A DNA stretch of 64,000 nt. It comes from Lactiplantibacillus nangangensis (lineage in GTDB: Bacteria > Bacillota > Bacilli > Lactobacillales > Lactobacillaceae). The translations under genes were made by a program, and so were the position numbers. Below, piece by piece: positions 1-64,000 of the stretch; position 1 is the stretch's first letter; every line of letters begins with the position of its first letter. Below the pieces are notes generated by a model, which saw only the letters and a program-made list of their open reading frames with translations, ran no database searches and was not told the origin of the DNA. The DNA is taken from assembly GCF_005405065.1 (NCBI RefSeq), contig NZ_BJDI01000006.1:1-64000 (forward strand), in the 5' to 3' direction.

Positions 1-2721
1 AGCAGCGCTTCGGCGGCCAGTGAAGTAACTTCAGCAGCAACGAGCACGAGCTCAATGCCAGCAAGTGCAGCTTCGACAGCTAGTGAAACAGCTTCAGCAG
101 CAAGTAGCACCGCCTCAACTGCAACTTCGGCTACCGGCAGTACAGCTAGTTCTTCAACTGACACGACACCAGCAGTGCCAGATTCAACCGTGGTGACATT
201 TGGTGATCCAGCAATTGCAGCCGCCGTACAAAAAGAATTAGGTGTCACTGGCCCAGTTACCGTTGGTGATATTCGTAATTTCAAAGGCAGTACTTTTACG
301 ATCGCGGGCAATAATTTAACGGTTACCGGAACGTTAGCCGGCTTACAATGTTTACAGTTCTTACCAAAGACCACATTGATCAGCATGGATGTGAACTTTG
401 CTAGTCCTAACATTGACTTAACGCCACTGATTCCACTGCGCTTTAGCATGGTAACGGTGGATGTTACCGATATGAGTGCGGTCAATTTAGCACCATTAAC
501 TGAAATCGATCCTAGCCAGATTAGTCAAGTCAACTTGATTAGCTGCGGTAGTGGCGATGCCTATCAACAGAACTCGCAAGGAATGACTAACGCTCAATTA
601 GCACAATTGGCGCCATGGTTGACGGCCATCGACAATAATGACGTCACCCGTCCTGGTGGGCTAACGAAGTACTTTGATTTCAGTGATGGGTCGTTAACTG
701 ATTTTTCGCCGCTAAAAGGGTTCACTAAACCAGTGACGATTGCCGCTGGTGGTCAATCTCAGACAATTAATACGGTCGTTAATTTCGTTACCGGCCAACC
801 GGCAACTTTCACAGCGACTCCGATTACCGGGGTTGAGGGCGAAGACTTAACCTCGCATTACGAAAACACTTGGAATGGCACGGATATTTCAAAAGCAGCG
901 GCAACTGAAACGCCCTTAGTTTCACTTGGCAACCACAACTTTGAAATTCCAGCGGCCTATGCGGCACAACCAGGAGCAAATTGGTTTGCTTATGGGTTTA
1001 GAGGTGCACCGTTTACCCTTGGGAATACTGCCGATTATTTGAATATCACTTATCCTAGTGGGGTTCAATTGCTGTATGATAGTATGATTTTCCAAGCCGC
1101 CTATTGGCAATCTGCGCCAAGTATTACGGCAACGTTTGAAGATACGACTGGCCAAGCAATTGAGCCAGAAGTTCAGTCGACAAGTCCTAAGATTGGAGAT
1201 GCGTTCGACTTCACGGCCAAAACGACAGTTCCCGGTTACACGTTATTGCCAGAATTTAGTAGTGCCACGAGTGGGACTTATTCCCAGAATCCGCAATATC
1301 TGAACTATCGCTTTGAAAGGGATGCCGTCGTTGCTGGTGGCATCACGATGTCTTACGTTGATCCGGACGGCGAACCGATTGTGCCACCTGAACAGATCAG
1401 TGGCGATGTCGGTGACAGCTATACGGCGAAACCAGTCACGATTGGCAATTACGTCTTCAAGCAGGTCACGACTGATAGTGCCGCAACTAGTGGGACGCTG
1501 CCGCTTCAAAAAGAATCGATCGTCTATGAGTACGATCCAATCACCGTGACGCGAGTCATCAATTATTTGGACGCTATCGCGAACAAAAATATTGGCAGCA
1601 CCACGTTGACGGTGCCGTATCAATCAACAATGCCAGATCCAACTGCGGCAGCAATTGCGAGCTACGAGGCGAAAGGGTATCAACTGGTCAGCAACGGCTA
1701 TCCAACGGACGGGTCTTCAGCGCAATCAGCCGCACTGATTAAATCATATCGGGTACTATTTACGCATCAGCTAGTTGCCCTTAAACCCGGAGATACGCTA
1801 CCAGCTGGTGTCATTTTGACACATAATGTGACACAAAATATCGCCTTTAAGTATCCGGATGGGACAGTTGCGGCGCCAAATGTTGTCCGGCAAGTTGCCT
1901 TTGTTCGTAATGCAGTTCGAGATGCGATTACTGGTGAAACGACATATACAGCGTGGCGGCCAGTTGGCACGACGACTTTTGAAGCAGTTACTGCACCAAC
2001 GATTGCTAACTATCAACCAGATTTGGCCGAAATCCCAGCTGTGTCAGTGACTGGTGATAGTGCTGACTTGGCTCAGACCGTTACCTATGCGCCGAAGACT
2101 GGTCGAATCACGGTTGATTACTATTTGGCACGGACTGCCAAGGCGCTTAAACCAAGTGCTGAATTAGTTGGTGATATGGCGACGCCGTATGATGCGGTGG
2201 CACCGGCAATTACTGGTTATCATTTAGTCACCAATGAGGCACCAACCATCACTGGTCATTATGACGATCCAGCCGCAACCGTTGCGTTCTATTATGAACC
2301 AGATGCTGTTGCGCCAACATCAGGGACTACTACGCCAACTTCAGCCGCAGCTGCACCAACTACTACGTCAACAGTAGTACCAGTGACGCCGGATAAACAG
2401 TCGGCAAGTCCGGCCGTTAGCCCGAGTCAACCGGTTGCGGCGCCAGTATCGACGACTAAGCCAAGTGCGGCGGGGCAACCAAGTGCGTCAACGCCAGTTG
2501 CAATGACGATTCATATCAAGCCAGTTCGGACTCAGATCCGTTTAGCACCACCAGTACGGCAACAATTGTCGGCTGCACCGGCTACTAAACCGGCCACAAA
2601 TTTAGTTGTCGCTGCAAAGTTACCGCAAACAAGCGAGCAGCGGCCAACTAATATTTGGGGAATTCTGGCTTTGACGACGATCGGTTTGTTCGGCGCAATC
2701 CGACTACGGCGTGAACACTAG
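1..2721 (+). CDS. Cell-wall-anchored MucBP-type surface adhesin, 5'-truncated by window edge
   Basis: The frame is open from base 1, so the true start and signal peptide lie upstream. The first ~60 visible residues are a low-complexity Ser/Ala/Thr stretch, typical of an extended stalk. A globular region with leucine-rich spacing follows, then several MucBP-like modules around residues 370-780, recognisable by recurring PGYxLxxN/E, ITVDYY and VxYxYxPD patterns. A Pro/Thr/Ser/Ala-rich wall-spanning region leads to the sorting signal LPQTSE, a hydrophobic segment and a RLRREH tail. The LPQTS form of the LPXTG motif is common in the Lactiplantibacillus plantarum group. It is predicted to be attached to peptidoglycan by sortase and to act in adhesion to mucus or host/plant surfaces; the ligand is unknown. 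A strong terminator follows directly. Confidence 0.9.
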   Translation, partial: SSASAASEVTSAATSTSSMPASAASTASETASAASSTASTATSATGSTASSSTDTTPAVPDSTVVTFGDPAIAAAVQKELGVTGPVTVGDIRNFKGSTFTIAGNNLTVTGTLAGLQCLQFLPKTTLISMDVNFASPNIDLTPLIPLRFSMVTVDVTDMSAVNLAPLTEIDPSQISQVNLISCGSGDAYQQNSQGMTNAQLAQLAPWLTAIDNNDVTRPGGLTKYFDFSDGSLTDFSPLKGFTKPVTIAAGGQSQTINTVVNFVTGQPATFTATPITGVEGEDLTSHYENTWNGTDISKAAATETPLVSLGNHNFEIPAAYAAQPGANWFAYGFRGAPFTLGNTADYLNITYPSGVQLLYDSMIFQAAYWQSAPSITATFEDTTGQAIEPEVQSTSPKIGDAFDFTAKTTVPGYTLLPEFSSATSGTYSQNPQYLNYRFERDAVVAGGITMSYVDPDGEPIVPPEQISGDVGDSYTAKPVTIGNYVFKQVTTDSAATSGTLPLQKESIVYEYDPITVTRVINYLDAIANKNIGSTTLTVPYQSTMPDPTAAAIASYEAKGYQLVSNGYPTDGSSAQSAALIKSYRVLFTHQLVALKPGDTLPAGVILTHNVTQNIAFKYPDGTVAAPNVVRQVAFVRNAVRDAITGETTYTAWRPVGTTTFEAVTAPTIANYQPDLAEIPAVSVTGDSADLAQTVTYAPKTGRITVDYYLARTAKALKPSAELVGDMATPYDAVAPAITGYHLVTNEAPTITGHYDDPAATVAFYYEPDAVAPTSGTTTPTSAAAAPTTTSTVVPVTPDKQSASPAVSPSQPVAAPVSTTKPSAAGQPSASTPVAMTIHIKPVRTQIRLAPPVRQQLSAAPATKPATNLVVAAKLPQTSEQRPTNIWGILALTTIGLFGAIRLRREH

Positions 2722-2758
2722 AGGGTCATTTAACGAGTAGTGAATGAGTCAGGAACAT

Positions 2759-2800
2759 AAAAATAGTCGCGGAACACCTAGCTGTTCCGCGACTATTTTT
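2759..2800. terminator. Rho-independent terminator after surface protein
   Basis: Perfect 18-bp inverted repeat (arms 2759-2776 and 2783-2800) with a 6-nt loop, A-rich on the left and ending in five T on the right, so it can work in both directions. Confidence 0.9.
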
Positions 2801-3030
2801 AGTTTTCACTCCTAGTGACCACGCCTAATTCCTTGGCACCGTATTGAGCAACCGCTGACTTTGTCGGTGGGCGGTACAAAGGCTAACCCCCATTAGCTTT
2901 TATAAGTATCATTATAAACAAATGTATTAAATAGTCAATATTTGTTCGAATATATTTTGAATAGTAATGTGAAGAAATAGAATAAATTTATTTCAAAATT
3001 AATGTGGGCTATGAAACCTTGATTTAACAC
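2801..3030. other. Gene-free stretch
   Basis: The first 90 bases are GC-richer with nested ACCG/CGGT complementarity (about 2835-2872). The rest is very AT-rich. At 2941-2952 lies TTTGTTCGAATA, the exact reverse complement of a 12-mer in the candidate operator upstream of the esterase (3893-3904). No convincing coding frame is present. Confidence 0.5.
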
Positions 3031-3060
3031 GAAAAAAGCCGGCCATCAGTTGATGGTCGA
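3031..3060 (-). terminator. Terminator of GntR regulator
   Basis: Read on the minus strand, GACCATCA and TGATGGCC form a hairpin, followed after GGC by six T. Confidence 0.7.
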
Positions 3061-3081
3061 CTAAGGTTCGGTTGGTAAGGT

Positions 3082-3804
3082 TTAGTTACGAATAAGTTGG
3101 GTAAAGGCGAGTTCATTTGGAATGAAATGTGATTCGGTGTATTCAAATTGACGTCCGGAGTCATTAAAAGCAATGCTGATCATGTTGCCGACACAATTGT
3201 TTTGACCAAGTGCGAGATTGTCGGTATCAACCGGTAGTGCCGAATCGACTCGGAGTAATCGTTTGACCACGGCGATTTTAATCTTTAATGTTTTTTGGAT
3301 ATAGTCGTAGATTGACGTTTTGGCGATTTTTGGCGTGATGCCTGGAATCAGTTGGGCGTTAAAGTAATTAATATCGATCACTGCGCGCGTCCCGTTGATT
3401 GAGCGTACCCGTTTGATGGCATAGACGGGGATGCCAACTTCAAAGGCAGTTTGTTGGCTCAAGGCTTGATCAACGATGATTTGGTCAAAGCTAACCAGAG
3501 CCGTTTGATAGTCAAAAGTTTGGTCGGGTTCACTGGTATGAATGCCGGACAACTCACCCAAGTTTAAATTAAATTGTTGCGTCTGTGGGGTATGTTCTAG
3601 CAGGACAACGCCACGGCCTTTTACACTATAAACCAAGCCTTCGTTAGCCAGTTGTTTAATGGCCTTACGGACGGCATAACGACTGCTGTCAAATTCAGTA
3701 ATTAAATCATCTTCAATGGGGAGCCGCATTTTAATGCTGTAAGTTCCCTTTAAAATACGCTCTTTTAATGTTTTATAAATGGAATCAAATGTATTTTTAG
3801 TCAT
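3082..3804 (-). CDS. GntR-family (HutC/UTRA) transcriptional regulator
   Basis: About 240 aa. The N-terminal winged helix-turn-helix covers residues ~5-70 (a SIYKTLKERILKGTY helix, then RYAVRKAIKQLANEGLVY, the GntR recognition-helix pattern, with a GRGVVLLE wing). The C-terminal half is a UTRA effector-binding domain, as in HutC-type regulators that sense sugars or sugar phosphates. I chose the ATG at 3804 rather than the GTG at 3819 because AAGGTGA sits at correct spacing before the ATG. The gene is divergent from the esterase at 4010, and two direct repeats overlapping that promoter are candidate operators, so it probably controls the esterase and itself. The effector is unknown. Confidence 0.85.
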   Translation of the reverse strand: MTKNTFDSIYKTLKERILKGTYSIKMRLPIEDDLITEFDSSRYAVRKAIKQLANEGLVYSVKGRGVVLLEHTPQTQQFNLNLGELSGIHTSEPDQTFDYQTALVSFDQIIVDQALSQQTAFEVGIPVYAIKRVRSINGTRAVIDINYFNAQLIPGITPKIAKTSIYDYIQKTLKIKIAVVKRLLRVDSALPVDTDNLALGQNNCVGNMISIAFNDSGRQFEYTESHFIPNELAFTQLIRN

Positions 3805-3821
3805 AATTGTCACCTTCACAC

Positions 3822-3836
3822 GCTTAATTGTTAAGC
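3822..3836. promoter_or_regulatory. Palindrome at GntR gene start
   Basis: GCTTAA-TTG-TTAAGC, a perfect 6-bp inverted repeat just upstream of the regulator's ribosome binding site; it could be an autoregulatory operator. Confidence 0.4.
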
Positions 3837-3870
3837 TTATTATAACAAAATTTAAGTCGGTTGTGATAAA

Positions 3871-3935
3871 TATCCGAACAAATTAAATTATTTATTCGAA
3901 CAAAATTGACAGATGAGGTTGTAAATCCTTATAAT
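3871..3935 (+). promoter_or_regulatory. Esterase promoter with candidate GntR operators
   Basis: TTGACA (3906-3911), an 18-bp spacer and TATAAT (3930-3935) form a near-consensus sigma-A promoter. Immediately upstream are two direct repeats, TATCCGAACAAATTA (3871-3885) and TATTCGAACAAAATT (3893-3907). They are offset by 22 bp, about two helical turns, and the second touches the -35 box. Confidence 0.7.
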
Positions 3936-4009
3936 GTAAGCGTAGACATTAAGCGATGTGGGTTATTTTGGGGTATTAACAAACTTAACATTAATGGGGG
4001 ACGAGTAGT

Positions 4010-4840
4010 ATGCAAGTTGAACAACAAACGTTAGTGGCTAATGAGCATCCATTTAAAGTAACGGGATATTGGCTAGATCAGGTTTCTGATTTTGGAGAGT
4101 CGGTGGACTATCCAGTCATCGTCATTTGTCCTGGTGGCGGGTTTACTTATCATTCAGGACGTGAAGAAGCACCGATTGCGATGCGGTTCGTGGCTGAAGG
4201 GATGCATGCGGTGGTGCTGAATTATCAATTGGAAACACCAACGAGTCAGGTTTATCCTTGGGCATTACAACAAGTTGGGGCCACGCTCGATTGGCTGACC
4301 AAGCAAGCGGCGACGCACCATATTGATACTAATCGGATCATCTTAGCGGGCTTCTCTGCTGGTGGTCATGTGGTAGCGGCGTTTAACGGTGTGGCGACAG
4401 ATGCCAAGTTACGTGCAAAGTATCAATTGGATCAATACGCCGGTCAGCATGCGGCCATGATATTGGGTTATCCGGTGATTGACTTGAACGCTGGCTTTCC
4501 GACTAGTGTGGCTGAACGCGACAAAATCACGACGGATCCGACCCTTTTCGCCACACAAAAGTTGTTAACTGCCAATAGCAAGCCAGCATTTGTTTGGCAA
4601 ACGGTGACGGACGAATTAGTGCCACCAATCAATTCGTTGATGTATGTGCAAGCCTTGACTCAGTTAGGACTTGAAGTTGAATATCATTTGTTTGGTTCCG
4701 GCATTCATGGGTTAGCTCTAGCCAACCATGTGACGAAAAAACCGCATAAGACGAAGTATCTGAATGACCAAGCCGCGCACTGGACACAATTAGCGGTGCG
4801 CTGGTTACAGTTACAAGGTTATTTGCACGATGAAAATTAA
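4010..4840 (+). CDS. Alpha/beta-hydrolase fold esterase (acetyl-esterase/lipase type)
   Basis: 276 aa. The nucleophile elbow GFSAGGH puts the catalytic serine at residue 116. An early CPGGGF oxyanion motif (about residues 41-46) is the counterpart of the HGGG motif of the hormone-sensitive-lipase/acetyl-esterase group. A TDELVPP segment (~residue 205) and a GIHGLALA segment (~residue 232) supply the expected Asp and His. There is no signal peptide, so it is cytoplasmic. Members of this group remove acetyl or short acyl groups from sugars and small esters. Placement behind a GntR/UTRA-type regulator suggests a role in using acylated sugars; this is inference. Transcribed alone and ended by a terminator. 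Confidence 0.8.
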   Translation: MQVEQQTLVANEHPFKVTGYWLDQVSDFGESVDYPVIVICPGGGFTYHSGREEAPIAMRFVAEGMHAVVLNYQLETPTSQVYPWALQQVGATLDWLTKQAATHHIDTNRIILAGFSAGGHVVAAFNGVATDAKLRAKYQLDQYAGQHAAMILGYPVIDLNAGFPTSVAERDKITTDPTLFATQKLLTANSKPAFVWQTVTDELVPPINSLMYVQALTQLGLEVEYHLFGSGIHGLALANHVTKKPHKTKYLNDQAAHWTQLAVRWLQLQGYLHDEN

Positions 4841-4850
4841 GCTAACCCCC

Positions 4851-4877
4851 AAAGCCTGCGCACAGCGCGGGCTTTTT
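4851..4877 (+). terminator. Terminator after esterase
   Basis: Stem AAAGCCTGCG / CGCGGGCTTT with one wobble, then a short T run. Confidence 0.8.
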
Positions 4878-4903
4878 GAGTGGCAGGATTCGCTTAAGTT
4901 GTC

Positions 4904-5088
4904 GGCTCCGGTTGCCACTGATGACATGCGGTCGTGGGACCGGTCCGAGCCTGAGAAACGTCTCGCCCCTCGCCCGGAACAGTTGCCAAAATCGCGATTG
5001 TCCCGACCGATCCGTGGTGTAAGGCTGGCAAAAATCAGCCAACCAAACGCCACCTTCACGACCGATGCCATCAGTGGCAACCTCCGCC
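4904..5088 (-). ncRNA. Multi-arm structured element, copy A
   Basis: Large inverted repeat. The arm at 4910-4935 pairs with 5058-5082 (about 25 bp, one mismatch and one bulge), and GGC/GCC extends it outward. The mismatch becomes a G-U wobble only on the minus strand, favouring a minus-strand RNA. Read that way, an internal arm CGAGAC...GGCTCG (20 nt, 4946-4965) has the same length and flanking bases as arm 3 of the element at 5345-5480, with a different loop interior. A following hairpin CGGTC-CCAC-GACCG corresponds to arm 4. Function unknown. Confidence 0.5.
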
Positions 5089-5344
5089 TAATATAACCGT
5101 TTGAATGCTAAATTTAAGACTTAAACAGGATGTTAAAGGATGAGTGTGGTTGATTTGCATGACCATTTGCCATTGCCTGTTCGCACTCGTCTTTTTGCTA
5201 ATACGAGTTTTTTAATGTAACAACAATTATATAAACTGGCAAAAAATTATAGTAAGCGACTTTTAGTTGTGGCATTTTAACAAGAATTTTGGCAAGCGTT
5301 TCGGGGTATATGAATTTGGACCTTAGCACTCAATTTAGCCGTGA
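5089..5344. other. Gene-free stretch with a weak terminator-like hairpin
   Basis: GATGAGTG (5139-5146) can pair with CACTCGTC (5184-5191), followed by five T, a possible plus-strand terminator with a long loop. The rest is AT-rich with no supported gene. Confidence 0.4.
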
Positions 5345-5480
5345 GGTCGGTTCGTTTAGGGCTCAGCCGTGGCATTTGACTTAGCGCGGTGGTTTGCCGC
5401 GGTTAGTCAAAAATCGGCTTTCGAGACCGCACTTTGGCTCGAAAACGATTCACAGCGTTCCAGCCCTAAACGAACCGACC
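5345..5480 (+). ncRNA. Multi-arm structured element, copy 1
   Basis: A perfect 19-bp closing stem (5345-5363 with 5462-5480) encloses three further helices. Arm 2 is 5375-5389 with 5397-5411 (loop TGGTTTG). Arm 3 is TTTCGAG/CTCGAAA (5419-5425, 5438-5444) around the loop ACCGCACTTTGG. Arm 4 is a short AACG/CGTT hairpin. The copy at 53104-53230 has the same layout and the same arm-3 loop, but different, still complementary stem sequences. It lies 145 bases upstream of the phosphodiesterase gene. The family is not one I recognise. Confidence 0.6.
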
Positions 5481-5625
5481 GGTAGGCGGCAAGCAACCTC
5501 AATTCACTGATCCCTAACTACTGCTGACATCGGGTGAAATTCTGCGGTATAATTTTAAGTATCTTCTTGAAATATAATCGTATCATTAAAATTGAACCAT
5601 AAATAGGACAAAAGGGGCGGTAACA

Positions 5626-6933
5626 ATGGCAACAAATCAGCATTTAGTGATCATTTCGTTAGATGCGCTGGGCTTTCGCGATTTGCGTGAGCACCAAAGC
5701 GAGTTACCTGTATTAAATCAGTTGATGACTGGTGGCGCTTGGGTCAAGTCAGTGACAGGAATTTATCCAACGCTCACGTATCCATCTCACACGACGATCA
5801 TTACCGGACAATATCCAGCAGTCCACGGCATCGTTAACAACACCAAACTGCAGCCAAAACGGCGGTCACCAGATTGGTATTGGTATCAGAAAGATGTCAA
5901 AGTATCAACCTTGTATGATCTAGCGCGGCAGCAAAAATTAACGACGGCCGCTTTTTTGTGGCCGGTTACAGCTGGTAGCAAGATTACATACAACTTGGCA
6001 GAAATCTTCCCCAACCGCATTTGGACGAATCAAGTCCTCGTTTCGCTGAAAGCGAGCTCGCCGTTGTTCTTACTTAAAATGAACCAGAAATACGGCCATT
6101 TACGCAATGGTATCAAACAACCTCAGCTGGATGCTTTTATTACGGCTTGTGCAGTCGACACCTTGACAAACAAAAAGCCTAACTTAACGATGATTCATTT
6201 GGTCGATATGGACAGTATGCGGCATCGTTATGGCGTTCGGTCAAAAGAAGCCATGGCGGCATTGCACCGTTTGGACCAGCATGTTGGTCAATTGATCGAT
6301 GCCACCAAGCGTGCTGGTACGTTTGCAGATACAAACTTTGTCATTTTAGGTGACCATTATCAAATTAACGTCGATCATATGATTCATTTGAACACGTTGT
6401 TTGCGCAAAAAGGCTGGTTAACGCCACGCCAAGATCAGATGTTTGAGGACGATTGGTCCGTAATGGCCAAAACCGCTGATGGTTCGACTTACATTTACAC
6501 GCGCGACTTTGACGAGTTAGACGACTTGAAAAAATTAATTGAAAACGTTGAAGGTGTCGAAACGGTCATTACTGGTGAGCAGGCTGCCAAACGCGGCGCT
6601 GACCCAGCCTGCGCCTTGATGGTGGAAGCGAAGGAAGGCTATTACTTTACGGATGAGAGTCGCCGGCCGTTAGTGGTTGAACCAGTTCATCCTGCCACGT
6701 TGGGACAGCCAGATCGCTATCATGGCGTCCATGGGTATGATCCCACGAAGCCGGACTACCAAACGACCTTGCTCTTTAATGGTCCAGCCGTTAAAGCTGG
6801 TGCCCGGATTGAAGCCGCCAACTTAGTTGATGAAGCCCCAACTTTTGCGCGCTTATTAGGGTTACATTTTGACGGCCCCATGCCTGGACAGTGTTTAGAT
6901 GGCATCTTTAAGGAGACCGCGAATGAAATTTAA
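5626..6933 (+). CDS. Alkaline-phosphatase superfamily nucleotide pyrophosphatase/phosphodiesterase
   Basis: 435 aa. D13 in IISLDALG is the first metal ligand. YPTLTYPSHTTIITG (from residue 47) is the NPP-type nucleophile motif, with T51 as the likely nucleophile. HLVDMDSMRHRYG and LGDHYQIN supply further Asp/His ligands, and HGYDP near the C-terminus completes the site. No signal peptide or membrane segment is visible, so the protein should be cytoplasmic, unlike many NPPs. It probably hydrolyses a phosphodiester or phosphomonoester; the substrate is not visible from sequence. The downstream transporter start lies inside the 3' end of this gene, so the two are translationally coupled. ATG preceded by AAAGGGG. 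Confidence 0.8.
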   Translation: MATNQHLVIISLDALGFRDLREHQSELPVLNQLMTGGAWVKSVTGIYPTLTYPSHTTIITGQYPAVHGIVNNTKLQPKRRSPDWYWYQKDVKVSTLYDLARQQKLTTAAFLWPVTAGSKITYNLAEIFPNRIWTNQVLVSLKASSPLFLLKMNQKYGHLRNGIKQPQLDAFITACAVDTLTNKKPNLTMIHLVDMDSMRHRYGVRSKEAMAALHRLDQHVGQLIDATKRAGTFADTNFVILGDHYQINVDHMIHLNTLFAQKGWLTPRQDQMFEDDWSVMAKTADGSTYIYTRDFDELDDLKKLIENVEGVETVITGEQAAKRGADPACALMVEAKEGYYFTDESRRPLVVEPVHPATLGQPDRYHGVHGYDPTKPDYQTTLLFNGPAVKAGARIEAANLVDEAPTFARLLGLHFDGPMPGQCLDGIFKETANEI

Positions 6934-8170
6934 CAAACCACAATGGAGTTGGATCTTTTATGATTGGGCAAATTCCGGTTATGGCATTATTGTCACCACG
7001 GCGGTCTTACCGGTTTATTTTAAAGCGATTGCGCAGAGCAACGGTGTCTCCGCGGCGAATGCGACGGCCTATTGGGGTTACGCCAACAGTATCGGGACGT
7101 TATTAGTGTCGATTTTGGCACCGGTATTGGGTGCTTTGGCGGATTATCCAAAAGCTAAGAAGCGGATGCTCAATATTTTTTCGATGGTCGGCATGTTGAT
7201 GACGCTGGGATTGAGTTTGGCGCCCACGAGTGCGTGGAAATGGTTGCTGGGTATCTATATCTTGTCGATCATTGGTTACTCAGGTGGGAACCTCTTTTAT
7301 GACAGTTTTCTGACCGACGTGGCGACGGACCAAGAAATGGATCGGATTTCATCTTATGGTTATGGTTTTGGGTATCTAGGTGGCGTCTTAGCTTTCATTC
7401 TGTTCTTAGTCTTGCAATTAACGAGTGGCTTCGGTCAACTCTCAAGCTATGGCGTGGCACGCTGGAGTTTCGTGTTAGCGGCCGTTTGGTGGATTATTTT
7501 CTATATTCCTTTGTTGAAAAATGTGCGCCAAGTTTATGCGCTGAAACCAAATGCGCATCCGGTGGCGTCCAGCTTCAAACGGGTCTGGTCGACCTTGAAA
7601 CACATTAAGAAATATCAGGCTGCTGCTTGGTTCTTGGTGGCCTATTTCTTCTATATTGATGGCGTCGATACGATTTTTACGATGGCGACTTCAATTGGGA
7701 TGGACATGGGCATCACGACAACCACGCTAATGCTCGTCTTGTTAGTCGTGCAACTAGTGGCGTTTCCATTTTCAATTCTGTATGGTTGGATTGCGCGTAA
7801 AACGTCTACGCGGACGGGCATCCTAATTGGCATCGTTATTTATCTCGGAATCTGTTTGTACGCGTTGCGGTTAGAATCTGTGACGGACTTTTGGATTTTA
7901 GCGGTGTTAGTTGGGACGAGTCAAGGTGGGATTCAAGCGCTCAGTCGGTCATACTTTGGCCGCTTGATTCCTAAACAATCGGGGAGTGAATTCTTCGGCT
8001 TTTATAATATCCTTGGCAAGTTTTCGGCCGTCATGGGTCCAGTATTAGTTGGTATCGTGACGCAGATGACTGGTAAATCTACGATTGGTGCGGCTTCATT
8101 AAGCGTGCTGTTTCTGATTGGGTTGGTCATCTTCTTGGCATTGCCACATTTAAGTGAAAAAAGATCTTAA
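6923..8170 (+). CDS. Major facilitator transporter of the UMF1/Atg22-like group
   Basis: 415 aa with about 12 hydrophobic segments. The N-terminus WSWIFYDWANSGYG and the ALADYPKAKKRML loop after the second helix are characteristic of bacterial UMF1 transporters, related to the vacuolar effluxer Atg22. I chose ATG at 6923 because AGGAG precedes it; it overlaps the phosphodiesterase end by 11 bases. Coupling suggests the transporter moves the substrate or product of that enzyme, but direction and solute are unknown. A terminator follows. Confidence 0.8.
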   Translation: MKFNKPQWSWIFYDWANSGYGIIVTTAVLPVYFKAIAQSNGVSAANATAYWGYANSIGTLLVSILAPVLGALADYPKAKKRMLNIFSMVGMLMTLGLSLAPTSAWKWLLGIYILSIIGYSGGNLFYDSFLTDVATDQEMDRISSYGYGFGYLGGVLAFILFLVLQLTSGFGQLSSYGVARWSFVLAAVWWIIFYIPLLKNVRQVYALKPNAHPVASSFKRVWSTLKHIKKYQAAAWFLVAYFFYIDGVDTIFTMATSIGMDMGITTTTLMLVLLVVQLVAFPFSILYGWIARKTSTRTGILIGIVIYLGICLYALRLESVTDFWILAVLVGTSQGGIQALSRSYFGRLIPKQSGSEFFGFYNILGKFSAVMGPVLVGIVTQMTGKSTIGAASLSVLFLIGLVIFLALPHLSEKRS

Positions 8171-8175
8171 ATTCA

Positions 8176-8209
8176 AGTCATTTTGGCGTTAAGCTGAGAT
8201 GGCTTTTTT
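8176..8209 (+). terminator. Terminator after UMF1 transporter
   Basis: AGTCATTT pairs with AGATGGCT (two wobbles), followed by a T run. Confidence 0.65.
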
Positions 8210-8215
8210 ACTGTC

Positions 8216-8268
8216 TTGTATTTCATAGTGGAACCGGATACAATCATAGTAATAAAAACGTTTTTATT
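8216..8268 (+). promoter_or_regulatory. Promoter and LacI-type operator of the regulator gene
   Basis: TTGTAT (8216-8221), 17 bp, TACAAT (8239-8244). Just downstream, at the expected transcript start, is a perfect 18-bp palindrome AATAAAAACGTTTTTATT (8251-8268). A near-identical palindrome precedes the kinase gene, so autoregulation by the LacI protein is likely. Confidence 0.8.
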
Positions 8269-8281
8269 TAGGGTGACTAAT

Positions 8282-9283
8282 TTGAAAAAAGCAACGATTA
8301 AGGATGTCGCGCGGTTAGCGCAAGTTTCCATTTCAACCGTTTCAAATGCGCTCAACGGGGTCAATGTGGTCAAACCGCAAACCAAAGCGCGGGTGTTAAA
8401 AGCGGCTCACCAATTGAATTACTCGCCTAATTTGATGGGGCGGCAGTTACGCTCAGGACAGACCAATACGATTGGGGTCTTTACCGATAGTGTGGCTGGA
8501 CCGTATTTTTATCAGTTGATTGAAACCATTTCAAAAACGTTGGCAGATCAACATTATGGCATGAGCGTCACGTTAGCGAATAATCATACGGCACTCATGA
8601 ATGGGTTACTCGGCAACACTTGTGATGGGGCCATCATTTTTGATCATCGGTTGGACGACCGTGACTTGGAACATTTAGCTGGGCAAGGGATTCCCGTGGT
8701 AATGCTGGATCGACCCGTTTCTGGGGAGCAGCTCAGCAGTATTGTGTTTGATTCATTTAATGAAAGTTATCTGGCGACTCAGTACTTGCTACAGCTTGGG
8801 CATCGGCAACTGGGATACTTAGCTGGTTATGATCATAATCGAGATAATCATGAACGGTTCGCTGGTTTTAAACAGGCAATTTTGAATGCCGGTTTAAGCT
8901 TAGCTGATACGGTTGTTTTGAAAGGACTCTTCGAGGAAAAGGCCGCTTTTCAAGCGCTGCAAACTTATTTGGCGACCCCAACGCGGCAACCTGTTTCTGC
9001 GTTTCTAGCTGGGAATGATTTGAGCGCACTTGGCGCAATCAAGGCGATTACGGCGGCAGGTTATAAGGTACCTAACGACTATAGTGTGATTGGTTTCGAC
9101 GATATCGAAATGGCCAGTTATTTTCAGCCGGCCTTAACGACGGTGCGGAATCCAATCACACAACAAGCCCAGCTGGCGGTTAAAGAACTGGTTGGGTTGT
9201 TAACGACCAAGGCTCGGGGACAGCAGCAAGTGTTGCCAGGCAAGCTGATAGTTCGGTCTTCGACAGCCAAGTTTCAAAATTAA
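8282..9283 (+). CDS. LacI-family transcriptional repressor of the beta-glucoside cassette
   Basis: 334 aa starting at TTG 8282 behind AGGGTG. The LacI helix-turn-helix is at residues ~5-27 (IKDVARLAQVSISTVSNALN), with the hinge helix region up to ~58, then a periplasmic-binding-protein-like effector domain (NTIGVFTDS, VVMLDRPV, AGNDLSALGAI, IGFDDIEMA). It is flanked by two matching palindromes, one over its own start region and one before the kinase/GH1 pair. This supports local repression relieved by a sugar ligand. The ligand is probably a beta-glucoside or its phosphate, from context only. Confidence 0.9.
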   Translation: MKKATIKDVARLAQVSISTVSNALNGVNVVKPQTKARVLKAAHQLNYSPNLMGRQLRSGQTNTIGVFTDSVAGPYFYQLIETISKTLADQHYGMSVTLANNHTALMNGLLGNTCDGAIIFDHRLDDRDLEHLAGQGIPVVMLDRPVSGEQLSSIVFDSFNESYLATQYLLQLGHRQLGYLAGYDHNRDNHERFAGFKQAILNAGLSLADTVVLKGLFEEKAAFQALQTYLATPTRQPVSAFLAGNDLSALGAIKAITAAGYKVPNDYSVIGFDDIEMASYFQPALTTVRNPITQQAQLAVKELVGLLTTKARGQQQVLPGKLIVRSSTAKFQN

Positions 9284-9297
9284 TTTTTTAAAAAATA

Positions 9298-9313
9298 ATA
9301 AAAGCGCTTTTAT
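9298..9313. promoter_or_regulatory. LacI-type operator before kinase-GH1 operon
   Basis: 16-bp perfect palindrome ATAAAAGCGCTTTTAT. It shares the AAAA-N-CG-N-TTTT layout of the 8251-8268 operator. Confidence 0.75.
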
Positions 9314-9338
9314 ACACGCTTGATTTGGAGGAAGTAAA

Positions 9339-11712
<2,374 letters not shown>

Positions 11713-11746
11713 GTGGTTGGCTACGAACAGTTATCTGAACAAAGCT

Positions 11747-11796
11747 AAAACAGCAGTCTCGAAAATTGAGTTAAAATTCCGAGACTGCTGTTTTTT
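11747..11796. terminator. Bidirectional terminator between GH1 and DyP genes
   Basis: A 15-bp perfect stem AAAACAGCAGTCTCG with its complement, 18-nt loop, T run. It serves the convergent genes on both sides. Confidence 0.9.
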
Positions 11797-11810
11797 AGCG
11801 CTAGTTGAAT

Positions 11811-12767
11811 TTAATGAAAGTCGTCTTCGGCGATTTGGGCCAACAGGTCGCGTGACGGAATGAAGAACAACTGTCCTGAAAGAATCGTTGAAAAGGTTAA
11901 CAGGAAGTCGTTTTGAGCCAACATGTTTTGTAACATGCCTTTGGTCACTGACCAGTGCCGAGCATAGCCGATGAAATAAGTTCCAGTATTGCCAGCGGCG
12001 GGATTGGAGAACGGCACATTCATGCGGACGATTTTTTGTTCAACGCCGTCGATTTCAAATTTGGACGCAACGTTGTGAGCGTTCTTAAATTTGTCTTCAT
12101 CGGCGAGTTCGAAATCACTGAACTTCTCACGACCAACCGCTTTTTCTTGTTCTTCGGTGTGCAGGTGATCCCAAACGGGCATGTCATGCTGCCATTTCTG
12201 AGCAAATGCGTAAGAACCGTTTTCAAATTTGGGGTCTTCATCACCAACTAAGGCGTAGTCGGCCGCGTCTTCCACTGCCGGCGCTTCGGTGCCATCAATA
12301 AAACCAATAATGGCACGGCCTTCGAAGTAACGAAAACCCTTAGTTTCATCCACTACCGTTGTAATTGCATCTAAGACGCGTCGGAATTGCGTTTGGCATT
12401 CGTACACGACCGCTTCGTTACTGGCGCGAATGTGAAAGAATAAATCACCCGCCGTAGCTGGCATCGTATAGTCGGGCCCCGATAACGTGGTATAAGTTTC
12501 AAGCTCGTGGGGTTTCGGGGCGTTCGGGAAGAGGTAGTCCCAAGCGGCATTACTGATACCGATGCTCACTTTGAGTTGTGTGCCGGTTTCCGGCTTGGCA
12601 TCGCGGATGCGCAATGAACGGATGATGGCTTGAGAACGGTCGGCAAATTCTTGGAAAACGGCTTGAGCTTGTTGCTGATTTTCGCGGGTCAGGTTAAGAA
12701 CGGTGAATTGAACGTGTTCGCCGACGTCTTTCCAAACGTCTTGCGCGTGAGCTGGTGTGATTGGCAT
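11811..12767 (-). CDS. DyP-type heme peroxidase
   Basis: 318 aa from ATG 12767, which has GGAGGGA at good spacing; the longer upstream frame lacks a ribosome site. GFIDGTEAP (about residue 155) is the conserved GxxDG motif carrying the distal Asp of dye-decolorizing peroxidases. Later FIGYARHW and FFIPSRDLLAQI match the C-terminal heme pocket region. No Tat signal, so it is cytoplasmic, as in the short P/B-type DyPs. Uses H2O2 to oxidise bulky organic substrates; the physiological substrate in lactic acid bacteria is unknown, and heme must be acquired from outside. Monocistronic. Confidence 0.9.
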   Translation of the reverse strand: MPITPAHAQDVWKDVGEHVQFTVLNLTRENQQQAQAVFQEFADRSQAIIRSLRIRDAKPETGTQLKVSIGISNAAWDYLFPNAPKPHELETYTTLSGPDYTMPATAGDLFFHIRASNEAVVYECQTQFRRVLDAITTVVDETKGFRYFEGRAIIGFIDGTEAPAVEDAADYALVGDEDPKFENGSYAFAQKWQHDMPVWDHLHTEEQEKAVGREKFSDFELADEDKFKNAHNVASKFEIDGVEQKIVRMNVPFSNPAAGNTGTYFIGYARHWSVTKGMLQNMLAQNDFLLTFSTILSGQLFFIPSRDLLAQIAEDDFH

Positions 12768-12906
12768 GAATGATCCCTCCAGATTGATTGATAGCCTAAG
12801 CGTAGCGGTTATCACTGACAGCGTCAATCAAGGACCATTGTCTTTTCAACGTGGCTGATTGGTCGGCCTTGGCGAGGGTTAATTCAGTTGTTGAACGAGT
12901 GTTTGA

Positions 12907-13413
12907 TCACAAATTAGTGTTATTATTTCGATTGTCAAACACGAGTGATTTTGTTTCTAATAGTTTAAAGTTAAGGCACATTTTTTTAAAGAAAGGAACT
13001 TTTTTAACTGTGGTGTTGTTATAAACAGAGTGTGCTTGTTTTATAATTTGTACTTCTCGTGGACGAAGATAGTTAAGTTCATTCATTAGCATCAAGTATT
13101 TGTTTAAATCACGCTTTTTTTCAGTCTCTAAGTCTATTTGACGCCAGTTGGTTTTACTAACTGGAATCATATCATTGATGAGCAGAAAACTAATTGGATC
13201 CTTGTCAATATTAATCCTATTCCAGATTTGTAAAGCCAACCGGCGATTGGTACGCTTACCTTGTTTGGCTGATTCTAGCGGTGCAAAGTAAGTAAAATTA
13301 TTTACACTAAGTAGGATACCAACGTATGGCCGTCGTTCTTTGTTCCAAAGTACGCGAGTATCGAATTGTCTTAAATATTTGATATAAGTATCGTCAATAT
13401 AGACTAATTTCAT
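12907..13413 (-). CDS. Type III toxin-antitoxin toxin, ToxN/AbiQ-family endoribonuclease
   Basis: 168 aa, close to the usual 170-185 aa. The central RPYVGILLSVNNFTYFAPLE segment followed by S-A-K (residues ~28-50) is the ToxN/AbiQ hallmark. Conserved KDPISFLLINDMIPV (~residue 90) and a basic C-terminal half (KKVPFFKKMC) also fit. Family members are RNases that process their own antitoxin RNA and otherwise cleave cell RNA, causing growth arrest or abortive infection by phage. Upstream on the same strand are a terminator and three 35-nt direct repeats, the standard toxI-terminator-toxN order. The 35-nt period matches the lactococcal AbiQ antitoxin better than the 36-nt Pectobacterium ToxI. The gene is AT-rich compared with its neighbours, suggesting horizontal gain. 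Confidence 0.88.
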   Translation of the reverse strand: MKLVYIDDTYIKYLRQFDTRVLWNKERRPYVGILLSVNNFTYFAPLESAKQGKRTNRRLALQIWNRINIDKDPISFLLINDMIPVSKTNWRQIDLETEKKRDLNKYLMLMNELNYLRPREVQIIKQAHSVYNNTTVKKVPFFKKMCLNFKLLETKSLVFDNRNNNTNL

Positions 13414-13433
13414 TGCTTTCCCCCAAAAAAAGT

Positions 13434-13461
13434 AATAAAAAAAGGGCTGATGTCCAGCCCT
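13434..13461 (-). terminator. Leaky terminator between antitoxin repeats and toxin gene
   Basis: Minus strand: AGGGCTG-GACAT-CAGCCCT, then about eight T. In type III systems this terminator sets the excess of antitoxin RNA over toxin mRNA. Confidence 0.85.
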
Positions 13462-13464
13462 ACT

Positions 13465-13595
13465 AAAGTTCTCACTTACGGTAGAGAATCACCAATTTTA
13501 AAGTTCTCACTTACGGTAGAGAATCACCAATTTTAAAGTTCTCACTTACGGTAGAGAATCACCAATTTTTGTGTAAAAACCATATCCATAACCAC
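13465..13595 (-). ncRNA. Type III antitoxin RNA with three 35-nt repeats
   Basis: Three identical 35-nt units at 13465-13499, 13500-13534 and 13535-13569, directly abutting with no spacers. On the minus strand each unit contains GGTGATTCTCTACCGTAAGT with a short loop flanked by complementary bases able to form a pseudoknot. Transcription would start near 13588 and stop at the hairpin before the toxin gene. Each unit is expected to be cut out by the toxin and to bind and silence it. Confidence 0.85.
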
Positions 13596-13624
13596 ACTAT
13601 ACGATATCAAGATGAAAAAGTAAA
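13596..13624 (-). promoter_or_regulatory. Promoter of the antitoxin RNA
   Basis: Read on the minus strand: TTTACT (13624-13619), a 17-bp spacer and TATAGT (13601-13596), a good sigma-A promoter placed just ahead of the repeats. Confidence 0.8.
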
Positions 13625-13653
13625 CCAAATACTTTCAACACAATCAAATCAAT

Positions 13654-15009
13654 TTAAGTCCGGAGATAACCGTGTTCTTGTTCGACGGCTTTTTGGCCAA
13701 CGATGTTCAAGTAATCGAAGGGATTATTGAAGTTTGGCGAGAATAGCATGTCTAAGAAAGCGAGTTGGTCGATTGTCCCACCATTTTGAATCAGTGACGA
13801 CACGACATTGGCTGACTGTGACACATCATGTTCACTCATTAATTGCGCACCCAAAATTTGGCGATTATTGCGGTCGTAAATCAGTTCGACCGTTACCGGA
13901 TAAGCGTCAGGCATAAATGAGGGCCGATATGGCGCGGTGTAACTGACTAAAGCAGCGTTCAATTCTGCGGCTTTAGCGGCAGCAAGTGTCAGACCGGTAC
14001 AAGCGACCGTGTGCTTAAAGATGTACATCCCAGTGGAAACCTGCGTTCCAATCGAACGGACCCGGCGTTCAAACACGTTCAGGCCTGCGAGGGCACCTTG
14101 ACGGATGGCATGTGACGCTAAAGGTGCATAGACCATCGTCCCAGTTGGATTAAAATGCACGAGGGCACAATCGCCAGCTGCGAGAATGTCTGGGTCAGAC
14201 GTTTGCATGTAACCGTCCGTTTCAATTGCGCCGTTGCGCGTCATTTTGACTTTACCTTGTAAGAGGTCTGTTTGCGGAATGATGCCGGCACTGATGGCGA
14301 CCATATCGACTTGATAGTCTTGGTCGTCTGTTTCAACATCAATTGCGCCGGTATCGTTTTCTTTAAACGCAGTGACCGTGGTACCAGTGACCACTTTAAC
14401 ACCGTGTTCAGTGAGCACTTGTTGGACTTTTTCAGAAAGCTCTGGTTCAACGTAGGCATTGAGCAAATGAGTTGGTTGTTGGATCAGCAGGACTTCGTGC
14501 CCAGAATCAGCGTAGCCTTCTGCGAGCTCGACCCCAACGTAACCACCACCAACGATTAAGATGCGTTTGACAGCGGCAGTGTTTTGGCAAAGGTCATGCG
14601 CTTGGTCATAAGTTTTGCACAACATGACTTTTGGATTTTCAATCCCAGTAATTGCGGGAATGGCGGTGACGGAGCCGGTCGCCATAATTAATTTATCATA
14701 ATCAACGGTTGCCATAGCCTTAGTGTCTAAGTCTTGCACTAACAGCGTATGTGCCTGTGAATCGATCCGAATCACGTCATGTTGCATCTGCATATGAACC
14801 CCTTGTTTCACAAAGTCGGCCGGTTCGGCGTATAATGCATCTGAAAGGGTTTTGACAGTTCCTTTTATATGTAAATAAGTTGCACAAGACAGATAGGAGA
14901 TCGTGGCCTGGCGCTCAAATACGGTGATGTCTGCCTCGGGATAATTTTTCAAAATTTGGGACACTGCAGCGATGCCTGCATGGGTGCACCCAATTACAAC
15001 AACTTTCAT
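13654..15009 (-). CDS. nox: NADH oxidase / CoA-disulfide-reductase-like flavoprotein
   Basis: 451 aa. FAD-binding VVVIGCTHAGIAA sits at the N-terminus with H10. The single redox-active cysteine C42 is in SYLSCATY, the sulfenic-acid cysteine of water-forming NADH oxidases. The NAD-binding motif ILIVGGGYVGVELAEGYA is near residue 150, the second FAD motif DILAAGDCALV near 275, and a C-terminal dimerisation domain carries MLFSPNFNNPFDYLN. It oxidises NADH with O2 to water, regenerating NAD+ in a fermentative cell and removing oxygen. Monocistronic; ATG with GAAAGGA upstream. The CoA-disulfide-reductase subfamily is the main alternative. Confidence 0.9.
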   Translation of the reverse strand: MKVVVIGCTHAGIAAVSQILKNYPEADITVFERQATISYLSCATYLHIKGTVKTLSDALYAEPADFVKQGVHMQMQHDVIRIDSQAHTLLVQDLDTKAMATVDYDKLIMATGSVTAIPAITGIENPKVMLCKTYDQAHDLCQNTAAVKRILIVGGGYVGVELAEGYADSGHEVLLIQQPTHLLNAYVEPELSEKVQQVLTEHGVKVVTGTTVTAFKENDTGAIDVETDDQDYQVDMVAISAGIIPQTDLLQGKVKMTRNGAIETDGYMQTSDPDILAAGDCALVHFNPTGTMVYAPLASHAIRQGALAGLNVFERRVRSIGTQVSTGMYIFKHTVACTGLTLAAAKAAELNAALVSYTAPYRPSFMPDAYPVTVELIYDRNNRQILGAQLMSEHDVSQSANVVSSLIQNGGTIDQLAFLDMLFSPNFNNPFDYLNIVGQKAVEQEHGYLRT

Positions 15010-15105
15010 GAAAATAGTCCTTTCTTTCTACAATTAGTTACTTTATTATAGTATACTGTTAATTTAATTAAACCTTTAGGTCGATATTTATAGGAGAAAA
15101 ATTTA

Positions 15106-15798
15106 TTGAAGCCAATTTATCGTTTTTTCGTACAACCACAAATTAATACTGATACTAAGTCAATCTTTGGTTATGAATTACTGATGAAACAATGGACGCC
15201 AGAAGGCTGGCGTTTACCGGAGTCATTTTCAGCCATTGATCCGCAGATCATCGCGGACCTATTAGTTGAATCGACGCGTGTATTGTCATTAAAAGTGCGC
15301 TACTGCTCGGTTAACGTGAGTCGTGAACAGCTGATGACAACGTCCATTGCGGCGGCAATTATTAAGAGTCAGGAACAACTTTATCCCACCAAATTAACGG
15401 TTGAATTAACTGAAGATGATGGTCCGCAAAAGTACACCATCGCTGAATTATTGCCACAACTAAAAACATTCTTAAGCAAAGGGATGCAACTCTCATTGGA
15501 CGATGTTGGGACCGGTGATAATTATTTTAATGAAATTCAAGATTTATTACCACTTGTTTCAGAATTGAAATTCGCCTTGCAGAACTTTAACAAACAATTT
15601 AAAGATCCCAATATCCAAAAGAAAATTCATTTCTGGCACGCCATTAGCCAAGAATACGGCTTACGGATGGTGCTAGAAGGTATTGAAGACCATGAAGATA
15701 ACCAATTGAGCAAGCAATTAGGCATTAAGCTCAAGCAAGGTTACTATTTCAGTCGGCCACAATTATTAAAGTTACCACAAGATGCACAATTAGCTTAA
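15106..15798 (+). CDS. Stand-alone EAL-domain protein, probable c-di-GMP phosphodiesterase
   Basis: 230 aa, an EAL domain alone, starting at TTG 15106 behind TAGGAG. Catalytic and metal-binding positions are largely retained: ELL (for EAL) near residue 24, NVS near 69, VELTEDD near 102, the DDVGTG loop near 137, a lysine in ELKFAL, LEGIED (for the loop Glu) and QGYYFSRP at the C-terminus. No membrane or sensor domain is attached. It should linearise cyclic di-GMP, but no GGDEF synthase is in this window. It lies between the NADH oxidase and the small antitoxin-like gene, with its own terminator. Confidence 0.85.
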   Translation: MKPIYRFFVQPQINTDTKSIFGYELLMKQWTPEGWRLPESFSAIDPQIIADLLVESTRVLSLKVRYCSVNVSREQLMTTSIAAAIIKSQEQLYPTKLTVELTEDDGPQKYTIAELLPQLKTFLSKGMQLSLDDVGTGDNYFNEIQDLLPLVSELKFALQNFNKQFKDPNIQKKIHFWHAISQEYGLRMVLEGIEDHEDNQLSKQLGIKLKQGYYFSRPQLLKLPQDAQLA

Positions 15799-15803
15799 AG
15801 CTC

Positions 15804-15851
15804 AAAAAAACTACTCAGTTGACGTTAACTCGTCGACTGAGTAGTTTTTTT
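15804..15851. terminator. Bidirectional terminator after EAL gene
   Basis: AAAAAACTACTCAGT with a perfect complement; the loop region extends the stem (GACG/CGTC). Confidence 0.9.
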
Positions 15852-16110
15852 ATAATGCGTGCCAATTCAGATTATCAATATTAGTGAAGCCACTAACATC
15901 TTTTTCCCGTTTTGCCACTGTCGCAAGTGTACCGTCGTTGGCTAGGAATAGGGTTTCTTGTAGGGCGTTATAATCTTTTTTGTTTATTATAATTAAATCA
16001 TGACGATGTTGTTGCGTTTGGATGGTGACGGGCTGGCTTCCAGGACTAAGTTGTTGCAGAATTTTATCAAAGTTTTGATAAGCTATCATCAGTGAGAAAG
16101 TCGTTTTCAT
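15850..16110 (-). CDS. Small Phd/YefM-like antitoxin-type protein, orphan
   Basis: 86 aa starting at ATG 16110, chosen because AAAGGTGG precedes it; the upstream ATG has no site. The layout resembles Phd/YefM antitoxins: a short N-terminal strand-helix (YQNFDKILQQLSPGSQPVTI), an IIINKKDYNALQETLFLANDG segment matching the YefM VLISxxDYxxLxETLYLL pattern, then a variable tail that would contact a toxin. Such proteins are DNA-binding antitoxins. No RelE/YoeB-type partner frame is adjacent, so it is either an orphan or acts on a distant toxin. Moderate family match. Confidence 0.6.
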   Translation of the reverse strand: MKTTFSLMIAYQNFDKILQQLSPGSQPVTIQTQQHRHDLIIINKKDYNALQETLFLANDGTLATVAKREKDVSGFTNIDNLNWHAL

Positions 16111-16144
16111 AATTAACCACCTTTTCAACTTAACTCGATCATAA

Positions 16145-16170
16145 CATGACTAGCAGTAAAAGCAGTCATG
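16145..16170. repeat. Inverted repeat upstream of the Phd-like gene
   Basis: CATGACT (16145-16151) and AGTCATG (16164-16170), perfect 7-bp arms in the short gap between the permease end and the antitoxin-like start. It could be an operator; there is no T run for a terminator. Confidence 0.35.
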
Positions 16171-16206
16171 ATAACAGTTAGGTTTCTTTTTCAAAGGTGA
16201 ATTAGG

Positions 16207-17574
16207 CTAGAGATTCATTTCAGTATTCCGCTGAGTCAGCCGCAAAATGCCGTAGTAAATCAGGCCAATCACTAACCAAGCGCCGCCAATTTCTTTCGCT
16301 AAGATGTTCAAGTTGATCATGACGAATAAGATGACCGCAAAGCCGATAATCGGCACGATCAAATGGTGCCAGTAATCGTGGGAATGTCCCTTGATCAGAA
16401 AGTGGTTAACGACGGCGACGTGAATGATTAAAAAGGCTGTTAAAGCGCCACAGTTGACGATTTCTGAGAGCACGCCGCTGTTGTTCATGAAGATCAGGCC
16501 GACAATCAGTGAAATGACTGAGACTAAAATGGTGCTAACATACGGTGTCTTATATTTAGGGTGCACTTTGGCTAAGACTTTTGGCAAATTACGATCCCGC
16601 GACATCCCGAACAGGATTCTAGAGATGGCGGCTTGGGCTGCTAAAGCGTTCGCAAAACCCCAAGATAGAATGGTCGCAATCGTGGTCATGTACATTAAGA
16701 ATGGCCCACCGACTTTACCAGCGACAACGTAAAAGGCGGTATCCAAGTCGCTGAATGACTGCCAGTTAGGCACGATCAGCGCTGCGAGATACGTTTGAGC
16801 GATAAAAAGCACGCCGACGATCATTAATGACCACATGATGCCTTGGCCGACCGTTTTATTACCGCCAGTGGTTTCTTCAGCGAGCGTGCTGATCCCGTCA
16901 AAACCTAGGAAACTTAAAACAGCCACGGAAGTTGCGGTCATGACAAAGTTCAAATTGAACTGTTTGGCGTCATAGAATGGCTTTAACGTAAAACCGTTAC
17001 CGACACCGTGCATTAAGCCGTACACGCCCATGATGACGAAGAACGCGAGCACGATCAGTTCACCAATTAAGAAAATTCGGTTAGCAATTGCGGTGAATTC
17101 GATTCCGCGCACGTTGATCAAAGTGTTAATCGTGATGAAAATGACTAACCAGATCCAAGTCGGGACGGCCGGTAATAAGGATTTTAATGAGTTTGCAGAA
17201 ATAATGTAAAGTAGGGCGGGTACGAAAATGTAATCCAAAATAATCATCCAGCCGGACAAAAAGCCGATAGTTTTATTGATGCCTAGTTTGGCGTAAGCAT
17301 ACACCGAACCGGCGATGGGAAAGGCCCGTGACATTTGGCCGTAACTTAACGCCGTGAAAAACATGGCGACCATCCCAATCGCATAAGTGAGGGCAATCAT
17401 CCCACGTGACGCTGAGATAACGGAACCATAGATGCCCATTGGTGCGATTGGTACCATGAAAATCAACCCGTAGACGACTAAGTCTTTGACCGAAAGCGTG
17501 CGGTCGAGTTCTTGTTTATAACCAAAATCGCTTAATTTAGCGATATGGTCGCTTGGAACGTGATTAACTGCCAT
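16207..17574 (-). CDS. APC-family amino acid permease
   Basis: 455 aa with about 12 membrane helices. The first helices carry LVVYGLIFMVPIAPMGIYGSV and the AFPIAGSVYAYA segment typical of the APC superfamily (Gly/Ala-rich helix 1 unwinding region and helix 2/3). Putative function is uptake or exchange of an amino acid; specificity is not visible. It starts 3 bases after the end of the proline iminopeptidase-like gene on the same strand, so the two form an operon. The peptidase may release, and the permease import, the same residue. ATG preceded by AAGGGGGAA. Confidence 0.85.
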   Translation of the reverse strand: MAVNHVPSDHIAKLSDFGYKQELDRTLSVKDLVVYGLIFMVPIAPMGIYGSVISASRGMIALTYAIGMVAMFFTALSYGQMSRAFPIAGSVYAYAKLGINKTIGFLSGWMIILDYIFVPALLYIISANSLKSLLPAVPTWIWLVIFITINTLINVRGIEFTAIANRIFLIGELIVLAFFVIMGVYGLMHGVGNGFTLKPFYDAKQFNLNFVMTATSVAVLSFLGFDGISTLAEETTGGNKTVGQGIMWSLMIVGVLFIAQTYLAALIVPNWQSFSDLDTAFYVVAGKVGGPFLMYMTTIATILSWGFANALAAQAAISRILFGMSRDRNLPKVLAKVHPKYKTPYVSTILVSVISLIVGLIFMNNSGVLSEIVNCGALTAFLIIHVAVVNHFLIKGHSHDYWHHLIVPIIGFAVILFVMINLNILAKEIGGAWLVIGLIYYGILRLTQRNTEMNL

Positions 17575-17577
17575 TCG

Positions 17578-18498
17578 CTATTCCCCCTTAGCTTGGTTGA
17601 ATGTGCCGTGTTGTAAATCTAAGAAATAATTTTTCAAATTTGTAAAGAAGACAGCCGGATTGTCGACCATGTGATTGTGGCCGCTATCCGGTGTGACGAC
17701 TAACTGAGCGTTTGGCATATCGCGTTGCATGCGTTGCGCTGTGGCGAGCGGCATCGTTTCATGGTCAGCGAAAGCCAGCAAAGTGGGTAATTGGATCGTT
17801 TTTAATTGGTCTGAAAAGTCCCAATTACCGAGGTCACCTTCGACCACAAACTCGTTGTCGCCTTGAAAATGGTTGTAGACGGGTTTGGCTTGAATATCGA
17901 CGTTGTGTGACATAATTTCGGGTTGGCGCCGGTTCACATAACCGTGATAAAGTTGTTTGATTAAGTCGCGATAGTGCGGATTTGACCACTGTCCGCGCTG
18001 TTCGATATCAAGCATAAAGGCATTTTCCGCCGGTGAAAATTCAGCCGCGCGAATCGCTTTGATATGATCGACGTAATCTGGAATATTGTCGATCATACTG
18101 ATGATGATCAGGCCGTCGAGTTGGTCTTGATGTTGGGCAGCGTAAGTCATCGCGAGCATGCCACCCCAGGAATGCCCCGCTAAGAAATAGTGGTCATAAC
18201 CCAGTAATTGACGGACTTCGGCGACTTCACTCAAATAATAATCTTCAGTGAGGTATTTGGCCTTGATGGCGGGATCGTCCCAGTCGGGGGTGTCCGAGTA
18301 CCATGAGCCGAGTTGGTCGTACATCGTGACTTCAATATCGAGGTCAGCCAATTCGGGACCAAAGCGTTCAAAGACTTCATGCGTATCGCCAGGGCCACCG
18401 TGTAAACAGAGTAGCTTGGTTTTTCCCCCAAGATTGTTCGTATGTGTCCAAATATGATACCCATTCTTAAGCGTTAAAATTCGCGTTACATTGCGCAT
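17578..18498 (-). CDS. Proline iminopeptidase-like alpha/beta hydrolase (S33)
   Basis: 306 aa from ATG 18498 (AAGGTGGG upstream). CLHGGPGD (~residue 32) is the oxyanion HGGPG motif of prolyl iminopeptidases. GHSWGGML (~residue 109) holds the nucleophile Ser, LLAFADHETMP a later Asp, and DSGHNHMVDNP the catalytic His. YDQLGSW matches the conserved DQxGxG segment. It should cleave N-terminal proline (or another residue) from short peptides in the cytoplasm. Followed at once by the permease gene. Lactic acid bacterial PepI/PepR enzymes look like this; the exact specificity is uncertain. Confidence 0.85.
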   Translation of the reverse strand: MRNVTRILTLKNGYHIWTHTNNLGGKTKLLCLHGGPGDTHEVFERFGPELADLDIEVTMYDQLGSWYSDTPDWDDPAIKAKYLTEDYYLSEVAEVRQLLGYDHYFLAGHSWGGMLAMTYAAQHQDQLDGLIIISMIDNIPDYVDHIKAIRAAEFSPAENAFMLDIEQRGQWSNPHYRDLIKQLYHGYVNRRQPEIMSHNVDIQAKPVYNHFQGDNEFVVEGDLGNWDFSDQLKTIQLPTLLAFADHETMPLATAQRMQRDMPNAQLVVTPDSGHNHMVDNPAVFFTNLKNYFLDLQHGTFNQAKGE

Positions 18499-18770
18499 TT
18501 TGCTGCCACCCACCTTTTTTCTTAATATAAACAAAAATACACTTGTTTCTCATTAAATTCAAATTTAATTCTAATTTTTGGTGGGCGTTTAGGGATAACT
18601 CGATTAAGTCAATGTTCAGTGGTGGATTGCTCAATTGACTAACTATAGTGTCAGTCAATGATGAGTTGTGCGTCGCAAAAGCAAGAAAATGTAACCGCTT
18701 ATCGTTAAATTAGGTGCCCCTGAATTGGTATGGTAAAATTGAGCTAAATCGGGGAAATGAGGGGTGGCAT

Positions 18771-20597
18771 ATGAAACGACGACTTTGGTGGTTCATCATT
18801 GCGAGTGTGTTTTTGGCAGTCGTCACACTCAATTGGCGACCGCTGACTGCTTTAGCGGATTATACGATTAGCGACTATGATGTGCATGTGGATGTGCAAA
18901 AAGATGGTAGTGCCGATGTGAGTCAAGGCATGACTTATCATTTTGATGACGATTATCATGGGGTCTTTAATGTTCAAGATTTGCAAGGCGTTCAAGGCGC
19001 CCAATTTCAAGGGGTTGCCACGCGTTTAAATGGTGGGATGACGAAGACGGCGCGGGCCGCAACCACCGATGCGGATAATACTTATCAACTGACTCAAACT
19101 GACAAAAAATTTCGCGTTAAACTCTATCGTTCAGTCAAAGACAACGATGAATTACGGGTGACTTATCGGTACCGATTACTCGGTGTGGTGACGAATTACG
19201 CTGATACGGCCGAATTGAATTGGAAAATTATTGGGACCGGCTGGGATGAGCCGTTGAAAAACGTGCGGTTAACGATTCAACTCCCAAGTAAAAAAGTCCA
19301 AGCACTGCAAGCATGGACACATGGTCCGCTAGTTGGCAAAACGACTGTCGACAAGGCCGCTGGTCGCGTTAACATGACGTTGCCACGTAATCCAGCGAAC
19401 TCATTTGTCGAGAGCCACTTGCTCTTTCCGACAAGTGTGACGCCACTTAATCAACGGAAAAGTTCAAAGCAGCGTAAAGCAGCGGTTCAAAAACAAGAAG
19501 CCGCCCTTGCCACGGCGGCCAATCAAAAACGTCGTCGTCAAGTGCTAATGAGCAAGATTATCTATGGTTTAGCACTGGCGGTATTAGTGATTACGGTGGT
19601 GGCTTACTTATGGTGGTTCAAGCGTCATCCGCGAAATCAGCATGAGCGGCCGATTCCAATCAATCATTCGTTTGAAGTTCCAGCAGTACAACCCGCTGTG
19701 GCCCAAGCGTTATGGCGAACGGCTTCGCCAGATACGAAGGCTTTGTCGGCGGAAATTTTAGTGGCTGCCGCAGCTAAAGAGATCACGTTAGAGCCGATTG
19801 CTGTTAAACGGCAGCCAACCGTTAAAATTACAAAGTTACAGCCGATTTCCAACTCATTTTTGGCGCACTGTTTTGATAAGATTGCGGTAGGCAATGAGTT
19901 GCAACTGGACCAATTAAAAGCTTACGGTAAAAAAGATCAAAAAGGCCGCTTGAATAAATGGTTCGGTCACTGGCAAAAGACGGTTAACCAAGTTGTGGCT
20001 GGGTACCAAGATAAGGCGAATTATCGGCTACGTAATCGCTGGTTAGGTTTTGGCGTGGCGGTAACGATTTTAAGTGCCATTGCCACCTTAGCGGGCGCTT
20101 TGATAAGTCCCCGCACGACCTTGATTACTGGAATTGTGGCCGTGATTTTGACGGCAACGACTTGGACTACAGCAATTATTAATTATCGCCGCATTACGAT
20201 CAATACGGATGAGGGACTTGCCTTAGTCAATCAAATCAATGGGTTTCGCCAAATGTTGAAAGACATCGGTCATTTTAATACCGCTGAAATTGGTGATTTG
20301 ATTTTGTGGGAACAAATTTTGCCTTATGCGGCGGCGTTTGGGTTGGCAGAAAAGGTTGCGTACAAACTGGCCGTTGATTTTGGGACCACGGCGTTAGCTA
20401 CTGGTATTGGGGTCTACTACCCAATCTTTTTCGCCAATGATGGCTTTGATTTTGACTTGTCAGGAGCTTTAAGTAATAGCTTTTCCAGTGCGCTCGATGC
20501 CTCGAACAATGCCAGTTCCCCATCTGGTGGGTCTGGTGGGTTCTCCGGTGGCAGTTCCGGTGGTTTCGGCGGCGGTTCTGGTGGCGGGGCTTTCTAA
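18771..20597 (+). CDS. DUF2207-type membrane protein with Gly/Ser-rich tail
   Basis: 608 aa starting at ATG 18771 behind GAGGGG. An N-terminal signal or anchor helix (WWFIIASVFLAVVTLNW) is followed by an extracellular DUF2207 beta-domain (YTISDYDVHVDVQKDGSADV, YHGVFN, ELNWKIIG). A helix near residues 260-285 comes next, then a cytoplasmic segment, two more helices (~425-475), and a C-terminal stretch rich in Gly and Ser ending GGGSGGGAF. This architecture is common in Firmicutes and often ends in GGGSGGGGGG. Function is unknown; likely envelope-associated. Terminator directly after. Confidence 0.85.
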   Translation: MKRRLWWFIIASVFLAVVTLNWRPLTALADYTISDYDVHVDVQKDGSADVSQGMTYHFDDDYHGVFNVQDLQGVQGAQFQGVATRLNGGMTKTARAATTDADNTYQLTQTDKKFRVKLYRSVKDNDELRVTYRYRLLGVVTNYADTAELNWKIIGTGWDEPLKNVRLTIQLPSKKVQALQAWTHGPLVGKTTVDKAAGRVNMTLPRNPANSFVESHLLFPTSVTPLNQRKSSKQRKAAVQKQEAALATAANQKRRRQVLMSKIIYGLALAVLVITVVAYLWWFKRHPRNQHERPIPINHSFEVPAVQPAVAQALWRTASPDTKALSAEILVAAAAKEITLEPIAVKRQPTVKITKLQPISNSFLAHCFDKIAVGNELQLDQLKAYGKKDQKGRLNKWFGHWQKTVNQVVAGYQDKANYRLRNRWLGFGVAVTILSAIATLAGALISPRTTLITGIVAVILTATTWTTAIINYRRITINTDEGLALVNQINGFRQMLKDIGHFNTAEIGDLILWEQILPYAAAFGLAEKVAYKLAVDFGTTALATGIGVYYPIFFANDGFDFDLSGALSNSFSSALDASNNASSPSGGSGGFSGGSSGGFGGGSGGGAF

Positions 20598-20617
20598 ATT
20601 GAGGCAATGAATGTCTT

Positions 20618-20651
20618 AAAAGGGCGGTGGCGTTTTGTCACGGCCCTTTTT
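20618..20651. terminator. Terminator after DUF2207 gene
   Basis: AAAAGGGC / GCCCTTTT stem with an inner GTG/CAC pairing and a T run. Confidence 0.8.
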
Positions 20652-20757
20652 GTCGGCCGACGACCTTTCTAGTGGAAAGGGTTGCGGTCCAGTCCAATTA
20701 ACGGTACGCTTGTCAAAGTAAAGGCTTACATAAATGGAAACGAATGGATGAGGATCA

Positions 20758-21555
20758 ATGACAATAAAATTAATCGCTACGGATATGGATGGGACTTTTC
20801 TCAACAATCACGGAGACTATAATCGACCACGTTTTGCTAAAATTTACGCCGAATTACAGCGGCGTGGGATTCAATTTGTAATTGCCAGTGGGCATCAAGC
20901 AGTCGAGTTGGTCGACTTCTTTAAAGACTACCCAGACATGTGGATGATTGGCGGTAACGGGGCCGAGTTGATGAATGCGCAAGCTGGGCTAACGGCTGAG
21001 ACCTTTTCGGCAGCGGCGACGCAACAAATTTTGAGCGTTTTAGCGGACTATCCAGAAATTCAGATTGCCCTATGTGGCACGAAAACGGTGCACGTGCTTA
21101 AACAGGCGGACCCAGGCTTCGTGGCAGATATGGGAAATTATTACTATCAATTGGAAACTGTTGACGAGCTAACGCAAGTCACCGACCCAGTGGTAAAATT
21201 TGACATTATTTGTGCGCCTGCGATGACGGATCAATTGGTGTATGAACTGACGCCAAAATTGGCTGAAATTGCGGTGCCAGCTTCTGGTGGTCAGGGCAGT
21301 ATGGATCTGATCCAACCAGGTATGCATAAAGGTCGGGCCTTGAAACTATTGGGTAATCGTTTAGGCATTCGGTCAACTGAAATGGTTGCTTTCGGCGATG
21401 GCACCAACGATTTGGAAATGCTCCGCTACGTGCAAACGGGTGTTGTGATGGGCAATGCACCGGTCGAAATGCAGACGAAAGGTGATACTGTTACCGAATC
21501 GAACGAGCAGGACGGGGTCTTAACCTACATTGAAAATGAAATTTTACGAAAATAA
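20758..21555 (+). CDS. Cof-type HAD-superfamily phosphatase
   Basis: 265 aa. Motif I is ATDMDGTFLN (residues 7-16), with the nucleophile and acid Asp pair. Motif II is the Ser of VIASGH (~44), motif III a Lys in HKGRALK (~195), and motif IV AFGDGTNDLEML (~212). This order with a C2B cap is the Cof/YkrA group, which dephosphorylates sugar phosphates, FMN/PLP or similar metabolites; the substrate is not predictable here. ATG preceded by GATGAGGA. Apparently transcribed alone. Confidence 0.9.
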   Translation: MTIKLIATDMDGTFLNNHGDYNRPRFAKIYAELQRRGIQFVIASGHQAVELVDFFKDYPDMWMIGGNGAELMNAQAGLTAETFSAAATQQILSVLADYPEIQIALCGTKTVHVLKQADPGFVADMGNYYYQLETVDELTQVTDPVVKFDIICAPAMTDQLVYELTPKLAEIAVPASGGQGSMDLIQPGMHKGRALKLLGNRLGIRSTEMVAFGDGTNDLEMLRYVQTGVVMGNAPVEMQTKGDTVTESNEQDGVLTYIENEILRK

Positions 21556-21867
21556 TGGGCTGATTTCTGAAAATGGCTAGGCTTTTGATTGCCAAATAGG
21601 GCGGCGCCATGCTACACTTCAACTAGATGGAAACGAAACAGAGGCTGGGAAGCAAACTCCTGACCTCTTTTATATTGTGTTTGAGGGTTAAACCGATATG
21701 TTTGAATGATTAGTACTTAATTATATTGTCGAAACGTGCTAGCAGCGCCAGCGGGTTCCGCTTGGCTACGCTAATCACCCGATGCTAAAACCGCATCAGG
21801 CGCTTAGCTAGGCCATGCTCGCCAGCTGGACGGCGCTGCTAGCACTCTTAAAAAGTGAGGTATATGA
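21556..21867. other. Intergenic region with hairpins
   Basis: GAGG (21641-21644) and CCTC (21664-21667) flank partial internal pairing before a short T run, a weak terminator for the HAD gene. Further right lies the large inverted repeat at 21736-21845, listed separately. No gene is supported. Confidence 0.5.
21736..21845. repeat. Large imperfect cruciform/structured element before ABC-F gene
   Basis: A perfect 14-bp closing stem GTGCTAGCAGCGCC (21736-21749) with 21832-21845. Inside are a small AGCGG-GTT-CCGCT hairpin (21750-21762) and a 16-bp arm (21770-21785 with 21793-21808). On the minus strand two of this arm's three mismatches become G-U wobbles and the loop reads GGTTTTA. It resembles the multi-arm elements in overall shape but lacks their arm-3 loop. 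Confidence 0.5.
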
Positions 21868-23490
21868 ATGTTAACCGTAAGTAATGTCAGTATGCAATTC
21901 TCGACGCGCAAGCTTTATGATGATGTTAATTTGAAATTTACGCCGGGCAACTGTTACGGCGTGATTGGTGCGAATGGTGCCGGTAAATCAACTTTCTTGA
22001 AGATTTTGGAAGGCAAGCTTCAACCAACTTCTGGGAATGTGTCAATGGGTCCTAACGAACGGATGTCCAGTTTGAACCAAAACCATTTCGCCTTTGAAGA
22101 TGAAGAAGTCTTATCAACGGTGATCCGCGGGTATCAAAAGCTTTATGACATCATGGTTGAAAAGGACGCCCTTTACGCCAAACCTGATTTTAGCGATGCT
22201 GATGGCATTCGTGCCGCTGAACTTGAAGGCGAATTCGCTGAAATGGACGGTTGGAATGCTGAATCCGAAGCTGACCAGTTGTTACAAAGTTTGGGTATTG
22301 ACGAATCGATGCAACATCAAAAAATGAGTGAATTGACAGAACCTCAAAAGGTTAAAGTCTTGCTAGGCCAAGCCTTATTTGGTAGTCCTGACGTTTTGCT
22401 CTTGGATGAACCGACCAACGGGTTAGACGTGCAGTCAATTAGTTGGTTGGAAAACTTCTTGGCTGACTATAACAAGACTGTCATCGTCGTTTCTCATGAC
22501 CGTCATTTCTTGAACCAAGTTTGTACGCATATGTGTGACGTCGATTTTGGTAAGATTACGTTATTTGTTGGAAATTATGATTTCTGGATGGAATCTAGCC
22601 AATTGGCAGCGAAGTTAAAAACGGATGCCAATGCTAAAAAGGCTGACCAAATCAAAGAATTACAAGAATTCGTGGCGCGGTTTAGTGCGAATGCTTCAAA
22701 ATCCAAACAAGCGACTTCTCGTAAAAAGCAATTGGAAAAAATTACGCTGGATGATATCAAACCATCCTCACGTAAATATCCATTTATTAAATTTACGCCG
22801 GATCGCGAAATTGGGAACGACTTGGTTCGGGTAGAAAATGTGTCTAAGACGATCGATGGTGTAAAGATTTTAGACAATATCAGTTTTACACTCCGTCCTA
22901 ATGAAAAAACGGCCCTGATCAGTCGCAGTGATTTAGCAACGACCACGTTGATGCAAATTATTGCCGGCGCCGTTGAACCAGATGCTGGTACGGTGACTTG
23001 GGGTCAAACAACGTCGCGGACGTATTTGCCACGTGATATTAATGATGAATTTACTGATGATAGCTTAACGATTATCGACTGGTTACGTCAATATGCCCCT
23101 AAAGAAGAAAGTGATAATACGTTCTTGCGCGGGTTCTTAGGGAAGATGTTATTCTCTGGTGAAGACGTGACACGGAAGGTAAACGTGCTTTCTGGGGGCG
23201 AAAAAGTCCGTGGGATGTTGTCTAAGATGATGTTAAGTCGGGCCAACGTCTTGCTGCTCGACGACCCAACCAACCACTTGGACTTGGAATCAATCACGGC
23301 TTTGAACGATAGCTTGATTGATTTTAAGGGGGCCATCATTTTCACGTCGCATGACCACGAATTTATCCAAACGATTGCGGATCATATTGTTGAAGTGAGT
23401 GCCAAAGGGGTCGTTGACCGTGGCGATACCACTTATGACGAGTATTTGTCGCATGAAGCCACGCAAGGCCGCGTCCAGGATTTATATTAG
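21868..23490 (+). CDS. ABC-F family ATPase (YkpA/YbiT-like)
   Basis: 540 aa with two ATP-binding domains and no membrane helices. Domain 1 has Walker A GANGAGKST (~residues 34-42) and Walker B VLLLDEPTNGLD, but its signature is LTEPQK rather than LSGGQ. Domain 2 has signature LSGGEKVRG and Walker B VLLLDDPTNHLD, but its Walker A position reads SRSDLATTT without the lysine. So one composite site (Walker A 1 with signature 2) looks intact and the other is degenerate. ABC-F proteins bind the ribosome E site; some protect against antibiotics. The degenerate half is in line with YkpA-type members. ATG behind GTGAGG. Confidence 0.88.
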   Translation: MLTVSNVSMQFSTRKLYDDVNLKFTPGNCYGVIGANGAGKSTFLKILEGKLQPTSGNVSMGPNERMSSLNQNHFAFEDEEVLSTVIRGYQKLYDIMVEKDALYAKPDFSDADGIRAAELEGEFAEMDGWNAESEADQLLQSLGIDESMQHQKMSELTEPQKVKVLLGQALFGSPDVLLLDEPTNGLDVQSISWLENFLADYNKTVIVVSHDRHFLNQVCTHMCDVDFGKITLFVGNYDFWMESSQLAAKLKTDANAKKADQIKELQEFVARFSANASKSKQATSRKKQLEKITLDDIKPSSRKYPFIKFTPDREIGNDLVRVENVSKTIDGVKILDNISFTLRPNEKTALISRSDLATTTLMQIIAGAVEPDAGTVTWGQTTSRTYLPRDINDEFTDDSLTIIDWLRQYAPKEESDNTFLRGFLGKMLFSGEDVTRKVNVLSGGEKVRGMLSKMMLSRANVLLLDDPTNHLDLESITALNDSLIDFKGAIIFTSHDHEFIQTIADHIVEVSAKGVVDRGDTTYDEYLSHEATQGRVQDLY

Positions 23491-23580
23491 TAAATCCGCA
23501 GCTTAAATTAAACAAATCCTGACCAATCGAATCTCTCAATCTGTTATGATTACATCATAACTAGATTGGGGGATTTTTTT

Positions 23581-24789
23581 ATGACCACAGAGGTGGACCA
23601 GTTGTTGCGTCGCTGGTATCTAGGTCAGCTCATTGTCTTAATGGGGGCGGCGTTGTTACAATTATTGATCATTCAAAATGGAGATTATTTCGCGACTGTC
23701 GGTCTGCTGCTGATTCTCTTATTCTTAGGGGGCCTATTGCCAGTTTTTGAAACGGGAACTGATTATCGTGACTGGCCGCGTTTTCGACGCTTTAATCATT
23801 ATTTTCAAGCCATTTTTCAATTTATGTTCATGCCATTTTTGTTGATGAGTTTGGTCGTCATGCTCAAACGGTGGACGCCACTGGATGAGCAAGGCCTGAT
23901 TGCGGTCGCGTTCTTCTATCTGATGTGGTTGTTTGTGCCAATTGGCTATGTCACGATGGGACCAGTCAAATCCTTGCTTGGGCGAATCTTACTGCTCATT
24001 TCAGTGGTGTTTAGTGGCTTGATTGGTGCTCAGCCGACGTTTATGGCGTTACCTTTACTAAAGGCACCAGCAGTTTTCAATCTGGTTAGTGATAGTGGTG
24101 TCTTGGGCGCAATCGGCTTTGTTGTCACTGTCGGCTTGTTAGCGACTGCTTGGGGCTTTCATTGGCCAAGTTGGCGATTGGCAAAAAAGGCCGACTGGCA
24201 TTGGCTTGTACTGATTGCGCTGGCTGGTGTGGCGTTTATCATTTGGAACGCATTCGGCGTTGGGGAGACTTGGCGGACGACCTTTACCCAATTTGATTTT
24301 AAGTTACAGGCACTCTCTTGGAAAATGTTTTTAGGTGGCTTGGAGCCGGGAATTGCGGAAGAGTGGCTCTATCGGTTTGCCGTCTTGGTGCTGTTTTTGA
24401 AAGCTTTTGAGCATCGTCGTCATCAATTAGATTGGTCTGTCGGCTTGAGCAGTGGGCTGTTTGGTCTCTGGCACTTAACGAATGCTTTGGCGGGTCAATC
24501 CTTAGCGGCGACTGTTGAACAAATGATTTTTGCCGCTTCACTGGGGTGCTTTTTGGCCGTTAGTTATTTATATTCTGGCAGTCTGTTGGTGCCAATCACG
24601 ATTCATGCTGGGGTCGACATTTTCAGCATGATGGCTTCTGGGTCACAAACGATGACTAAGCCAGACGCGTTTGAATGGCAAACAATTCTTTTTACCGTCA
24701 TTGTCTTTGGATTGATCACGATTTTCTTTTTAACCGGTCGACGTCGTCAAGTGATGCAGGCTCAAGTTGATCATCAGTTACGCCCGTAA
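23581..24789 (+). CDS. CPBP-family intramembrane metalloprotease
   Basis: 402 aa from ATG 23581, following TTGGGGGA. About ten hydrophobic segments. The C-terminal CPBP/Abi motifs are present: AEEWLYRF (EExxxR), FGLWHLTNAL (FxxxH) and HAGVDIF. These Glu/His residues form the membrane-embedded metalloprotease site of the Rce1-like family, which in lactobacilli is often tied to bacteriocin self-immunity or signal processing. No bacteriocin gene is nearby, so the role is open. Terminator downstream. Confidence 0.85.
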   Translation: MTTEVDQLLRRWYLGQLIVLMGAALLQLLIIQNGDYFATVGLLLILLFLGGLLPVFETGTDYRDWPRFRRFNHYFQAIFQFMFMPFLLMSLVVMLKRWTPLDEQGLIAVAFFYLMWLFVPIGYVTMGPVKSLLGRILLLISVVFSGLIGAQPTFMALPLLKAPAVFNLVSDSGVLGAIGFVVTVGLLATAWGFHWPSWRLAKKADWHWLVLIALAGVAFIIWNAFGVGETWRTTFTQFDFKLQALSWKMFLGGLEPGIAEEWLYRFAVLVLFLKAFEHRRHQLDWSVGLSSGLFGLWHLTNALAGQSLAATVEQMIFAASLGCFLAVSYLYSGSLLVPITIHAGVDIFSMMASGSQTMTKPDAFEWQTILFTVIVFGLITIFFLTGRRRQVMQAQVDHQLRP

Positions 24790-24841
24790 GCCCATACTGT
24801 CAGCTTACGGATGACAATTAGTTCAGGAACACAACTAACTT

Positions 24842-24878
24842 AATGAAAAAGGTCTCGCGATGCGGGATCTTTTTCATT
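24842..24878. terminator. Terminator after CPBP gene
   Basis: AATGAAAAAGGTCTCGC pairs with GCGGGATCTTTTTCATT (wobbles only in the middle); 3-nt loop. Confidence 0.85.
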
Positions 24879-24899
24879 AACTGGCTACGGATGCCTATC

Positions 24900-25232
24900 A
24901 GACAGAGCACTTCTAAGCAAGTACCCCGTTTTTAACCGATTTATACTGGATGTAATCTGTTTGTAACATTACCGACACTCTATAGCAACATTAGCCAGTT
25001 ATACTGAGTTTATGGTTAAAACTGGCCTATACATATTTTGCACCAAACATTTAGCTATCGATGGTTGGATCGGTCACCTCAGATGGAACAAGTTAAGTTT
25101 GGCGGCAGCTAATACCTCTCGGAATGGGCAGGATTCATGACGGGGCACATATCGCAACTATCTTAATTGGTAGTCGGATAACCGATCATTGTTGGAAAGG
25201 ACTTGAGCAACTTGCTTGAGTCTTTTTTGCTA
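24900..25232 (+). ncRNA. Possible leader RNA or sRNA ending in an attenuator
   Basis: About 330 gene-free bases end in a terminator (25200-25228, stem GACTTGAGCAA/TTGCTTGAGTC, six T) just 30 bases before the kinase start. TATACT boxes occur at 24942 and 25000. Long-range complementarity GATCGGT (25068-25074) with ACCGATC (near 25181) and several local hairpins suggest a folded RNA. It lacks the T-box TGGNACC antiterminator motif. I do not recognise a known riboswitch. Confidence 0.35.
25200..25228 (+). terminator. Terminator immediately upstream of the APH-like kinase gene
   Basis: An 11-bp stem with two wobbles followed by TTTTTT. Its position before a ribosome binding site suggests attenuation. 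Confidence 0.75.
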
Positions 25233-25257
25233 GTTTCAGAAAGGAGTAACGTTTGTT

Positions 25258-26070
25258 ATGACCCTTGAAACAACGTTGGGAATGCTGCTACAAGCCGACT
25301 TGGCACGCTTAGATCATCCGTCATTCAATACGATGTTTACTGGCTTTAGCCGCCGTTGGCAGTGCCAGCTCTTTGTCAAAGTGTTTGCCTCAGACCGTTT
25401 TGGGAAGTTTTCAACCGAACGAACCGTCAATGAACAGCTGAATAACCGGGTGTTGATGAGCAGTCAATTGGCAACGGGCGAGTGGGTTTTAGTCATGCGC
25501 GATTTACCTATGACCCCGTTATCAGCCGAATTGACACCCGAATTGGCGCAGCAAATGGGGTCAGTCTTAGCGCGTTTTCATCGGACGGTGCACTTACCGG
25601 CAGCGACCAATCAGCCTTCAATGGTGATGACTAAGATTAACGGTCTCCGTCAGGCCCCGGCTTACCCGCAGTTGTTGAAATTACAGCATTTATACGAGTC
25701 ACAACTGCCGGTCATTGAAACCGAATTGCGTCAGGTCAAGCCAGTCGTGTTACACGGTGATGCCGGTTGCCGAAATTATCAACTAGTTAATGGCTCACTC
25801 GTGCTGATTGATTTTGAACGAGCCCATCTTGGAGTGCCACAAGTTGATTTTCAAAAACTATTTTATCAAGACTTTGCCGGTGACCAGTCGTTACAACAGG
25901 CTTTCTTGAACGGGTATGGGCCGTTACCAGCATTATCGTCACTGACATCCAGTTGGCTAACTTTTCAAAGCGCCGTGGGGATTTTGAGTTATGTTCAGCG
26001 ACTGCCTGACCCTGAGTTTGAACGGGTGGCGCAACGGATGTTACAAACAGTGATTGACCAGCTTTCGTAA
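25258..26070 (+). CDS. Aminoglycoside-phosphotransferase-fold (APH/choline kinase-like) protein
   Basis: 270 aa. The catalytic loop VVLHGDAGCRNYQL (~residue 164) matches HGDxxxxN and LVLIDFERA (~182) the metal-binding DxE/DFG position of the APH family. A weak N-lobe precedes them (QLFVKVFASD with the ATP lysine). Members phosphorylate small alcohols such as choline, methylthioribose, fructosamine or antibiotics; nothing here tells the substrate. AAAGGAG precedes the ATG. A terminator hairpin lies between any upstream promoter and this gene, hinting at conditional read-through. Confidence 0.75.
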   Translation: MTLETTLGMLLQADLARLDHPSFNTMFTGFSRRWQCQLFVKVFASDRFGKFSTERTVNEQLNNRVLMSSQLATGEWVLVMRDLPMTPLSAELTPELAQQMGSVLARFHRTVHLPAATNQPSMVMTKINGLRQAPAYPQLLKLQHLYESQLPVIETELRQVKPVVLHGDAGCRNYQLVNGSLVLIDFERAHLGVPQVDFQKLFYQDFAGDQSLQQAFLNGYGPLPALSSLTSSWLTFQSAVGILSYVQRLPDPEFERVAQRMLQTVIDQLS

Positions 26071-26080
26071 TTAGCACTAA

Positions 26081-26106
26081 CCGGCAAATTCGCCGGCTTT
26101 TTTTTC
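26081..26106 (+). terminator. Terminator after APH-like gene
   Basis: CCGGC-AAATTC-GCCGG followed by a long T run. Confidence 0.85.
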
Positions 26107-26376
26107 GACCTTTTTTAACTAAAGTTGCGCCAGTTTAGGATTGGACGGCCAAACTATCTGCTCAGCGGGCACTAATTTAACGCCAACTAACGACTGATTG
26201 TGTCTGTCCAAACGGGTAAAAAGTTGGCTAAGCTTGACTAACTTGTTTGCAATTGGCTCACCAGAATTGCTGACAATAACGTATACTAGAAACATTAGCT
26301 CAAACACAATCACTAGTAGTCCAGCTGGAATGGTCAACTACATAAAGTAGTGATTGTTAGAAATGGGGAACTTGCA

Positions 26377-27174
26377 ATGTCTACATTAGTCATTAAAGAT
26401 TTAAAAGTATCAGTCACAGAAAACGAACAAGAACGGCTGATTCTCAAAGGTGTGAATTTAACGCTTAAAACCGGCGAGACCCATGCCATCATGGGACCTA
26501 ACGGCACGGGTAAATCGACCTTGTCAGAAACAATTATGGGTAATCCGGCCTACCACGTTGTCAGTGGAAGTGTGACACTGGACGGTGTTGATTTATTGCG
26601 TCAAACGGTCGATCAACGGGCACGGGCCGGGCTCTTTTTAGCGATGCAATATCCAGCCGAAATTAAAGGCGTGACGAACATTGAATTTTTACGGGCCGCA
26701 GTGAATGCCCAACGTGATGCGGCTGATCAATTGCCAGTCACGGAATTCTTAGACCGATTGGATCAAAATTTAGCCTTATTGAATATGTCAGATGCCATGG
26801 CTGAACGTTATCTGAACGAAGGCTTTTCGGGTGGCGAAAAGAAACGCAATGAGATTTTGCAATTATTAATGATTCAACCTAAGTTTGCGATTCTGGATGA
26901 AATTGACTCCGGGTTAGATATTGATGCTTTACAAGTCGTTGCTAAAGGGGTAAACGCGATGCAAGGGCCTGATTTCGGGACGCTCATGATCACCCACTAC
27001 CAGCGCTTACTGAACTACATCGTTCCCGATTTTGTTCATGTGATGATGGACGGCCGTATCGTGAAAACTGGTGGCGCTGAATTAGCCAATACCTTGGAAG
27101 CGGAAGGTTACGCTGGCTTACGCGATGAACTTGGACTGGACGTGGCGTTGACGGATGACGAGGTTGAGTCATGA
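26377..27174 (+). CDS. sufC: Fe-S assembly ATPase SufC
   Basis: 265 aa from ATG 26377. Walker A GPNGTGKST (~residues 39-47), signature FSGGEKKRNE and Walker B FAILDEIDSGLDID are all SufC-specific in wording. It powers the SufBCD scaffold that builds Fe-S clusters in the cytoplasm. First gene of a tightly overlapping sufCDSUB-sufT operon; its stop overlaps the sufD start by 4 bases. The longer in-frame start at 26350 has no ribosome site. Confidence 0.95.
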   Translation: MSTLVIKDLKVSVTENEQERLILKGVNLTLKTGETHAIMGPNGTGKSTLSETIMGNPAYHVVSGSVTLDGVDLLRQTVDQRARAGLFLAMQYPAEIKGVTNIEFLRAAVNAQRDAADQLPVTEFLDRLDQNLALLNMSDAMAERYLNEGFSGGEKKRNEILQLLMIQPKFAILDEIDSGLDIDALQVVAKGVNAMQGPDFGTLMITHYQRLLNYIVPDFVHVMMDGRIVKTGGAELANTLEAEGYAGLRDELGLDVALTDDEVES

Positions 27175-28442
27175 CTGAACAAAATTTATTAGCGCGAGTT
27201 CAGGCGTATTCCTGTTCGCAACATGAACCCAGTTGGTTATTAAAGTTGCGTGAACAAGCCGTCGCCGTTTATCAGAAACTGCCACTGCCTAAATTTGAAA
27301 AAATTAATTATCGTGATTGGCCATTATTTGATTTTGAGATGCCAACTGAACAATCGAGTGCAGAACCAGTGGAAAATCTGGGTGCTGGGCAGCAATTTTA
27401 CTCAGTGGGCACAACGACCATTCAGCTTAGTTTATCAACGGAAGCGATTCAAGGCGGGGTCATCTTATCTGATTTAAAGCATGCGATTCGAGCGCATGGT
27501 GATTTAGTGCAACGCTATTTAATGCAAAAAGCGTTGCAACTGGGGACGGATAAACTAACTGCCTTGAACACGGCCCTCATGACTAACGGGTTTTTCTTGT
27601 ATGTGCCAGCTAATGTGCAATTGACGGCCCCAATTGAAATCACCCAATTCGTCGATAGTCGGCAACGGCAGAACTTTTTCAATCATAGTTTAGTGATTGC
27701 GGGCGAAAACAGTCGGGTTCAAGTGGTTCAACGGTTGAAAACGTTAGGTGAACACGCCAACGCGGCCCATGTTTTGGTGGAAGTCGTTGCGGCAGATGCA
27801 GCTCAAGTTGAATTTGCGGGCATTGATCAACTTAGTGCGAATACGACGGCTTATTTGAATCGGCGTGGGGTGCTGGCGCCGGATGCCCAGTTGAATTGGG
27901 AGCTGGCTGAAATGAATGCGGGTCGCGTGGTCGCTGACTTTGATACTGAACTAAAAGGCCGGGGCTCGGCGGCGCAAATCAAAACGATTGCGATTGCGAA
28001 TCGCCAACAAACCCAGGGAATCGACACCCGGGTGACAAACTATGGGAAACAAACAACGGCTAATATCGTGCAGCGTGGCATTGTTTTAGATGAAGCTTCG
28101 TTGATCTTTAATGGGATTGGTCACATCGTCAAAGGCGCTCACGGCGCGAAGGCTGATCAAGAGAATCGGTTGTTGATGTTGTCTTCCAAAGCGCGAGGAG
28201 ATGCTGATCCAATCCTGTTAATTGATGAAAACGATGTGGAAGCCGGTCATGCTGCCAGTGTTGGGCGGGTCGATGAAAAGCAGCTCTATTACTTGCTCAG
28301 TCGCGGGATTCCACGGCCTGTCGCTGAACGTTTGGTCATTCGTGGGTTCTTAGCAGGGGTCATTACTGAACTGAGATCGCAACAATTGCGAACTGAACTG
28401 AACGGGTTAATTGAAAGGCGGCTAACTGATGGCAATCACTGA
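27171..28442 (+). CDS. sufD: Fe-S scaffold subunit SufD
   Basis: 423 aa, beta-helical SufBD core. The C-terminal block DEKQLYYLLSRGIPRPVAER with RGFL is the conserved SufB/SufD signature. The N-terminus is shorter and more divergent than SufB. It partners SufB and SufC. The start overlaps sufC by 4 bases and the end overlaps sufS by 14, indicating translational coupling. Confidence 0.93.
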   Translation: MTEQNLLARVQAYSCSQHEPSWLLKLREQAVAVYQKLPLPKFEKINYRDWPLFDFEMPTEQSSAEPVENLGAGQQFYSVGTTTIQLSLSTEAIQGGVILSDLKHAIRAHGDLVQRYLMQKALQLGTDKLTALNTALMTNGFFLYVPANVQLTAPIEITQFVDSRQRQNFFNHSLVIAGENSRVQVVQRLKTLGEHANAAHVLVEVVAADAAQVEFAGIDQLSANTTAYLNRRGVLAPDAQLNWELAEMNAGRVVADFDTELKGRGSAAQIKTIAIANRQQTQGIDTRVTNYGKQTTANIVQRGIVLDEASLIFNGIGHIVKGAHGAKADQENRLLMLSSKARGDADPILLIDENDVEAGHAASVGRVDEKQLYYLLSRGIPRPVAERLVIRGFLAGVITELRSQQLRTELNGLIERRLTDGNH

Positions 28443-29652
28443 GTTTCGGGCTGATTTTCCTATTTTAAAAACTAAAATTAATGATGAACCACTGATTTAT
28501 TTGGATAATGCTGCGACAACTCAAAAGCCACAAGCCGTTATCGATGCCATTAGCGCCTACTATACGGCGGATAATGCAAATGTTCATCGTGGAGTCTATA
28601 CGTTGGCGGCGCGAGCGACGGCGCAATATGAAGCGGTGCGGGACCAAGTGGCCGCTTTTATCCATGCGCCACAACGGGAAAGTATTGTGTTTACACGGTC
28701 GACGACGGATAGTTTGAACTTGGTGGCTCAAACGTATGGTGAACAAGTTGTACAAGCCGGCGACGAAATCGTGGTGACGGCCATGGAACATCACAGTAAT
28801 TTGGTCCCGTGGCAACAGTTAGCGTTACGGAAGCAGGCCAAATTAAGCGTGATTCAATTACAGCCGGATGGTCAGCTAGATTTAGCTTCAGCCCGGCAAC
28901 TCATTAGTGACAAAACCGTCTTAGTGGCCGTGGCGCACAGTTCCAATGTTTTAGGCGTCACGAATCCAATCAAGGTGTTAGCGCAAGTGGCGCATCAACA
29001 TGGGGCCATTATCGTGGTCGATGGGGCGCAGACGGTGGCCCATCAACCCGTTGATGTGCAGGCCCTTGACGCTGATTTTTATGCTTTTTCAGGCCATAAG
29101 ATTTATGGGCCAACGGGTGTTGGCGTTTTATACGGTAAGCTCAGTCTGTTACAGACCCTCACACCGGCTCAATTTGGCGGTGAAATGATCAGCGATGTGA
29201 CTTGGGAGCGGACAGAATTTGCCCCAATCCCGCAACGGTTTGAAGCCGGAACGCCGAATATCAGTGGGGTGATTGGTTTAGGGGCCGCTTTGACCTATTT
29301 ACAACAGATCGGTTTTGCGGCGATTCAAGCGCAAGAACAAGCTTTGACTGAAGCTTTACTGAACGGCTTATTGGCGCAATCAGCGGTGACGGTTTATGGC
29401 CCGCAATCAGTGGCACAACACGGGCCGGTGGTTGCGTTTAACGTGGCGGGAATTCATCCCCACGATTTGGCAACTGGTCTAGATTTGGGCGGCGTTGAAG
29501 TTCGAGCGGGTCATCATTGTGCGCAACCACTGATGCAATTATTACAAGTCCCCGCGACGGTGCGAGCGAGTGTGGCCTTTTACAATACAACCACTGAGAT
29601 CGACCATTTTTTGACGACCTTGCAGGCAGTAAAGGAGTTCTTTCAGCGATGA
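28429..29652 (+). CDS. sufS: Cysteine desulfurase SufS
   Basis: 407 aa class II (group II) desulfurase. DNAATTQKP at the N-terminus, PLP lysine K224 in SGHKIYGPTG, and catalytic C364 in RAGHHCAQPL with the short loop typical of SufS. It takes sulfur from cysteine and hands it to SufU. It overlaps sufD by 14 bases and sufU by 4. Confidence 0.95.
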   Translation: MAITEFRADFPILKTKINDEPLIYLDNAATTQKPQAVIDAISAYYTADNANVHRGVYTLAARATAQYEAVRDQVAAFIHAPQRESIVFTRSTTDSLNLVAQTYGEQVVQAGDEIVVTAMEHHSNLVPWQQLALRKQAKLSVIQLQPDGQLDLASARQLISDKTVLVAVAHSSNVLGVTNPIKVLAQVAHQHGAIIVVDGAQTVAHQPVDVQALDADFYAFSGHKIYGPTGVGVLYGKLSLLQTLTPAQFGGEMISDVTWERTEFAPIPQRFEAGTPNISGVIGLGAALTYLQQIGFAAIQAQEQALTEALLNGLLAQSAVTVYGPQSVAQHGPVVAFNVAGIHPHDLATGLDLGGVEVRAGHHCAQPLMQLLQVPATVRASVAFYNTTTEIDHFLTTLQAVKEFFQR

Positions 29653-30095
29653 GCTTGTTAAAACTGAACGCATTATATCAAACGGTGATTTTGGAACATG
29701 CGCAAGCGCCACATCATCAGGGTGAGTTACTCGGTGTGCAAAAAACAACGCTGAATAATCCGACCTGTGGCGATGTCATTACAGTTCAGCTCGTTGTCGA
29801 CGCTGACAAAATCAACCAGTTACAATTTATGGGAACTGGGTGTACGATCTCGCAAGCGTCGGCCAGCGTAATGACGGATGTTTTGCTGGGTCATTCAGTA
29901 CCTGAGGCTCAGGCGTTAATTGCGGAGTTTTCAAAGTTGGTCATGGGTGAGCCGATTTCAGCAGCATCCCAAAAGGAACTCGGTGACGCTGCGGTGCTAG
30001 GGAGTGTGGCAGAATTTCCAACTCGTATTCGCTGTGCCATGCTGGCCTGGCATGCGGCTGCGCAAGGATTAGAGGAGGCAAGCAAACATGAGTGA
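29649..30095 (+). CDS. sufU: Zinc-dependent sulfur-transfer protein SufU
   Basis: 148 aa IscU-fold protein. Conserved cysteines C40 (NPTCGD), C65 (GTGCTIS) and C129 (IRCAM), plus D42, match the zinc site of Gram-positive SufU. The insertion between the second and third cysteines distinguishes SufU from IscU. It accepts persulfide from SufS. The end overlaps sufB by 8 bases. Confidence 0.94.
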
Positions 30096-31497
30096 AAAAC
30101 TGAACGACGTTGTGCATGGGACTGAAAATTACGAGTATGGATTTCATGATGACGTGACACCGGTCTATTCAACGGGTGAAGGGCTGAGTGAAGCCGTAGT
30201 CCGGCAAATCTCAGCCGAAAAACACGAGCCACAGTGGATGTTAGACTACCGCCTCAACGCGTACGCGATTTATTTAAACTCGACAGCGCCCAAGTTTGGC
30301 CCCGACTTATCAGGACTGGATATGGCCCATATGAAATATTTCCAAAAAGCAACTGACAAACAATACCGTGATTGGGCGGATGTGCCGGATAAAATTAAAC
30401 AAACTTTTGACCGCTTAGGTGTACCGGAAGCTGAGCGGCAGTATTTAGCGGGTTCGAGTGCACAATATGAATCGGAAGTTGTCTATCACCGGATGCAACA
30501 GACTTTCGAACAGAGTGGTATTATTTTTACCGATACTGATACAGCGTTACAAAGCTATCCGAAGCTGTTCAAAAAGTGGTTTGGGCAACTCGTGAAGCCA
30601 ACTGACAATCGCTATGCGGCTTTGAACGCCGCCGTCTGGTCAGGTGGGTCATTCATTTATGTGCCCAAGGGTGTCAAAGTGACGACCCCGATTCAGGCGT
30701 ATTTCCGACTGAATGCGGAGAAAACCGGTCAATTTGAACGGACGCTGATCATTGTTGATGAGGGCGCCAGCGTAAATTATGTCGAAGGCTGTACGGCGCC
30801 AAGCTATGATTCAGATAGCTTGCATGCAGCGGTCGTTGAAGTGAATGTACTGGCGAACGCCACTTGTCGCTACACCACGATTCAAAATTGGTCGAACAAC
30901 GTGTATAGTTTGGAAACTAAACGGGCGCAAGCCTTTGAACATGCCACGATGGAATGGATCGATGGTAATCTTGGGTCGAAGATTACAATGAAATATCCGT
31001 CCGTTTATTTGAACGGTGAAGGGGCCCACGGAACGATGCTCTCGATTGCCGTCGCTGGGCATAACGTTGACCAAGATACGGGGGCACGGATGATTCACAA
31101 TGCGAAGAATACGACGTCTTCGATTGTTTCCAAGTCGATTGCTAAGGATGGCGGCGCGGTAGACTATCGTGGGACGGTCCGATTTGGCCGGCATTCAGAT
31201 GGGTCGTTTGCGCATGTGGAATGCGATACGATTATCATGGATGACCAATCTTCAAGTGATACGATTCCGTATAATGAAATTCTAAATGGCAATGTTTCGA
31301 TGGAACATGAAGCGAAAGTTTCGAAAGTTTCGGAAGCCCAATTGTACTATTTGATGAGTCGTGGGATTTCTGAACAAAAAGCCACGGAAATGATCATCAT
31401 GGGCTTTGTGGAACCATTTACGAAACAGCTTCCGATGGAATATGCCGTGGAACTCAACCGCTTGATCAGTTTTGAAATGGAAGGATCGATTGGCTAA
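30088..31497 (+). CDS. sufB: Fe-S scaffold subunit SufB
   Basis: 469 aa, usual length. NYEYGFHDD near the N-terminus, [19 protein letters not shown] mid-protein (the conserved Cys-containing strand), and C-terminal [20 protein letters not shown]. It forms the cluster-building complex with SufC and SufD. Its last base overlaps the start of the next gene. Confidence 0.95.
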
Positions 31498-31799
31498 TGG
31501 CAACTTTTAAAGCGACCGGGATGGCGGCGTTAACCCACGTGATTGACCCAGAATTGGGCGTTGACGTGGTTGGACTCGGCTTGATCTATGATGTGACGCT
31601 GGACGATAACGGTCATTGTGTGGTCACGATGACTTTAACGATGATGGGTTGTCCGTTAACGGACGTGTTGGCGAATGACATTACCGCCGCGATGCAGGAC
31701 TTGCCTGGTGTTCAGACAGTTGACATCAATTTGGTTTGGTCACCTGCTTGGTCAATTGCGCGGATGTCACGGGCCGCCCGCTTGACCTTGGGTGTTTAG
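31497..31799 (+). CDS. sufT: SufT-like MIP18/DUF59 Fe-S maturation protein
   Basis: 100 aa. TGMAALTHVIDPELGVDVVG and the MTLTMMGCPLTDVL motif with its conserved Cys are typical of the MIP18 (DUF59) family, which helps deliver or mature Fe-S clusters. It starts on the last base of sufB, so it is part of the suf operon. The symbol follows usage for short stand-alone members in Gram-positive suf loci. No terminator is obvious in the 70 bases downstream. Confidence 0.85.
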   Translation: MATFKATGMAALTHVIDPELGVDVVGLGLIYDVTLDDNGHCVVTMTLTMMGCPLTDVLANDITAAMQDLPGVQTVDINLVWSPAWSIARMSRAARLTLGV

Positions 31800-31873
31800 T
31801 GAACAAAATAATTGAAAAAGTCAGGTCATTGAAATAAACTTATTGGCATTAATTCTAATTTGAGGTGACCCGA

Positions 31874-32404
31874 GTGACACAATTTGAAACGGACCGTTTG
31901 ATCGTTCGACCAATGCGGCCAACCGACCATGACGCCTTACAAGCGATGCTGTTAGATCCACGCGTGGTGGCTTATTTACGTTACCGCGTGCTGCAAACGC
32001 CCGCCCAATTTACTGAAAGTTTTAAAACGCACTTTTTAGCGGATGCGCACACGGTCTTTGGGCTTGAACGCAAAAGTGATCACCAATTAATTGGTTTTTA
32101 TGAATTCCATTCTGAGGCAACGACGGGTGAGCTGACTTATGCGCTCAGTCCTGACGCTTGGGGCCATGGCTATGTCGCTGAAGCGGGGCGTCCTTTGATG
32201 GCCTATGGCTTTGAAACGTTGAATTATTCCCGGATTGAGGCCCATTACGCTAGCGTCAATCCACGCTCTGGCCGAGTGATGGCGAAGCTTGGCATGCATG
32301 ATCTTGGCGAGATGGACACCTTCATTTTAGATGATGGTGAACTGATTCACGTCATGCGGTATGCCTTATCGAAAAAAGACTGGTTAATTGCCAAAAGTGC
32401 TTGA
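31874..32404 (+). CDS. GNAT N-acetyltransferase (RimJ/RimL-like)
   Basis: 176 aa starting at GTG 31874, the candidate best spaced behind GAGGTGA. Motifs: ETDRLIVRPM at the N-terminus, then YALSPDAWGHGYVAEAGRPL for acetyl-CoA binding and VNPRSGRVMAKLGMHDLG, as in RimJ/RimL-type acetyltransferases that act on protein N-termini or small amines. Stands alone; a candidate sRNA promoter begins at its stop codon. Confidence 0.85.
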   Translation: MTQFETDRLIVRPMRPTDHDALQAMLLDPRVVAYLRYRVLQTPAQFTESFKTHFLADAHTVFGLERKSDHQLIGFYEFHSEATTGELTYALSPDAWGHGYVAEAGRPLMAYGFETLNYSRIEAHYASVNPRSGRVMAKLGMHDLGEMDTFILDDGELIHVMRYALSKKDWLIAKSA

Positions 32405-32536
32405 CTTGAAACGCGTTTCAGGTCGTATGCTGTAAACGTTGAGTAAGCCTCAGCGTTAAATGCTCAGCAGCATTTAACTAGAATCGTCCTAAATAGTTGC
32501 GTTCTCAGTCCTTCAGCCGGATTGGGAACGCTTTTT
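32401..32536 (+). ncRNA. Candidate sRNA with its own promoter, operator and terminator
   Basis: TTGACT (32401-32406) and TATGCT (32426-32431) are separated by 19 bp that hold the perfect palindrome TGAAACGCGTTTCA (32407-32420), a likely operator. The ~100-nt transcript from about 32438 would fold into three consecutive hairpins: AACG-TTGAG/CTCA-GCGTT, TTAAATGCT/AGCATTTAA around CAGC, and the terminator. No coding frame with a ribosome site is visible. It could also be a terminated leader of the exporter gene at 32674. Confidence 0.5.
32499..32536 (+). terminator. Terminator of candidate sRNA
   Basis: GCGTTCTCAGTCC pairs with GGATTGGGAACGC (two wobbles), then five T. Confidence 0.85.
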
Positions 32537-32673
32537 GTCTGGCCTGTTTTCAGAAAAATCGTAGTCGCTACTCAGAAAATAGTGTAGTCTAGTAGATAAC
32601 GGTTATTTTAGAATAAGTTGGTAATCGCTGATTTAAGTTTATTGTCGTACATAGGCATTTTGGAGGAAGTAAG

Positions 32674-34182
32674 TTGTCGAAGAAAGTAGTTATGATCGTG
32701 ACAGTGGCATTGCTGCTGTCAAATGCGATGAATGGGCTGGATAGTACAATTATTAGTACTGCCTTACCAGCGATTATTAGTGATTTACATGGGATTCAGC
32801 TGATGGGGTGGATCGTTGCCGTCTTCTTGTTGGGTGGTGCCGTCACGACCCCGTTGTGGAGTAAGCTGGGCGAACGGATTGGGAATAAACGGGCGTATCA
32901 AATTTCGACCACCATTTTTGTGTTAGGGGCGCTATTTGAAGGTCTCGCACCGAATATTTATTTTCTAATTATTGCCCGGACGATTATGGGGATTGGGAGT
33001 GGCGGGATGACCGCAATTCCGTATATTATTTATGCTGAAATTTACAAAGATCCCGTTAAACGTGGTAAGGTCTTTGGTTATGTCACGGCGAGCTTCAGTA
33101 CAGCTGCCATTATTGGTCCATTAGTGGGTGGCTTTATTGTGGATAACTTTGGCTGGCACTGGGTCTTCTATATCAATGTCCCAATTGGGCTAGCGTCGAT
33201 TGCCATTATTCAATGGTTGTATCAAGCGCCAAAGGTCAAAGTGGCGGCGTCGAAAGTGGATTATCTCGGCGCGGCGCTATTGACGACGGGGTTGGTCAGT
33301 TTGCTAGTTGGGATTGAAATGATTGGTAAACTACCACTGCTTGGGGTTGGCGCGATTATGGCCTTAGCATTAGTCTTATTAGCTGGTTTGGTTGCAGCGG
33401 AGGCGCAGGCGGTCGATCCAATCATACCTAGTCGCTTATTTAAAAATCGTTATCTAGTGGCGTCGTTTGTGATGTTCTTCCTGATTTATGGCTTCTTCGT
33501 CGGGTTCAACGTATACGTGCCGATGTGGGCGCAAGGCTTGCTCGGAACGACCGCTGTCATTGGTGGGGTCACACAGATCCCGGGTTCCATCACCAACTTT
33601 ATGGGGGCACAGTGGAGTTCGAATTTGGAACGTAAATGGTCAACACGGACCGTGGTCATGATTGGGTTCGCTGGCATGTTGATTGCGGCTGGTTTATTGG
33701 CCCTCGCTGGTCAGCAGACCAATTACTGGTTGCTATTAGTTGCCGGGGCCTTTCAAGGCTGCGGGATTGGGATTTGCTTTACGGTCTTGCAAGTCAGCGT
33801 TCAGCAACAGGCGGCGCATCGTGATGTCCCAATTGCGACGTCGTTTAGTTTGTTAGTGCGGATGCTGGGTCAGACGTTCATGTCGTCGATTTACAGTGTT
33901 GTCTTGAATCATTCCTTAACGCAAGGCGTGGCGCAATCAAACGGTAAAATTTCCATGAACATGATGAATCAGTTGAGTGATGCTAACAGTGCCAAAGGGC
34001 TACCAGCCAAGTTATTACCAGCGATGCGGGCCATTTTGCATAATGGGTTGCATCACATTATGGCGCTGGCCTTTGTGCTACTTGTGATTGGGGTGGCGGT
34101 GAACATTTTCGTGTTCCGGCCCGCGCAATCCAAACGGCCCCATTTTGTAGAAAAATCGAAGCTTGCGCACCATCCAAGTTAA
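32674..34182 (+). CDS. DHA2-family (14-helix) MFS drug exporter
   Basis: 502 aa from TTG 32674 with GGAGGAAG at ideal spacing. About 14 membrane segments. The N-terminal NAMNGLDSTIISTALPAI carries the conserved helix-1 Asp of DHA2 proteins. Motif A is GERIGNKRAY and the antiporter motif C GYVTASFSTAAIIGPLVGG. Homologues (EmrB/QacA/LmrB type) use the proton gradient to expel lipophilic toxins. The substrate is unknown. No local regulator gene; the palindrome-bearing sRNA unit lies upstream. Confidence 0.9.
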   Translation: MSKKVVMIVTVALLLSNAMNGLDSTIISTALPAIISDLHGIQLMGWIVAVFLLGGAVTTPLWSKLGERIGNKRAYQISTTIFVLGALFEGLAPNIYFLIIARTIMGIGSGGMTAIPYIIYAEIYKDPVKRGKVFGYVTASFSTAAIIGPLVGGFIVDNFGWHWVFYINVPIGLASIAIIQWLYQAPKVKVAASKVDYLGAALLTTGLVSLLVGIEMIGKLPLLGVGAIMALALVLLAGLVAAEAQAVDPIIPSRLFKNRYLVASFVMFFLIYGFFVGFNVYVPMWAQGLLGTTAVIGGVTQIPGSITNFMGAQWSSNLERKWSTRTVVMIGFAGMLIAAGLLALAGQQTNYWLLLVAGAFQGCGIGICFTVLQVSVQQQAAHRDVPIATSFSLLVRMLGQTFMSSIYSVVLNHSLTQGVAQSNGKISMNMMNQLSDANSAKGLPAKLLPAMRAILHNGLHHIMALAFVLLVIGVAVNIFVFRPAQSKRPHFVEKSKLAHHPS

Positions 34183-34189
34183 GCTAACG

Positions 34190-34221
34190 GTCACTTTAGT
34201 TGTTTCTAGAGTGGCTTTTTT
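34190..34221 (+). terminator. Terminator after DHA2 exporter
   Basis: GTCACTTT / AGAGTGGC stem with wobbles, then six T. Confidence 0.75.
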
Positions 34222-34256
34222 CTATACTGTGCCTAAATTGAAACGGGGATGAGTGC

Positions 34257-34805
34257 ATGACAAGTGTCAAAATTAGACCAGCTCAAGCGACGGAATTAAC
34301 GACGATTTGGCAATTAGGCTTTAGTGATCCGCAGGCCGCCTGGACCAAATGGAATGGGCCGTATTTTCATGATGTGTTACCAAGCCAATCAGATTTTGAA
34401 ACGGTGATTGGCCCCAGTGACTGGTTGATTCACCAGAAAAATTGGGTGATCACAGTTGACGGTCAGATTGTCGGCAGTGTCAATCAGCACTTTGTCGATG
34501 GCGCCTTGCAACGCTGGCTAGAGGTCGGCATTTTAATTTATGATGATCAACATTGGGGCCAGCATATTGGGCAGCAGGCACTCACACAGTGGCTAACGCA
34601 TTTATTTACGGTCGGCACGGCTTTGCCGCATATTGGTCTGACGACTTGGTCAGGAAATACGCGTATGACGCATCTAGCGACTGCGGTTGGCTTGAACTTA
34701 GAAGGCCAGATTCCACAAGTACGGTATTGGCAGGGGCAGTATTACGACTCAATGAAGTACGGTATCTTACGGACAGACTGGTTGCGCCGCCACCCTAAAA
34801 TCTAA
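34257..34805 (+). CDS. GNAT N-acetyltransferase
   Basis: 182 aa. A central YDDQHWGQHIGQQALTQWL segment is the acetyl-CoA pyrophosphate loop of the GNAT fold, followed by IGLTTWSGNTRMTHLATAVGL. Several such proteins annotated in lactobacilli act on amines or antibiotics, but the substrate is unknown here. ATG follows GGGGATGAG. Single gene. Confidence 0.8.
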   Translation: MTSVKIRPAQATELTTIWQLGFSDPQAAWTKWNGPYFHDVLPSQSDFETVIGPSDWLIHQKNWVITVDGQIVGSVNQHFVDGALQRWLEVGILIYDDQHWGQHIGQQALTQWLTHLFTVGTALPHIGLTTWSGNTRMTHLATAVGLNLEGQIPQVRYWQGQYYDSMKYGILRTDWLRRHPKI

Positions 34806-34882
34806 TTAAAAAACATTTGTTCCCCTCGTGGAAGTAGGTTATCATAGAGACTGTAATCTAAAAAAGATGGGGCGGAAATGAC

Positions 34883-35821
34883 ATGATGAAACGAATGCGA
34901 TTGGCGCGTTTGATGGGGCTCATTGGCTTGACAGTCTTACTCAGTGGTTGCAGCACACTGGACCAACTGACGTCGGATAGCAGTTCTGGCAGTCGCCAGA
35001 CGACTACGGCAAGTTCGGCTGCCAGCACGACTGGCAATGACAAAGCCACCTATGCAAGTTTGGCGAAGCAAACCTATCAATCTGGTGGCGCAGCGGCGAT
35101 CAAAGTCAATAGTGGTAAGAGTACCTTAAAGAGTAGTTTGTGGAAAAAGTCGAAGATCGACTATGGCAACTTGGATAGCTTGAATCGAACGACCACGGAT
35201 ACGGCTTATTTGAGCAAAGCTAATTTAGGCCGTTCAGCTGGCCGGGCAGCGCAAAACTGGAGTCCAACGGGGTGGCATAATCAACCAATTACCGTCAATG
35301 GCAAGCGGGTCTACCCACAAAATCGGGGCCATTTGATTGCGTATACGATTACGTTCAATTTAACGCAAGACGGTCAGTATCGTTCCGGCGAGGATGGCAG
35401 TCTGGATAACCCTAAGAACTTAGCCACGCAAACGGCTTATTCTAACCAGCGGACAATGCAGATCTATGAAGATCAGGTGCGGACTGCGCTGGAACAAGGT
35501 AAAAAGGTCATCTATCGGGTGACGACCGTTTTCCGAGGCAATGAATTGATGCCACGCGGTTACTGGTCACAGGCCGTTTCGACGGATGGCAGCGTCAATT
35601 TTAATGTGTATATTTGGAACGTTGAGCCAGGCGTCAGCTTTGACTATGCGACTGGCCGAGGTAAGGCCGACAGCAATATGCAGGTCGCTGGTGCAGACAA
35701 AGTGACGAGTACGGCTAATACGAAGGCGAGTCGTTATTCAAGCAGTACGACGACGTCCAAACAAGTGGAACGTGAATTGGTCAAGTATGGCTATAAAGCG
35801 GTTAAAAAAGCACTCAATTAA
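34883..35821 (+). CDS. Lipoprotein DNA/RNA non-specific endonuclease
   Basis: 312 aa. A lipoprotein signal with lipobox LLSGC (C23) is followed by a Ser/Thr-rich linker. The nuclease domain carries NRGHLIAYTITFN (for the DRGH active site His, ~residue 152) and NLATQTAYSNQRTM (conserved Asn ligand region), close to streptococcal EndA-type enzymes. The mature protein should sit on the outer face of the membrane and degrade DNA or RNA, for nutrient salvage or DNA processing during uptake. GGGGCGG precedes the start. Confidence 0.88.
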   Translation: MMKRMRLARLMGLIGLTVLLSGCSTLDQLTSDSSSGSRQTTTASSAASTTGNDKATYASLAKQTYQSGGAAAIKVNSGKSTLKSSLWKKSKIDYGNLDSLNRTTTDTAYLSKANLGRSAGRAAQNWSPTGWHNQPITVNGKRVYPQNRGHLIAYTITFNLTQDGQYRSGEDGSLDNPKNLATQTAYSNQRTMQIYEDQVRTALEQGKKVIYRVTTVFRGNELMPRGYWSQAVSTDGSVNFNVYIWNVEPGVSFDYATGRGKADSNMQVAGADKVTSTANTKASRYSSSTTTSKQVERELVKYGYKAVKKALN

Positions 35822-35825
35822 TCAG

Positions 35826-35864
35826 AAAATCCCAGCTAAGGAGTTGTCAGTTAGCTGGGATTTT
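35826..35864. terminator. Bidirectional terminator between nuclease and VOC genes
   Basis: AAAATCCCAGCTAA with a perfect complement and an 11-nt loop. Confidence 0.9.
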
Positions 35865-35871
35865 GTCGCTG

Positions 35872-36339
35872 TTATTCTGGCTGGTGATCGTACGCGATGG
35901 ACCAAGGTGAGGTGTGTAGGCTCCAATTAACACCGAATTTATCGGTGAATTGCCCCATTTTGCCACCCCAGAATTGTTCGGCAAATGGCATGGTAATCTT
36001 GACTTCACCGGAATCAACTAAGTGTTGATAAAAGTCGTCGGCGGCTTGGGCCGTCGCTTCATCTTCACTGTTAATATCGATCATCAATGTAATTTGATCA
36101 GTCGGTTTGGCCGTGTGACGAAAATCATCAGCGCATTCGATTTCAACACCTAACACGGTAAAGCCAGCGTGCATGGTCAAGTCATCTAAATTAGCGTCAG
36201 TAGGTAACCCAAATTGTTGGGCCTGTTCTGGTTTAGGACTTAAGCGATAAACGTCAGTCGCGCCAAAGACTCGTTGGTAGTAGTCGATCGCAGTTTTGGC
36301 GTTATCAAAGGCGAGGTATGGGTAAAATTTTGATTGCAT
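35872..36339 (-). CDS. VOC-superfamily protein (PhnB/3-demethylubiquinone-methyltransferase-like)
   Basis: 155 aa. FYPYLAFDNAKTAIDYYQRVFGA at the N-terminus and WGGKMGQFTDKFGVNWSL at the C-terminus are the standard glyoxalase/bleomycin-resistance fold signatures of the PhnB subgroup. Such stand-alone proteins are common; most have no proven function. ATG with GGAGATGAAG upstream. Monocistronic. Confidence 0.85.
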   Translation of the reverse strand: MQSKFYPYLAFDNAKTAIDYYQRVFGATDVYRLSPKPEQAQQFGLPTDANLDDLTMHAGFTVLGVEIECADDFRHTAKPTDQITLMIDINSEDEATAQAADDFYQHLVDSGEVKITMPFAEQFWGGKMGQFTDKFGVNWSLHTSPWSIAYDHQPE

Positions 36340-36482
36340 AGCTTCATCTCCATAAGATTTTTAAGTGCAATCAGATTGTCCCATTAACCGTTTCCATTAG
36401 CAATAGATTGGGCGATTAGTAATGAAAATTACGACAATCTTTGAAAATTGTCGTATTCTGCGACAACCGAGGACTTTTAGTG

Positions 36483-36737
36483 CTGGCAAAGATAGAAAAA
36501 CTCGCTATACTAATGCCATAGCGTTGCTTAACCGCCGTTAATTGCAATTTTTCTCTCATATAATTAGCAAGTAACGCTTAGTCAGTAAATTAGACTCTGA
36601 TCACTGGTCATTCCTTCCCAGAATCCTGTGATTTTTCCATATAACTAACGTGGCTCCCAACCATGTTATTACTATTCAATCAGTCTGATTGGAATTAAGA
36701 CCCTTGTAGCGTCTGACAATTTGTCAGGCGTTTTTTT
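36483..36737 (+). ncRNA. Candidate structured RNA of ~220 nt
   Basis: CTGGCA (36483-36488), 17 bp, TATACT (36506-36511), start near 36518. The transcript ends at the terminator CGTCTGACA/TGTCAGGCG plus seven T (36710-36737). In between are successive hairpins, for example GCGTT...AACGC, ATCAC...GTGAT, TAACGTGG/CCATGTTA and CAATCA-GTC-TGATTG. It has no credible coding frame and is well separated from the XRE gene at 36965. Size and layout would suit a 6S-like or regulatory RNA, but I cannot assign a family. Confidence 0.5.
36710..36737 (+). terminator. Terminator of candidate structured RNA
   Basis: A 9-bp stem with one wobble, then seven T. Confidence 0.85.
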
Positions 36738-36964
36738 GTTGCGTCAATCGCACGATTAAAAAAGTAGCGTAATTTCATGAAGTCGGACGCGTTTAGGTTC
36801 CAAGCCGATTCGCATAATTAATACACGAGTCACGGGTTGTAGTTGTGACACAGATAATTTTTTTAATTGCGTGTAAATGGCTATTTAGTCCAATTCAACC
36901 ATGAGTTGATTGAAAAAATGTCGGGGTAACGCCATACTGAGGCTAAAGAAGTGGGGGGATTTAA

Positions 36965-37726
36965 ATGTTAATTCAGACTATTCTCAAGCTGCAACGATTG
37001 AAACATCAGTACACGCAGGCTCAAGTTGCCGCAAAACTATTTGTGTCAACGCAGGCGGTTTCTAAGTGGGAGCTGGGTCAAGCTGTGCCATCGATTGATA
37101 ATCTTTTAGCTTTATCTGATTTGTATAACGTTTCTTTAGATGAATTGGTTCAGGGAAGTCCGTTTTTTAAGAAGCCCTACTTGGTTGGTCATCGTTATAG
37201 TTACTTTAAAGCATTGTTGGCAATGGTTTTATGGGCGGGCATTACGGCTTTTTTGACGGGATTTGGTTACCAACCGTTTTGGCTGACCCTTGGCGTATTT
37301 TTATTAGGTGTGGTGTTTGTCTTGCCAGTTACTGTTCATGACTATTGGGTCATTGAACAAAAGGAACTTGATATTACAAGCTACGAACACAGTAACTTAG
37401 GAAAATTAAGACAGTTGCTAACCAATCATCCAACGACGACCGTCATTGACTATAATGAGATCATTGAGGCAAAAATTATTTATCAGCGGCGCCAGCGATT
37501 TTCACCGTTTGACTTTAATCCCGATTTTTTTGACTTGCAAATTAAGACAGCCACACAAGTGTTTATCTTGTCATTGACGGCACAGTTGCGACAATTCTTT
37601 CCACAATTCATTAATTTTTTAGCTCGAAAAAATATTGCAGTGACAAGCGCTGATGAAATTGTTGACTTAATTGTCAACAAACGTTCGATCTATGATCATT
37701 TTAACCAACGACAATCAAATCGATAG
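36965..37726 (+). CDS. Membrane-linked XRE-family transcriptional regulator
   Basis: 253 aa. N-terminal XRE helix-turn-helix (ILKLQRLKHQYTQAQVAAKL, then VSTQAVSKWELGQAVPSIDN) at residues ~5-60. Two hydrophobic segments lie at ~75-118, and an unassigned C-terminal domain may sit in the cytoplasm. This HTH-plus-membrane layout is common in lactobacilli near stress or transport genes. DNA targets and signal are unknown. ATG preceded by GTGGGGGG. More AT-rich than its neighbours. Confidence 0.8.
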   Translation: MLIQTILKLQRLKHQYTQAQVAAKLFVSTQAVSKWELGQAVPSIDNLLALSDLYNVSLDELVQGSPFFKKPYLVGHRYSYFKALLAMVLWAGITAFLTGFGYQPFWLTLGVFLLGVVFVLPVTVHDYWVIEQKELDITSYEHSNLGKLRQLLTNHPTTTVIDYNEIIEAKIIYQRRQRFSPFDFNPDFFDLQIKTATQVFILSLTAQLRQFFPQFINFLARKNIAVTSADEIVDLIVNKRSIYDHFNQRQSNR

Positions 37727-37733
37727 TATCGTA

Positions 37734-37777
37734 AAAAATCTCGAAGCAACTGATGCACATGTTGCTTCGAGATTTTT
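37734..37777. terminator. Bidirectional terminator after XRE gene
   Basis: A 17-bp perfect stem (37734-37750 with 37761-37777), A- and T-run ends. Confidence 0.92.
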
Positions 37778-37789
37778 AGGTGTCGGAGT

Positions 37790-38050
37790 TTACCATAACA
37801 AGAGTGCAACTAAGATCAATAAGGCTAAGTCAGTTCCTGCATAGCACCAATTGAGCCGTTGTTTCCAGGCCCGATAGCAATCGAGCAGGCCAATCGTGGC
37901 AATGATTGCGAGGAGTGCCACGCCAGAAAGTTGTAGCACGGTTGCATTAGCGTGCAAGGCTGAAGGAAGCAATAGTAATTGGACGAGTAACCAGCAACCG
38001 GTCACTAAGCCTAAACGTAAAATGATGGCATCTTGATTTAATGGTTTCAT
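37790..38050 (-). CDS. Small three-helix membrane protein of unknown function
   Basis: 86 aa with three hydrophobic stretches (LGLVTGCWLLVQLLLLP, VALLAIIATIGLLDCY, DLALLILVALLLW). ATG with GAAGGCGTG upstream. I do not recognise the family. It is single, convergent with the XRE gene and divergent from the ArsR gene. Confidence 0.6.
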   Translation of the reverse strand: MKPLNQDAIILRLGLVTGCWLLVQLLLLPSALHANATVLQLSGVALLAIIATIGLLDCYRAWKQRLNWCYAGTDLALLILVALLLW

Positions 38051-38197
38051 CTGAACACGCCTTCCAAGTTGATTTGGTCTAATTGTAAGCGCTATCTATT
38101 GTGCTAAGAAGACCATTTTAGTCAATCTGTATTGAAATCAGACAGTTTCAATTAACTGTTGCAAAAAGTGGAAAATGGGGGTAATATTGATTCATTC

Positions 38198-38221
38198 TAA
38201 TATTTGAATATAAGAATATAA
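38198..38221. promoter_or_regulatory. ArsR-type operator upstream of arsR-like gene
   Basis: Its reverse complement contains TTATATTCTTATATTCAAAT, which differs at only two positions from the site at 38608-38627 before the TetR gene. It lies directly upstream of the AAGGAGG of the ArsR gene. Confidence 0.65.
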
Positions 38222-38233
38222 GGAGGAAACTAA

Positions 38234-38563
38234 ATGAATCCAAACGAAGCAGCTTTGCAAGAATTCCGCGAAACGATTCCGATTTTTGAAGTCTTAGCGG
38301 ATGAACGCCGGCAGCAGATCATGATTGAATTAACTCAGCATGCTCAGGGGTTAACGGTCGGGGAATTGACCAAAATCATGCAGATTTCGCAGCCAGCGGT
38401 GTCCCATCAACTTAAAACGTTAAAAGATCATCATTTTGTTAGTGTTGAACGTCAAGGCACGCGTAATTACTATCGTGTGACGTTTGATGGTCCGTTAACT
38501 AAAGTTGAACATTTAATTCATACTTTACGAGAAGATCTCAAGTTAAAGCCATATTTACATTAG
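38234..38563 (+). CDS. ArsR-family transcriptional regulator lacking metal-binding cysteines
   Basis: 109 aa winged helix. IFEVLADERRQQIMIEL, then LTVGELTKIMQISQPAVSHQLKTLKDH (recognition helix at ~50-70) and a wing VERQGTRNYYRV. There is no cysteine anywhere, so the classic CxC metal-sensing site is missing; the signal must be something else. Matching AT-rich operators before this gene and the TetR-YhgE pair suggest it represses both. AAGGAGG gives a strong start. Confidence 0.88.
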   Translation: MNPNEAALQEFRETIPIFEVLADERRQQIMIELTQHAQGLTVGELTKIMQISQPAVSHQLKTLKDHHFVSVERQGTRNYYRVTFDGPLTKVEHLIHTLREDLKLKPYLH

Positions 38564-38574
38564 GGGACTAAAGT

Positions 38575-38600
38575 CGTTGCCGCGGGAGCAACGTTGTTTT
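38575..38600 (+). terminator. Terminator after ArsR gene
   Basis: CGTTGC-CGCGGGA-GCAACG followed by TTGTTTT. Confidence 0.65.
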
Positions 38601-38607
38601 CGGACTA

Positions 38608-38629
38608 TTATATTCCTATATTCGAATTA
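38608..38629. promoter_or_regulatory. ArsR-type operator upstream of TetR-YhgE operon
   Basis: TTATATTCCTATATTCGAAT, 18 of 20 identical to the reverse complement of the site before the ArsR gene. It lies 20 bases before the TetR start. Confidence 0.65.
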
Positions 38630-38648
38630 ACGAATACCATAAAAAGGG

Positions 38649-39203
38649 GTGGTGGCAATTTCAATTCGGACGGAGCTGGATCTTCAACGTGCGATGTACG
38701 AGTTATTGGAACGGCAGTCAATCTCACAAATTACAGTGGAACAAATTTGTCAGCGAGCGTTGATTCATCGGAGTAGCTTTTATCGCTACTACACTGACAA
38801 GTTTGATTTATTGGCCCAGATGGTCATGCGCGCCTTAGAAGAGTTATTGGCCGTTGAACAGACGGATGCCGCTGGTTCAGTGGTGATGTCGCGATATATC
38901 GGGACGCACACCCAAGTTTTGCGACATTTGTTGGTGACCAATACCGAGGGTGATAATGCGCGCTCGCAACAAGTGATCAATGACTGTTTCTTGACGATTG
39001 CGCACACTGGGGCCATGGATCGGGTCTTTGTCATGATTCGAAATGCGCGCCAGCCAGATTTAACAGCCTACTTAGTTAGTGGGGCCATTACTAGTATTGT
39101 GCAATGGTTAAATAACGATCGCCGTGACGGTGGTGATCCAAAAATTCAGGCAGCAATTGAGACAACGTTAGCGTCGTTGTTCTCACTAGAACAACATATT
39201 TAA
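38649..39203 (+). CDS. TetR-family transcriptional regulator
   Basis: 184 aa. The N-terminal HTH covers ALAMYELLERQS-like helix 1 and ITVEQICQRALIHRSSFYRYYTDKFDLL (residues ~26-55). The C-terminal domain resembles the TetR_C group commonly encoded beside YhgE/Pip genes. Start codons are ambiguous: GTG at 38649 or 38652, both close behind AAAAAGGGG. The YhgE gene begins 25 bases downstream, so the pair is one operon, and this protein probably also represses it. Confidence 0.85.
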   Translation: MVAISIRTELDLQRAMYELLERQSISQITVEQICQRALIHRSSFYRYYTDKFDLLAQMVMRALEELLAVEQTDAAGSVVMSRYIGTHTQVLRHLLVTNTEGDNARSQQVINDCFLTIAHTGAMDRVFVMIRNARQPDLTAYLVSGAITSIVQWLNNDRRDGGDPKIQAAIETTLASLFSLEQHI

Positions 39204-39228
39204 ATTCTGTGAAGGAAGGTTTCAGGTT

Positions 39229-42200
39229 GTGAAAATGATTCGTGGAGAATGGCGGTCGATCTTCCATAGTAAGATTCTATGGATTTCGGTGGCGGTCATG
39301 GTTTTAATTCCATTTTTGTATAGTGTCTTCTTCCTGACTTCGGTCTGGGATCCATACGGGGATACAAAGAATTTACCGGTGGCGGTTGTCAATAACGATA
39401 AACCGGTGAATTATCAAGGTAAACGATTAGCAGTTGGGGAAGAGATGGTCAAGAACATTAAGAAAAATGACCAACTCGGATGGCACTTCGTTTCGGCGGA
39501 CGAAGCCCAAGCCGGCTTAGCTGATCACAAGTATTATACGGTTGTGACCATTCCAGCTAATTTTTCAAAACACGCAACGACGGTAACGAGTAAGCATCCG
39601 CAAAAGATGAAGTTACATTACTCAACTAACGCGTCGCTGAATTACATTGCTAAAGTGATTAGTGATGCTGGTGCGACCCAGCTGAACCAAAACGTGCGGG
39701 CCTCAGTGACTAAAGCTTATGCCTTAGCAATGTTTGACCAAGTGAAAACTGCTGGAAAAGGCTTTAGTAAAGCTGCAGATGGCGCTAAGCAGTTGAAAGA
39801 TGGTGGGGTCGTCTTACAAGATGGTTTGACCACTTACACAACTGGTGTGCATACGTTGAAGGACGGCACGACTGAACTCAATACTAAAGTGCAACAATTA
39901 CCAGCTGGTATCGCTAAATTAGCAAATGGCGGGAGTGCCTTGAAGACGGGGTTAGATACGTTGAATGGTAGTACCGGCGCATTAGCTAGCGGTGTGACCA
40001 AGTTGGCGGATGGTTCTGGCCAAGTCACTAATGGGCTGAAGACCATGAACGGTAGCACTGGTGAATTAGCAACTGGTGTCACAAAGTTAGTTGATGGTTC
40101 TGGTCAAGTAACGACTGGTTTGAAAACGCTAGATGGCAGTACTGGGCAGTTGGCTAGCGGAGTTAGTGAGTTGACCAAGGGATCTGGCCAAGTCACTGGT
40201 GGTTTAACACAGTTGAATGGCAAGTTACCAGCACTAAAAAAAGGTTCAGCAAAAGTAACTAATGGCTTAGTCACACTGAAAACACAGACTAAGGATCTAC
40301 CTGCTGGTATTGAAAAACTCTATCAGGGGTCTAAAGCAGTGACTGGTGGCTTAACTGTTCTAAATGGTAAAACTGGTGACCTGACAAGTGGTGCTAAACA
40401 ACTTGCTGGTGGTTCAACGGCTTTAAAAGTTGGTGTGGTGCAATATACTAATGGTGTTTATCAGCTTTCTGAAGGCCTACAAAAGATGGATAGTCAGACT
40501 GGTGAACTTTCTGGTGGTGTGACCTTATTAACTAAGGGTGCTAGCGGGTTGACCAAAGGACTTTCTGATTACACTACCGGCGTTTCTACTGCTAATGATG
40601 GTGCTAAGTCGGTCAATGATGGCTTATCTCAATTGAAGCGTAATACTGGTGACTTAACCACTGGTGTCTCAAGCTTAAGTACCGGTGCTAGTACCGCAGA
40701 TGCAACGGTAGCTGAGTTGCAGGATGGTAGTCAACAAGTGACAAAAGGGTTAAATGATCTTTATGCGACGGTAACCAGCGATGATGCTAAGGCGCAAATT
40801 GTTACTTTGAAGACTGGTATGGCTCAAATGGACAAGGCTTTGCAAGGCGTTCAAGCACAAATGGCTGCTAAGGCTCAAGCCAGCGCAAGTACGACTAAAG
40901 CCAATAGTTTAATGAGCAATATGCAAAACAATGTGGCCCAATTAACGACGACTGATAGTAATGCGACGACTGATAATTCAGCGATTACTAAGCAAATCAA
41001 TGAGAAAATTGAAGCATTACAGGCCTCACAAAACTTATCTGATGCACAGGTTAAAGCATTGGAAGCTAGCTTGGCTAGTGTTAGTCAGACACAGACGAAG
41101 CCTAATACGCAGGCTGCCAGTGATTTGAAGTCAAACATGACCGAATTACAATCCGTTCTAGCAACGAATAAGGCAGCAACGGATGACTCAATGGCGAGTC
41201 TAATCAAGAACTTTGAAACCCTCGAAAGTGGTGTTAATAGTTTAGCGACTAGCGTGGATTCAATGGCTGATGCGATTAATGAGTTAGGAACTAATTCAGC
41301 TAAAATTACAGGCGGTTTAACACAATTACAAGCAGGAACTGCAAACTTAAGTGCTGGCCTGACTAAATTGAATGGTGAAGTTCCTGGCTTAGTTGGCGGA
41401 ATCAATGGTTTATCAGATGGTTCAACAAAACTTGCTACTGGCACGACTAAGTTGGTTGCTAAATCAGCAGAACTAAATAGTGGCGCTAGTCAGATTAGTA
41501 CTGGCTTAGCAGGCTTGAATGATAAAGTTCCTGCATTGGTTGGTGGGATTAGCCAAGCAAGTACCGGTGCTAAAGCCTTAACTGCTAAATCAGCTGAGTT
41601 AACGGCTGGCTCAACGAAACTTGCTGTTGGTGCAAACCAGCTCAATACTAGTGTGCCGACCCTAGTTTCTGGTGTAACACAGTTATTAGCTGGTTCACAA
41701 CAAGTTACGGGTGGTTTGAAGACAGTTAATGGCAGTGTGCCTGCTATGATTACTGGAATCAACGCCTTGACGGATGGTTCTAAGCAGGTTACTGATGGTA
41801 TTGGCACTGTCCAAATCGGAGTTGTCAAATTAGTCGACGGCTCTGGTAAAGTAACGACTGGCCTTGTTCAGTTAAATGGCAAGGTGCCTACTTTGGTTTC
41901 TGGCGTTAAGAAGTTAACGGCTGGCTCTAGTCAAGTGACTGGTGGTTTAGTAACCTTGAATGGCAAAGTTCCAGCTTTAGTAAGCGGTGTTCAACAGTTG
42001 TTCAGTGGCTCTAGTCAAGTGACTACTGGTTTGAATACACTGAACGGTCAAGTGCCAACGTTAGTTTCAGGTGTTCAACAACTTGATACCGGTGCTGGTC
42101 AATTAAACACTGGCTTGCAAACATTACAAGGCAGCACTGGTCAATTAACCGGTGGCGTTCAACAACTCGCTGATGGTGCTGATCAATTGGATGCCAACTC

Positions 42201-42984
42201 AGCCAAGTTATTGGCTGGTAACAAGAAAATCAAGAATGGAAATGGCACTTTAGCCACTTCCTTGAAGAGTGGTGCCGATACGGTCAATGCAACGCCATTG
42301 AAGAATGCGAATGCGCAAATGTTCGCAACGCCTTCTAAGTTGACCCATTCTAACTACAGTTATGTGCCAAACTATGGTCATGCCTTAGCGCCATATGTCT
42401 TGTCCTTAGCCCTCTATGTTGGGGCAATCGTCTTCAACTTCGCTTACCCAATTCGGCGGATGTCTGACGATGATGGGACACCAACACAATGGTTCTTAAG
42501 CAAGATTGCGGTTGGCGCACCGGTTGCTATCTTGATGGCAATTATTGAATGTGTGGCCTTACTCATCGTTGGTTTGAAGCCAATCAGCATGGCTGGTTAC
42601 TTCACGACGGCGATTGTGATCGCACTGGCGTCGATGTTCATCGTCATGTTCTTGTCGATGTTATTCGATAATCCAGGTCGATTTGTTGCGATGGTCTTAT
42701 TGATGCTTCAATTGGGCGGTTCTGGTGGGACCTTCCCAATGGAAATCACGAACCATTTCTTCAATGTGATCCATCCATTCTTACCTTTGACGTACTCGAT
42801 TCTCGCGTTCCGGCAATCCTTAACTGGTGGCTGGGGCAACGGGACGTTCGTCTCATCGATCGTTATCTTGGCAATCTTTGCCATTGTCGCATTGTTCCTC
42901 TTGTGGGTCTCAATGGTCTTCTTGAAGAAACACAACATGCAAGAATCAGCTGAAGCACCAATTCAGATGAAAGCTGGCAAATAA
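39229..42984 (+). CDS. YhgE/Pip-domain giant membrane protein
   Basis: 1251 aa from GTG 39229 (GGAAGG upstream). One N-terminal helix (ILWISVAVMVLIPFLYSVFF) precedes the YhgE N-domain. About 850 residues of repetitive LxxGxxxLxxG-type sequence follow (units such as LASGVTKLADGSGQVTNGL and LVSGVQQL), predicted as a long helical/coiled rod outside the membrane. A C-terminal block of about five to six helices belongs to the ABC-2-like permease fold. Relatives include the lactococcal phage infection protein Pip and the type VII-associated EsaA. Possible roles: phage receptor, secretion or envelope stress. Its rod is longer than in Pip (~900 aa). Confidence 0.88.
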   Translation: MKMIRGEWRSIFHSKILWISVAVMVLIPFLYSVFFLTSVWDPYGDTKNLPVAVVNNDKPVNYQGKRLAVGEEMVKNIKKNDQLGWHFVSADEAQAGLADHKYYTVVTIPANFSKHATTVTSKHPQKMKLHYSTNASLNYIAKVISDAGATQLNQNVRASVTKAYALAMFDQVKTAGKGFSKAADGAKQLKDGGVVLQDGLTTYTTGVHTLKDGTTELNTKVQQLPAGIAKLANGGSALKTGLDTLNGSTGALASGVTKLADGSGQVTNGLKTMNGSTGELATGVTKLVDGSGQVTTGLKTLDGSTGQLASGVSELTKGSGQVTGGLTQLNGKLPALKKGSAKVTNGLVTLKTQTKDLPAGIEKLYQGSKAVTGGLTVLNGKTGDLTSGAKQLAGGSTALKVGVVQYTNGVYQLSEGLQKMDSQTGELSGGVTLLTKGASGLTKGLSDYTTGVSTANDGAKSVNDGLSQLKRNTGDLTTGVSSLSTGASTADATVAELQDGSQQVTKGLNDLYATVTSDDAKAQIVTLKTGMAQMDKALQGVQAQMAAKAQASASTTKANSLMSNMQNNVAQLTTTDSNATTDNSAITKQINEKIEALQASQNLSDAQVKALEASLASVSQTQTKPNTQAASDLKSNMTELQSVLATNKAATDDSMASLIKNFETLESGVNSLATSVDSMADAINELGTNSAKITGGLTQLQAGTANLSAGLTKLNGEVPGLVGGINGLSDGSTKLATGTTKLVAKSAELNSGASQISTGLAGLNDKVPALVGGISQASTGAKALTAKSAELTAGSTKLAVGANQLNTSVPTLVSGVTQLLAGSQQVTGGLKTVNGSVPAMITGINALTDGSKQVTDGIGTVQIGVVKLVDGSGKVTTGLVQLNGKVPTLVSGVKKLTAGSSQVTGGLVTLNGKVPALVSGVQQLFSGSSQVTTGLNTLNGQVPTLVSGVQQLDTGAGQLNTGLQTLQGSTGQLTGGVQQLADGADQLDANSAKLLAGNKKIKNGNGTLATSLKSGADTVNATPLKNANAQMFATPSKLTHSNYSYVPNYGHALAPYVLSLALYVGAIVFNFAYPIRRMSDDDGTPTQWFLSKIAVGAPVAILMAIIECVALLIVGLKPISMAGYFTTAIVIALASMFIVMFLSMLFDNPGRFVAMVLLMLQLGGSGGTFPMEITNHFFNVIHPFLPLTYSILAFRQSLTGGWGNGTFVSSIVILAIFAIVALFLLWVSMVFLKKHNMQESAEAPIQMKAGK

Positions 42985-42996
42985 GATTTAATCGAT

Positions 42997-43029
42997 AAGT
43001 CCTGAGTGGTTCGCTACTTGGGGCTTTTC
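42997..43029 (+). terminator. Terminator after YhgE gene
   Basis: AAGTCC / GGGCTT plus inner AGT/ACT pairing, followed by TTTT. Confidence 0.65.
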
Positions 43030-43157
43030 GTTTGCCCAAATGGCCCCAGCAAACAGTTAGCAGTTTGCGAACAGCAACGCTTAGTTTATGGCCTAAGTGT
43101 GGTATGCTTATTTGTTGTCACAGTGAATTTTAATTTTCTTATTTTGGAGGCGCAATT

Positions 43158-44909
43158 TTGAGCATATTTTTAAAGTTAGGCTGGTATTTTCGCCGGGAAT
43201 GGAAGCTTTATTTGGCGGGAGTAATTGGTCTTATTTTGACGGCGGTCATCGGGATTGTGCCGCCAAGAATTATCGGGGATGTCGTCGATGGGATTAATCA
43301 ACATAGCTTGACTGCCCAGTCGTTGACAATTTATTTAGCGATTATCGCGGCCGCCGCAATTGGACAGTATCTGACGCGTTATTTATGGCGTAATGCGATT
43401 TGGGGCGGCGCAGCTGGTCTTGAACGGACACTCCGCGAACGACTTTTTTGGCATTTTATGAAGATGGATGCGACTTTTTATCAAAAGTATCGGACTGGGG
43501 ATTTGATGGCGCATGCCACTAATGACTTAACTGCCGTTGAACGGGTTGCCGGTGGGGGTATCTTGCAATTCGCAGATTCCATTATCACCGGTGGGACAAC
43601 CTTGATTGCGATGATGATGTTGATTGATTGGCGTCTAACTTTGATTGCGGTTGTACCTTTTCCCTTATTAGCTTTAGTTTCATGGTATTTAGGTCAAAAA
43701 ATCCACGTTGCCTTCCGTGCCTCACAGGCAGCCTTTTCACGACTAAATAATAAGGCTCAGGAAAGTATCAGTGGGATTAAAGTTATCAAGGCGCTTGGTC
43801 AAGAAAAAGCGGATGTCGATGACTTTAATGATCAGATTGATCAGACGATTAAAATTAATCGACATGTTAATTTTTTAGATTCGTTGTTTGATCCAGCGAT
43901 TACGTTAATTATTGCGTTGTCCTATGCGGCGACCATCATCCTTGGTGGGATGTATGTGGTGAACCACGTAATCACGATTGGTAATTTGGTATCCTTCATT
44001 ACGTACCTCGGGATGATGGTTTGGCCGATGTTTGCGGTCGGCATGCTATTTAATACGATGGAACGTGGTAATGCTTCATATGATCGCGTGATGGAATTAT
44101 TAAATCAAAAAAGTGCGATTATTGATCGCAAAAATGGTATAGCGCAACGGCCAACTGGCGGGATGCACTATGCCGTCGATAAGTTTAATTATCCTAATGA
44201 CGCTGGGACGAGTCTGAGTGAGGTTCACTTTGACTTAAAGGCCGGTCAAACGTTAGGGATCGTTGGCCGGGTTGGTTCCGGTAAGTCGACGATTATGCGA
44301 TTGATTTTGCGCGAGTTTGATAATTATGACGGCCAGATTCAATATGGTGGACATGATATCAAGCATTATGCGCTCGACAGTTATTTACCAGCGATTGGCT
44401 ATGTGCCTCAGGATAGTTTTCTCTTTTCAAATACGATTCGCGAAAATATTCGGTTTGCTGATCCCAAAGTTTCACAAGCCACTGTTGAAGACGTCGCCGC
44501 TAAGAGTGATTTGAGCGGTCAGATTGCGTCAATGACGGCCGGCTATGATACACAGGTAGGTGAACAAGGTATCTCACTTTCTGGTGGTCAACGGCAACGT
44601 TTGGCGATTGCGCGGGCGTTATTGATTAATCCGGAATTGTTGATTTTGGATGATGCGTTGTCAGCGGTCGATGCGGAAACGGAAGCTGAAATTCTTGCCA
44701 ATTTGAAAGCAGAACGTGCTGACAAAACGACGATTATCGCGGCGCACCGATTAAGCTCAGTCATGAATGCGGATGAAATCATCGTGATGGATGAAGGTCG
44801 CATCGTCGAACGTGGGACGCATTCACAATTAATGCAGCAACACGGTTGGTATCAAGAAATTTTTGAGCGCCAACAATTAGAAACTAAAGTGGAAGGGGCG
44901 GTGCAATAA
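43158..44909 (+). CDS. Multidrug ABC exporter half-transporter, degenerate-site subunit
   Basis: 583 aa from TTG 43158 behind TTGGAGG. Six membrane helices precede the ATPase domain. Walker A GRVGSGKST (~370), signature LSGGQRQR (~475), and Walker B LLILDDALS, where Asp replaces the catalytic Glu. This D is typical of one partner of heterodimeric exporters such as LmrCD or BmrCD. The next gene starts on its last base, so the pair is made together. The second subunit carries the complementary features. Confidence 0.92.
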   Translation: MSIFLKLGWYFRREWKLYLAGVIGLILTAVIGIVPPRIIGDVVDGINQHSLTAQSLTIYLAIIAAAAIGQYLTRYLWRNAIWGGAAGLERTLRERLFWHFMKMDATFYQKYRTGDLMAHATNDLTAVERVAGGGILQFADSIITGGTTLIAMMMLIDWRLTLIAVVPFPLLALVSWYLGQKIHVAFRASQAAFSRLNNKAQESISGIKVIKALGQEKADVDDFNDQIDQTIKINRHVNFLDSLFDPAITLIIALSYAATIILGGMYVVNHVITIGNLVSFITYLGMMVWPMFAVGMLFNTMERGNASYDRVMELLNQKSAIIDRKNGIAQRPTGGMHYAVDKFNYPNDAGTSLSEVHFDLKAGQTLGIVGRVGSGKSTIMRLILREFDNYDGQIQYGGHDIKHYALDSYLPAIGYVPQDSFLFSNTIRENIRFADPKVSQATVEDVAAKSDLSGQIASMTAGYDTQVGEQGISLSGGQRQRLAIARALLINPELLILDDALSAVDAETEAEILANLKAERADKTTIIAAHRLSSVMNADEIIVMDEGRIVERGTHSQLMQQHGWYQEIFERQQLETKVEGAVQ

Positions 44910-46696
44910 TGGCAGAACGTCAATCTGTTTGGGCGCGGAGCATGCCGGTCAAAGAGCAGCTAACCGTTATTCGCCGGTTGTTACCTTACGCCAAGCCATT
45001 CAAGTGGTTTTTTGTTACGACGATTTTAATGTCGGGTTTAATTAGTTTAGTTAATATTTATTTACCGAAAGTCTTACAATTGTTTATTGACCGCTATTTA
45101 CGGACCGGGCATGCGACGATTGCGATTATGTGGTATTTCGCGGGCTTATATTTCTTTGGCATGATTGTACGGGTCACCATGCAATTCTTCCAGAACTACA
45201 CGAGTACGATGGGTGCCGAGTACATGTTGGAAAATGTGCGACGCCAAATGTTCAAAAAGTTGCATCGGATGGGCATGCGTTATTTCGACCAAGTCCCAGG
45301 TGGGTCGATTTTGTCACGGTTGACCAATGATACGATGTCGTTTTCGAACTTCTGGGCACTATTTAATACGCTCTTTACTGCGTTTTTCGCCGTGATCTCG
45401 TCGTTTTTGGCGATGTATTTTACGGATAGTGAAATTGCCTTATGGTTGCTCGTTTTTATGCCGTTCTTAGCGGTATCTGTTTGGTATTATCAACGTTACA
45501 GTTCGCGGGTCTACCGGCGAATGCGGGAACGTTTGAGTGAATTGAATACCAAATTAAGCGAAGCGATTACTGGAATCAGTGTGATTCAACAATTCCGACA
45601 AGAGCGACGGATCAACGATGAATTTGATACGACGAATAATGCTTACTTCAAGACACGTCAAGCGATGATTCGGACCAACTCACTGTTATTGAGTCCAATC
45701 ATTAACTTGTTTTATGCCTTAGGAACCGTCATGATTTTGGGCTTCTTTGGGGTTCGTGGCCTCAATGGTTACGTGGCAGCTGGGGTCGTTTACGCGTTTA
45801 TCACTTATCTGGATAATTTCTATAATCCGATGACGCAAATGATGGATAACCTTTCTGACTTCCAAGATGGGGTCGTTGCTGGTTCACGGGTCTTACGAGT
45901 GATGGACGACCCAACGATTGCACCAGCCCAGCACGCTGATCCAGCGGCAAAAATTACGCGTGGCAAAATTGAATTTAAACACGTGACCTTTGCCTATGAT
46001 GGGGTCAATCCAGTGTTGAAAGACGTCTCTTTTGTCGCTGAACCTGGTCAAACCGTGGCCTTAGTTGGTCAGACTGGGAGCGGTAAAACGTCGACAATCA
46101 ATGTTTTGATGCGTTTCTATGAATTTCAGTCTGGTGAGGTCTTGATCGATGACCGTGATATTCGTGAGTATCCAGCTAAAGAGTTGCGGCAAAAGCTGGG
46201 TCTCGTTTTGCAGGAACCATTCATGTTTTATGGTGACATTAAGTCAAATATTCGGATGTTTGATGACACGATCTCGGATGAGCAAGTGGAAGCTGCGGCA
46301 AAATTTGTGACTGCGGATGAATTTATTGATGAGTTGCCACAAAACTATGACTCACGAGTGATTGAACGTGGTGCCAGTTATTCTTCGGGCCAACGTCAAC
46401 TGATTTCATTTGCGCGGACGATCGTGACGGATCCTAAAATCTTGATTTTGGATGAAGCGACGGCGAACGTGGATACGGAAACCGAAGAGATGATTCAGAC
46501 CGGATTAAGTCGGATTCAACAGAACCGGACGACAATTGCGATCGCGCACCGGTTGTCCACGATTCAAAACGCCGACCTGATCTTAGTCTTGAATCAAGGT
46601 CAAATTGTGGAACGTGGGACTAATGATGACTTGTTAGCGCAACAGGGTTATTACTACGATATGATTCAATTACAAAACTCGGCGCACGCTAAGTAG
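44909..46696 (+). CDS. Multidrug ABC exporter half-transporter, catalytic-site subunit
   Basis: 595 aa. Six helices, then Walker A GQTGSGKTS (~386), signature YSSGQRQLIS (SSGQ in place of SGGQ) and Walker B ILILDEATANVD with the catalytic Glu. Combined with the neighbour, one ATP site is canonical (this subunit's Walker B with the other's LSGGQ) and one is weak, as in LmrCD. Probably expels drugs or lipids. Translationally coupled to the upstream subunit; GGAAGGGGCGG precedes the start. Confidence 0.92.
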   Translation: MAERQSVWARSMPVKEQLTVIRRLLPYAKPFKWFFVTTILMSGLISLVNIYLPKVLQLFIDRYLRTGHATIAIMWYFAGLYFFGMIVRVTMQFFQNYTSTMGAEYMLENVRRQMFKKLHRMGMRYFDQVPGGSILSRLTNDTMSFSNFWALFNTLFTAFFAVISSFLAMYFTDSEIALWLLVFMPFLAVSVWYYQRYSSRVYRRMRERLSELNTKLSEAITGISVIQQFRQERRINDEFDTTNNAYFKTRQAMIRTNSLLLSPIINLFYALGTVMILGFFGVRGLNGYVAAGVVYAFITYLDNFYNPMTQMMDNLSDFQDGVVAGSRVLRVMDDPTIAPAQHADPAAKITRGKIEFKHVTFAYDGVNPVLKDVSFVAEPGQTVALVGQTGSGKTSTINVLMRFYEFQSGEVLIDDRDIREYPAKELRQKLGLVLQEPFMFYGDIKSNIRMFDDTISDEQVEAAAKFVTADEFIDELPQNYDSRVIERGASYSSGQRQLISFARTIVTDPKILILDEATANVDTETEEMIQTGLSRIQQNRTTIAIAHRLSTIQNADLILVLNQGQIVERGTNDDLLAQQGYYYDMIQLQNSAHAK

Positions 46697-46739
46697 AACT
46701 GTGTTAAGCTGGACGTAAAATGAACGTGAGGTGGCGTGA

Positions 46740-46874
46740 ATGTTACGAAAGTTAGCCGTTTTAACTGCTGGTGCCATGTGGTTGTTGAGTGGATTTAACT
46801 TGGTGATTGCAGTTTTGCGAGTCCGAGAGTCACCGTATCCTAAGAAGATTAAAGTTAAGGTCAAATTAAAGTAA
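46740..46874 (+). CDS. 44-residue single-helix membrane peptide
   Basis: ATG 46740 with GAGGTGG nine bases upstream, 44 codons, TAA at 46872-46874. The first 27 residues form one hydrophobic helix (KLAVLTAGAMWLLSGFNLVIAVL) and the tail is strongly basic (RVRESPYPKK then alternating Lys/Val). It is 43 bases after the ABC exporter and before a terminator, so probably the last gene of that operon. Too short for family assignment. It could modulate the exporter, as small membrane peptides often do; this is inference. Confidence 0.65.
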   Translation: MLRKLAVLTAGAMWLLSGFNLVIAVLRVRESPYPKKIKVKVKLK

Positions 46875-46924
46875 ACAGCGTGAACGGCACTTTATTGTCC
46901 GTTTTGATCATAATTATTAGTAGC

Positions 46925-46953
46925 GGTTGGAGAAATCCAACCTCTTTTTTTTA
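46925..46953 (+). terminator. Terminator of ABC exporter operon
   Basis: GGTTGGA-GAAA-TCCAACC, then a C-containing T run. Confidence 0.85.
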
Positions 46954-47147
46954 GCAGTAAATTTATTCAAAAATATAAAAATAAACACGCTAGTTTTCAA
47001 GATTTGTGACGCGTACAATAGAGTTATTACAAATTTGTTGGTTGCGTCACTCATGTATAGGACAGTGATAAGCTGGTTAATGAAAATTTCCAGTCAAAAA
47101 CTGACAACGTTTAAAGAGATGATAGTGGAAGTGGTGAGTATTAACTG

Positions 47148-48326
47148 ATGCGGCAAACAACGCGTAACTTTAACTGTTATTTAGGCAGTATGGCGATTAC
47201 GTTCTTTGGATTTTATGGGTTTATGTATTTGGTTTCCGTGCAATTAATTGAAGCAACCGGAAGCCCGAATTTGTTGGGGCACGTCTTGGCATTAACAATG
47301 GCACCAGCCTTGGTGTTGAATTTGGTGGCGGGGATCCTGATTGAACGGACCAATCCCAAAATTGTTATGTTAGTGACTGACTTATTGACTGGGCTACTCT
47401 TTGTTGGGGCGGCCGTTATGATGGCTAATCCGACATGGCAAGTCATGGTTTTAGCGACGGTTTCAGTTGTCAATAAGGTCATTGGGGTCTTTTACAAACT
47501 AGGTAATAAAACGATTGTGCCGCAATTATTTCCCCCAACGCAGATTATGAAAGTGAATGGTGTTCAGACGCAAGTTCGGCAAGTGGCGATTATTAGTGCT
47601 TCGATGATCATAGCTGGTTTGCTGTTGGTGATTTCTGCGCGGTGTTTGATTTTAGTCATGGGATTGGCATTTTTAGGCTCCGCTTGGTTAGATCATCAGT
47701 TTCAGTTACGCCCACAGGCAGTTAGTGAAACAGTCGTTCGGCCTAAATTAGCCCCTGCTTGGCGGCTTTTTTGGCATCGCCCTGATTTAGCAAAATTAAC
47801 CAGCCTGGCAATTATCGGTTGTTTAGCGGATGCAATCGTTGCGGTATTTGTTCCTTGGCTCGTCATAACTACTTGGCAGTCGAAGCTTGCTTTGAGTGGT
47901 TATTTGGGATGTGAAGCGGCCGGCATTATTATGGCACCACTAATTAAGCGTTGGGGTCCAACCCTAGCGATGACTAAAATCAGCTATGGGTTACCGTTGA
48001 GCTTGGGATTACTAGTGCCATCGCCACCGTTACTAGCTATTGGGATGGGGATGTTAGGGTGTTTGCGCGGCTTATTTAATTTGAAATTTTATACGACTTT
48101 ACAAACGGGCGTCCCAGTCGCATTTGTCAGCCGCCTCTTAGCTCTGACGCTAGTTTTTACAGATGGCACGACGGCTTTAGGGGCCTATTTAGCCCCACAA
48201 TTGGTGAAATGGACGGGGTCATGGGCTCTAGTTGTGCTAGGAAGCGGCCTACTTTTAGCGACTGGTCTGATTCAACTGGTTTTCAGAAATCAGCCGGTTG
48301 ATCAGGCCGTTCAGGAACCAGATTGA
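47148..48326 (+). CDS. MFS transporter (12-helix, DHA1/efflux-like)
   Basis: 392 aa with about 12 hydrophobic segments. The loop-2/3 region LVAGILIERTNPKIVMLVTDLLTG is a relaxed motif A of the efflux group that includes macrolide-type exporters. Conserved charged residues are fewer than in well-known families. Function likely efflux; substrate unknown. The start ATG follows GAAGTGGTGAG. It stands alone with no linked regulator. Confidence 0.8.
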   Translation: MRQTTRNFNCYLGSMAITFFGFYGFMYLVSVQLIEATGSPNLLGHVLALTMAPALVLNLVAGILIERTNPKIVMLVTDLLTGLLFVGAAVMMANPTWQVMVLATVSVVNKVIGVFYKLGNKTIVPQLFPPTQIMKVNGVQTQVRQVAIISASMIIAGLLLVISARCLILVMGLAFLGSAWLDHQFQLRPQAVSETVVRPKLAPAWRLFWHRPDLAKLTSLAIIGCLADAIVAVFVPWLVITTWQSKLALSGYLGCEAAGIIMAPLIKRWGPTLAMTKISYGLPLSLGLLVPSPPLLAIGMGMLGCLRGLFNLKFYTTLQTGVPVAFVSRLLALTLVFTDGTTALGAYLAPQLVKWTGSWALVVLGSGLLLATGLIQLVFRNQPVDQAVQEPD

Positions 48327-48439
48327 TTTATTTTTAAATTTTTCAGGATAAACACTTGCCTTAGACCAACTAGAAGCTAGTAAAGTAATCAACGTAGTCT
48401 TAATTAGCATGGTTATTTGGAAAAGGAAGTTTTGATCAG

Positions 48440-49306
48440 ATGAAGAATATTAACCAACAATTATTAACTGGTGAACGGGCGTTATTTAAGGCGCACGATT
48501 TACACATTGAAAATAGCACTTTTGCTAACGGCGAGTCACCATTAAAAGAAAGCCGCAACATTGAATTGGAACAATCAATTTTTAAGTGGAAATACCCACT
48601 TTGGTACAGTCGTCATATTCGGGTCAATAACTCGATTTTTGAAGAGATGTCACGGTCTGGTATTTGGTATACCGATGATATTACGATTACGAACAGTACG
48701 CTCCAAGCGCCTAAATTATTCCGGCGGGCAAGTCATATTAAGCTAGATCATGTGCATATGCCACATGCTGAAGAAACGTTGTGGAACAGTCACGACATTG
48801 AAATTCATGATGTCCAAGCCGCGGGTGATTATTTTGGCATGAATAGCGAAAATATTCAGGTTCGTGATTTTGACTTAGTCGGGAACTATGCGTTTGATGG
48901 GGCTAAAAACATCGAGATCCACAACGCAACGTTAATGACGAAGGATGCGTTATGGAACTGTGAGAATGTCACAGTTTATGATTCAAAAATAGTTGGTGAA
49001 TATTTAGGTTGGAATTCTAAAAATGTTCGCTTTGTAAACTGTACGATTGAAAGTGATCAAGGCCTCTGTTACATGGACGGGCTGACACTTGAAAACTGCA
49101 CGTTATTAAACACTGATTTGGCCTTTGAATACTGTAAAGATATTGATGCGGATATCGTTTCAAGCATCGACAGTGTTAAGAATCCAATCAGCGGTAAGAT
49201 TCATGCGACTGCGATTCAAAAAATCATCATGGACGACCCAGAAATCGATCCGCATCAAGCGGTGATTTCTGTGGACAATGAAAGCCGTGCCCGCCATGCC
49301 GTATGA
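48440..49306 (+). CDS. DUF3737 right-handed beta-helix-like protein
   Basis: 288 aa. LTGERALFKAHDLHIENSTFANGESPLKES at the N-terminus is the standard DUF3737 opening. The rest is a run of short repeated strands (for example IELEQSIFKWKYPLWYSRHIRV, NSHDIEIHDVQAAGDYFGMNS) with Asn/Asp turns, consistent with a pectate-lyase-like parallel beta-helix. Common in Lactobacillales with no known activity. It overlaps the aminotransferase gene, so the two are co-translated. GGAAAAGGAAG precedes the ATG. Confidence 0.85.
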   Translation: MKNINQQLLTGERALFKAHDLHIENSTFANGESPLKESRNIELEQSIFKWKYPLWYSRHIRVNNSIFEEMSRSGIWYTDDITITNSTLQAPKLFRRASHIKLDHVHMPHAEETLWNSHDIEIHDVQAAGDYFGMNSENIQVRDFDLVGNYAFDGAKNIEIHNATLMTKDALWNCENVTVYDSKIVGEYLGWNSKNVRFVNCTIESDQGLCYMDGLTLENCTLLNTDLAFEYCKDIDADIVSSIDSVKNPISGKIHATAIQKIIMDDPEIDPHQAVISVDNESRARHAV

Positions 49307-50465
49307 TTTTGATACCGTGATCGACCGCCGTCACACGAATTCCGCAAAGTGGGATGTTAAACCCGGTGAATTACCAATGTGGATCGCCGATATGGATTTT
49401 CAGACGGCGCCAGAGATTACTGCGGCCTTAAAGCAGCGGGCAGCGTTTGGTATTTTCGGCTATGAAGAGATCCCCACTGAATACTATGAGGCCGTTGCCG
49501 ATTGGTGGGCGACTGAGCATCATTTTCGACCACAAATCGATTGGCTGATGTTCTGTACCGGTGTCGTGCCAGCAATTTCGTCAATTGTGCGTAAAATGAC
49601 CGCGCCTGGAGATAACATTTTGGTGCAAGCGCCGGTTTATAACATGTTCTATCATTCAATTGAAAATAATGGCCGGCACACTTTATCAAGTGATTTAGTT
49701 GAACGTGATGGTCAATATACAATTGACTTTGACGATTTAGCTCAGAAGATGGCTGAACCACTGACGACCATGATGATTTTATGCAATCCACAGAATCCGA
49801 TTGGGATAGTCTGGTCACGAGCAGACTTACAACGAATCGGCGAGCTAGCATTAAAACACCATGTGTTAGTATTAGCCGATGAAATTCATTGTGATTTGAC
49901 GTTAAATGATCATGACTACACGCCATTTTCATCGTTGAGTGCTGATGTGGCAGCAAATAGTATTAGCTGTATTTCACCTAGCAAAACTTTCAACGTTGCG
50001 GCTCTACACGCAGCAACGTTGATTATGCCAGCGCAGGCGATTCGAGAACGCGTGAGTCGAGCCATCAATAACGATGAATTGGCTGAACCCAACTCGTTTG
50101 CGATTCCCGGGAGTTTAGCTGCTTATCGGGATGGTCATGCGTGGGTTGCTGAATTACGGACAAAAATTGCCGCCAATCAGCGTCAATTGCAGACTTTTGT
50201 GGCTGATAATCTGCCAGCAGTCAAAGTTATTGAAGCACAAGCAACGTATTTGATCTGGCTAGATATTAGCCAGGTTGCGGCGGATGCGAGTGATTTAGCC
50301 GATTTCATTCGTGCCAAGACCGGGCTGTTTCTATCTGCGGGTGATGTCTATCGTGGCGACGGGCAGCATTTTCTCAGAATCAACATTGCTTGTCCAACAG
50401 CAGAGTTGACGGATGGGCTGCAACGGTTGCAGGCTGGTATCGAAGCTTATATGACCCAAAACTAA
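49278..50465 (+). CDS. MalY/PatB-type PLP aminotransferase (probable cystathionine beta-lyase)
   Basis: 395 aa; an alternative ATG at 49296 would give 389 aa beginning PYDFDTV and may be the true start. Fold-type I PLP enzyme: MWIADMDFQTAP near the N-terminus, CNPQNPIG, LADEIHCDL (PLP-binding Asp), and SPSKTFNVAALH with the PLP lysine. These wordings belong to the MalY/PatB group, which cleaves C-S bonds of cystathionine or cysteine conjugates. The gene begins 29 bases inside the DUF3737 gene. Confidence 0.88.
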   Translation: MKAVPAMPYDFDTVIDRRHTNSAKWDVKPGELPMWIADMDFQTAPEITAALKQRAAFGIFGYEEIPTEYYEAVADWWATEHHFRPQIDWLMFCTGVVPAISSIVRKMTAPGDNILVQAPVYNMFYHSIENNGRHTLSSDLVERDGQYTIDFDDLAQKMAEPLTTMMILCNPQNPIGIVWSRADLQRIGELALKHHVLVLADEIHCDLTLNDHDYTPFSSLSADVAANSISCISPSKTFNVAALHAATLIMPAQAIRERVSRAINNDELAEPNSFAIPGSLAAYRDGHAWVAELRTKIAANQRQLQTFVADNLPAVKVIEAQATYLIWLDISQVAADASDLADFIRAKTGLFLSAGDVYRGDGQHFLRINIACPTAELTDGLQRLQAGIEAYMTQN

Positions 50466-50627
50466 ATGGTTAAAGGTGGTGTGCTGGTTATGGCTGAAAT
50501 AACTTGCGTGCTACTTTTTATTGGCTGATTTTCAGAACAGTTTAAACGATGACTTCCTTAAGATTTCCTTTTGAGTGGCCTTTTCGTTAAAATGAACTTA
50601 TTAAATCATGGTTAAGTAGGTGAGTTC

Positions 50628-51221
50628 ATGGAAATTGGAATTGTTGGTGCTGGCACTGTCGGTACCGTTTTAGCACAAACTTTTGCGCGCGGCGACAACC
50701 AAGTGAAACTCAGTCGGCACAGTGGTGTTGCGAGTTTAGTTCCCCGGCGCGCGGAATTTTCGCCCAAAGTAACGTTTGTAGAAGTCGAAGTAGCGTTGCA
50801 ACAACCGTTAGTTATTATTGCTGTCCCGTTTGAGCAAGCACCCGTGGTTTTACGGCAAGTGGCAGATTACGATCAGCGGATCGTGGTCGATGTTACGAAC
50901 CAATTTACGGCTGACTTTAAGAAAATTAAAACGGCACCATTAACTGGTAGTGAAGTGGTTGCACAAGCCGCCCACAATGCTCGCGTGATTAAGGCTTTCA
51001 ATACGTTGCCGCCAAAGTTTATGGATGGTCATGTGGTTGGTGAGGGTCGCCGGGTACTCTTTTATGCCGGTGACGATGTTGCCGCGAAGAAAGCCTTTGC
51101 GGCATTAGTGCGACCATTGAATTTTCGGCCCGTTAACTTAGGCAAGCTCAGACATGGTGGCAGTGTGATGCAAGTCGGTGGTGGCCTCGGCAACACGCAC
51201 TTTGTTCAAATCGAAGAGTAG
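50628..51221 (+). CDS. NADPH-dependent F420 reductase-like Rossmann protein
   Basis: 197 aa. N-terminal dinucleotide-binding IGIVGAGTVGTVLAQTFARG, LSRHSG in the NADP-phosphate position, VVDVTNQ, and VIKAFNTLPP. This pattern marks the NADP oxidoreductase, coenzyme F420-dependent family (COG2085). Lactobacilli do not make F420, so it probably reduces another substrate. TAGGTGAG precedes ATG. Monocistronic and convergent with the HAD gene. Confidence 0.8.
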   Translation: MEIGIVGAGTVGTVLAQTFARGDNQVKLSRHSGVASLVPRRAEFSPKVTFVEVEVALQQPLVIIAVPFEQAPVVLRQVADYDQRIVVDVTNQFTADFKKIKTAPLTGSEVVAQAAHNARVIKAFNTLPPKFMDGHVVGEGRRVLFYAGDDVAAKKAFAALVRPLNFRPVNLGKLRHGGSVMQVGGGLGNTHFVQIEE

Positions 51222-51241
51222 TATCATTCATTAGAAGTGTC

Positions 51242-51270
51242 AAAAAAGACGTCATGATGACGTCTTTTTT
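51242..51270. terminator. Bidirectional terminator
   Basis: AAAAAAGACGTCA-TGA-TGACGTCTTTTTT, a perfect 13-bp stem between convergent genes. Confidence 0.92.
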
Positions 51271-51953
51271 TAGTTCAGTAATAATTTTTCTAGTTGTTGA
51301 AAGTTATCCACAGTATAAGTCGGTTGATAACTTTTCGGATTAGGACGATGCTGTGGATTAAACCAAATATTTTTTAGTTGTGCGTGGATGGCACCGTTGA
51401 TATCTGAACCTAAGTTATCCCCAACCATGATGGTGTTGTCATGGGTCATGGCTGGATTCTGATCAAAAATTGCGGTAAAGAACTGCGGATCTGGTTTCGC
51501 TACGCCCAAGTCAGCCGAAATAAAGACCTGTGGAAAGTACTGAGCCAAGCCCGAGCCCTGTAAACGGCTTAACTGGGTCGTTTTCACGCCATTGGTACCA
51601 ACAATTAAGTTAAGTCCAGTTTGTTGTAGATTGGCCAATAAAGTGGTAGCACCGGGTAAAACGTAAAAGTTGTGATCTAGGATGGCACTGTATTCATGCT
51701 GCAAGGCAGGGCCGTTCACCGTCATGCCGAGCTGCTGAAAGACAACGGCAAACCGTTGATTCAGCAGGGGTTCTGGGTCCGCACCTTGTTCAATTTGTCC
51801 CCAAAGCCAATGATTATGGGCTTGATAGACCTGTAATCCGTGTTGTAAATCTGTAATACCATACTTTTTCAACAGGTAGGTGAGGCCTTCATGTTCCCCA
51901 CGACTAAAATCGAGCAGCGTATCGTCTAAATCAAAAATAACGTATTTTAGCAT
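51270..51953 (-). CDS. HAD-superfamily hydrolase, YjjG/YfnB type
   Basis: 227 aa. Motif I VIFDLDDTLLDF at residues 5-16, cap segment with an EHEGLTYLLKKYG opening, motif II IVGTNGV, motif III Lys in VAKPDPQFF and motif IV MVGDNLGSDINGA. YjjG-type enzymes dephosphorylate (often non-canonical) nucleoside monophosphates. It lies 15 bases after the esterase gene on the same strand, so the two are likely co-transcribed. Confidence 0.88.
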   Translation of the reverse strand: MLKYVIFDLDDTLLDFSRGEHEGLTYLLKKYGITDLQHGLQVYQAHNHWLWGQIEQGADPEPLLNQRFAVVFQQLGMTVNGPALQHEYSAILDHNFYVLPGATTLLANLQQTGLNLIVGTNGVKTTQLSRLQGSGLAQYFPQVFISADLGVAKPDPQFFTAIFDQNPAMTHDNTIMVGDNLGSDINGAIHAQLKNIWFNPQHRPNPKSYQPTYTVDNFQQLEKLLLN

Positions 51954-51968
51954 GTGGATAACTCTTTT

Positions 51969-52829
51969 CTAAACTAGTCGTTGAATTTGTTGGACCATGT
52001 CGTTAAATGACTCCTGATACGCGCCGGTCAATGAGACGGTAAAGCCATGCAGTGAGTTGGCATAGCGTTTAGTCGTGACTGGTGTATGCGCTAAGGCTAA
52101 ATGATGCCCAAAAGTTTCACCTTCAGGAGCCAACGTGTCATGATCAGCCGTGTGAATGACTGTCTGTGGAAAACCAACTAGTGATGGAACTGAGGCTAAC
52201 ACTGGTGAGACTTCTGGATTACCCAGCGGCGTGTTTGCACGATAGAAGCGATTAAACCGTTTTGCCTGTTCAGCAGAAATGACGGCGCCAGTTGGATAGG
52301 TCAGATCGTCCGGATCAGTATCTAAATCTAATGCCGGGTAGTCTAGAACGGCGAGATCTGCGACTGGTCGGCCAGCCTTGAGCGCTCGCATCTGAGTGCC
52401 GGCAACTAAATTACCACCGGCACTGTGGCCGATGAGAATGAGTTTCTGTGGGATTGCCGCACAGTAGTCCGAGTAATGTGCTTGGACCGCTTGGACGAGT
52501 TCATCGCAGGCATCTAACGCAGCTGGAAAAGGATGTTCCGGCGCTAATGGGTAGTCGAAGTCGAGCACTGTATATTGGGTCGCAATACCAATTCGTTTAC
52601 AGAAGTAGCTGTCATGGTCGTTGTGCAAATGCACAAAACCACTGCCATGGAAATCAATAATAATGCCTTTTGAAGGGACATAATTGGGTTCGTGAATGTA
52701 AAGCTTAGCGGTTTCACCTGAGCTTAATGGAAAGTTTTCAGTCCGTGTTCGTTCTGCGGCCCACTGTTCAGCCGTGATTGTTTTTTGACGCTTGTCATGA
52801 TTTTGTCGTTCTAAAGTTGCTTCGTTCAA
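51969..52829 (-). CDS. Alpha/beta hydrolase (hormone-sensitive-lipase-type esterase)
   Basis: 286 aa from TTG 52829, preferred because AAGGAGG lies nine bases before it. The oxyanion motif is IDFHGSGFVH (~residue 63, for HGGGF), the nucleophile elbow GHSAGGN (~residue 135), a later HTADHDTLAPEG (Asp) and NSLHGF (His). Cytoplasmic esterase for short acyl esters; substrate unknown. Followed by the HAD phosphatase gene in the same direction. Confidence 0.85.
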   Translation of the reverse strand: MNEATLERQNHDKRQKTITAEQWAAERTRTENFPLSSGETAKLYIHEPNYVPSKGIIIDFHGSGFVHLHNDHDSYFCKRIGIATQYTVLDFDYPLAPEHPFPAALDACDELVQAVQAHYSDYCAAIPQKLILIGHSAGGNLVAGTQMRALKAGRPVADLAVLDYPALDLDTDPDDLTYPTGAVISAEQAKRFNRFYRANTPLGNPEVSPVLASVPSLVGFPQTVIHTADHDTLAPEGETFGHHLALAHTPVTTKRYANSLHGFTVSLTGAYQESFNDMVQQIQRLV

Positions 52830-52859
52830 CGTGAAGGACCTCCTTGATAGGGTCATCAT

Positions 52860-53103
52860 ACAGCAACTTCGCTCAGTGTGGTATGCTTAAATGGTAAGAA
52901 TAGTCAGATAACGACTGACAGTTACTAAGAAAAAGTCGTCGGTTGGCCGTTTCTGACTAGTTGGTTGATAAAATTCTAGAATGGCATCGACCATTTAAAA
53001 AATGAGCTAGTACTCAGCTAAAACATCTCAATGGTCGTGGACACTTTAGTTGATTGTTAATGGGTAGCTTGATGTCATGGCTCAAGATGATTGAACGTCG
53101 GGC
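52860..53103. other. Gene-free stretch upstream of structured element
   Basis: GACCATT (about 52990) and AATGGTC (about 53030) form a loose inverted repeat around an AGCT-rich centre. Nothing codes here as far as I can see. Confidence 0.4.
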
Positions 53104-53230
53104 GGGTCAGAATTGGCTCAGTGGTGTTATTTATCTTAGTCGCTGGTTTTGCGGCTTAGATAAAGCCCGGCTTGTGAGACCGCACTTTGGCTCACAAACG
53201 TGGCCACCACGTTCCAGCCGATTCTGACCC
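53104..53230 (+). ncRNA. Multi-arm structured element, copy 2
   Basis: Closing stem GGGTCAGAATTGGCT (53104-53118) with 53216-53230, 15 bp including one U-G wobble that exists only on the plus strand. Arm 2 is 53130-53143 with 53151-53164 (loop TGGTTTT). Arm 3 is TTGTGAG/CTCACAA (53172-53178, 53191-53197) around ACCGCACTTTGG. Arm 4 is AACGTGG-CCA-CCACGTT. All four helices also exist in copy 1 with different but complementary sequences. It ends 70 bases before the acetyltransferase start. Confidence 0.6.
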
Positions 53231-53299
53231 AACCAGAGTGGCAATGAAAAGACTATCAACAGATTTAAGGACTAAAATATTTTTAAAAGGAAGTTCAGT

Positions 53300-53869
53300 A
53301 TGGAAATCGATAATGACCCAGCTTATCAACAAATGATCAACGGTGAATTGTATATGGAATCACCTAAATTACTTAAATTGCGTAATGATGTGCGGACTAA
53401 GATCATGGCTTATAATCAAATTGCCGATAACGACAAACGTAATGCCGGTATGAAATCACTGTTACGTTCGGTTGGCGACCGGTTCTTTGTAGAACCAACT
53501 TTTGAATTTAGCTACGGTGTGAATATTACGATTGGTAATCATTTTTATGCCAACCATGGTGTTGAAATTTGTGATGAAGGTCGCGTGACAATTGGTAATG
53601 ATTGTAAATTTGGCCCCAAGGTCGGGTTGTACACGCCAGTTCACCCACTTGATCCCACAGTTCGGCGGACTGAAGCTGAACGGACGGCACCAATCACGAT
53701 CGGTAATGATTGCTGGATCGGTGGGAGTGCCATGATTTTACCCGGGGTCACGTTAGGTAATAACGTGGTCGTGGGTGCGGGGTCAGTTGTGACGCACTCA
53801 TTCCCAGACAACGTGGTCGTGGTCGGCAATCCAGCCCGGGTCTTGAAAGAAAACAAACCAAACGCCTAG
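53300..53869 (+). CDS. Maltose/galactoside O-acetyltransferase-like protein
   Basis: 189 aa. The N-terminal MAC domain (YQQMINGELYMESPKLLKLRNDVR) is followed by a left-handed beta-helix hexapeptide-repeat domain (ITIGNHFYANHGV, VTIGNDCKFGPKVGL, ITIGNDCWIGGSAMILPGV, VVVGAGSVV) with the catalytic His in YTPVHPLD. It acetylates sugars using acetyl-CoA, possibly detoxifying non-metabolised sugars. AAAAGGAAG precedes ATG. A second gene of the same family begins at 63888. The universal stress gene follows after 86 bases. Confidence 0.9.
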   Translation: MEIDNDPAYQQMINGELYMESPKLLKLRNDVRTKIMAYNQIADNDKRNAGMKSLLRSVGDRFFVEPTFEFSYGVNITIGNHFYANHGVEICDEGRVTIGNDCKFGPKVGLYTPVHPLDPTVRRTEAERTAPITIGNDCWIGGSAMILPGVTLGNNVVVGAGSVVTHSFPDNVVVVGNPARVLKENKPNA

Positions 53870-53955
53870 GTTGACAACTGTATCAGAGTCGGTGAAAATG
53901 AAATTGACCATTAAATAGCAAGCTAAATTTGAACCAATTGGGGAGGGCATTATTA

Positions 53956-54399
53956 ATGTCAGAAATGAGTCCTAAGGAATTTAAGCATATTTTAGTTGGT
54001 GTTGATGATTCAGATGATGCACAATTAGCGTTTCGGTATGCGATTAATCGGGCCAAAACGGATGGTGCTAAGTTGACGATCGTGTCAATTTTGGAACAGG
54101 ATAATATGAATGTTTACGAAGCCATGAGCAAGGATTTTGTGCATGGTCAACGGGCTGATTTGGAACAACATGTGCTGCAATATGAGAAGCTAGCCAAGCA
54201 ATTCGGCGTCAAAGAAGTGCGCTCGATCGTTGATGAAGGCGATCCCGGCGAAACGATTGTTAAGGATATTATTCCCGCAATTAAACCGGATCTACTCGTG
54301 ATTGGGTCCATTTCTAAGCAAGGCGTGCGGAAGTATTTTGGTTCACAAGCCGCGTATATGGCGAAACATGCGCCCATTTCAGTCTTAGTGGTTCGTTAA
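53956..54399 (+). CDS. Universal stress protein (UspA family)
   Basis: 147 aa from ATG 53956 behind GGGGAGGG. HILVGVDDSDDAQLAFRYAI at the N-terminus and DLLVIGSISKQGVRKYFGSQAAYMAKHAPISVLVVR at the C-terminus are the Usp fold motifs. The usual G-2x-G-9x-G-S/T ATP-binding pattern is altered (GSIS...GSQA), so nucleotide binding may be weaker. Possibly co-transcribed with the acetyltransferase. Confidence 0.88.
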   Translation: MSEMSPKEFKHILVGVDDSDDAQLAFRYAINRAKTDGAKLTIVSILEQDNMNVYEAMSKDFVHGQRADLEQHVLQYEKLAKQFGVKEVRSIVDEGDPGETIVKDIIPAIKPDLLVIGSISKQGVRKYFGSQAAYMAKHAPISVLVVR

Positions 54400-54413
54400 A
54401 ATTAACTCAAAAT

Positions 54414-54466
54414 AAAATGCGTTTCGTCATTGGCTGTTGGTAGCCGCGACGAAGCGCATTTTTTTA
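54414..54466. terminator. Bidirectional terminator after usp gene
   Basis: AAAATGCGTTTCGTC pairs with GACGAAGCGCATTTT (one wobble), followed by more T. Confidence 0.9.
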
Positions 54467-54467
54467 G

Positions 54468-55391
54468 TTAACGTCGTAATGAGCGGGCGCGAATTCGTAA
54501 TTGATGTCGTTCACCACGAACAGCTAAGCCTAAAGCGTTGATGTTTTCTGGAAAGGCGATCCCAGCGTAACCGGCATCGCCGATATGATGGATGTCGATT
54601 CCTAAAGCTTTGTCTTCTAAGGCAATTTTAGTGATAACTTCTGTTGGACTACTTTCCTGACTTGTCCCAATCGTGGCCATCGTGAGCACTTTATCAGCAG
54701 GATTAGCCACTTGTGTATTGTGGGCGTCCACAACTTGAATGACTTCTGCAAGTAAGGCCTTGGTGATACGTGGGACGGTGTAAAGGGCGGGCACGAGTAA
54801 AATGTCGACGCCAGCGGCAATAAAGTCGGTGGCAATTTTGGCGTTGATGATTGGTTCATCAACACCCGAGCTGTGCATTTTACCAGCAATAATCAGCCCG
54901 CTGAAATGTTGTTTAGCTAATTTGATAGTGGCTAGGATTTGGGCGTTATTGACTCCGGTGCCAGGATTACCAGTCAAACAGATGTAATCAACACCGAGCT
55001 TTTCAGCTTGCTGAATCGTTGCGAGGGTGGCTTGCCGCCCGGTGCTAATCGCTTGTTGGGTACTCATGAGTCCCTCGTGTGCCACCGGTTCCAAATTGAT
55101 TCCAATCGGCTTGCCGACCAAGCGTTTCAGAGCACTAATCGGGTTGCCGTCAGTGGCAGGTAGCCCTTTGATTTCAAGCTGATTGAGGTCGATTGCGTTG
55201 AGCAAAATGAGGTCGGCACCTGCGAAGGCGGCGATTTCACTGTTGGTCACACTGTCCACGATCGGTTGCAAACTAACCACATTTTCAGACAGAATCGTGC
55301 GGCCCTCCGCCGCGTAAATGGCTTGTTTTAAGTCAGCCGCAGACATGGCAGCATAGTCGCTAGCAGTACAATCCAAAAGTCGTTTGACCAT
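54468..55391 (-). CDS. TIM-barrel protein of unknown function in galactoside cassette
   Basis: 307 aa from ATG 55391; a second ATG nine bases upstream sits too close to the AAAGG site. The alternating strand-helix pattern with glycine-rich strand ends (ADLILLNAIDLNQLEI, KPIGINLEP, VDYICLTGNPGTGV, LIIAGKMHSSG, VDILLVPALYTVPR, IHHIGDAGYAGI) points to a (beta/alpha)8 barrel with a phosphate-binding tail (GDAGYAG). It resembles proteins often found beside PTS and glycosidase genes in Lactobacillales and annotated only as hypothetical. Last gene after GH35 on this strand. Function not assigned. Confidence 0.7.
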   Translation of the reverse strand: MVKRLLDCTASDYAAMSAADLKQAIYAAEGRTILSENVVSLQPIVDSVTNSEIAAFAGADLILLNAIDLNQLEIKGLPATDGNPISALKRLVGKPIGINLEPVAHEGLMSTQQAISTGRQATLATIQQAEKLGVDYICLTGNPGTGVNNAQILATIKLAKQHFSGLIIAGKMHSSGVDEPIINAKIATDFIAAGVDILLVPALYTVPRITKALLAEVIQVVDAHNTQVANPADKVLTMATIGTSQESSPTEVITKIALEDKALGIDIHHIGDAGYAGIAFPENINALGLAVRGERHQLRIRARSLRR

Positions 55392-55465
55392 TTTTGACAT
55401 CCTTTCAAAAGCAAAATTAGATTACAGGGTCATTTTAGCCCAGCTGGTTGAAAAACACGACTGAG

Positions 55466-57250
55466 TTAACTTGGGTTTTCCTGATCGATTAAGGGATGGT
55501 CGAGAAATTTGAGTGAGTCAACTCTGGTGTATTCCGTTTCAAAAACGACAATTTCATTTTCTGGCTTTAATAGTCCAGCTGGAACGTATAAAGAATGAAT
55601 TGGCCCACGTGCCCAGTAGCGCCCAATATTAGTGCCGTTAACAATGATACAGCCTTTACCATATTCGGAGCAGTCAATGAAAGTACTCTGAACCTGTGCC
55701 AAATGAACCGTAAAGTGGGTCAAGGTTGGTTGTGTTGGATGTTGCGTGGTGACCGGTTGATATGGTAATCGCGCGAGTAATTCCTGATCAAAATCAACTA
55801 AAATTTGTTGCCAGTTGATTTGAAATTGATGATCAACCATGACCCCACCCTTGATACCTTTGCGTTGTGAAGGTGCTTGTAATTTATAACCGTAGTTGAC
55901 GCGACCTTGATTTTCGACGAGCACGTCAATTTGAGTCGTTGTTTTTGGCGCAGCAAAGGTGAGCTCATCACCGATGGCTTCACCCGTTTGACTAGCTAAT
56001 AGACGTTGGTTTGCGAACAGTTGGACGTTATCATTGGCGTCGATTACTTTTAAGGCTTCGGTCGGCCGCGGCGTATTCGCAGTCGTGCGATAGAGGACGT
56101 AACCATAATAATGGGCCAATTGTTCAAACGATAACGGATAACGACTAATGGTCGTCGTAAAGTAATCGGCACAAGTCAGCAGGCCAACTTGTCCATCGGC
56201 CGCAACCGTTGCATAGGCCGTTAACTTGGGTGTCCGCGGTGTCGCTTGTGGTAAGTTCGGCCAGAGTTCTTTTAGCATTTTTTGTAGCGCAAAGTATTTC
56301 TTGGTTGGCACGCCCGCTTCAGATAAGATTGCATCGTAATCATAGCTGGTGACTTGTGGTAAGTCGTGGTTTTTGCGGGCCGAGCAACCATTCATGAAGC
56401 CAAAGTTAGTCCCACCACGGAACATGTATAAGTTGAGACTACCACGTTGTAGCAGGGCCTTTAAATCAGCAATCATTTCCGGAATGTCGCGACGAATGAC
56501 GGGTTCACCCCAACGACTGAACCAGCCGTCCCAATATTCCATGCACATTAATGGCCACTGTTGATGATGGGCATTAAAGAATGCGGTCATTGCGTCAAAA
56601 TTTTCAACCGCATGCGAGCCAAAATTACCAGTCACTAATACGTCGTCATCAATGAGCGTTCCGGCTGCTAAAGCTTCCGGCCAAGTCCCATCGGAAGTGA
56701 AGAGCGGCACCGTGACCCCACCAGCCCTTAAATCGTCACGAACTTGTTTGAGATAAGCCTGGTCTTCGCCAAATGAGCCATATTCATTTTCAATTTGCAT
56801 CATTAAAACGGGGCCACCATTGTCCACTTGGTAAGGGACTAAATGAGGGAGCAAGTTCTGGTAATAGCGTTCAACGGCTGCCAAAAATTGTGGGTCATTG
56901 GCACGTAAACGGCTATTGGGCTGGTTTAGTAGCCAAGCTGGCAGGCCACCAAATTCCCATTCGGCACAAATAAATGGGCTTGGCCGTAAAATAACATATA
57001 GATTGAGTGCTTGAGCAGTCTGAATGAATTTTTCTATGTCGAGTTGGCCACTAAAATCAAACTGATTGGGCTGAGGCTCATGGAAGTTCCAAGGAATATA
57101 GGTTTCAACTGTATTAAATCCCAGGGCTTTCAGGTTGTATAACGTGTCAGCCCACTGACTAAGGTGGATCCGAAAGTAATGGACGGCGCCCGAAAGAATT
57201 TTGAACGGTTTACCGTTGAGTTCAAATTGGTCTTTAACTTCAAATTTCAT
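55466..57250 (-). CDS. GH35 beta-galactosidase
   Basis: 594 aa from ATG 57250. The GH35 barrel opens with LSGAVHYFRIHLSQWADTLYNLKALGFNTVETYIPWNFHEP. The acid/base Glu is in QIENEYGSFG (~residue 160) and the nucleophile Glu in CMEYWDGWF (~residue 235). C-terminal jelly-roll domains end with GRYWARGPIHSLYVP. No signal peptide, so it acts on imported sugar. Length and layout match the BgaC-type enzymes of lactic acid bacteria, which prefer beta-1,3-linked galactosides. It lies downstream of a PTS EIIC gene on the same strand. Confidence 0.92.
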   Translation of the reverse strand: MKFEVKDQFELNGKPFKILSGAVHYFRIHLSQWADTLYNLKALGFNTVETYIPWNFHEPQPNQFDFSGQLDIEKFIQTAQALNLYVILRPSPFICAEWEFGGLPAWLLNQPNSRLRANDPQFLAAVERYYQNLLPHLVPYQVDNGGPVLMMQIENEYGSFGEDQAYLKQVRDDLRAGGVTVPLFTSDGTWPEALAAGTLIDDDVLVTGNFGSHAVENFDAMTAFFNAHHQQWPLMCMEYWDGWFSRWGEPVIRRDIPEMIADLKALLQRGSLNLYMFRGGTNFGFMNGCSARKNHDLPQVTSYDYDAILSEAGVPTKKYFALQKMLKELWPNLPQATPRTPKLTAYATVAADGQVGLLTCADYFTTTISRYPLSFEQLAHYYGYVLYRTTANTPRPTEALKVIDANDNVQLFANQRLLASQTGEAIGDELTFAAPKTTTQIDVLVENQGRVNYGYKLQAPSQRKGIKGGVMVDHQFQINWQQILVDFDQELLARLPYQPVTTQHPTQPTLTHFTVHLAQVQSTFIDCSEYGKGCIIVNGTNIGRYWARGPIHSLYVPAGLLKPENEIVVFETEYTRVDSLKFLDHPLIDQENPS

Positions 57251-57281
57251 CAAATATCAAATCCCTTTTTATAATTGACAA

Positions 57282-57309
57282 TGAGGCTGTGACAAGTGCC
57301 ACAGCCTCA
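57282..57309 (-). terminator. Intercistronic hairpin between PTS EIIC and GH35
   Basis: TGAGGCTGTG with a perfect complement (57300-57309). There is no T run, so it may stabilise or partly terminate the upstream message rather than end it. Confidence 0.55.
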
Positions 57310-57331
57310 ATTCGTCTAAAGATGTTTTTGC

Positions 57332-58687
57332 TTAATCAGCAACTTTTTCGTGATCGGCCATTTTTACGAATGGGAGGTAAATGAAGGTTGCTAGGGCTAA
57401 GTTGACTAATGATAAGACAATTGAGCGCCAGTCGAAAGCAGTTGCAAAGAAGCCGTAAAGAATTGGTGGCATCACCCAAGTGATATTTTGAGTGACGGGT
57501 TGAACCCAACCTAAGGCAGTGGCTTCATAAGCGACCCCAGAAAGCACTGCTGGACAAAGAATAAATGGAATGAACAGTAGTGGGTTCAAAACAGTTGGTA
57601 AGCCATACATCACAGGTTCGCCGATGTTGAAGAGTACGGGGGCTAATCCTAATTTGGCCACTTCACGATAGTGGCTGTTATGTGATTGCCAGAAAATCGC
57701 GATTAACAGTCCCAAGGTGGCGTACCAAACGAAGGCACTGTATGACACGCTGGTCCACAAGTAAGGAATCGCTTGATGATGTTGGTAAGCGTCCAAGTTA
57801 GCTAACAGCGCTACCCCGAAAACACCTTCCATGATTGGGGCCATAACGTTCCCACCGTGAATCCCGAAGAACCAGAATAGTTGTGTCAACACGGCAATTG
57901 CGATGACGGCGAAGAAGTTTTGCGACATCCCCAAAAGTGGTGTTTGCAGCACTTTGTAAATCCAATCGATCAACAATTCACCAGTAATATGGTTGAAGAT
58001 AGTGATGAAAATGCCGACGACGTAGAGTGAAATGAAAGCGGGTACAATTGAAAGAAACGGTGTGGCAATTGCCGGTGGTACTGAGTCTGGCAATTTAATC
58101 GTCCAATTTTTATTCATGATCTTGGAGAAAATAATAGCAGCTAAGAAGCCGATTAAGATTGCGGTAAAGTAACCATTTGAATTAACTTGGGCACCCGGAA
58201 TCAACCCAGTGACAGTAACTGAAAGTTTGTGACCATGAACAGAGAGACCCTCGACGCCTTTAAACATGGCGCTGAGGTCACCTTTAGCTTGAGTGAGGTC
58301 AAAAGTTGAACTAACTGAATTTCCAATGGCAATGATGAATGCTGAGAAAGCTACGATTCCACTGGATAAACGGTCGGTTTTGTAGATTTTGGCAACGTTT
58401 ACACCCAAAGAGAAAATAAAAATTAATGAAACGACTGAAACAGTCCCGCGGAAAATCAAACTATTGAGATCCGCTAACCAAGTCATGGAATTGATAAAAC
58501 CGGTCCAACCAAATTGACCCGGAATATCAACTAAAAAGGCGTTGAATAATAGTGCTAATGACCCAGTCATGACAGCTGGCATCGTCCCAATGAAGGAATC
58601 ACGTAGCGCAACTAAGAATTTTTGATTACCAATCTTATTTGCTATTGGTAGGAGATACTTTTCTAAACCATCCATAAATTTGTGCAT
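57332..58687 (-). CDS. PTS EIIC, lactose/cellobiose family
   Basis: 451 aa from ATG 58687, chosen because AAAGGGG precedes it; the longer upstream frame has no site. About ten membrane helices. HKFMDGLEKYLLPIANKIGNQKFLVALRDSF at the N-terminus, WFFGIHGGNVM and LGLAPVLFNIGEPVMYGLPTVLNP are standard EIIC wordings of the Lac family. It imports and phosphorylates a disaccharide with IIA and IIB partners; these are not in the window and must be shared. The divergent ROK regulator and downstream GH35 make it the uptake step of a galactoside pathway. Confidence 0.9.
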   Translation of the reverse strand: MHKFMDGLEKYLLPIANKIGNQKFLVALRDSFIGTMPAVMTGSLALLFNAFLVDIPGQFGWTGFINSMTWLADLNSLIFRGTVSVVSLIFIFSLGVNVAKIYKTDRLSSGIVAFSAFIIAIGNSVSSTFDLTQAKGDLSAMFKGVEGLSVHGHKLSVTVTGLIPGAQVNSNGYFTAILIGFLAAIIFSKIMNKNWTIKLPDSVPPAIATPFLSIVPAFISLYVVGIFITIFNHITGELLIDWIYKVLQTPLLGMSQNFFAVIAIAVLTQLFWFFGIHGGNVMAPIMEGVFGVALLANLDAYQHHQAIPYLWTSVSYSAFVWYATLGLLIAIFWQSHNSHYREVAKLGLAPVLFNIGEPVMYGLPTVLNPLLFIPFILCPAVLSGVAYEATALGWVQPVTQNITWVMPPILYGFFATAFDWRSIVLSLVNLALATFIYLPFVKMADHEKVAD

Positions 58688-58796
58688 AATGGAAACCCCT
58701 TTTGAATTTTTTTGAGGAGCATGATTAATAGCTAAAAATAATTTAAAAACTTGTAGAAAAGACTTTTCTGACATAATTAATTATTTATTTACGTTA

Positions 58797-58830
58797 ACAA
58801 ATTGATAATATAATCTAAAAAGTAATTTGT
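58797..58830. promoter_or_regulatory. Candidate ROK-regulator operator
   Basis: ACAAATT (58797-58803) and AATTTGT (58824-58830) form a spaced inverted repeat in the AT-rich divergent promoter region between EIIC and the ROK gene. Confidence 0.35.
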
Positions 58831-58916
58831 CAAGCTTGATTTTTGGATATTCTTGCTGTTTAATTTATTTTATGAAAGTAATTAACAGCTGTTTGAGTTA
58901 GATGAGGAAGTGGCTT

Positions 58917-60137
58917 ATGAAAGTTAGCAAACGTCGTAATGAACAACGGAGTCAAATTTTAGACTTGATTTATGCTCAGCATCAGATTTCTCGGGTCGAT
59001 ATTGCCCATCTGACGGGAATTACTGCTGCCATTACCAGTGATATTGTTGGAGAGTTAATTGCAACAGGAAAAGTGATTGAAGTCGGTGAAACCGGACCAA
59101 GTACGGCAGGCTCTGGGCGGCGCCGCATCTTATTAGCGGCTAAGCCACAGCAAGCGTATTATATTGGCAGTGAACTTTCAGAAAAGAATTTCACGTTTTG
59201 TTTGACTGATAATCTTGGGAGTGTCGTTGAACAAGCGACTTATCCAGTGACTGAGACATTGCAGGCGAAACAAATTTCTGCGGAAAAGTATCATGAACAG
59301 TTAGCGGCGTTTATTGAAAAAACGCAAGCTTATCAGCCACAAGCAATCGGAATCTCAGTTCCGGGTCATTTTAATCGGACGAGTCACGTGATTGCCAGCA
59401 ACAATCAGACTTGGCAGCAGTTTAATATCGACACTGCATTGGCTGAGGTGTCGTTACCAACCTTTTTAGAAAATAATGTGCATTGTATGGCGGCGGCGGA
59501 ACGATTACTACCGCACGAAACGGTGGCTGATGGGTATATCTTTTTCCATGTTAGTCGGGGCATGTTTGCGTCATACGTTTATCAAGGTAAAGTTTATGGT
59601 GCGGATAATTTTCTCGTTGGTGAAGTCGGGCATATGATCGTGAATCCAGACGGTGAGTTCTGTGAGTGTGGTCGTCGGGGCTGTCTCCAAACTTATGCCA
59701 GTGAGGCTTGGATTATTAAAAAAGCACAGATTTTATATCAAAATACAGCCTCAACTTATTTACATCAGTTAGTAGCGGATGCCGAACATATTACGATTAA
59801 AGCCATTATGCAGGCTTTTACAATGGGCGATGATGGGATTATTACGATTTTGACGAATGCGATGAAATATTTAGCGATTGCCTTGAATAATTTATCGGTG
59901 ATGATTGCGTCTAAACGGATTATTTTACATGGGCAATTATTCGAGTTGGTACCATTAGTAAAAATTTTGAATCGCTTTTTAGCACAGAATCAATTCTTAA
60001 TTAATGGGGTTGAGGTGCAGCCAGTTTCTGTAAAACCTTATCAACTTCAAGATGGGGCGGTTGCTGCGGCAATGCTAGCTGTTAAAAATGATTATTTTAA
60101 TGATGATCAGGAGGCTATCAAGTCAACCAAAGCTTAA
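58917..60137 (+). CDS. ROK-family transcriptional regulator (NagC/XylR type)
   Basis: 406 aa from ATG 58917 (GATGAGGAAG upstream). N-terminal winged helix-turn-helix (RSQILDLIYAQHQISRVDIAHLTG, then ITSDIVGELIATGKVIEVGE) at residues ~8-65, followed by the ROK sugar-binding domain. The zinc motif CECGRRGCLQTYAS (~residue 250) is intact. Kinase residues are weaker, as expected for a regulator. Divergent from the EIIC-GH35-barrel operon, which it most likely represses until a galactoside-derived sugar binds. Confidence 0.9.
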   Translation: MKVSKRRNEQRSQILDLIYAQHQISRVDIAHLTGITAAITSDIVGELIATGKVIEVGETGPSTAGSGRRRILLAAKPQQAYYIGSELSEKNFTFCLTDNLGSVVEQATYPVTETLQAKQISAEKYHEQLAAFIEKTQAYQPQAIGISVPGHFNRTSHVIASNNQTWQQFNIDTALAEVSLPTFLENNVHCMAAAERLLPHETVADGYIFFHVSRGMFASYVYQGKVYGADNFLVGEVGHMIVNPDGEFCECGRRGCLQTYASEAWIIKKAQILYQNTASTYLHQLVADAEHITIKAIMQAFTMGDDGIITILTNAMKYLAIALNNLSVMIASKRIILHGQLFELVPLVKILNRFLAQNQFLINGVEVQPVSVKPYQLQDGAVAAAMLAVKNDYFNDDQEAIKSTKA

Positions 60138-60432
60138 CTGGTCTGCTGATGGAAAGCAATCAGAGTAGGTTGGTGATTTGTTGATAAGTTGTTTAAACGA
60201 TTGCAGTTTGTTGTGTGGTCTAACCAGTTGTGGCTGCAAAGTGTTGATGTGATCAAATGGTTTGTTAAAGCTACTTCAAGTAGTTGTGTCAGCTACCTTT
60301 TAAGCTGGCCAGTACTTTTTTCAACGCTTGTGCACGTGATTAAGCTCGACCTGGTCCCAAGACCGCATGTTATCAGCAGCGACCGGAGACGCCAAGCACC
60401 AGTCAGTTTTAGAGATTACTTAAAATTTGGGT
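60138..60432. other. Gene-free stretch
   Basis: Contains small hairpins (CTACT-TCA-AGTAG near 60270, CAGCT/AGCTG near 60292-60307), a T6 run near 60316-60321, and the partial repeat relative at 60343-60391. A frame covers it but has no ribosome site or coding character. Confidence 0.5.
60343..60391 (+). repeat. Partial relative of multi-arm element copy A
   Basis: About 45 bases closely match the minus-strand sequence at 4899-4948: shared runs are GACCGCATGT, ATCAG and CGACCGGAG-like segments. The arm-4 hairpin GGTC-CCAA-GACC (60353-60364) is kept while the left half of the closing stem is not found, so this copy looks incomplete. Confidence 0.55.
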
Positions 60433-60469
60433 ATAAAAGCGAGGAAGCCGGTGGGCGCCTCGCTTTTAT
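60433..60469. terminator. Terminator-like hairpin upstream of the phosphatase-fold gene
   Basis: ATAAAAGCGAGG pairs perfectly with CCTCGCTTTTAT. Confidence 0.8.
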
Positions 60470-60511
60470 GCTATGATTGGGGAATAACTTAAACGGAAGT
60501 AGGACCACAAC

Positions 60512-61141
60512 ATGAAAACTATCACCTTGTACTTAGCTGTGACCGGAACAACTTATTTTGATCAACTTGATCGCTTTCAGGGCTGGAGTGGGACCCCATT
60601 AACCCCAGCTGGTCAACAAGCCAGTCAGACGCTCGGTCAACAGTTGGCAACAGTCAAATTTGATACAGCCTTCGCGAGCGATACGAGTCGTGGCGTGCAA
60701 ACTGGTCGTGCGATTTTAGCGGCACAGGCTGGCCCATTAAAATTGCAAACAAAGGCGGCGTTACGGGCGCCATTTTACGGTGGTTTTGAAGGCTTGGAAC
60801 GCTCAGCCGTTTGGTCAGGTTTCGCAACGAAACTTGGTTATCCAACGGTTGCGGCTTTTGAGGCTGATCAGACCCCGACTGAAATCCAAAACTTGATTCA
60901 TGATCACGATGTTGACAGTTTAGCTGAGAGTGGGGCTGAATTCTGGCAACGATATCAAGCCGGTTTGGCTAAAATCGTGGCGGCAACACCTGATCAAGGT
61001 CGGGCACTGATCGTCGTCGACCCAGCAGTTTTACGCAAACTGCGGTTTGATTTGACGGGGCAGTTAGCAACCGATGAACAAGTCGCTGCAAGCACGGTCA
61101 CTATCGTGGATAAAGCTGGGGATAAGTTGACGCTACGCTAA
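60512..61141 (+). CDS. Histidine-phosphatase-fold protein lacking catalytic histidines
   Basis: 209 aa. The fold is clear: ITLYLAVTGTTYFDQLDRFQGWSGTPLTPAGQQAS aligns with the phosphoglycerate-mutase-like LxRHGET...N...G..D.PLT..G opening, FDTAFASDTSRGVQTG with the second signature (SDLxRAxQT), and YGGFEG with the acid Glu loop. But the RHG triad reads AVTG, and the C-terminal H-G reads VVDPAVLR, so both catalytic histidines are gone. It is probably a non-catalytic or altered-function member. GGAAGTAGG precedes the ATG. Monocistronic. Confidence 0.75.
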   Translation: MKTITLYLAVTGTTYFDQLDRFQGWSGTPLTPAGQQASQTLGQQLATVKFDTAFASDTSRGVQTGRAILAAQAGPLKLQTKAALRAPFYGGFEGLERSAVWSGFATKLGYPTVAAFEADQTPTEIQNLIHDHDVDSLAESGAEFWQRYQAGLAKIVAATPDQGRALIVVDPAVLRKLRFDLTGQLATDEQVAASTVTIVDKAGDKLTLR

Positions 61142-61242
61142 ATATCGATGGTCAGGAGTTGCTTGCGTCCTGCACTAATCTGCGATAATGTGGATAAGGA
61201 ATTGAGTCATCATTAAAAAATTAATTATAGCGAGGTTTTAAC

Positions 61243-61545
61243 ATGCAAGTTTATGTCGTTACGAGTGTCGTTGCTGGTCAAGAAACAGTGACAACTAAGG
61301 CAATTCAGGGTTTTATCGATGCGTTAAGTGACCAATTAGGCGCAGATTACACGTTTACTTTGGACACGGATTACGGTAAAACGTTGACTAAAAAAGACGA
61401 TGCCGTTTATTTAGTTTATTTTGGCTCACAAGCGAATTTATCTGCCGCGCAACAGCAACAAATGATTATCTACTATTCAGCGGAAGATGTGGACAACTTA
61501 CAAATTGGCCGCTTTGTGGATATGTTAAAGCAGCTCAAAAAATAG
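61243..61545 (+). CDS. Conserved-looking small soluble protein, function unknown
   Basis: 100 aa, acidic, alternating strand/helix (QVYVVTSVVAG, TTKAIQGFIDALSDQLG, YLVYFGSQANLS, DNLQIGRFVDMLKQLKK). AGCGAGG precedes ATG. I do not recognise a domain. It is 25 bases before the next small gene, so likely the first gene of the 61243-62945 cluster. Confidence 0.7.
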   Translation: MQVYVVTSVVAGQETVTTKAIQGFIDALSDQLGADYTFTLDTDYGKTLTKKDDAVYLVYFGSQANLSAAQQQQMIIYYSAEDVDNLQIGRFVDMLKQLKK

Positions 61546-61570
61546 TTATGCACAGGTAGGGGGTTATCGT

Positions 61571-61828
61571 ATGACGTTAATCACACTTGGAATTATTGCG
61601 ATTATCATTTTTGTGTTAGAGGAGTTCGTGTTCTCTGCCAGTCGTTACTTTTGGGTTGGCGGGATTGTGCCGGTACTTTGGACGGCCTTTTTAGCCTACT
61701 TGGTTGTGACGCAAGCGGCTAATCTGACTCTACCAGACTATGTGCTTGTTATCATTGCAGTCATTGCCCCGTATGTCTGTTGGGGCAACGGGTTTCAACA
61801 TCATGCTGCTAAACGGCGAGTACGATGA
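61571..61828 (+). CDS. Small membrane protein, function unknown
   Basis: 85 aa with three hydrophobic helices (LITLGIIAIIIFVLEEFVF, FWVGGIVPVLWTAFLAYLVV, YVLVIIAVIAPYVCW) and a basic tail KRRVR. GGTAGGGGG precedes ATG. The stop overlaps the start of the GNAT gene by 4 bases. Confidence 0.7.
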   Translation: MTLITLGIIAIIIFVLEEFVFSASRYFWVGGIVPVLWTAFLAYLVVTQAANLTLPDYVLVIIAVIAPYVCWGNGFQHHAAKRRVR

Positions 61829-62283
61829 TTACGCCGATTCAGGTCAGTCAGGTACCGAAAGAATTGTTGTTATTAGCTGATCCTGATTGGTCAAAAGTCC
61901 AGCAAGCGTTAGAACAGGCCACGATTTATGGCTATCAATTAGCTGGCAAAATCGTTGGTGTTTTAGTGTTGCAGCCGCAAACGGCAACAGTCAAAGAAAT
62001 TACGATCGTGGCAGTTTCTCCGAGTTATCAACACCGGGGGATTGCCAAGGCATTATTACAAATGGTAATCAAAAGTTGTCAACAGGATACTACCTGTGAA
62101 CAACTGCAGATTGGCACTGGTAATTCATCATTGCGGCAATTAGCCTTGTATCAACACGCTGGTTTTGAAATGGTGAGTGTTTGGGTGAATTATTTTGTGG
62201 ATAACTATCCTGAACCAATTTATGAGAATGGCTTACAGTGTAAAAGTATGGTTCGTTTAGCGCTAAACGTAAAGGCAGGTTAG
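61825..62283 (+). CDS. GNAT N-acetyltransferase
   Basis: 152 aa. VAVSPSYQHRGIAKALLQMVI is the acetyl-CoA binding motif A (Q/RxxGxG/A), followed by LQIGTGNSSLRQLALYQHAGFEMV. Substrate unknown. Overlaps the upstream membrane protein gene by 4 bases and is followed after 4 bases by another membrane gene, so part of one operon. Confidence 0.85.
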   Translation: MITPIQVSQVPKELLLLADPDWSKVQQALEQATIYGYQLAGKIVGVLVLQPQTATVKEITIVAVSPSYQHRGIAKALLQMVIKSCQQDTTCEQLQIGTGNSSLRQLALYQHAGFEMVSVWVNYFVDNYPEPIYENGLQCKSMVRLALNVKAG

Positions 62284-62287
62284 ATAA

Positions 62288-62758
62288 ATGTGGCGAGCAG
62301 GCAATTTAATTAGTAGTTGGTTTTATGGCGCAATTGCGGTGTTTATCATCATGTTTTTTACCGCGCGCCAAACCGTGAATCGCATTATTTTGGAGTTCAA
62401 TCCGCTAGTTATTTATAGTATTATTTGTGCGTTGATCCTGTTACCAATCATTAAATATCGTTGGCCGAAAATCTTTCAGGTCTGGCGTCGTCAGCCTAAA
62501 GAAACGCCGTCAACTCGGCCAGATGACGAGCAGATTATTCAAGATTCTGGACACACTTGGTCGGCTCCAGTGAAACGTACGAAGCCTAAGCCTGTGCCAA
62601 CCGTGTTGACACCGCAAGTTGAAGCTAAAAGTAATTTTATGGATGAGTTTATTAACTTCTTTAAAAATATTTTGATGGCGGTTATCTTCGTGTTAATCAG
62701 TCCATTCATTTGTGGTTATTTTTGGGTTAAGGATTACCGGGCGAAGTCGCATGATTAA
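62288..62758 (+). CDS. Membrane protein with basic linker, function unknown
   Basis: 156 aa. Two N-terminal helices (WFYGAIAVFIIMFFTA, PLVIYSIICALILLPII), a Pro/Lys-rich cytoplasmic linker (KRTKPKPVPTVLTP), and one C-terminal helix (ILMAVIFVLISPFICGYFWV). AAAGGCAGG precedes ATG. No recognised family. Its end overlaps the next gene by 8 bases. Confidence 0.7.
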   Translation: MWRAGNLISSWFYGAIAVFIIMFFTARQTVNRIILEFNPLVIYSIICALILLPIIKYRWPKIFQVWRRQPKETPSTRPDDEQIIQDSGHTWSAPVKRTKPKPVPTVLTPQVEAKSNFMDEFINFFKNILMAVIFVLISPFICGYFWVKDYRAKSHD

Positions 62759-62945
62759 GCAACAGCGGCGAGTAAGTTTGGTTTTAGTTCCGGCGATGGC
62801 GGTCGTGGTCATTGGGCTAATGGCCTGGGCACGCCACAATCAGTGGGGGCAATTCTGGATCTTACTGGTCGGTTTGATTTTAGTTGATCAAGCGCGGCCA
62901 GGGCGGTTACTTAATCACCTTGTGACTAAATGGATTTTTAAATAA
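62751..62945 (+). CDS. Small two-helix membrane protein, function unknown
   Basis: 64 aa from ATG 62751, overlapping the previous stop. Helices VSLVLVPAMAVVVIGLMAWA and FWILLVGLILVDQA, with a basic N-terminus (IKQQRR). Last gene of the cluster before a strong terminator. Confidence 0.65.
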   Translation: MIKQQRRVSLVLVPAMAVVVIGLMAWARHNQWGQFWILLVGLILVDQARPGRLLNHLVTKWIFK

Positions 62946-62973
62946 GTTATCCACTGTGGATAAAAACAAAAGA

Positions 62974-63022
62974 GCTCTCGTAATCAACTTGGAAATTCAA
63001 GTTGGTTGCGAGAGCCCTTTTT
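62974..63022. terminator. Bidirectional terminator
   Basis: GCTCTCGTAATCAACTTG pairs with CAAGTTGGTTGCGAGAGC (two wobbles), T run on the plus side. Confidence 0.92.
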
Positions 63023-63026
63023 CCGC

Positions 63027-63653
63027 TTAATAAGCTGGTTGGAAACTGTTAATATATTGTTTACGATTTTGCCAAGGCCAAGCTTTGACGACACCAATCA
63101 TCTTGCTCTTCGGCACGAACCCCCAATAGCGGCCATCGTTAGAGACGCTACGATGATCACCCATCACGAAGTAATGCCCCTTTGGCACTTTGTTATTAGT
63201 CACTTTTGTCTGCCAACCATCTTGATCATGGCTCAAACTGTTCAACGTCCAGCCGGTGAATTTGCTGTGACTATTGGCCATGAAGGAACCAGTGGTCTGT
63301 TGATAACTATTCTTCAAATACGTTTGTTTGATGAGTTTGTTGTTCACGTAAAGTTTACCAGCGTTAGTGTAGCGAACGGTATCCCCGGGCATCCCAATGA
63401 CCCGCTTGACGTAAACGGCTTTTTTCGATGTTTGGTCAGGATCTAGGCCGTAAGCATCAAAGACGACGACGGAGCCTGCCTTGATCTTACTAGTCTTAAA
63501 GGCGACGACCCGCTCGTTATTTTGGAGGTTCGGTTGCATGGAAGTCCCATCAACGCGGACCATCGTGAACCAGAACTGGCGGATGAGGAGGGCTAATCCG
63601 AGTCCAATCAGGATAGGCAGCACCCAACTCATGATATTTTTAAATGTTTTCAC
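63027..63653 (-). CDS. lepB: Signal peptidase I
   Basis: 208 aa. One N-terminal membrane helix (VLPILIGLGLALLIRQFWF), the nucleophile S38 in VDGTSMQPNL and the general base K82 in YVKRVIGMPGD, with KGHYFVMGDHRSVSNDGR as box E. Removes signal peptides from secreted proteins at the outer membrane face, so it serves exported proteins such as the surface adhesin. AGGGGAGTCG precedes ATG. Monocistronic. Confidence 0.95.
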   Translation of the reverse strand: MKTFKNIMSWVLPILIGLGLALLIRQFWFTMVRVDGTSMQPNLQNNERVVAFKTSKIKAGSVVVFDAYGLDPDQTSKKAVYVKRVIGMPGDTVRYTNAGKLYVNNKLIKQTYLKNSYQQTTGSFMANSHSKFTGWTLNSLSHDQDGWQTKVTNNKVPKGHYFVMGDHRSVSNDGRYWGFVPKSKMIGVVKAWPWQNRKQYINSFQPAY

Positions 63654-63887
63654 TGTTTTCGACTCCCCTTAAATGTGTGTATAACTCTTATTATATACGA
63701 ACCGCTCGTCGAGGAGTGCTAAAAAAACTTAAAAGATTTACTTAGTCAAGTTTACGCGGTCGGCAAGCTTGATAAAATGGGACAATTGACTTTTAAAAAT
63801 GGGTCAGACTGGCGTTGAAATCGGTATCACGATGTGGTTAACTTTAGCAGTGGTGATTTTAAAAGTTAGCGGAGGATTATTTTAATT

Positions 63888-64000
63888 ATGAAAACACAAA
63901 AAGAACGAATGTTAGCGGGCGAACTCTATATTGCGGATGATGCTGAATTGGGTCGTGAAAGTCGTCGTGGTAAGCGACTTGCCCGAATTTACAGCCAAAC
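63888..64000 (+). CDS. Sugar O-acetyltransferase, 3'-truncated by window edge
   Basis: 37 codons visible. ERMLAGELYIADDAELGRES with RRGKRLARIYSQ is the N-terminal MAC domain of maltose/galactoside acetyltransferases. GCGGAGGA precedes ATG 63888. A second member of the family at 53300 has a divergent N-terminus, so this is not a recent duplicate. Confidence 0.85.
   Translation, partial: MKTQKERMLAGELYIADDAELGRESRRGKRLARIYSQ

Follow-up and report, generated by a model that had tools for sequence, protein, structure and literature searches.

The folded elements that lie between genes in the window (the whole stretch of DNA analysed, 64,000 nucleotides from Lactiplantibacillus nangangensis) probably belong to MITE-like mobile units in which the arms undergo selection as RNA when transcripts read through them.

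Folded arms in the window

Folding confirmed two elements, with their paired stems, at the positions given in an earlier note on this DNA. The arms and the spacer in the window are as follows:

4898-5090, minus strand, type C arm (~191 nt; three arms plus a closing stem)
5091-5336, no strand, spacer of 246 bp between head-to-head arms (pair coordinates from models R1 and R2)
5337-5493, plus strand, type A arm, first noted copy (fold; R1, R2 and R3 matches)
53094-53245, plus strand, type A arm, second noted copy (fold; R1 and R3 matches)

The minus-strand arm at 4898-5090 is a third, related element that the earlier note overlooked.

Model R1 was built from type A only, R2 from type C only and R3 from 61 training rows that are largely types A/B and include one or more type C copies other than the one at 4898-5090, along with a few longer types. 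The arm at 5337-5493 has a 19-bp closing stem (5345-5363 paired with 5462-5480) and matches R1 (E 1.8e-35) and R3 (E 4.1e-35), for both of which it is a training copy, as well as the type-C-only model R2 (E 1.2e-13). The copy at 53094-53245, also used in training R1 and R3 (E 2.8e-37 and 3.7e-35), has no partner arm among the R1, R2 or R3 matches. The type C arm is matched by R2 (E 1.1e-45; this copy belongs to the R2 training set, A7) and R3 (E 1.7e-14) and is absent from the R1 matches in the window at E up to 10; its 5′ end lies opposite the 5′ end of the arm at 5337-5493, the two being partners.

Arms are ~150-190 nt long and multi-branched. In types A/B two arms accompany a closing stem and an inner stem, these stems being separated by an internal loop (TCA / GTTCCA); type C has one arm more. 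The region previously read as a small arm 4 and CGTTCCAGCC exit is made up of the 3′ sides of arm 3 and the inner stem together with the internal loop. Folding z-scores for the two noted copies were -8.4 and -8.6 on the sense strand and -9.1 and -6.9 on the antisense strand (0/200 shuffles folding equally well in each of the four strand/copy cases), the antisense fold being roughly equal to the sense fold.

The earlier note did not recognise the family, which is borne out by Rfam (4227 families): there are no matches at curated thresholds in the whole window, and 4870-5120 and 53070-53270 gave none even with the E limit relaxed to 1. The sole sub-threshold match (5239-5293) lies outside the element and is at chance level.

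Covariation, strand bias and conserved motifs

Covariation of the stems, as noted earlier, is real and far beyond chance, with double changes in 53 of 57 base pairs. With all columns counted, the ratio of G-U to A-C cells is 199:55 in copies from this genome (own copies; the 84 top-ranking of 105 rows in alignment A3, two of these being duplicates from overlapping loci), 143:32 in alignment A10, 339:149 in alignment A11 and 39:10 in type C. Filtered counts omit column pairs with >40% G-U or >40% A-C; in A11 the omission concerns one A-C-rich column (59/142 cells) and one G-U-rich column. Clustered counting gave 188 G-U versus 81 A-C over 78 clusters (p 2.9e-11), or 225 versus 101 with two left-out columns included, and after clustering sense-strand G-U exceeds A-C by ~2-4:1 in types A/B. 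This excess on the sense strand, together with the covariation, supports selection on the arm fold of one strand. Wobble pairs, said for the second copy to exist only on the plus strand, show a tendency in that direction but follow no rule, as the G-U and A-C counts above show.

Because the A11 loci were picked by a pattern containing GCTCAG and CGTTCCAG (83/150 rows fit it), motif conservation was taken from own copies. The ACCGCACTTTGG loop, previously called invariant, is present in 12/84 best distinct own copies (13/84 by alignment-row count, one row being a duplicate), and inspection by eye shows no conservation of the arm 2 loop TGGTTTK among own copies. A commoner constant is the hairpin AGAC...GGCT with a bulged A (82/84 own rows), and GCTCAG (79/84) and CGTTCCAG (82/84) are conserved unpaired. 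The earlier proposal of selection on an RNA fold is therefore upheld as far as one-strand selection is concerned, by covariation, G-U excess and unpaired motifs, while we infer that RNA is the molecule involved.

Type C arms at the 5-kb site of G000, G009 and G011 were considered as orthologues with compensatory changes and were not used as evidence. A conserved promoter-like block lies on differing sides of these arms, so independent insertions are possible.

Dispersal and mobility of the units

In this genome 90 R1 matches and 86 strong R2 matches give ~176 elements without overlap. The wider family search suggested in the earlier note covered a sample of 397 Lactobacillaceae genomes and yielded model matches in 128 of them, in 15 of 40 genera. 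Neighbours <600 bp apart are head-to-head in 44/48 cases in the own genome. The same arrangement was seen for 58/63 neighbours in 80 named loci from other genomes, mostly Lactiplantibacillus, Levilactobacillus, Lacticaseibacillus and Companilactobacillus; this count uses all 175 matches, and a 164-match subset (11 left out), from which the target-repeat and terminal-repeat counts for named loci were also taken, gives 55/59. There are no tail-to-tail neighbours in the own genome or in the named loci, and 86/176 elements have no recognised partner within 900 bp. All 90 units examined are intergenic. Target-repeat and gene-position counts for the own genome cover 132 of the 176 elements, with one pair that straddles two stretches (C20:22454/22919) entered as two solos. 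An origin from a plasmid or phage was rejected, as blastn of four queries against 72,556 plasmid records and of one against 50,697 phage records gave no match, searches that divergent copies may escape.

Across ~120 kb of the window's contig, 4/7 units are absent from two or three relatives, which at those sites have a gap of 15-128 bp and no intact element; filled and empty sites are thus found among four congeneric species, compared at ~80% identity, at which exact borders are unreadable. The 53-kb site is empty in G011, G020 and G002 and, in G009, contains joined element ends only (by eye, a collapsed remnant). At the 5-kb site a type C arm is also present in two relatives.

Terminal inverted repeats, identified with a motif derived from short-spacer units (reversed-motif control 0/74 ends), are present at both ends of 17/37 short-spacer units, at one end of 6 and at neither end of 14. 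Long-spacer units carry this repeat at both ends in 0/62 cases and at one end in 1, and because they lack these terminal repeats the case for their mobility comes from the empty sites; one such unit (75187/75805) has a perfect 8-mer repeat, a single case without a control. The tails of C-D units look, by eye, to be conserved further outward. Target repeats matching at 9/9 positions flank 3/42 own pairs (L085, L106 and L119) versus 0.2% of 820 mismatched pairs, with no excess of 8-of-9 repeats (5/42 versus 10.5%). For the named loci the 9/9 count is 3/57 pairs versus 1.1% of 1115 controls, with L313 and L307 in register and L308, out of register, probably due to chance. Clear target duplications are found in a minority of copies.

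The own genome also carries an IS982-like insertion sequence (C13:79264-80221), the 18-bp ends of which differ from those of short-spacer units by 1-2 letters. One copy is flanked by a 7-bp duplication. It encodes a 289-residue transposase with a DDE_Tnp_1_3 domain (E 4.3e-22 and 4.1e-21), which, in combination with these ends, we take to be the marks of IS982, and no folded arm was found within the sequence examined. G008 and G017, the genomes richest in the terminal repeat, have relatives of this transposase (E up to 1e-30), most of them broken by stop codons (stop-free 1/4 in G008 and 0/1 in G017). Mobility of the short-spacer units is well supported. The view that the elements are not recently copied inverted repeats is contradicted by the number of dispersed copies, by block insertions absent from relatives, and by the terminal repeats, target duplications and resident insertion sequence.

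Possible role of the fold and comparison with known repeats

A unit would consist of two related folded arms arranged head-to-head, with 3′ tails outward and a spacer of ~20-900 bp, and such units would land between genes and turn over fast. Given the near-identity of ends, short-spacer (A-B) units are most likely moved in trans by the IS982-like transposase; the arms are no part of that element, and units without those ends carry the fold too. The outward (sense) strand of every arm preserves its fold through compensatory change, which suggests that the fold serves the unit in some way, most likely as RNA. Read-through from either side would always produce one sense arm just before leaving the unit, and we infer a role in which this branched arm acts on the flanking mRNA, by stabilising, processing or insulating it, and so makes the insertion tolerable. 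More tentatively, the arm may be a mobile RNA domain, one covarying, multi-branched fold that several transposon families in lactobacilli have adopted and that is selected within the RNA of neighbouring genes via a conserved host partner binding the bulged-A hairpin and internal loop.

It appears rather unlikely that the fold works in DNA, with the single-stranded sense strand or a cruciform aiding transposition or target choice, like the hairpin ends of other mobile systems. Strong palindromic stems on both strands, the intergenic location of every unit examined, and collapsed copies such as the G009 remnant at 53 kb, expected of unstable hairpins, are all consistent with this, and a G-U excess would likewise arise if single DNA strands of one polarity folded. 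However, in a double-stranded cruciform G-T and A-C should be equally frequent, unlike the clustered ratio seen in types A/B, and the IS982-like element has nearly the same ends and is armless in the sequence examined.

Were the arms small RNA genes in their own right, with diverging promoters in the spacer driving outward transcription and with a function in trans, the divergent layout and the conserved unpaired GCTCAG and CGTTCCAG would be accounted for, but sequence conservation upstream stops ~6 nt before the arm and, by eye, spacers of 30-54 bp show no common promoter and the arms inspected no trailing T-run, making this improbable. An intrinsic terminator was rejected on the same inspection by eye, given no T-run 3′ of the arms inspected. 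Cis-regulatory, riboswitch-like leader RNAs of adjoining genes are suggested by the type of covariation and by the plus-strand window copies, which precede ORFs on the same strand (5626 and 53300). This reading was rejected and is considered very improbable: unit sides face gene starts (80/172) and gene ends (92/172) about equally, in all combinations, and relatives whose flanks can be aligned lack the element at several sites.

MITE-like units with arms selected as RNA, the reading preferred here, would provide a system, both countable and testable, in which to ask why mobile repeats between genes retain a fold, strand-specific covariation in each half arguing that structure within a transposable element is under selection. 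Insertion sites are many in these food-associated bacteria, and gene expression may be affected there; covariance-based RNA searches in lactobacilli would mistake the arms for ordinary regulatory RNAs.

REP/BIME elements are palindromes of 20-40 bp that bear a tetranucleotide tag and are associated with a Y1 transposase. Like REP sequences and REPINs (PMC3733652, PMC3116915), the arms are palindromic, extragenic and present in many copies. They are unlike REP (20-40 bp in PMC3733652) in being ~150-190 nt and multi-branched, and, judged on length alone, are not REP/BIME members. Dispersed repeats bcr1-bcr18 of the Bacillus cereus group are comparable by description: the available text of PMC3446304 terms bcr1-3 MITE-like, gives conserved secondary structures for bcr10 and bcr18, places about half of all bcr copies within mRNAs and does not mention a paired head-to-head layout. 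A literature search confined to one library found no description of the folded-arm family; the genome sets of PMC2267715 and PMC1590033 include Lactobacillus johnsonii, with L. plantarum unmentioned in the parts available.

RUP, NEMIS, ERIC, YPAL, Bcr1 and EFAR are grouped as bacterial MITEs in PMC3733652. Units of the arms resemble these in being short, non-coding, intergenic, multicopy and folded, and the short-spacer units also in their terminal repeats, some target duplications and a resident insertion sequence whose ends are almost identical, itself encoding a transposase and armless as described above. MITE-like repeats are usually described as hairpins formed by their own terminal repeats. 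In contrast to MITEs, the same arms are found here in units with differing ends, in 15/40 sampled genera of one family, and each half of a unit is a branched fold of its own, showing strong, strand-specific covariation across several genera.

Folded elements and their covariation

Searches with three covariance models (R1, from 11 type A copies of the genome itself; R2, from 10 type C arms; R3, mixed, with mostly type A/B rows) revealed three related folded elements in the window, where the earlier note had described two:

4898-5090, minus strand, folded element of type C
5337-5493, plus strand, folded element of type A
53094-53245, plus strand, folded element of type A

Genome-wide, R1 gave at least 90 matches (E up to 0.1) and R2 at least 125, 86 of them above 80 bits and the others weaker, mostly antisense or cross matches; palindromes also yield weak antisense matches with both models. 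Without overlaps this amounts to at least 176 elements, a total that may be too low because each search scored only the best 150 candidates. Types A and C are related to each other: the type A-only R1 picks up nine type C copies among the fetched loci (E 1.7e-11 to 1.8e-8) and the type C-only R2 recovers the window's type A arm (E 1.2e-13), while R1 did not match the type C copy in a search of the window.

In types A and B, a variable closing stem (~14-19 pairs) and an internal loop (TCA / GTTCCA) are followed by an inner stem, GTGGTG/CACCAC in many copies, with two arms beyond; CTTAG/CTTAG is often present in arm 2, and arm 3 has a terminal AGAC...GGCT with a bulged A. Type C has an extra arm. 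GCTCAG is found in 79 of 84 own rows, and CGTTCCAG and AGAC...GGCT in 82 each. A further type, D (~175-180 nt, two AGAC/GGCT hairpins), is turned towards a type C arm 16-39 bp away in eight of nine C-D pairs of relatives, and appears truncated beside many own type C arms:

L102:188-368, type D arm
L081:2189-2363, type D arm
L100:1383-1563, type D arm
L115:1999-2180, type D arm

In alignment A10 (61 copies, own genus and three other genera), whose fitting to a covariance model biases it towards the structure, 96.2% of cells are paired and double changes occur in 53 of the 57 pairs, with 863 double-change cells versus a shuffled mean of 219 and at most 93 when structures are shifted by 1-3 columns. 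An 11-copy MAFFT alignment, with its structure from RNAalifold on the same rows, has double changes in 32 of 57 pairs (108 cells versus 34 shuffled).

The strand under selection

G-U cells outnumber A-C cells in every set of copies, although the covariance alignment may slightly inflate the G-U counts.

Table. G-U:A-C cells in all paired columns; without columns dominated by either; and with each 85%-identity cluster counted once, such columns again left out. Binomial p values assume independent columns and clusters and are generous.
Own copies: 199:55; 118:55; 99:39 (43 clusters, p 1.7e-7)
A10: 143:32; 107:32; 96:24 (41 clusters, p 1.1e-11)
A11 (best 150 copies from named loci): 339:149; 266:88; 188:81 (78 clusters, p 2.9e-11)
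Type C: 39:10; 25:10; 20:10 (5 clusters, p 0.049)

A double-stranded cruciform would predict a ratio of 1:1, and the excess therefore places the fold under selection on one single strand of the arm, the sense strand. RNA is the simplest form of the selected strand, which may alternatively be single-stranded DNA. With selection at the RNA level, which we infer, the arm would probably stabilise, process or insulate read-through mRNA. All 90 units examined (42 pairs and 48 solos, together 132 of the 176 elements) lie between genes according to simple ORF calls (≥90 residues), a result favoured by disregarding ORFs <900 bp that overlap an arm. The 86 units with both neighbours found face gene starts 80 times (median distance 195 bp) and gene ends 92 times (98.5 bp).

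Paired units, their distribution and their ends

Among neighbouring elements <600 bp apart, 44 of 48 pairs in the own genome and 58 of 63 at 80 named loci of other genomes (55 of 59 in a first, incomplete count) have a head-to-head arrangement, and no pair of either set is tail-to-tail; with the limit widened to 900 bp, 90 of the 176 own elements are paired head-to-head. R1 matches occur in 23 of 60 genomes, and within the genus in 19 of 21 (own included), with none in the congeneric G001 and G002. R3 matched at least 128 of the 397 Lactobacillaceae genomes sampled, which represent 15 of 40 genera (best seven candidates per genome). In an order-wide sample 25 of 395 genomes matched, only G058 lying outside the family, with a single match (E 2.5e-5) whose fold looks related. 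This stretch (G058:C1:1317449-1317620) and locus L072 come from another family of the order, and their fold, a distant one, contains AGAC...GGCT and a CCATGG / CTTTCC junction. An exact-pattern scan gave at least 108 stretches; the matches listed comprise 80 loci, from Lactiplantibacillus, Levilactobacillus, Lacticaseibacillus, Companilactobacillus and two Lactobacillus assemblies. Though the units are mobile, blastn found no arm copy in plasmid and phage collections, where divergence may hide some.

Comparison with syntenic stretches of three congeneric species revealed insertion polymorphism of the dispersed paired units. At four of seven units on ~120 kb, two or three relatives have a 15-128 bp gap and no intact element, the ~80% identity giving gap sizes without exact borders:

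53094, own unit
75187/75805, own unit
101139/101594, own unit
106895/107245, own unit

Units 88143 and 109725 were ambiguous, and at the 5-kb site relatives G009 and G011 each carry their own type C arm. In the reverse case, a G009 unit (75713-76126) occupies a gap of 523, versus 46, 44 and 61 in the others. One of the gaps opposite the own unit at 53094 holds a remnant: by eye, the G009 match to window 52860-53290 (L156) retains only element ends, TTTAGCC joined to GGCAGGCGGCAA, and seems to be a collapsed element with precise loss of the hairpin. Comparable remnants, in which one hairpin or both have shrunk, were seen next to L122:7403, L128, L133:2001 and L191 (by eye); the collapsed unit upstream of L191 appears to retain its duplication.

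Copies with ~50-bp spacers terminate on both sides in CTAGCACCAA... Of 37 short-spacer units, 17 carry at each end a 16-bp terminal motif that was derived from such units; among 62 long-spacer units none has it at both ends and one has it at a single end. Direct repeats matching at 9 of 9 positions flank 3 of 42 own pairs, versus 0.2% of 820 mismatched pairs, with no excess at 8 of 9 (5 of 42 versus 10.5%); at named loci the 9-of-9 figure is 3 of 57 versus 1.1% of 1115 (L313 and L307 in register, L308 out of register). One D-A unit of the long-spacer class beyond the window (G000:C6:75187-75966) has the 8-mer CACGTTTC directly repeated, without mismatch, past its two ends; this may represent a target duplication for that class.

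The ends of short-spacer units are nearly common to an insertion sequence. With ≤2 mismatches allowed, 9 of the genus's 21 genomes contain the 18-bp terminal form; G008 has 142 matches and G017 has 151. The form also flanks two 958-bp insertion sequences of the own genome, of which one shows a 7-bp duplication, and a 988-bp insertion sequence of G020. The proteins of these insertion sequences (289 and 293 residues) carry DDE_Tnp_1_3, a domain typical of IS982. A third own copy (C15:44182-45048) is broken. Transposase relatives with interrupting stop codons were seen in G008 (C22:22656-23510) and G017 (C32:27218-27994), where the terminal repeat is most abundant, as might be expected if the enzyme that moved their copies had decayed; G002 lacks R1 matches, although it contains two relatives of the transposase and matches the terminal repeat four times. 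Short-spacer units would probably be moved in trans by the transposase of the insertion sequence.

Comparison with known dispersed repeats

The arm family was absent from Rfam in searches of the window and element stretches, and two outward-facing, branched, covarying arms common to units with different ends and spread family-wide were not found in the literature searched. The kind itself is already known: the arm units are MITE-like, dispersed, intergenic repeats. For an effect on read-through mRNA there is indirect precedent. In Bacillus cereus, about half of dispersed repeat copies lie within mRNAs (84 of 165 in one strain, 62 of 155 in another) and the bcr3 family correlates with mRNA decay (PMC3446304); according to a review, MITE transcripts form stable structures and could act as riboswitches or terminators (PMC10969869).
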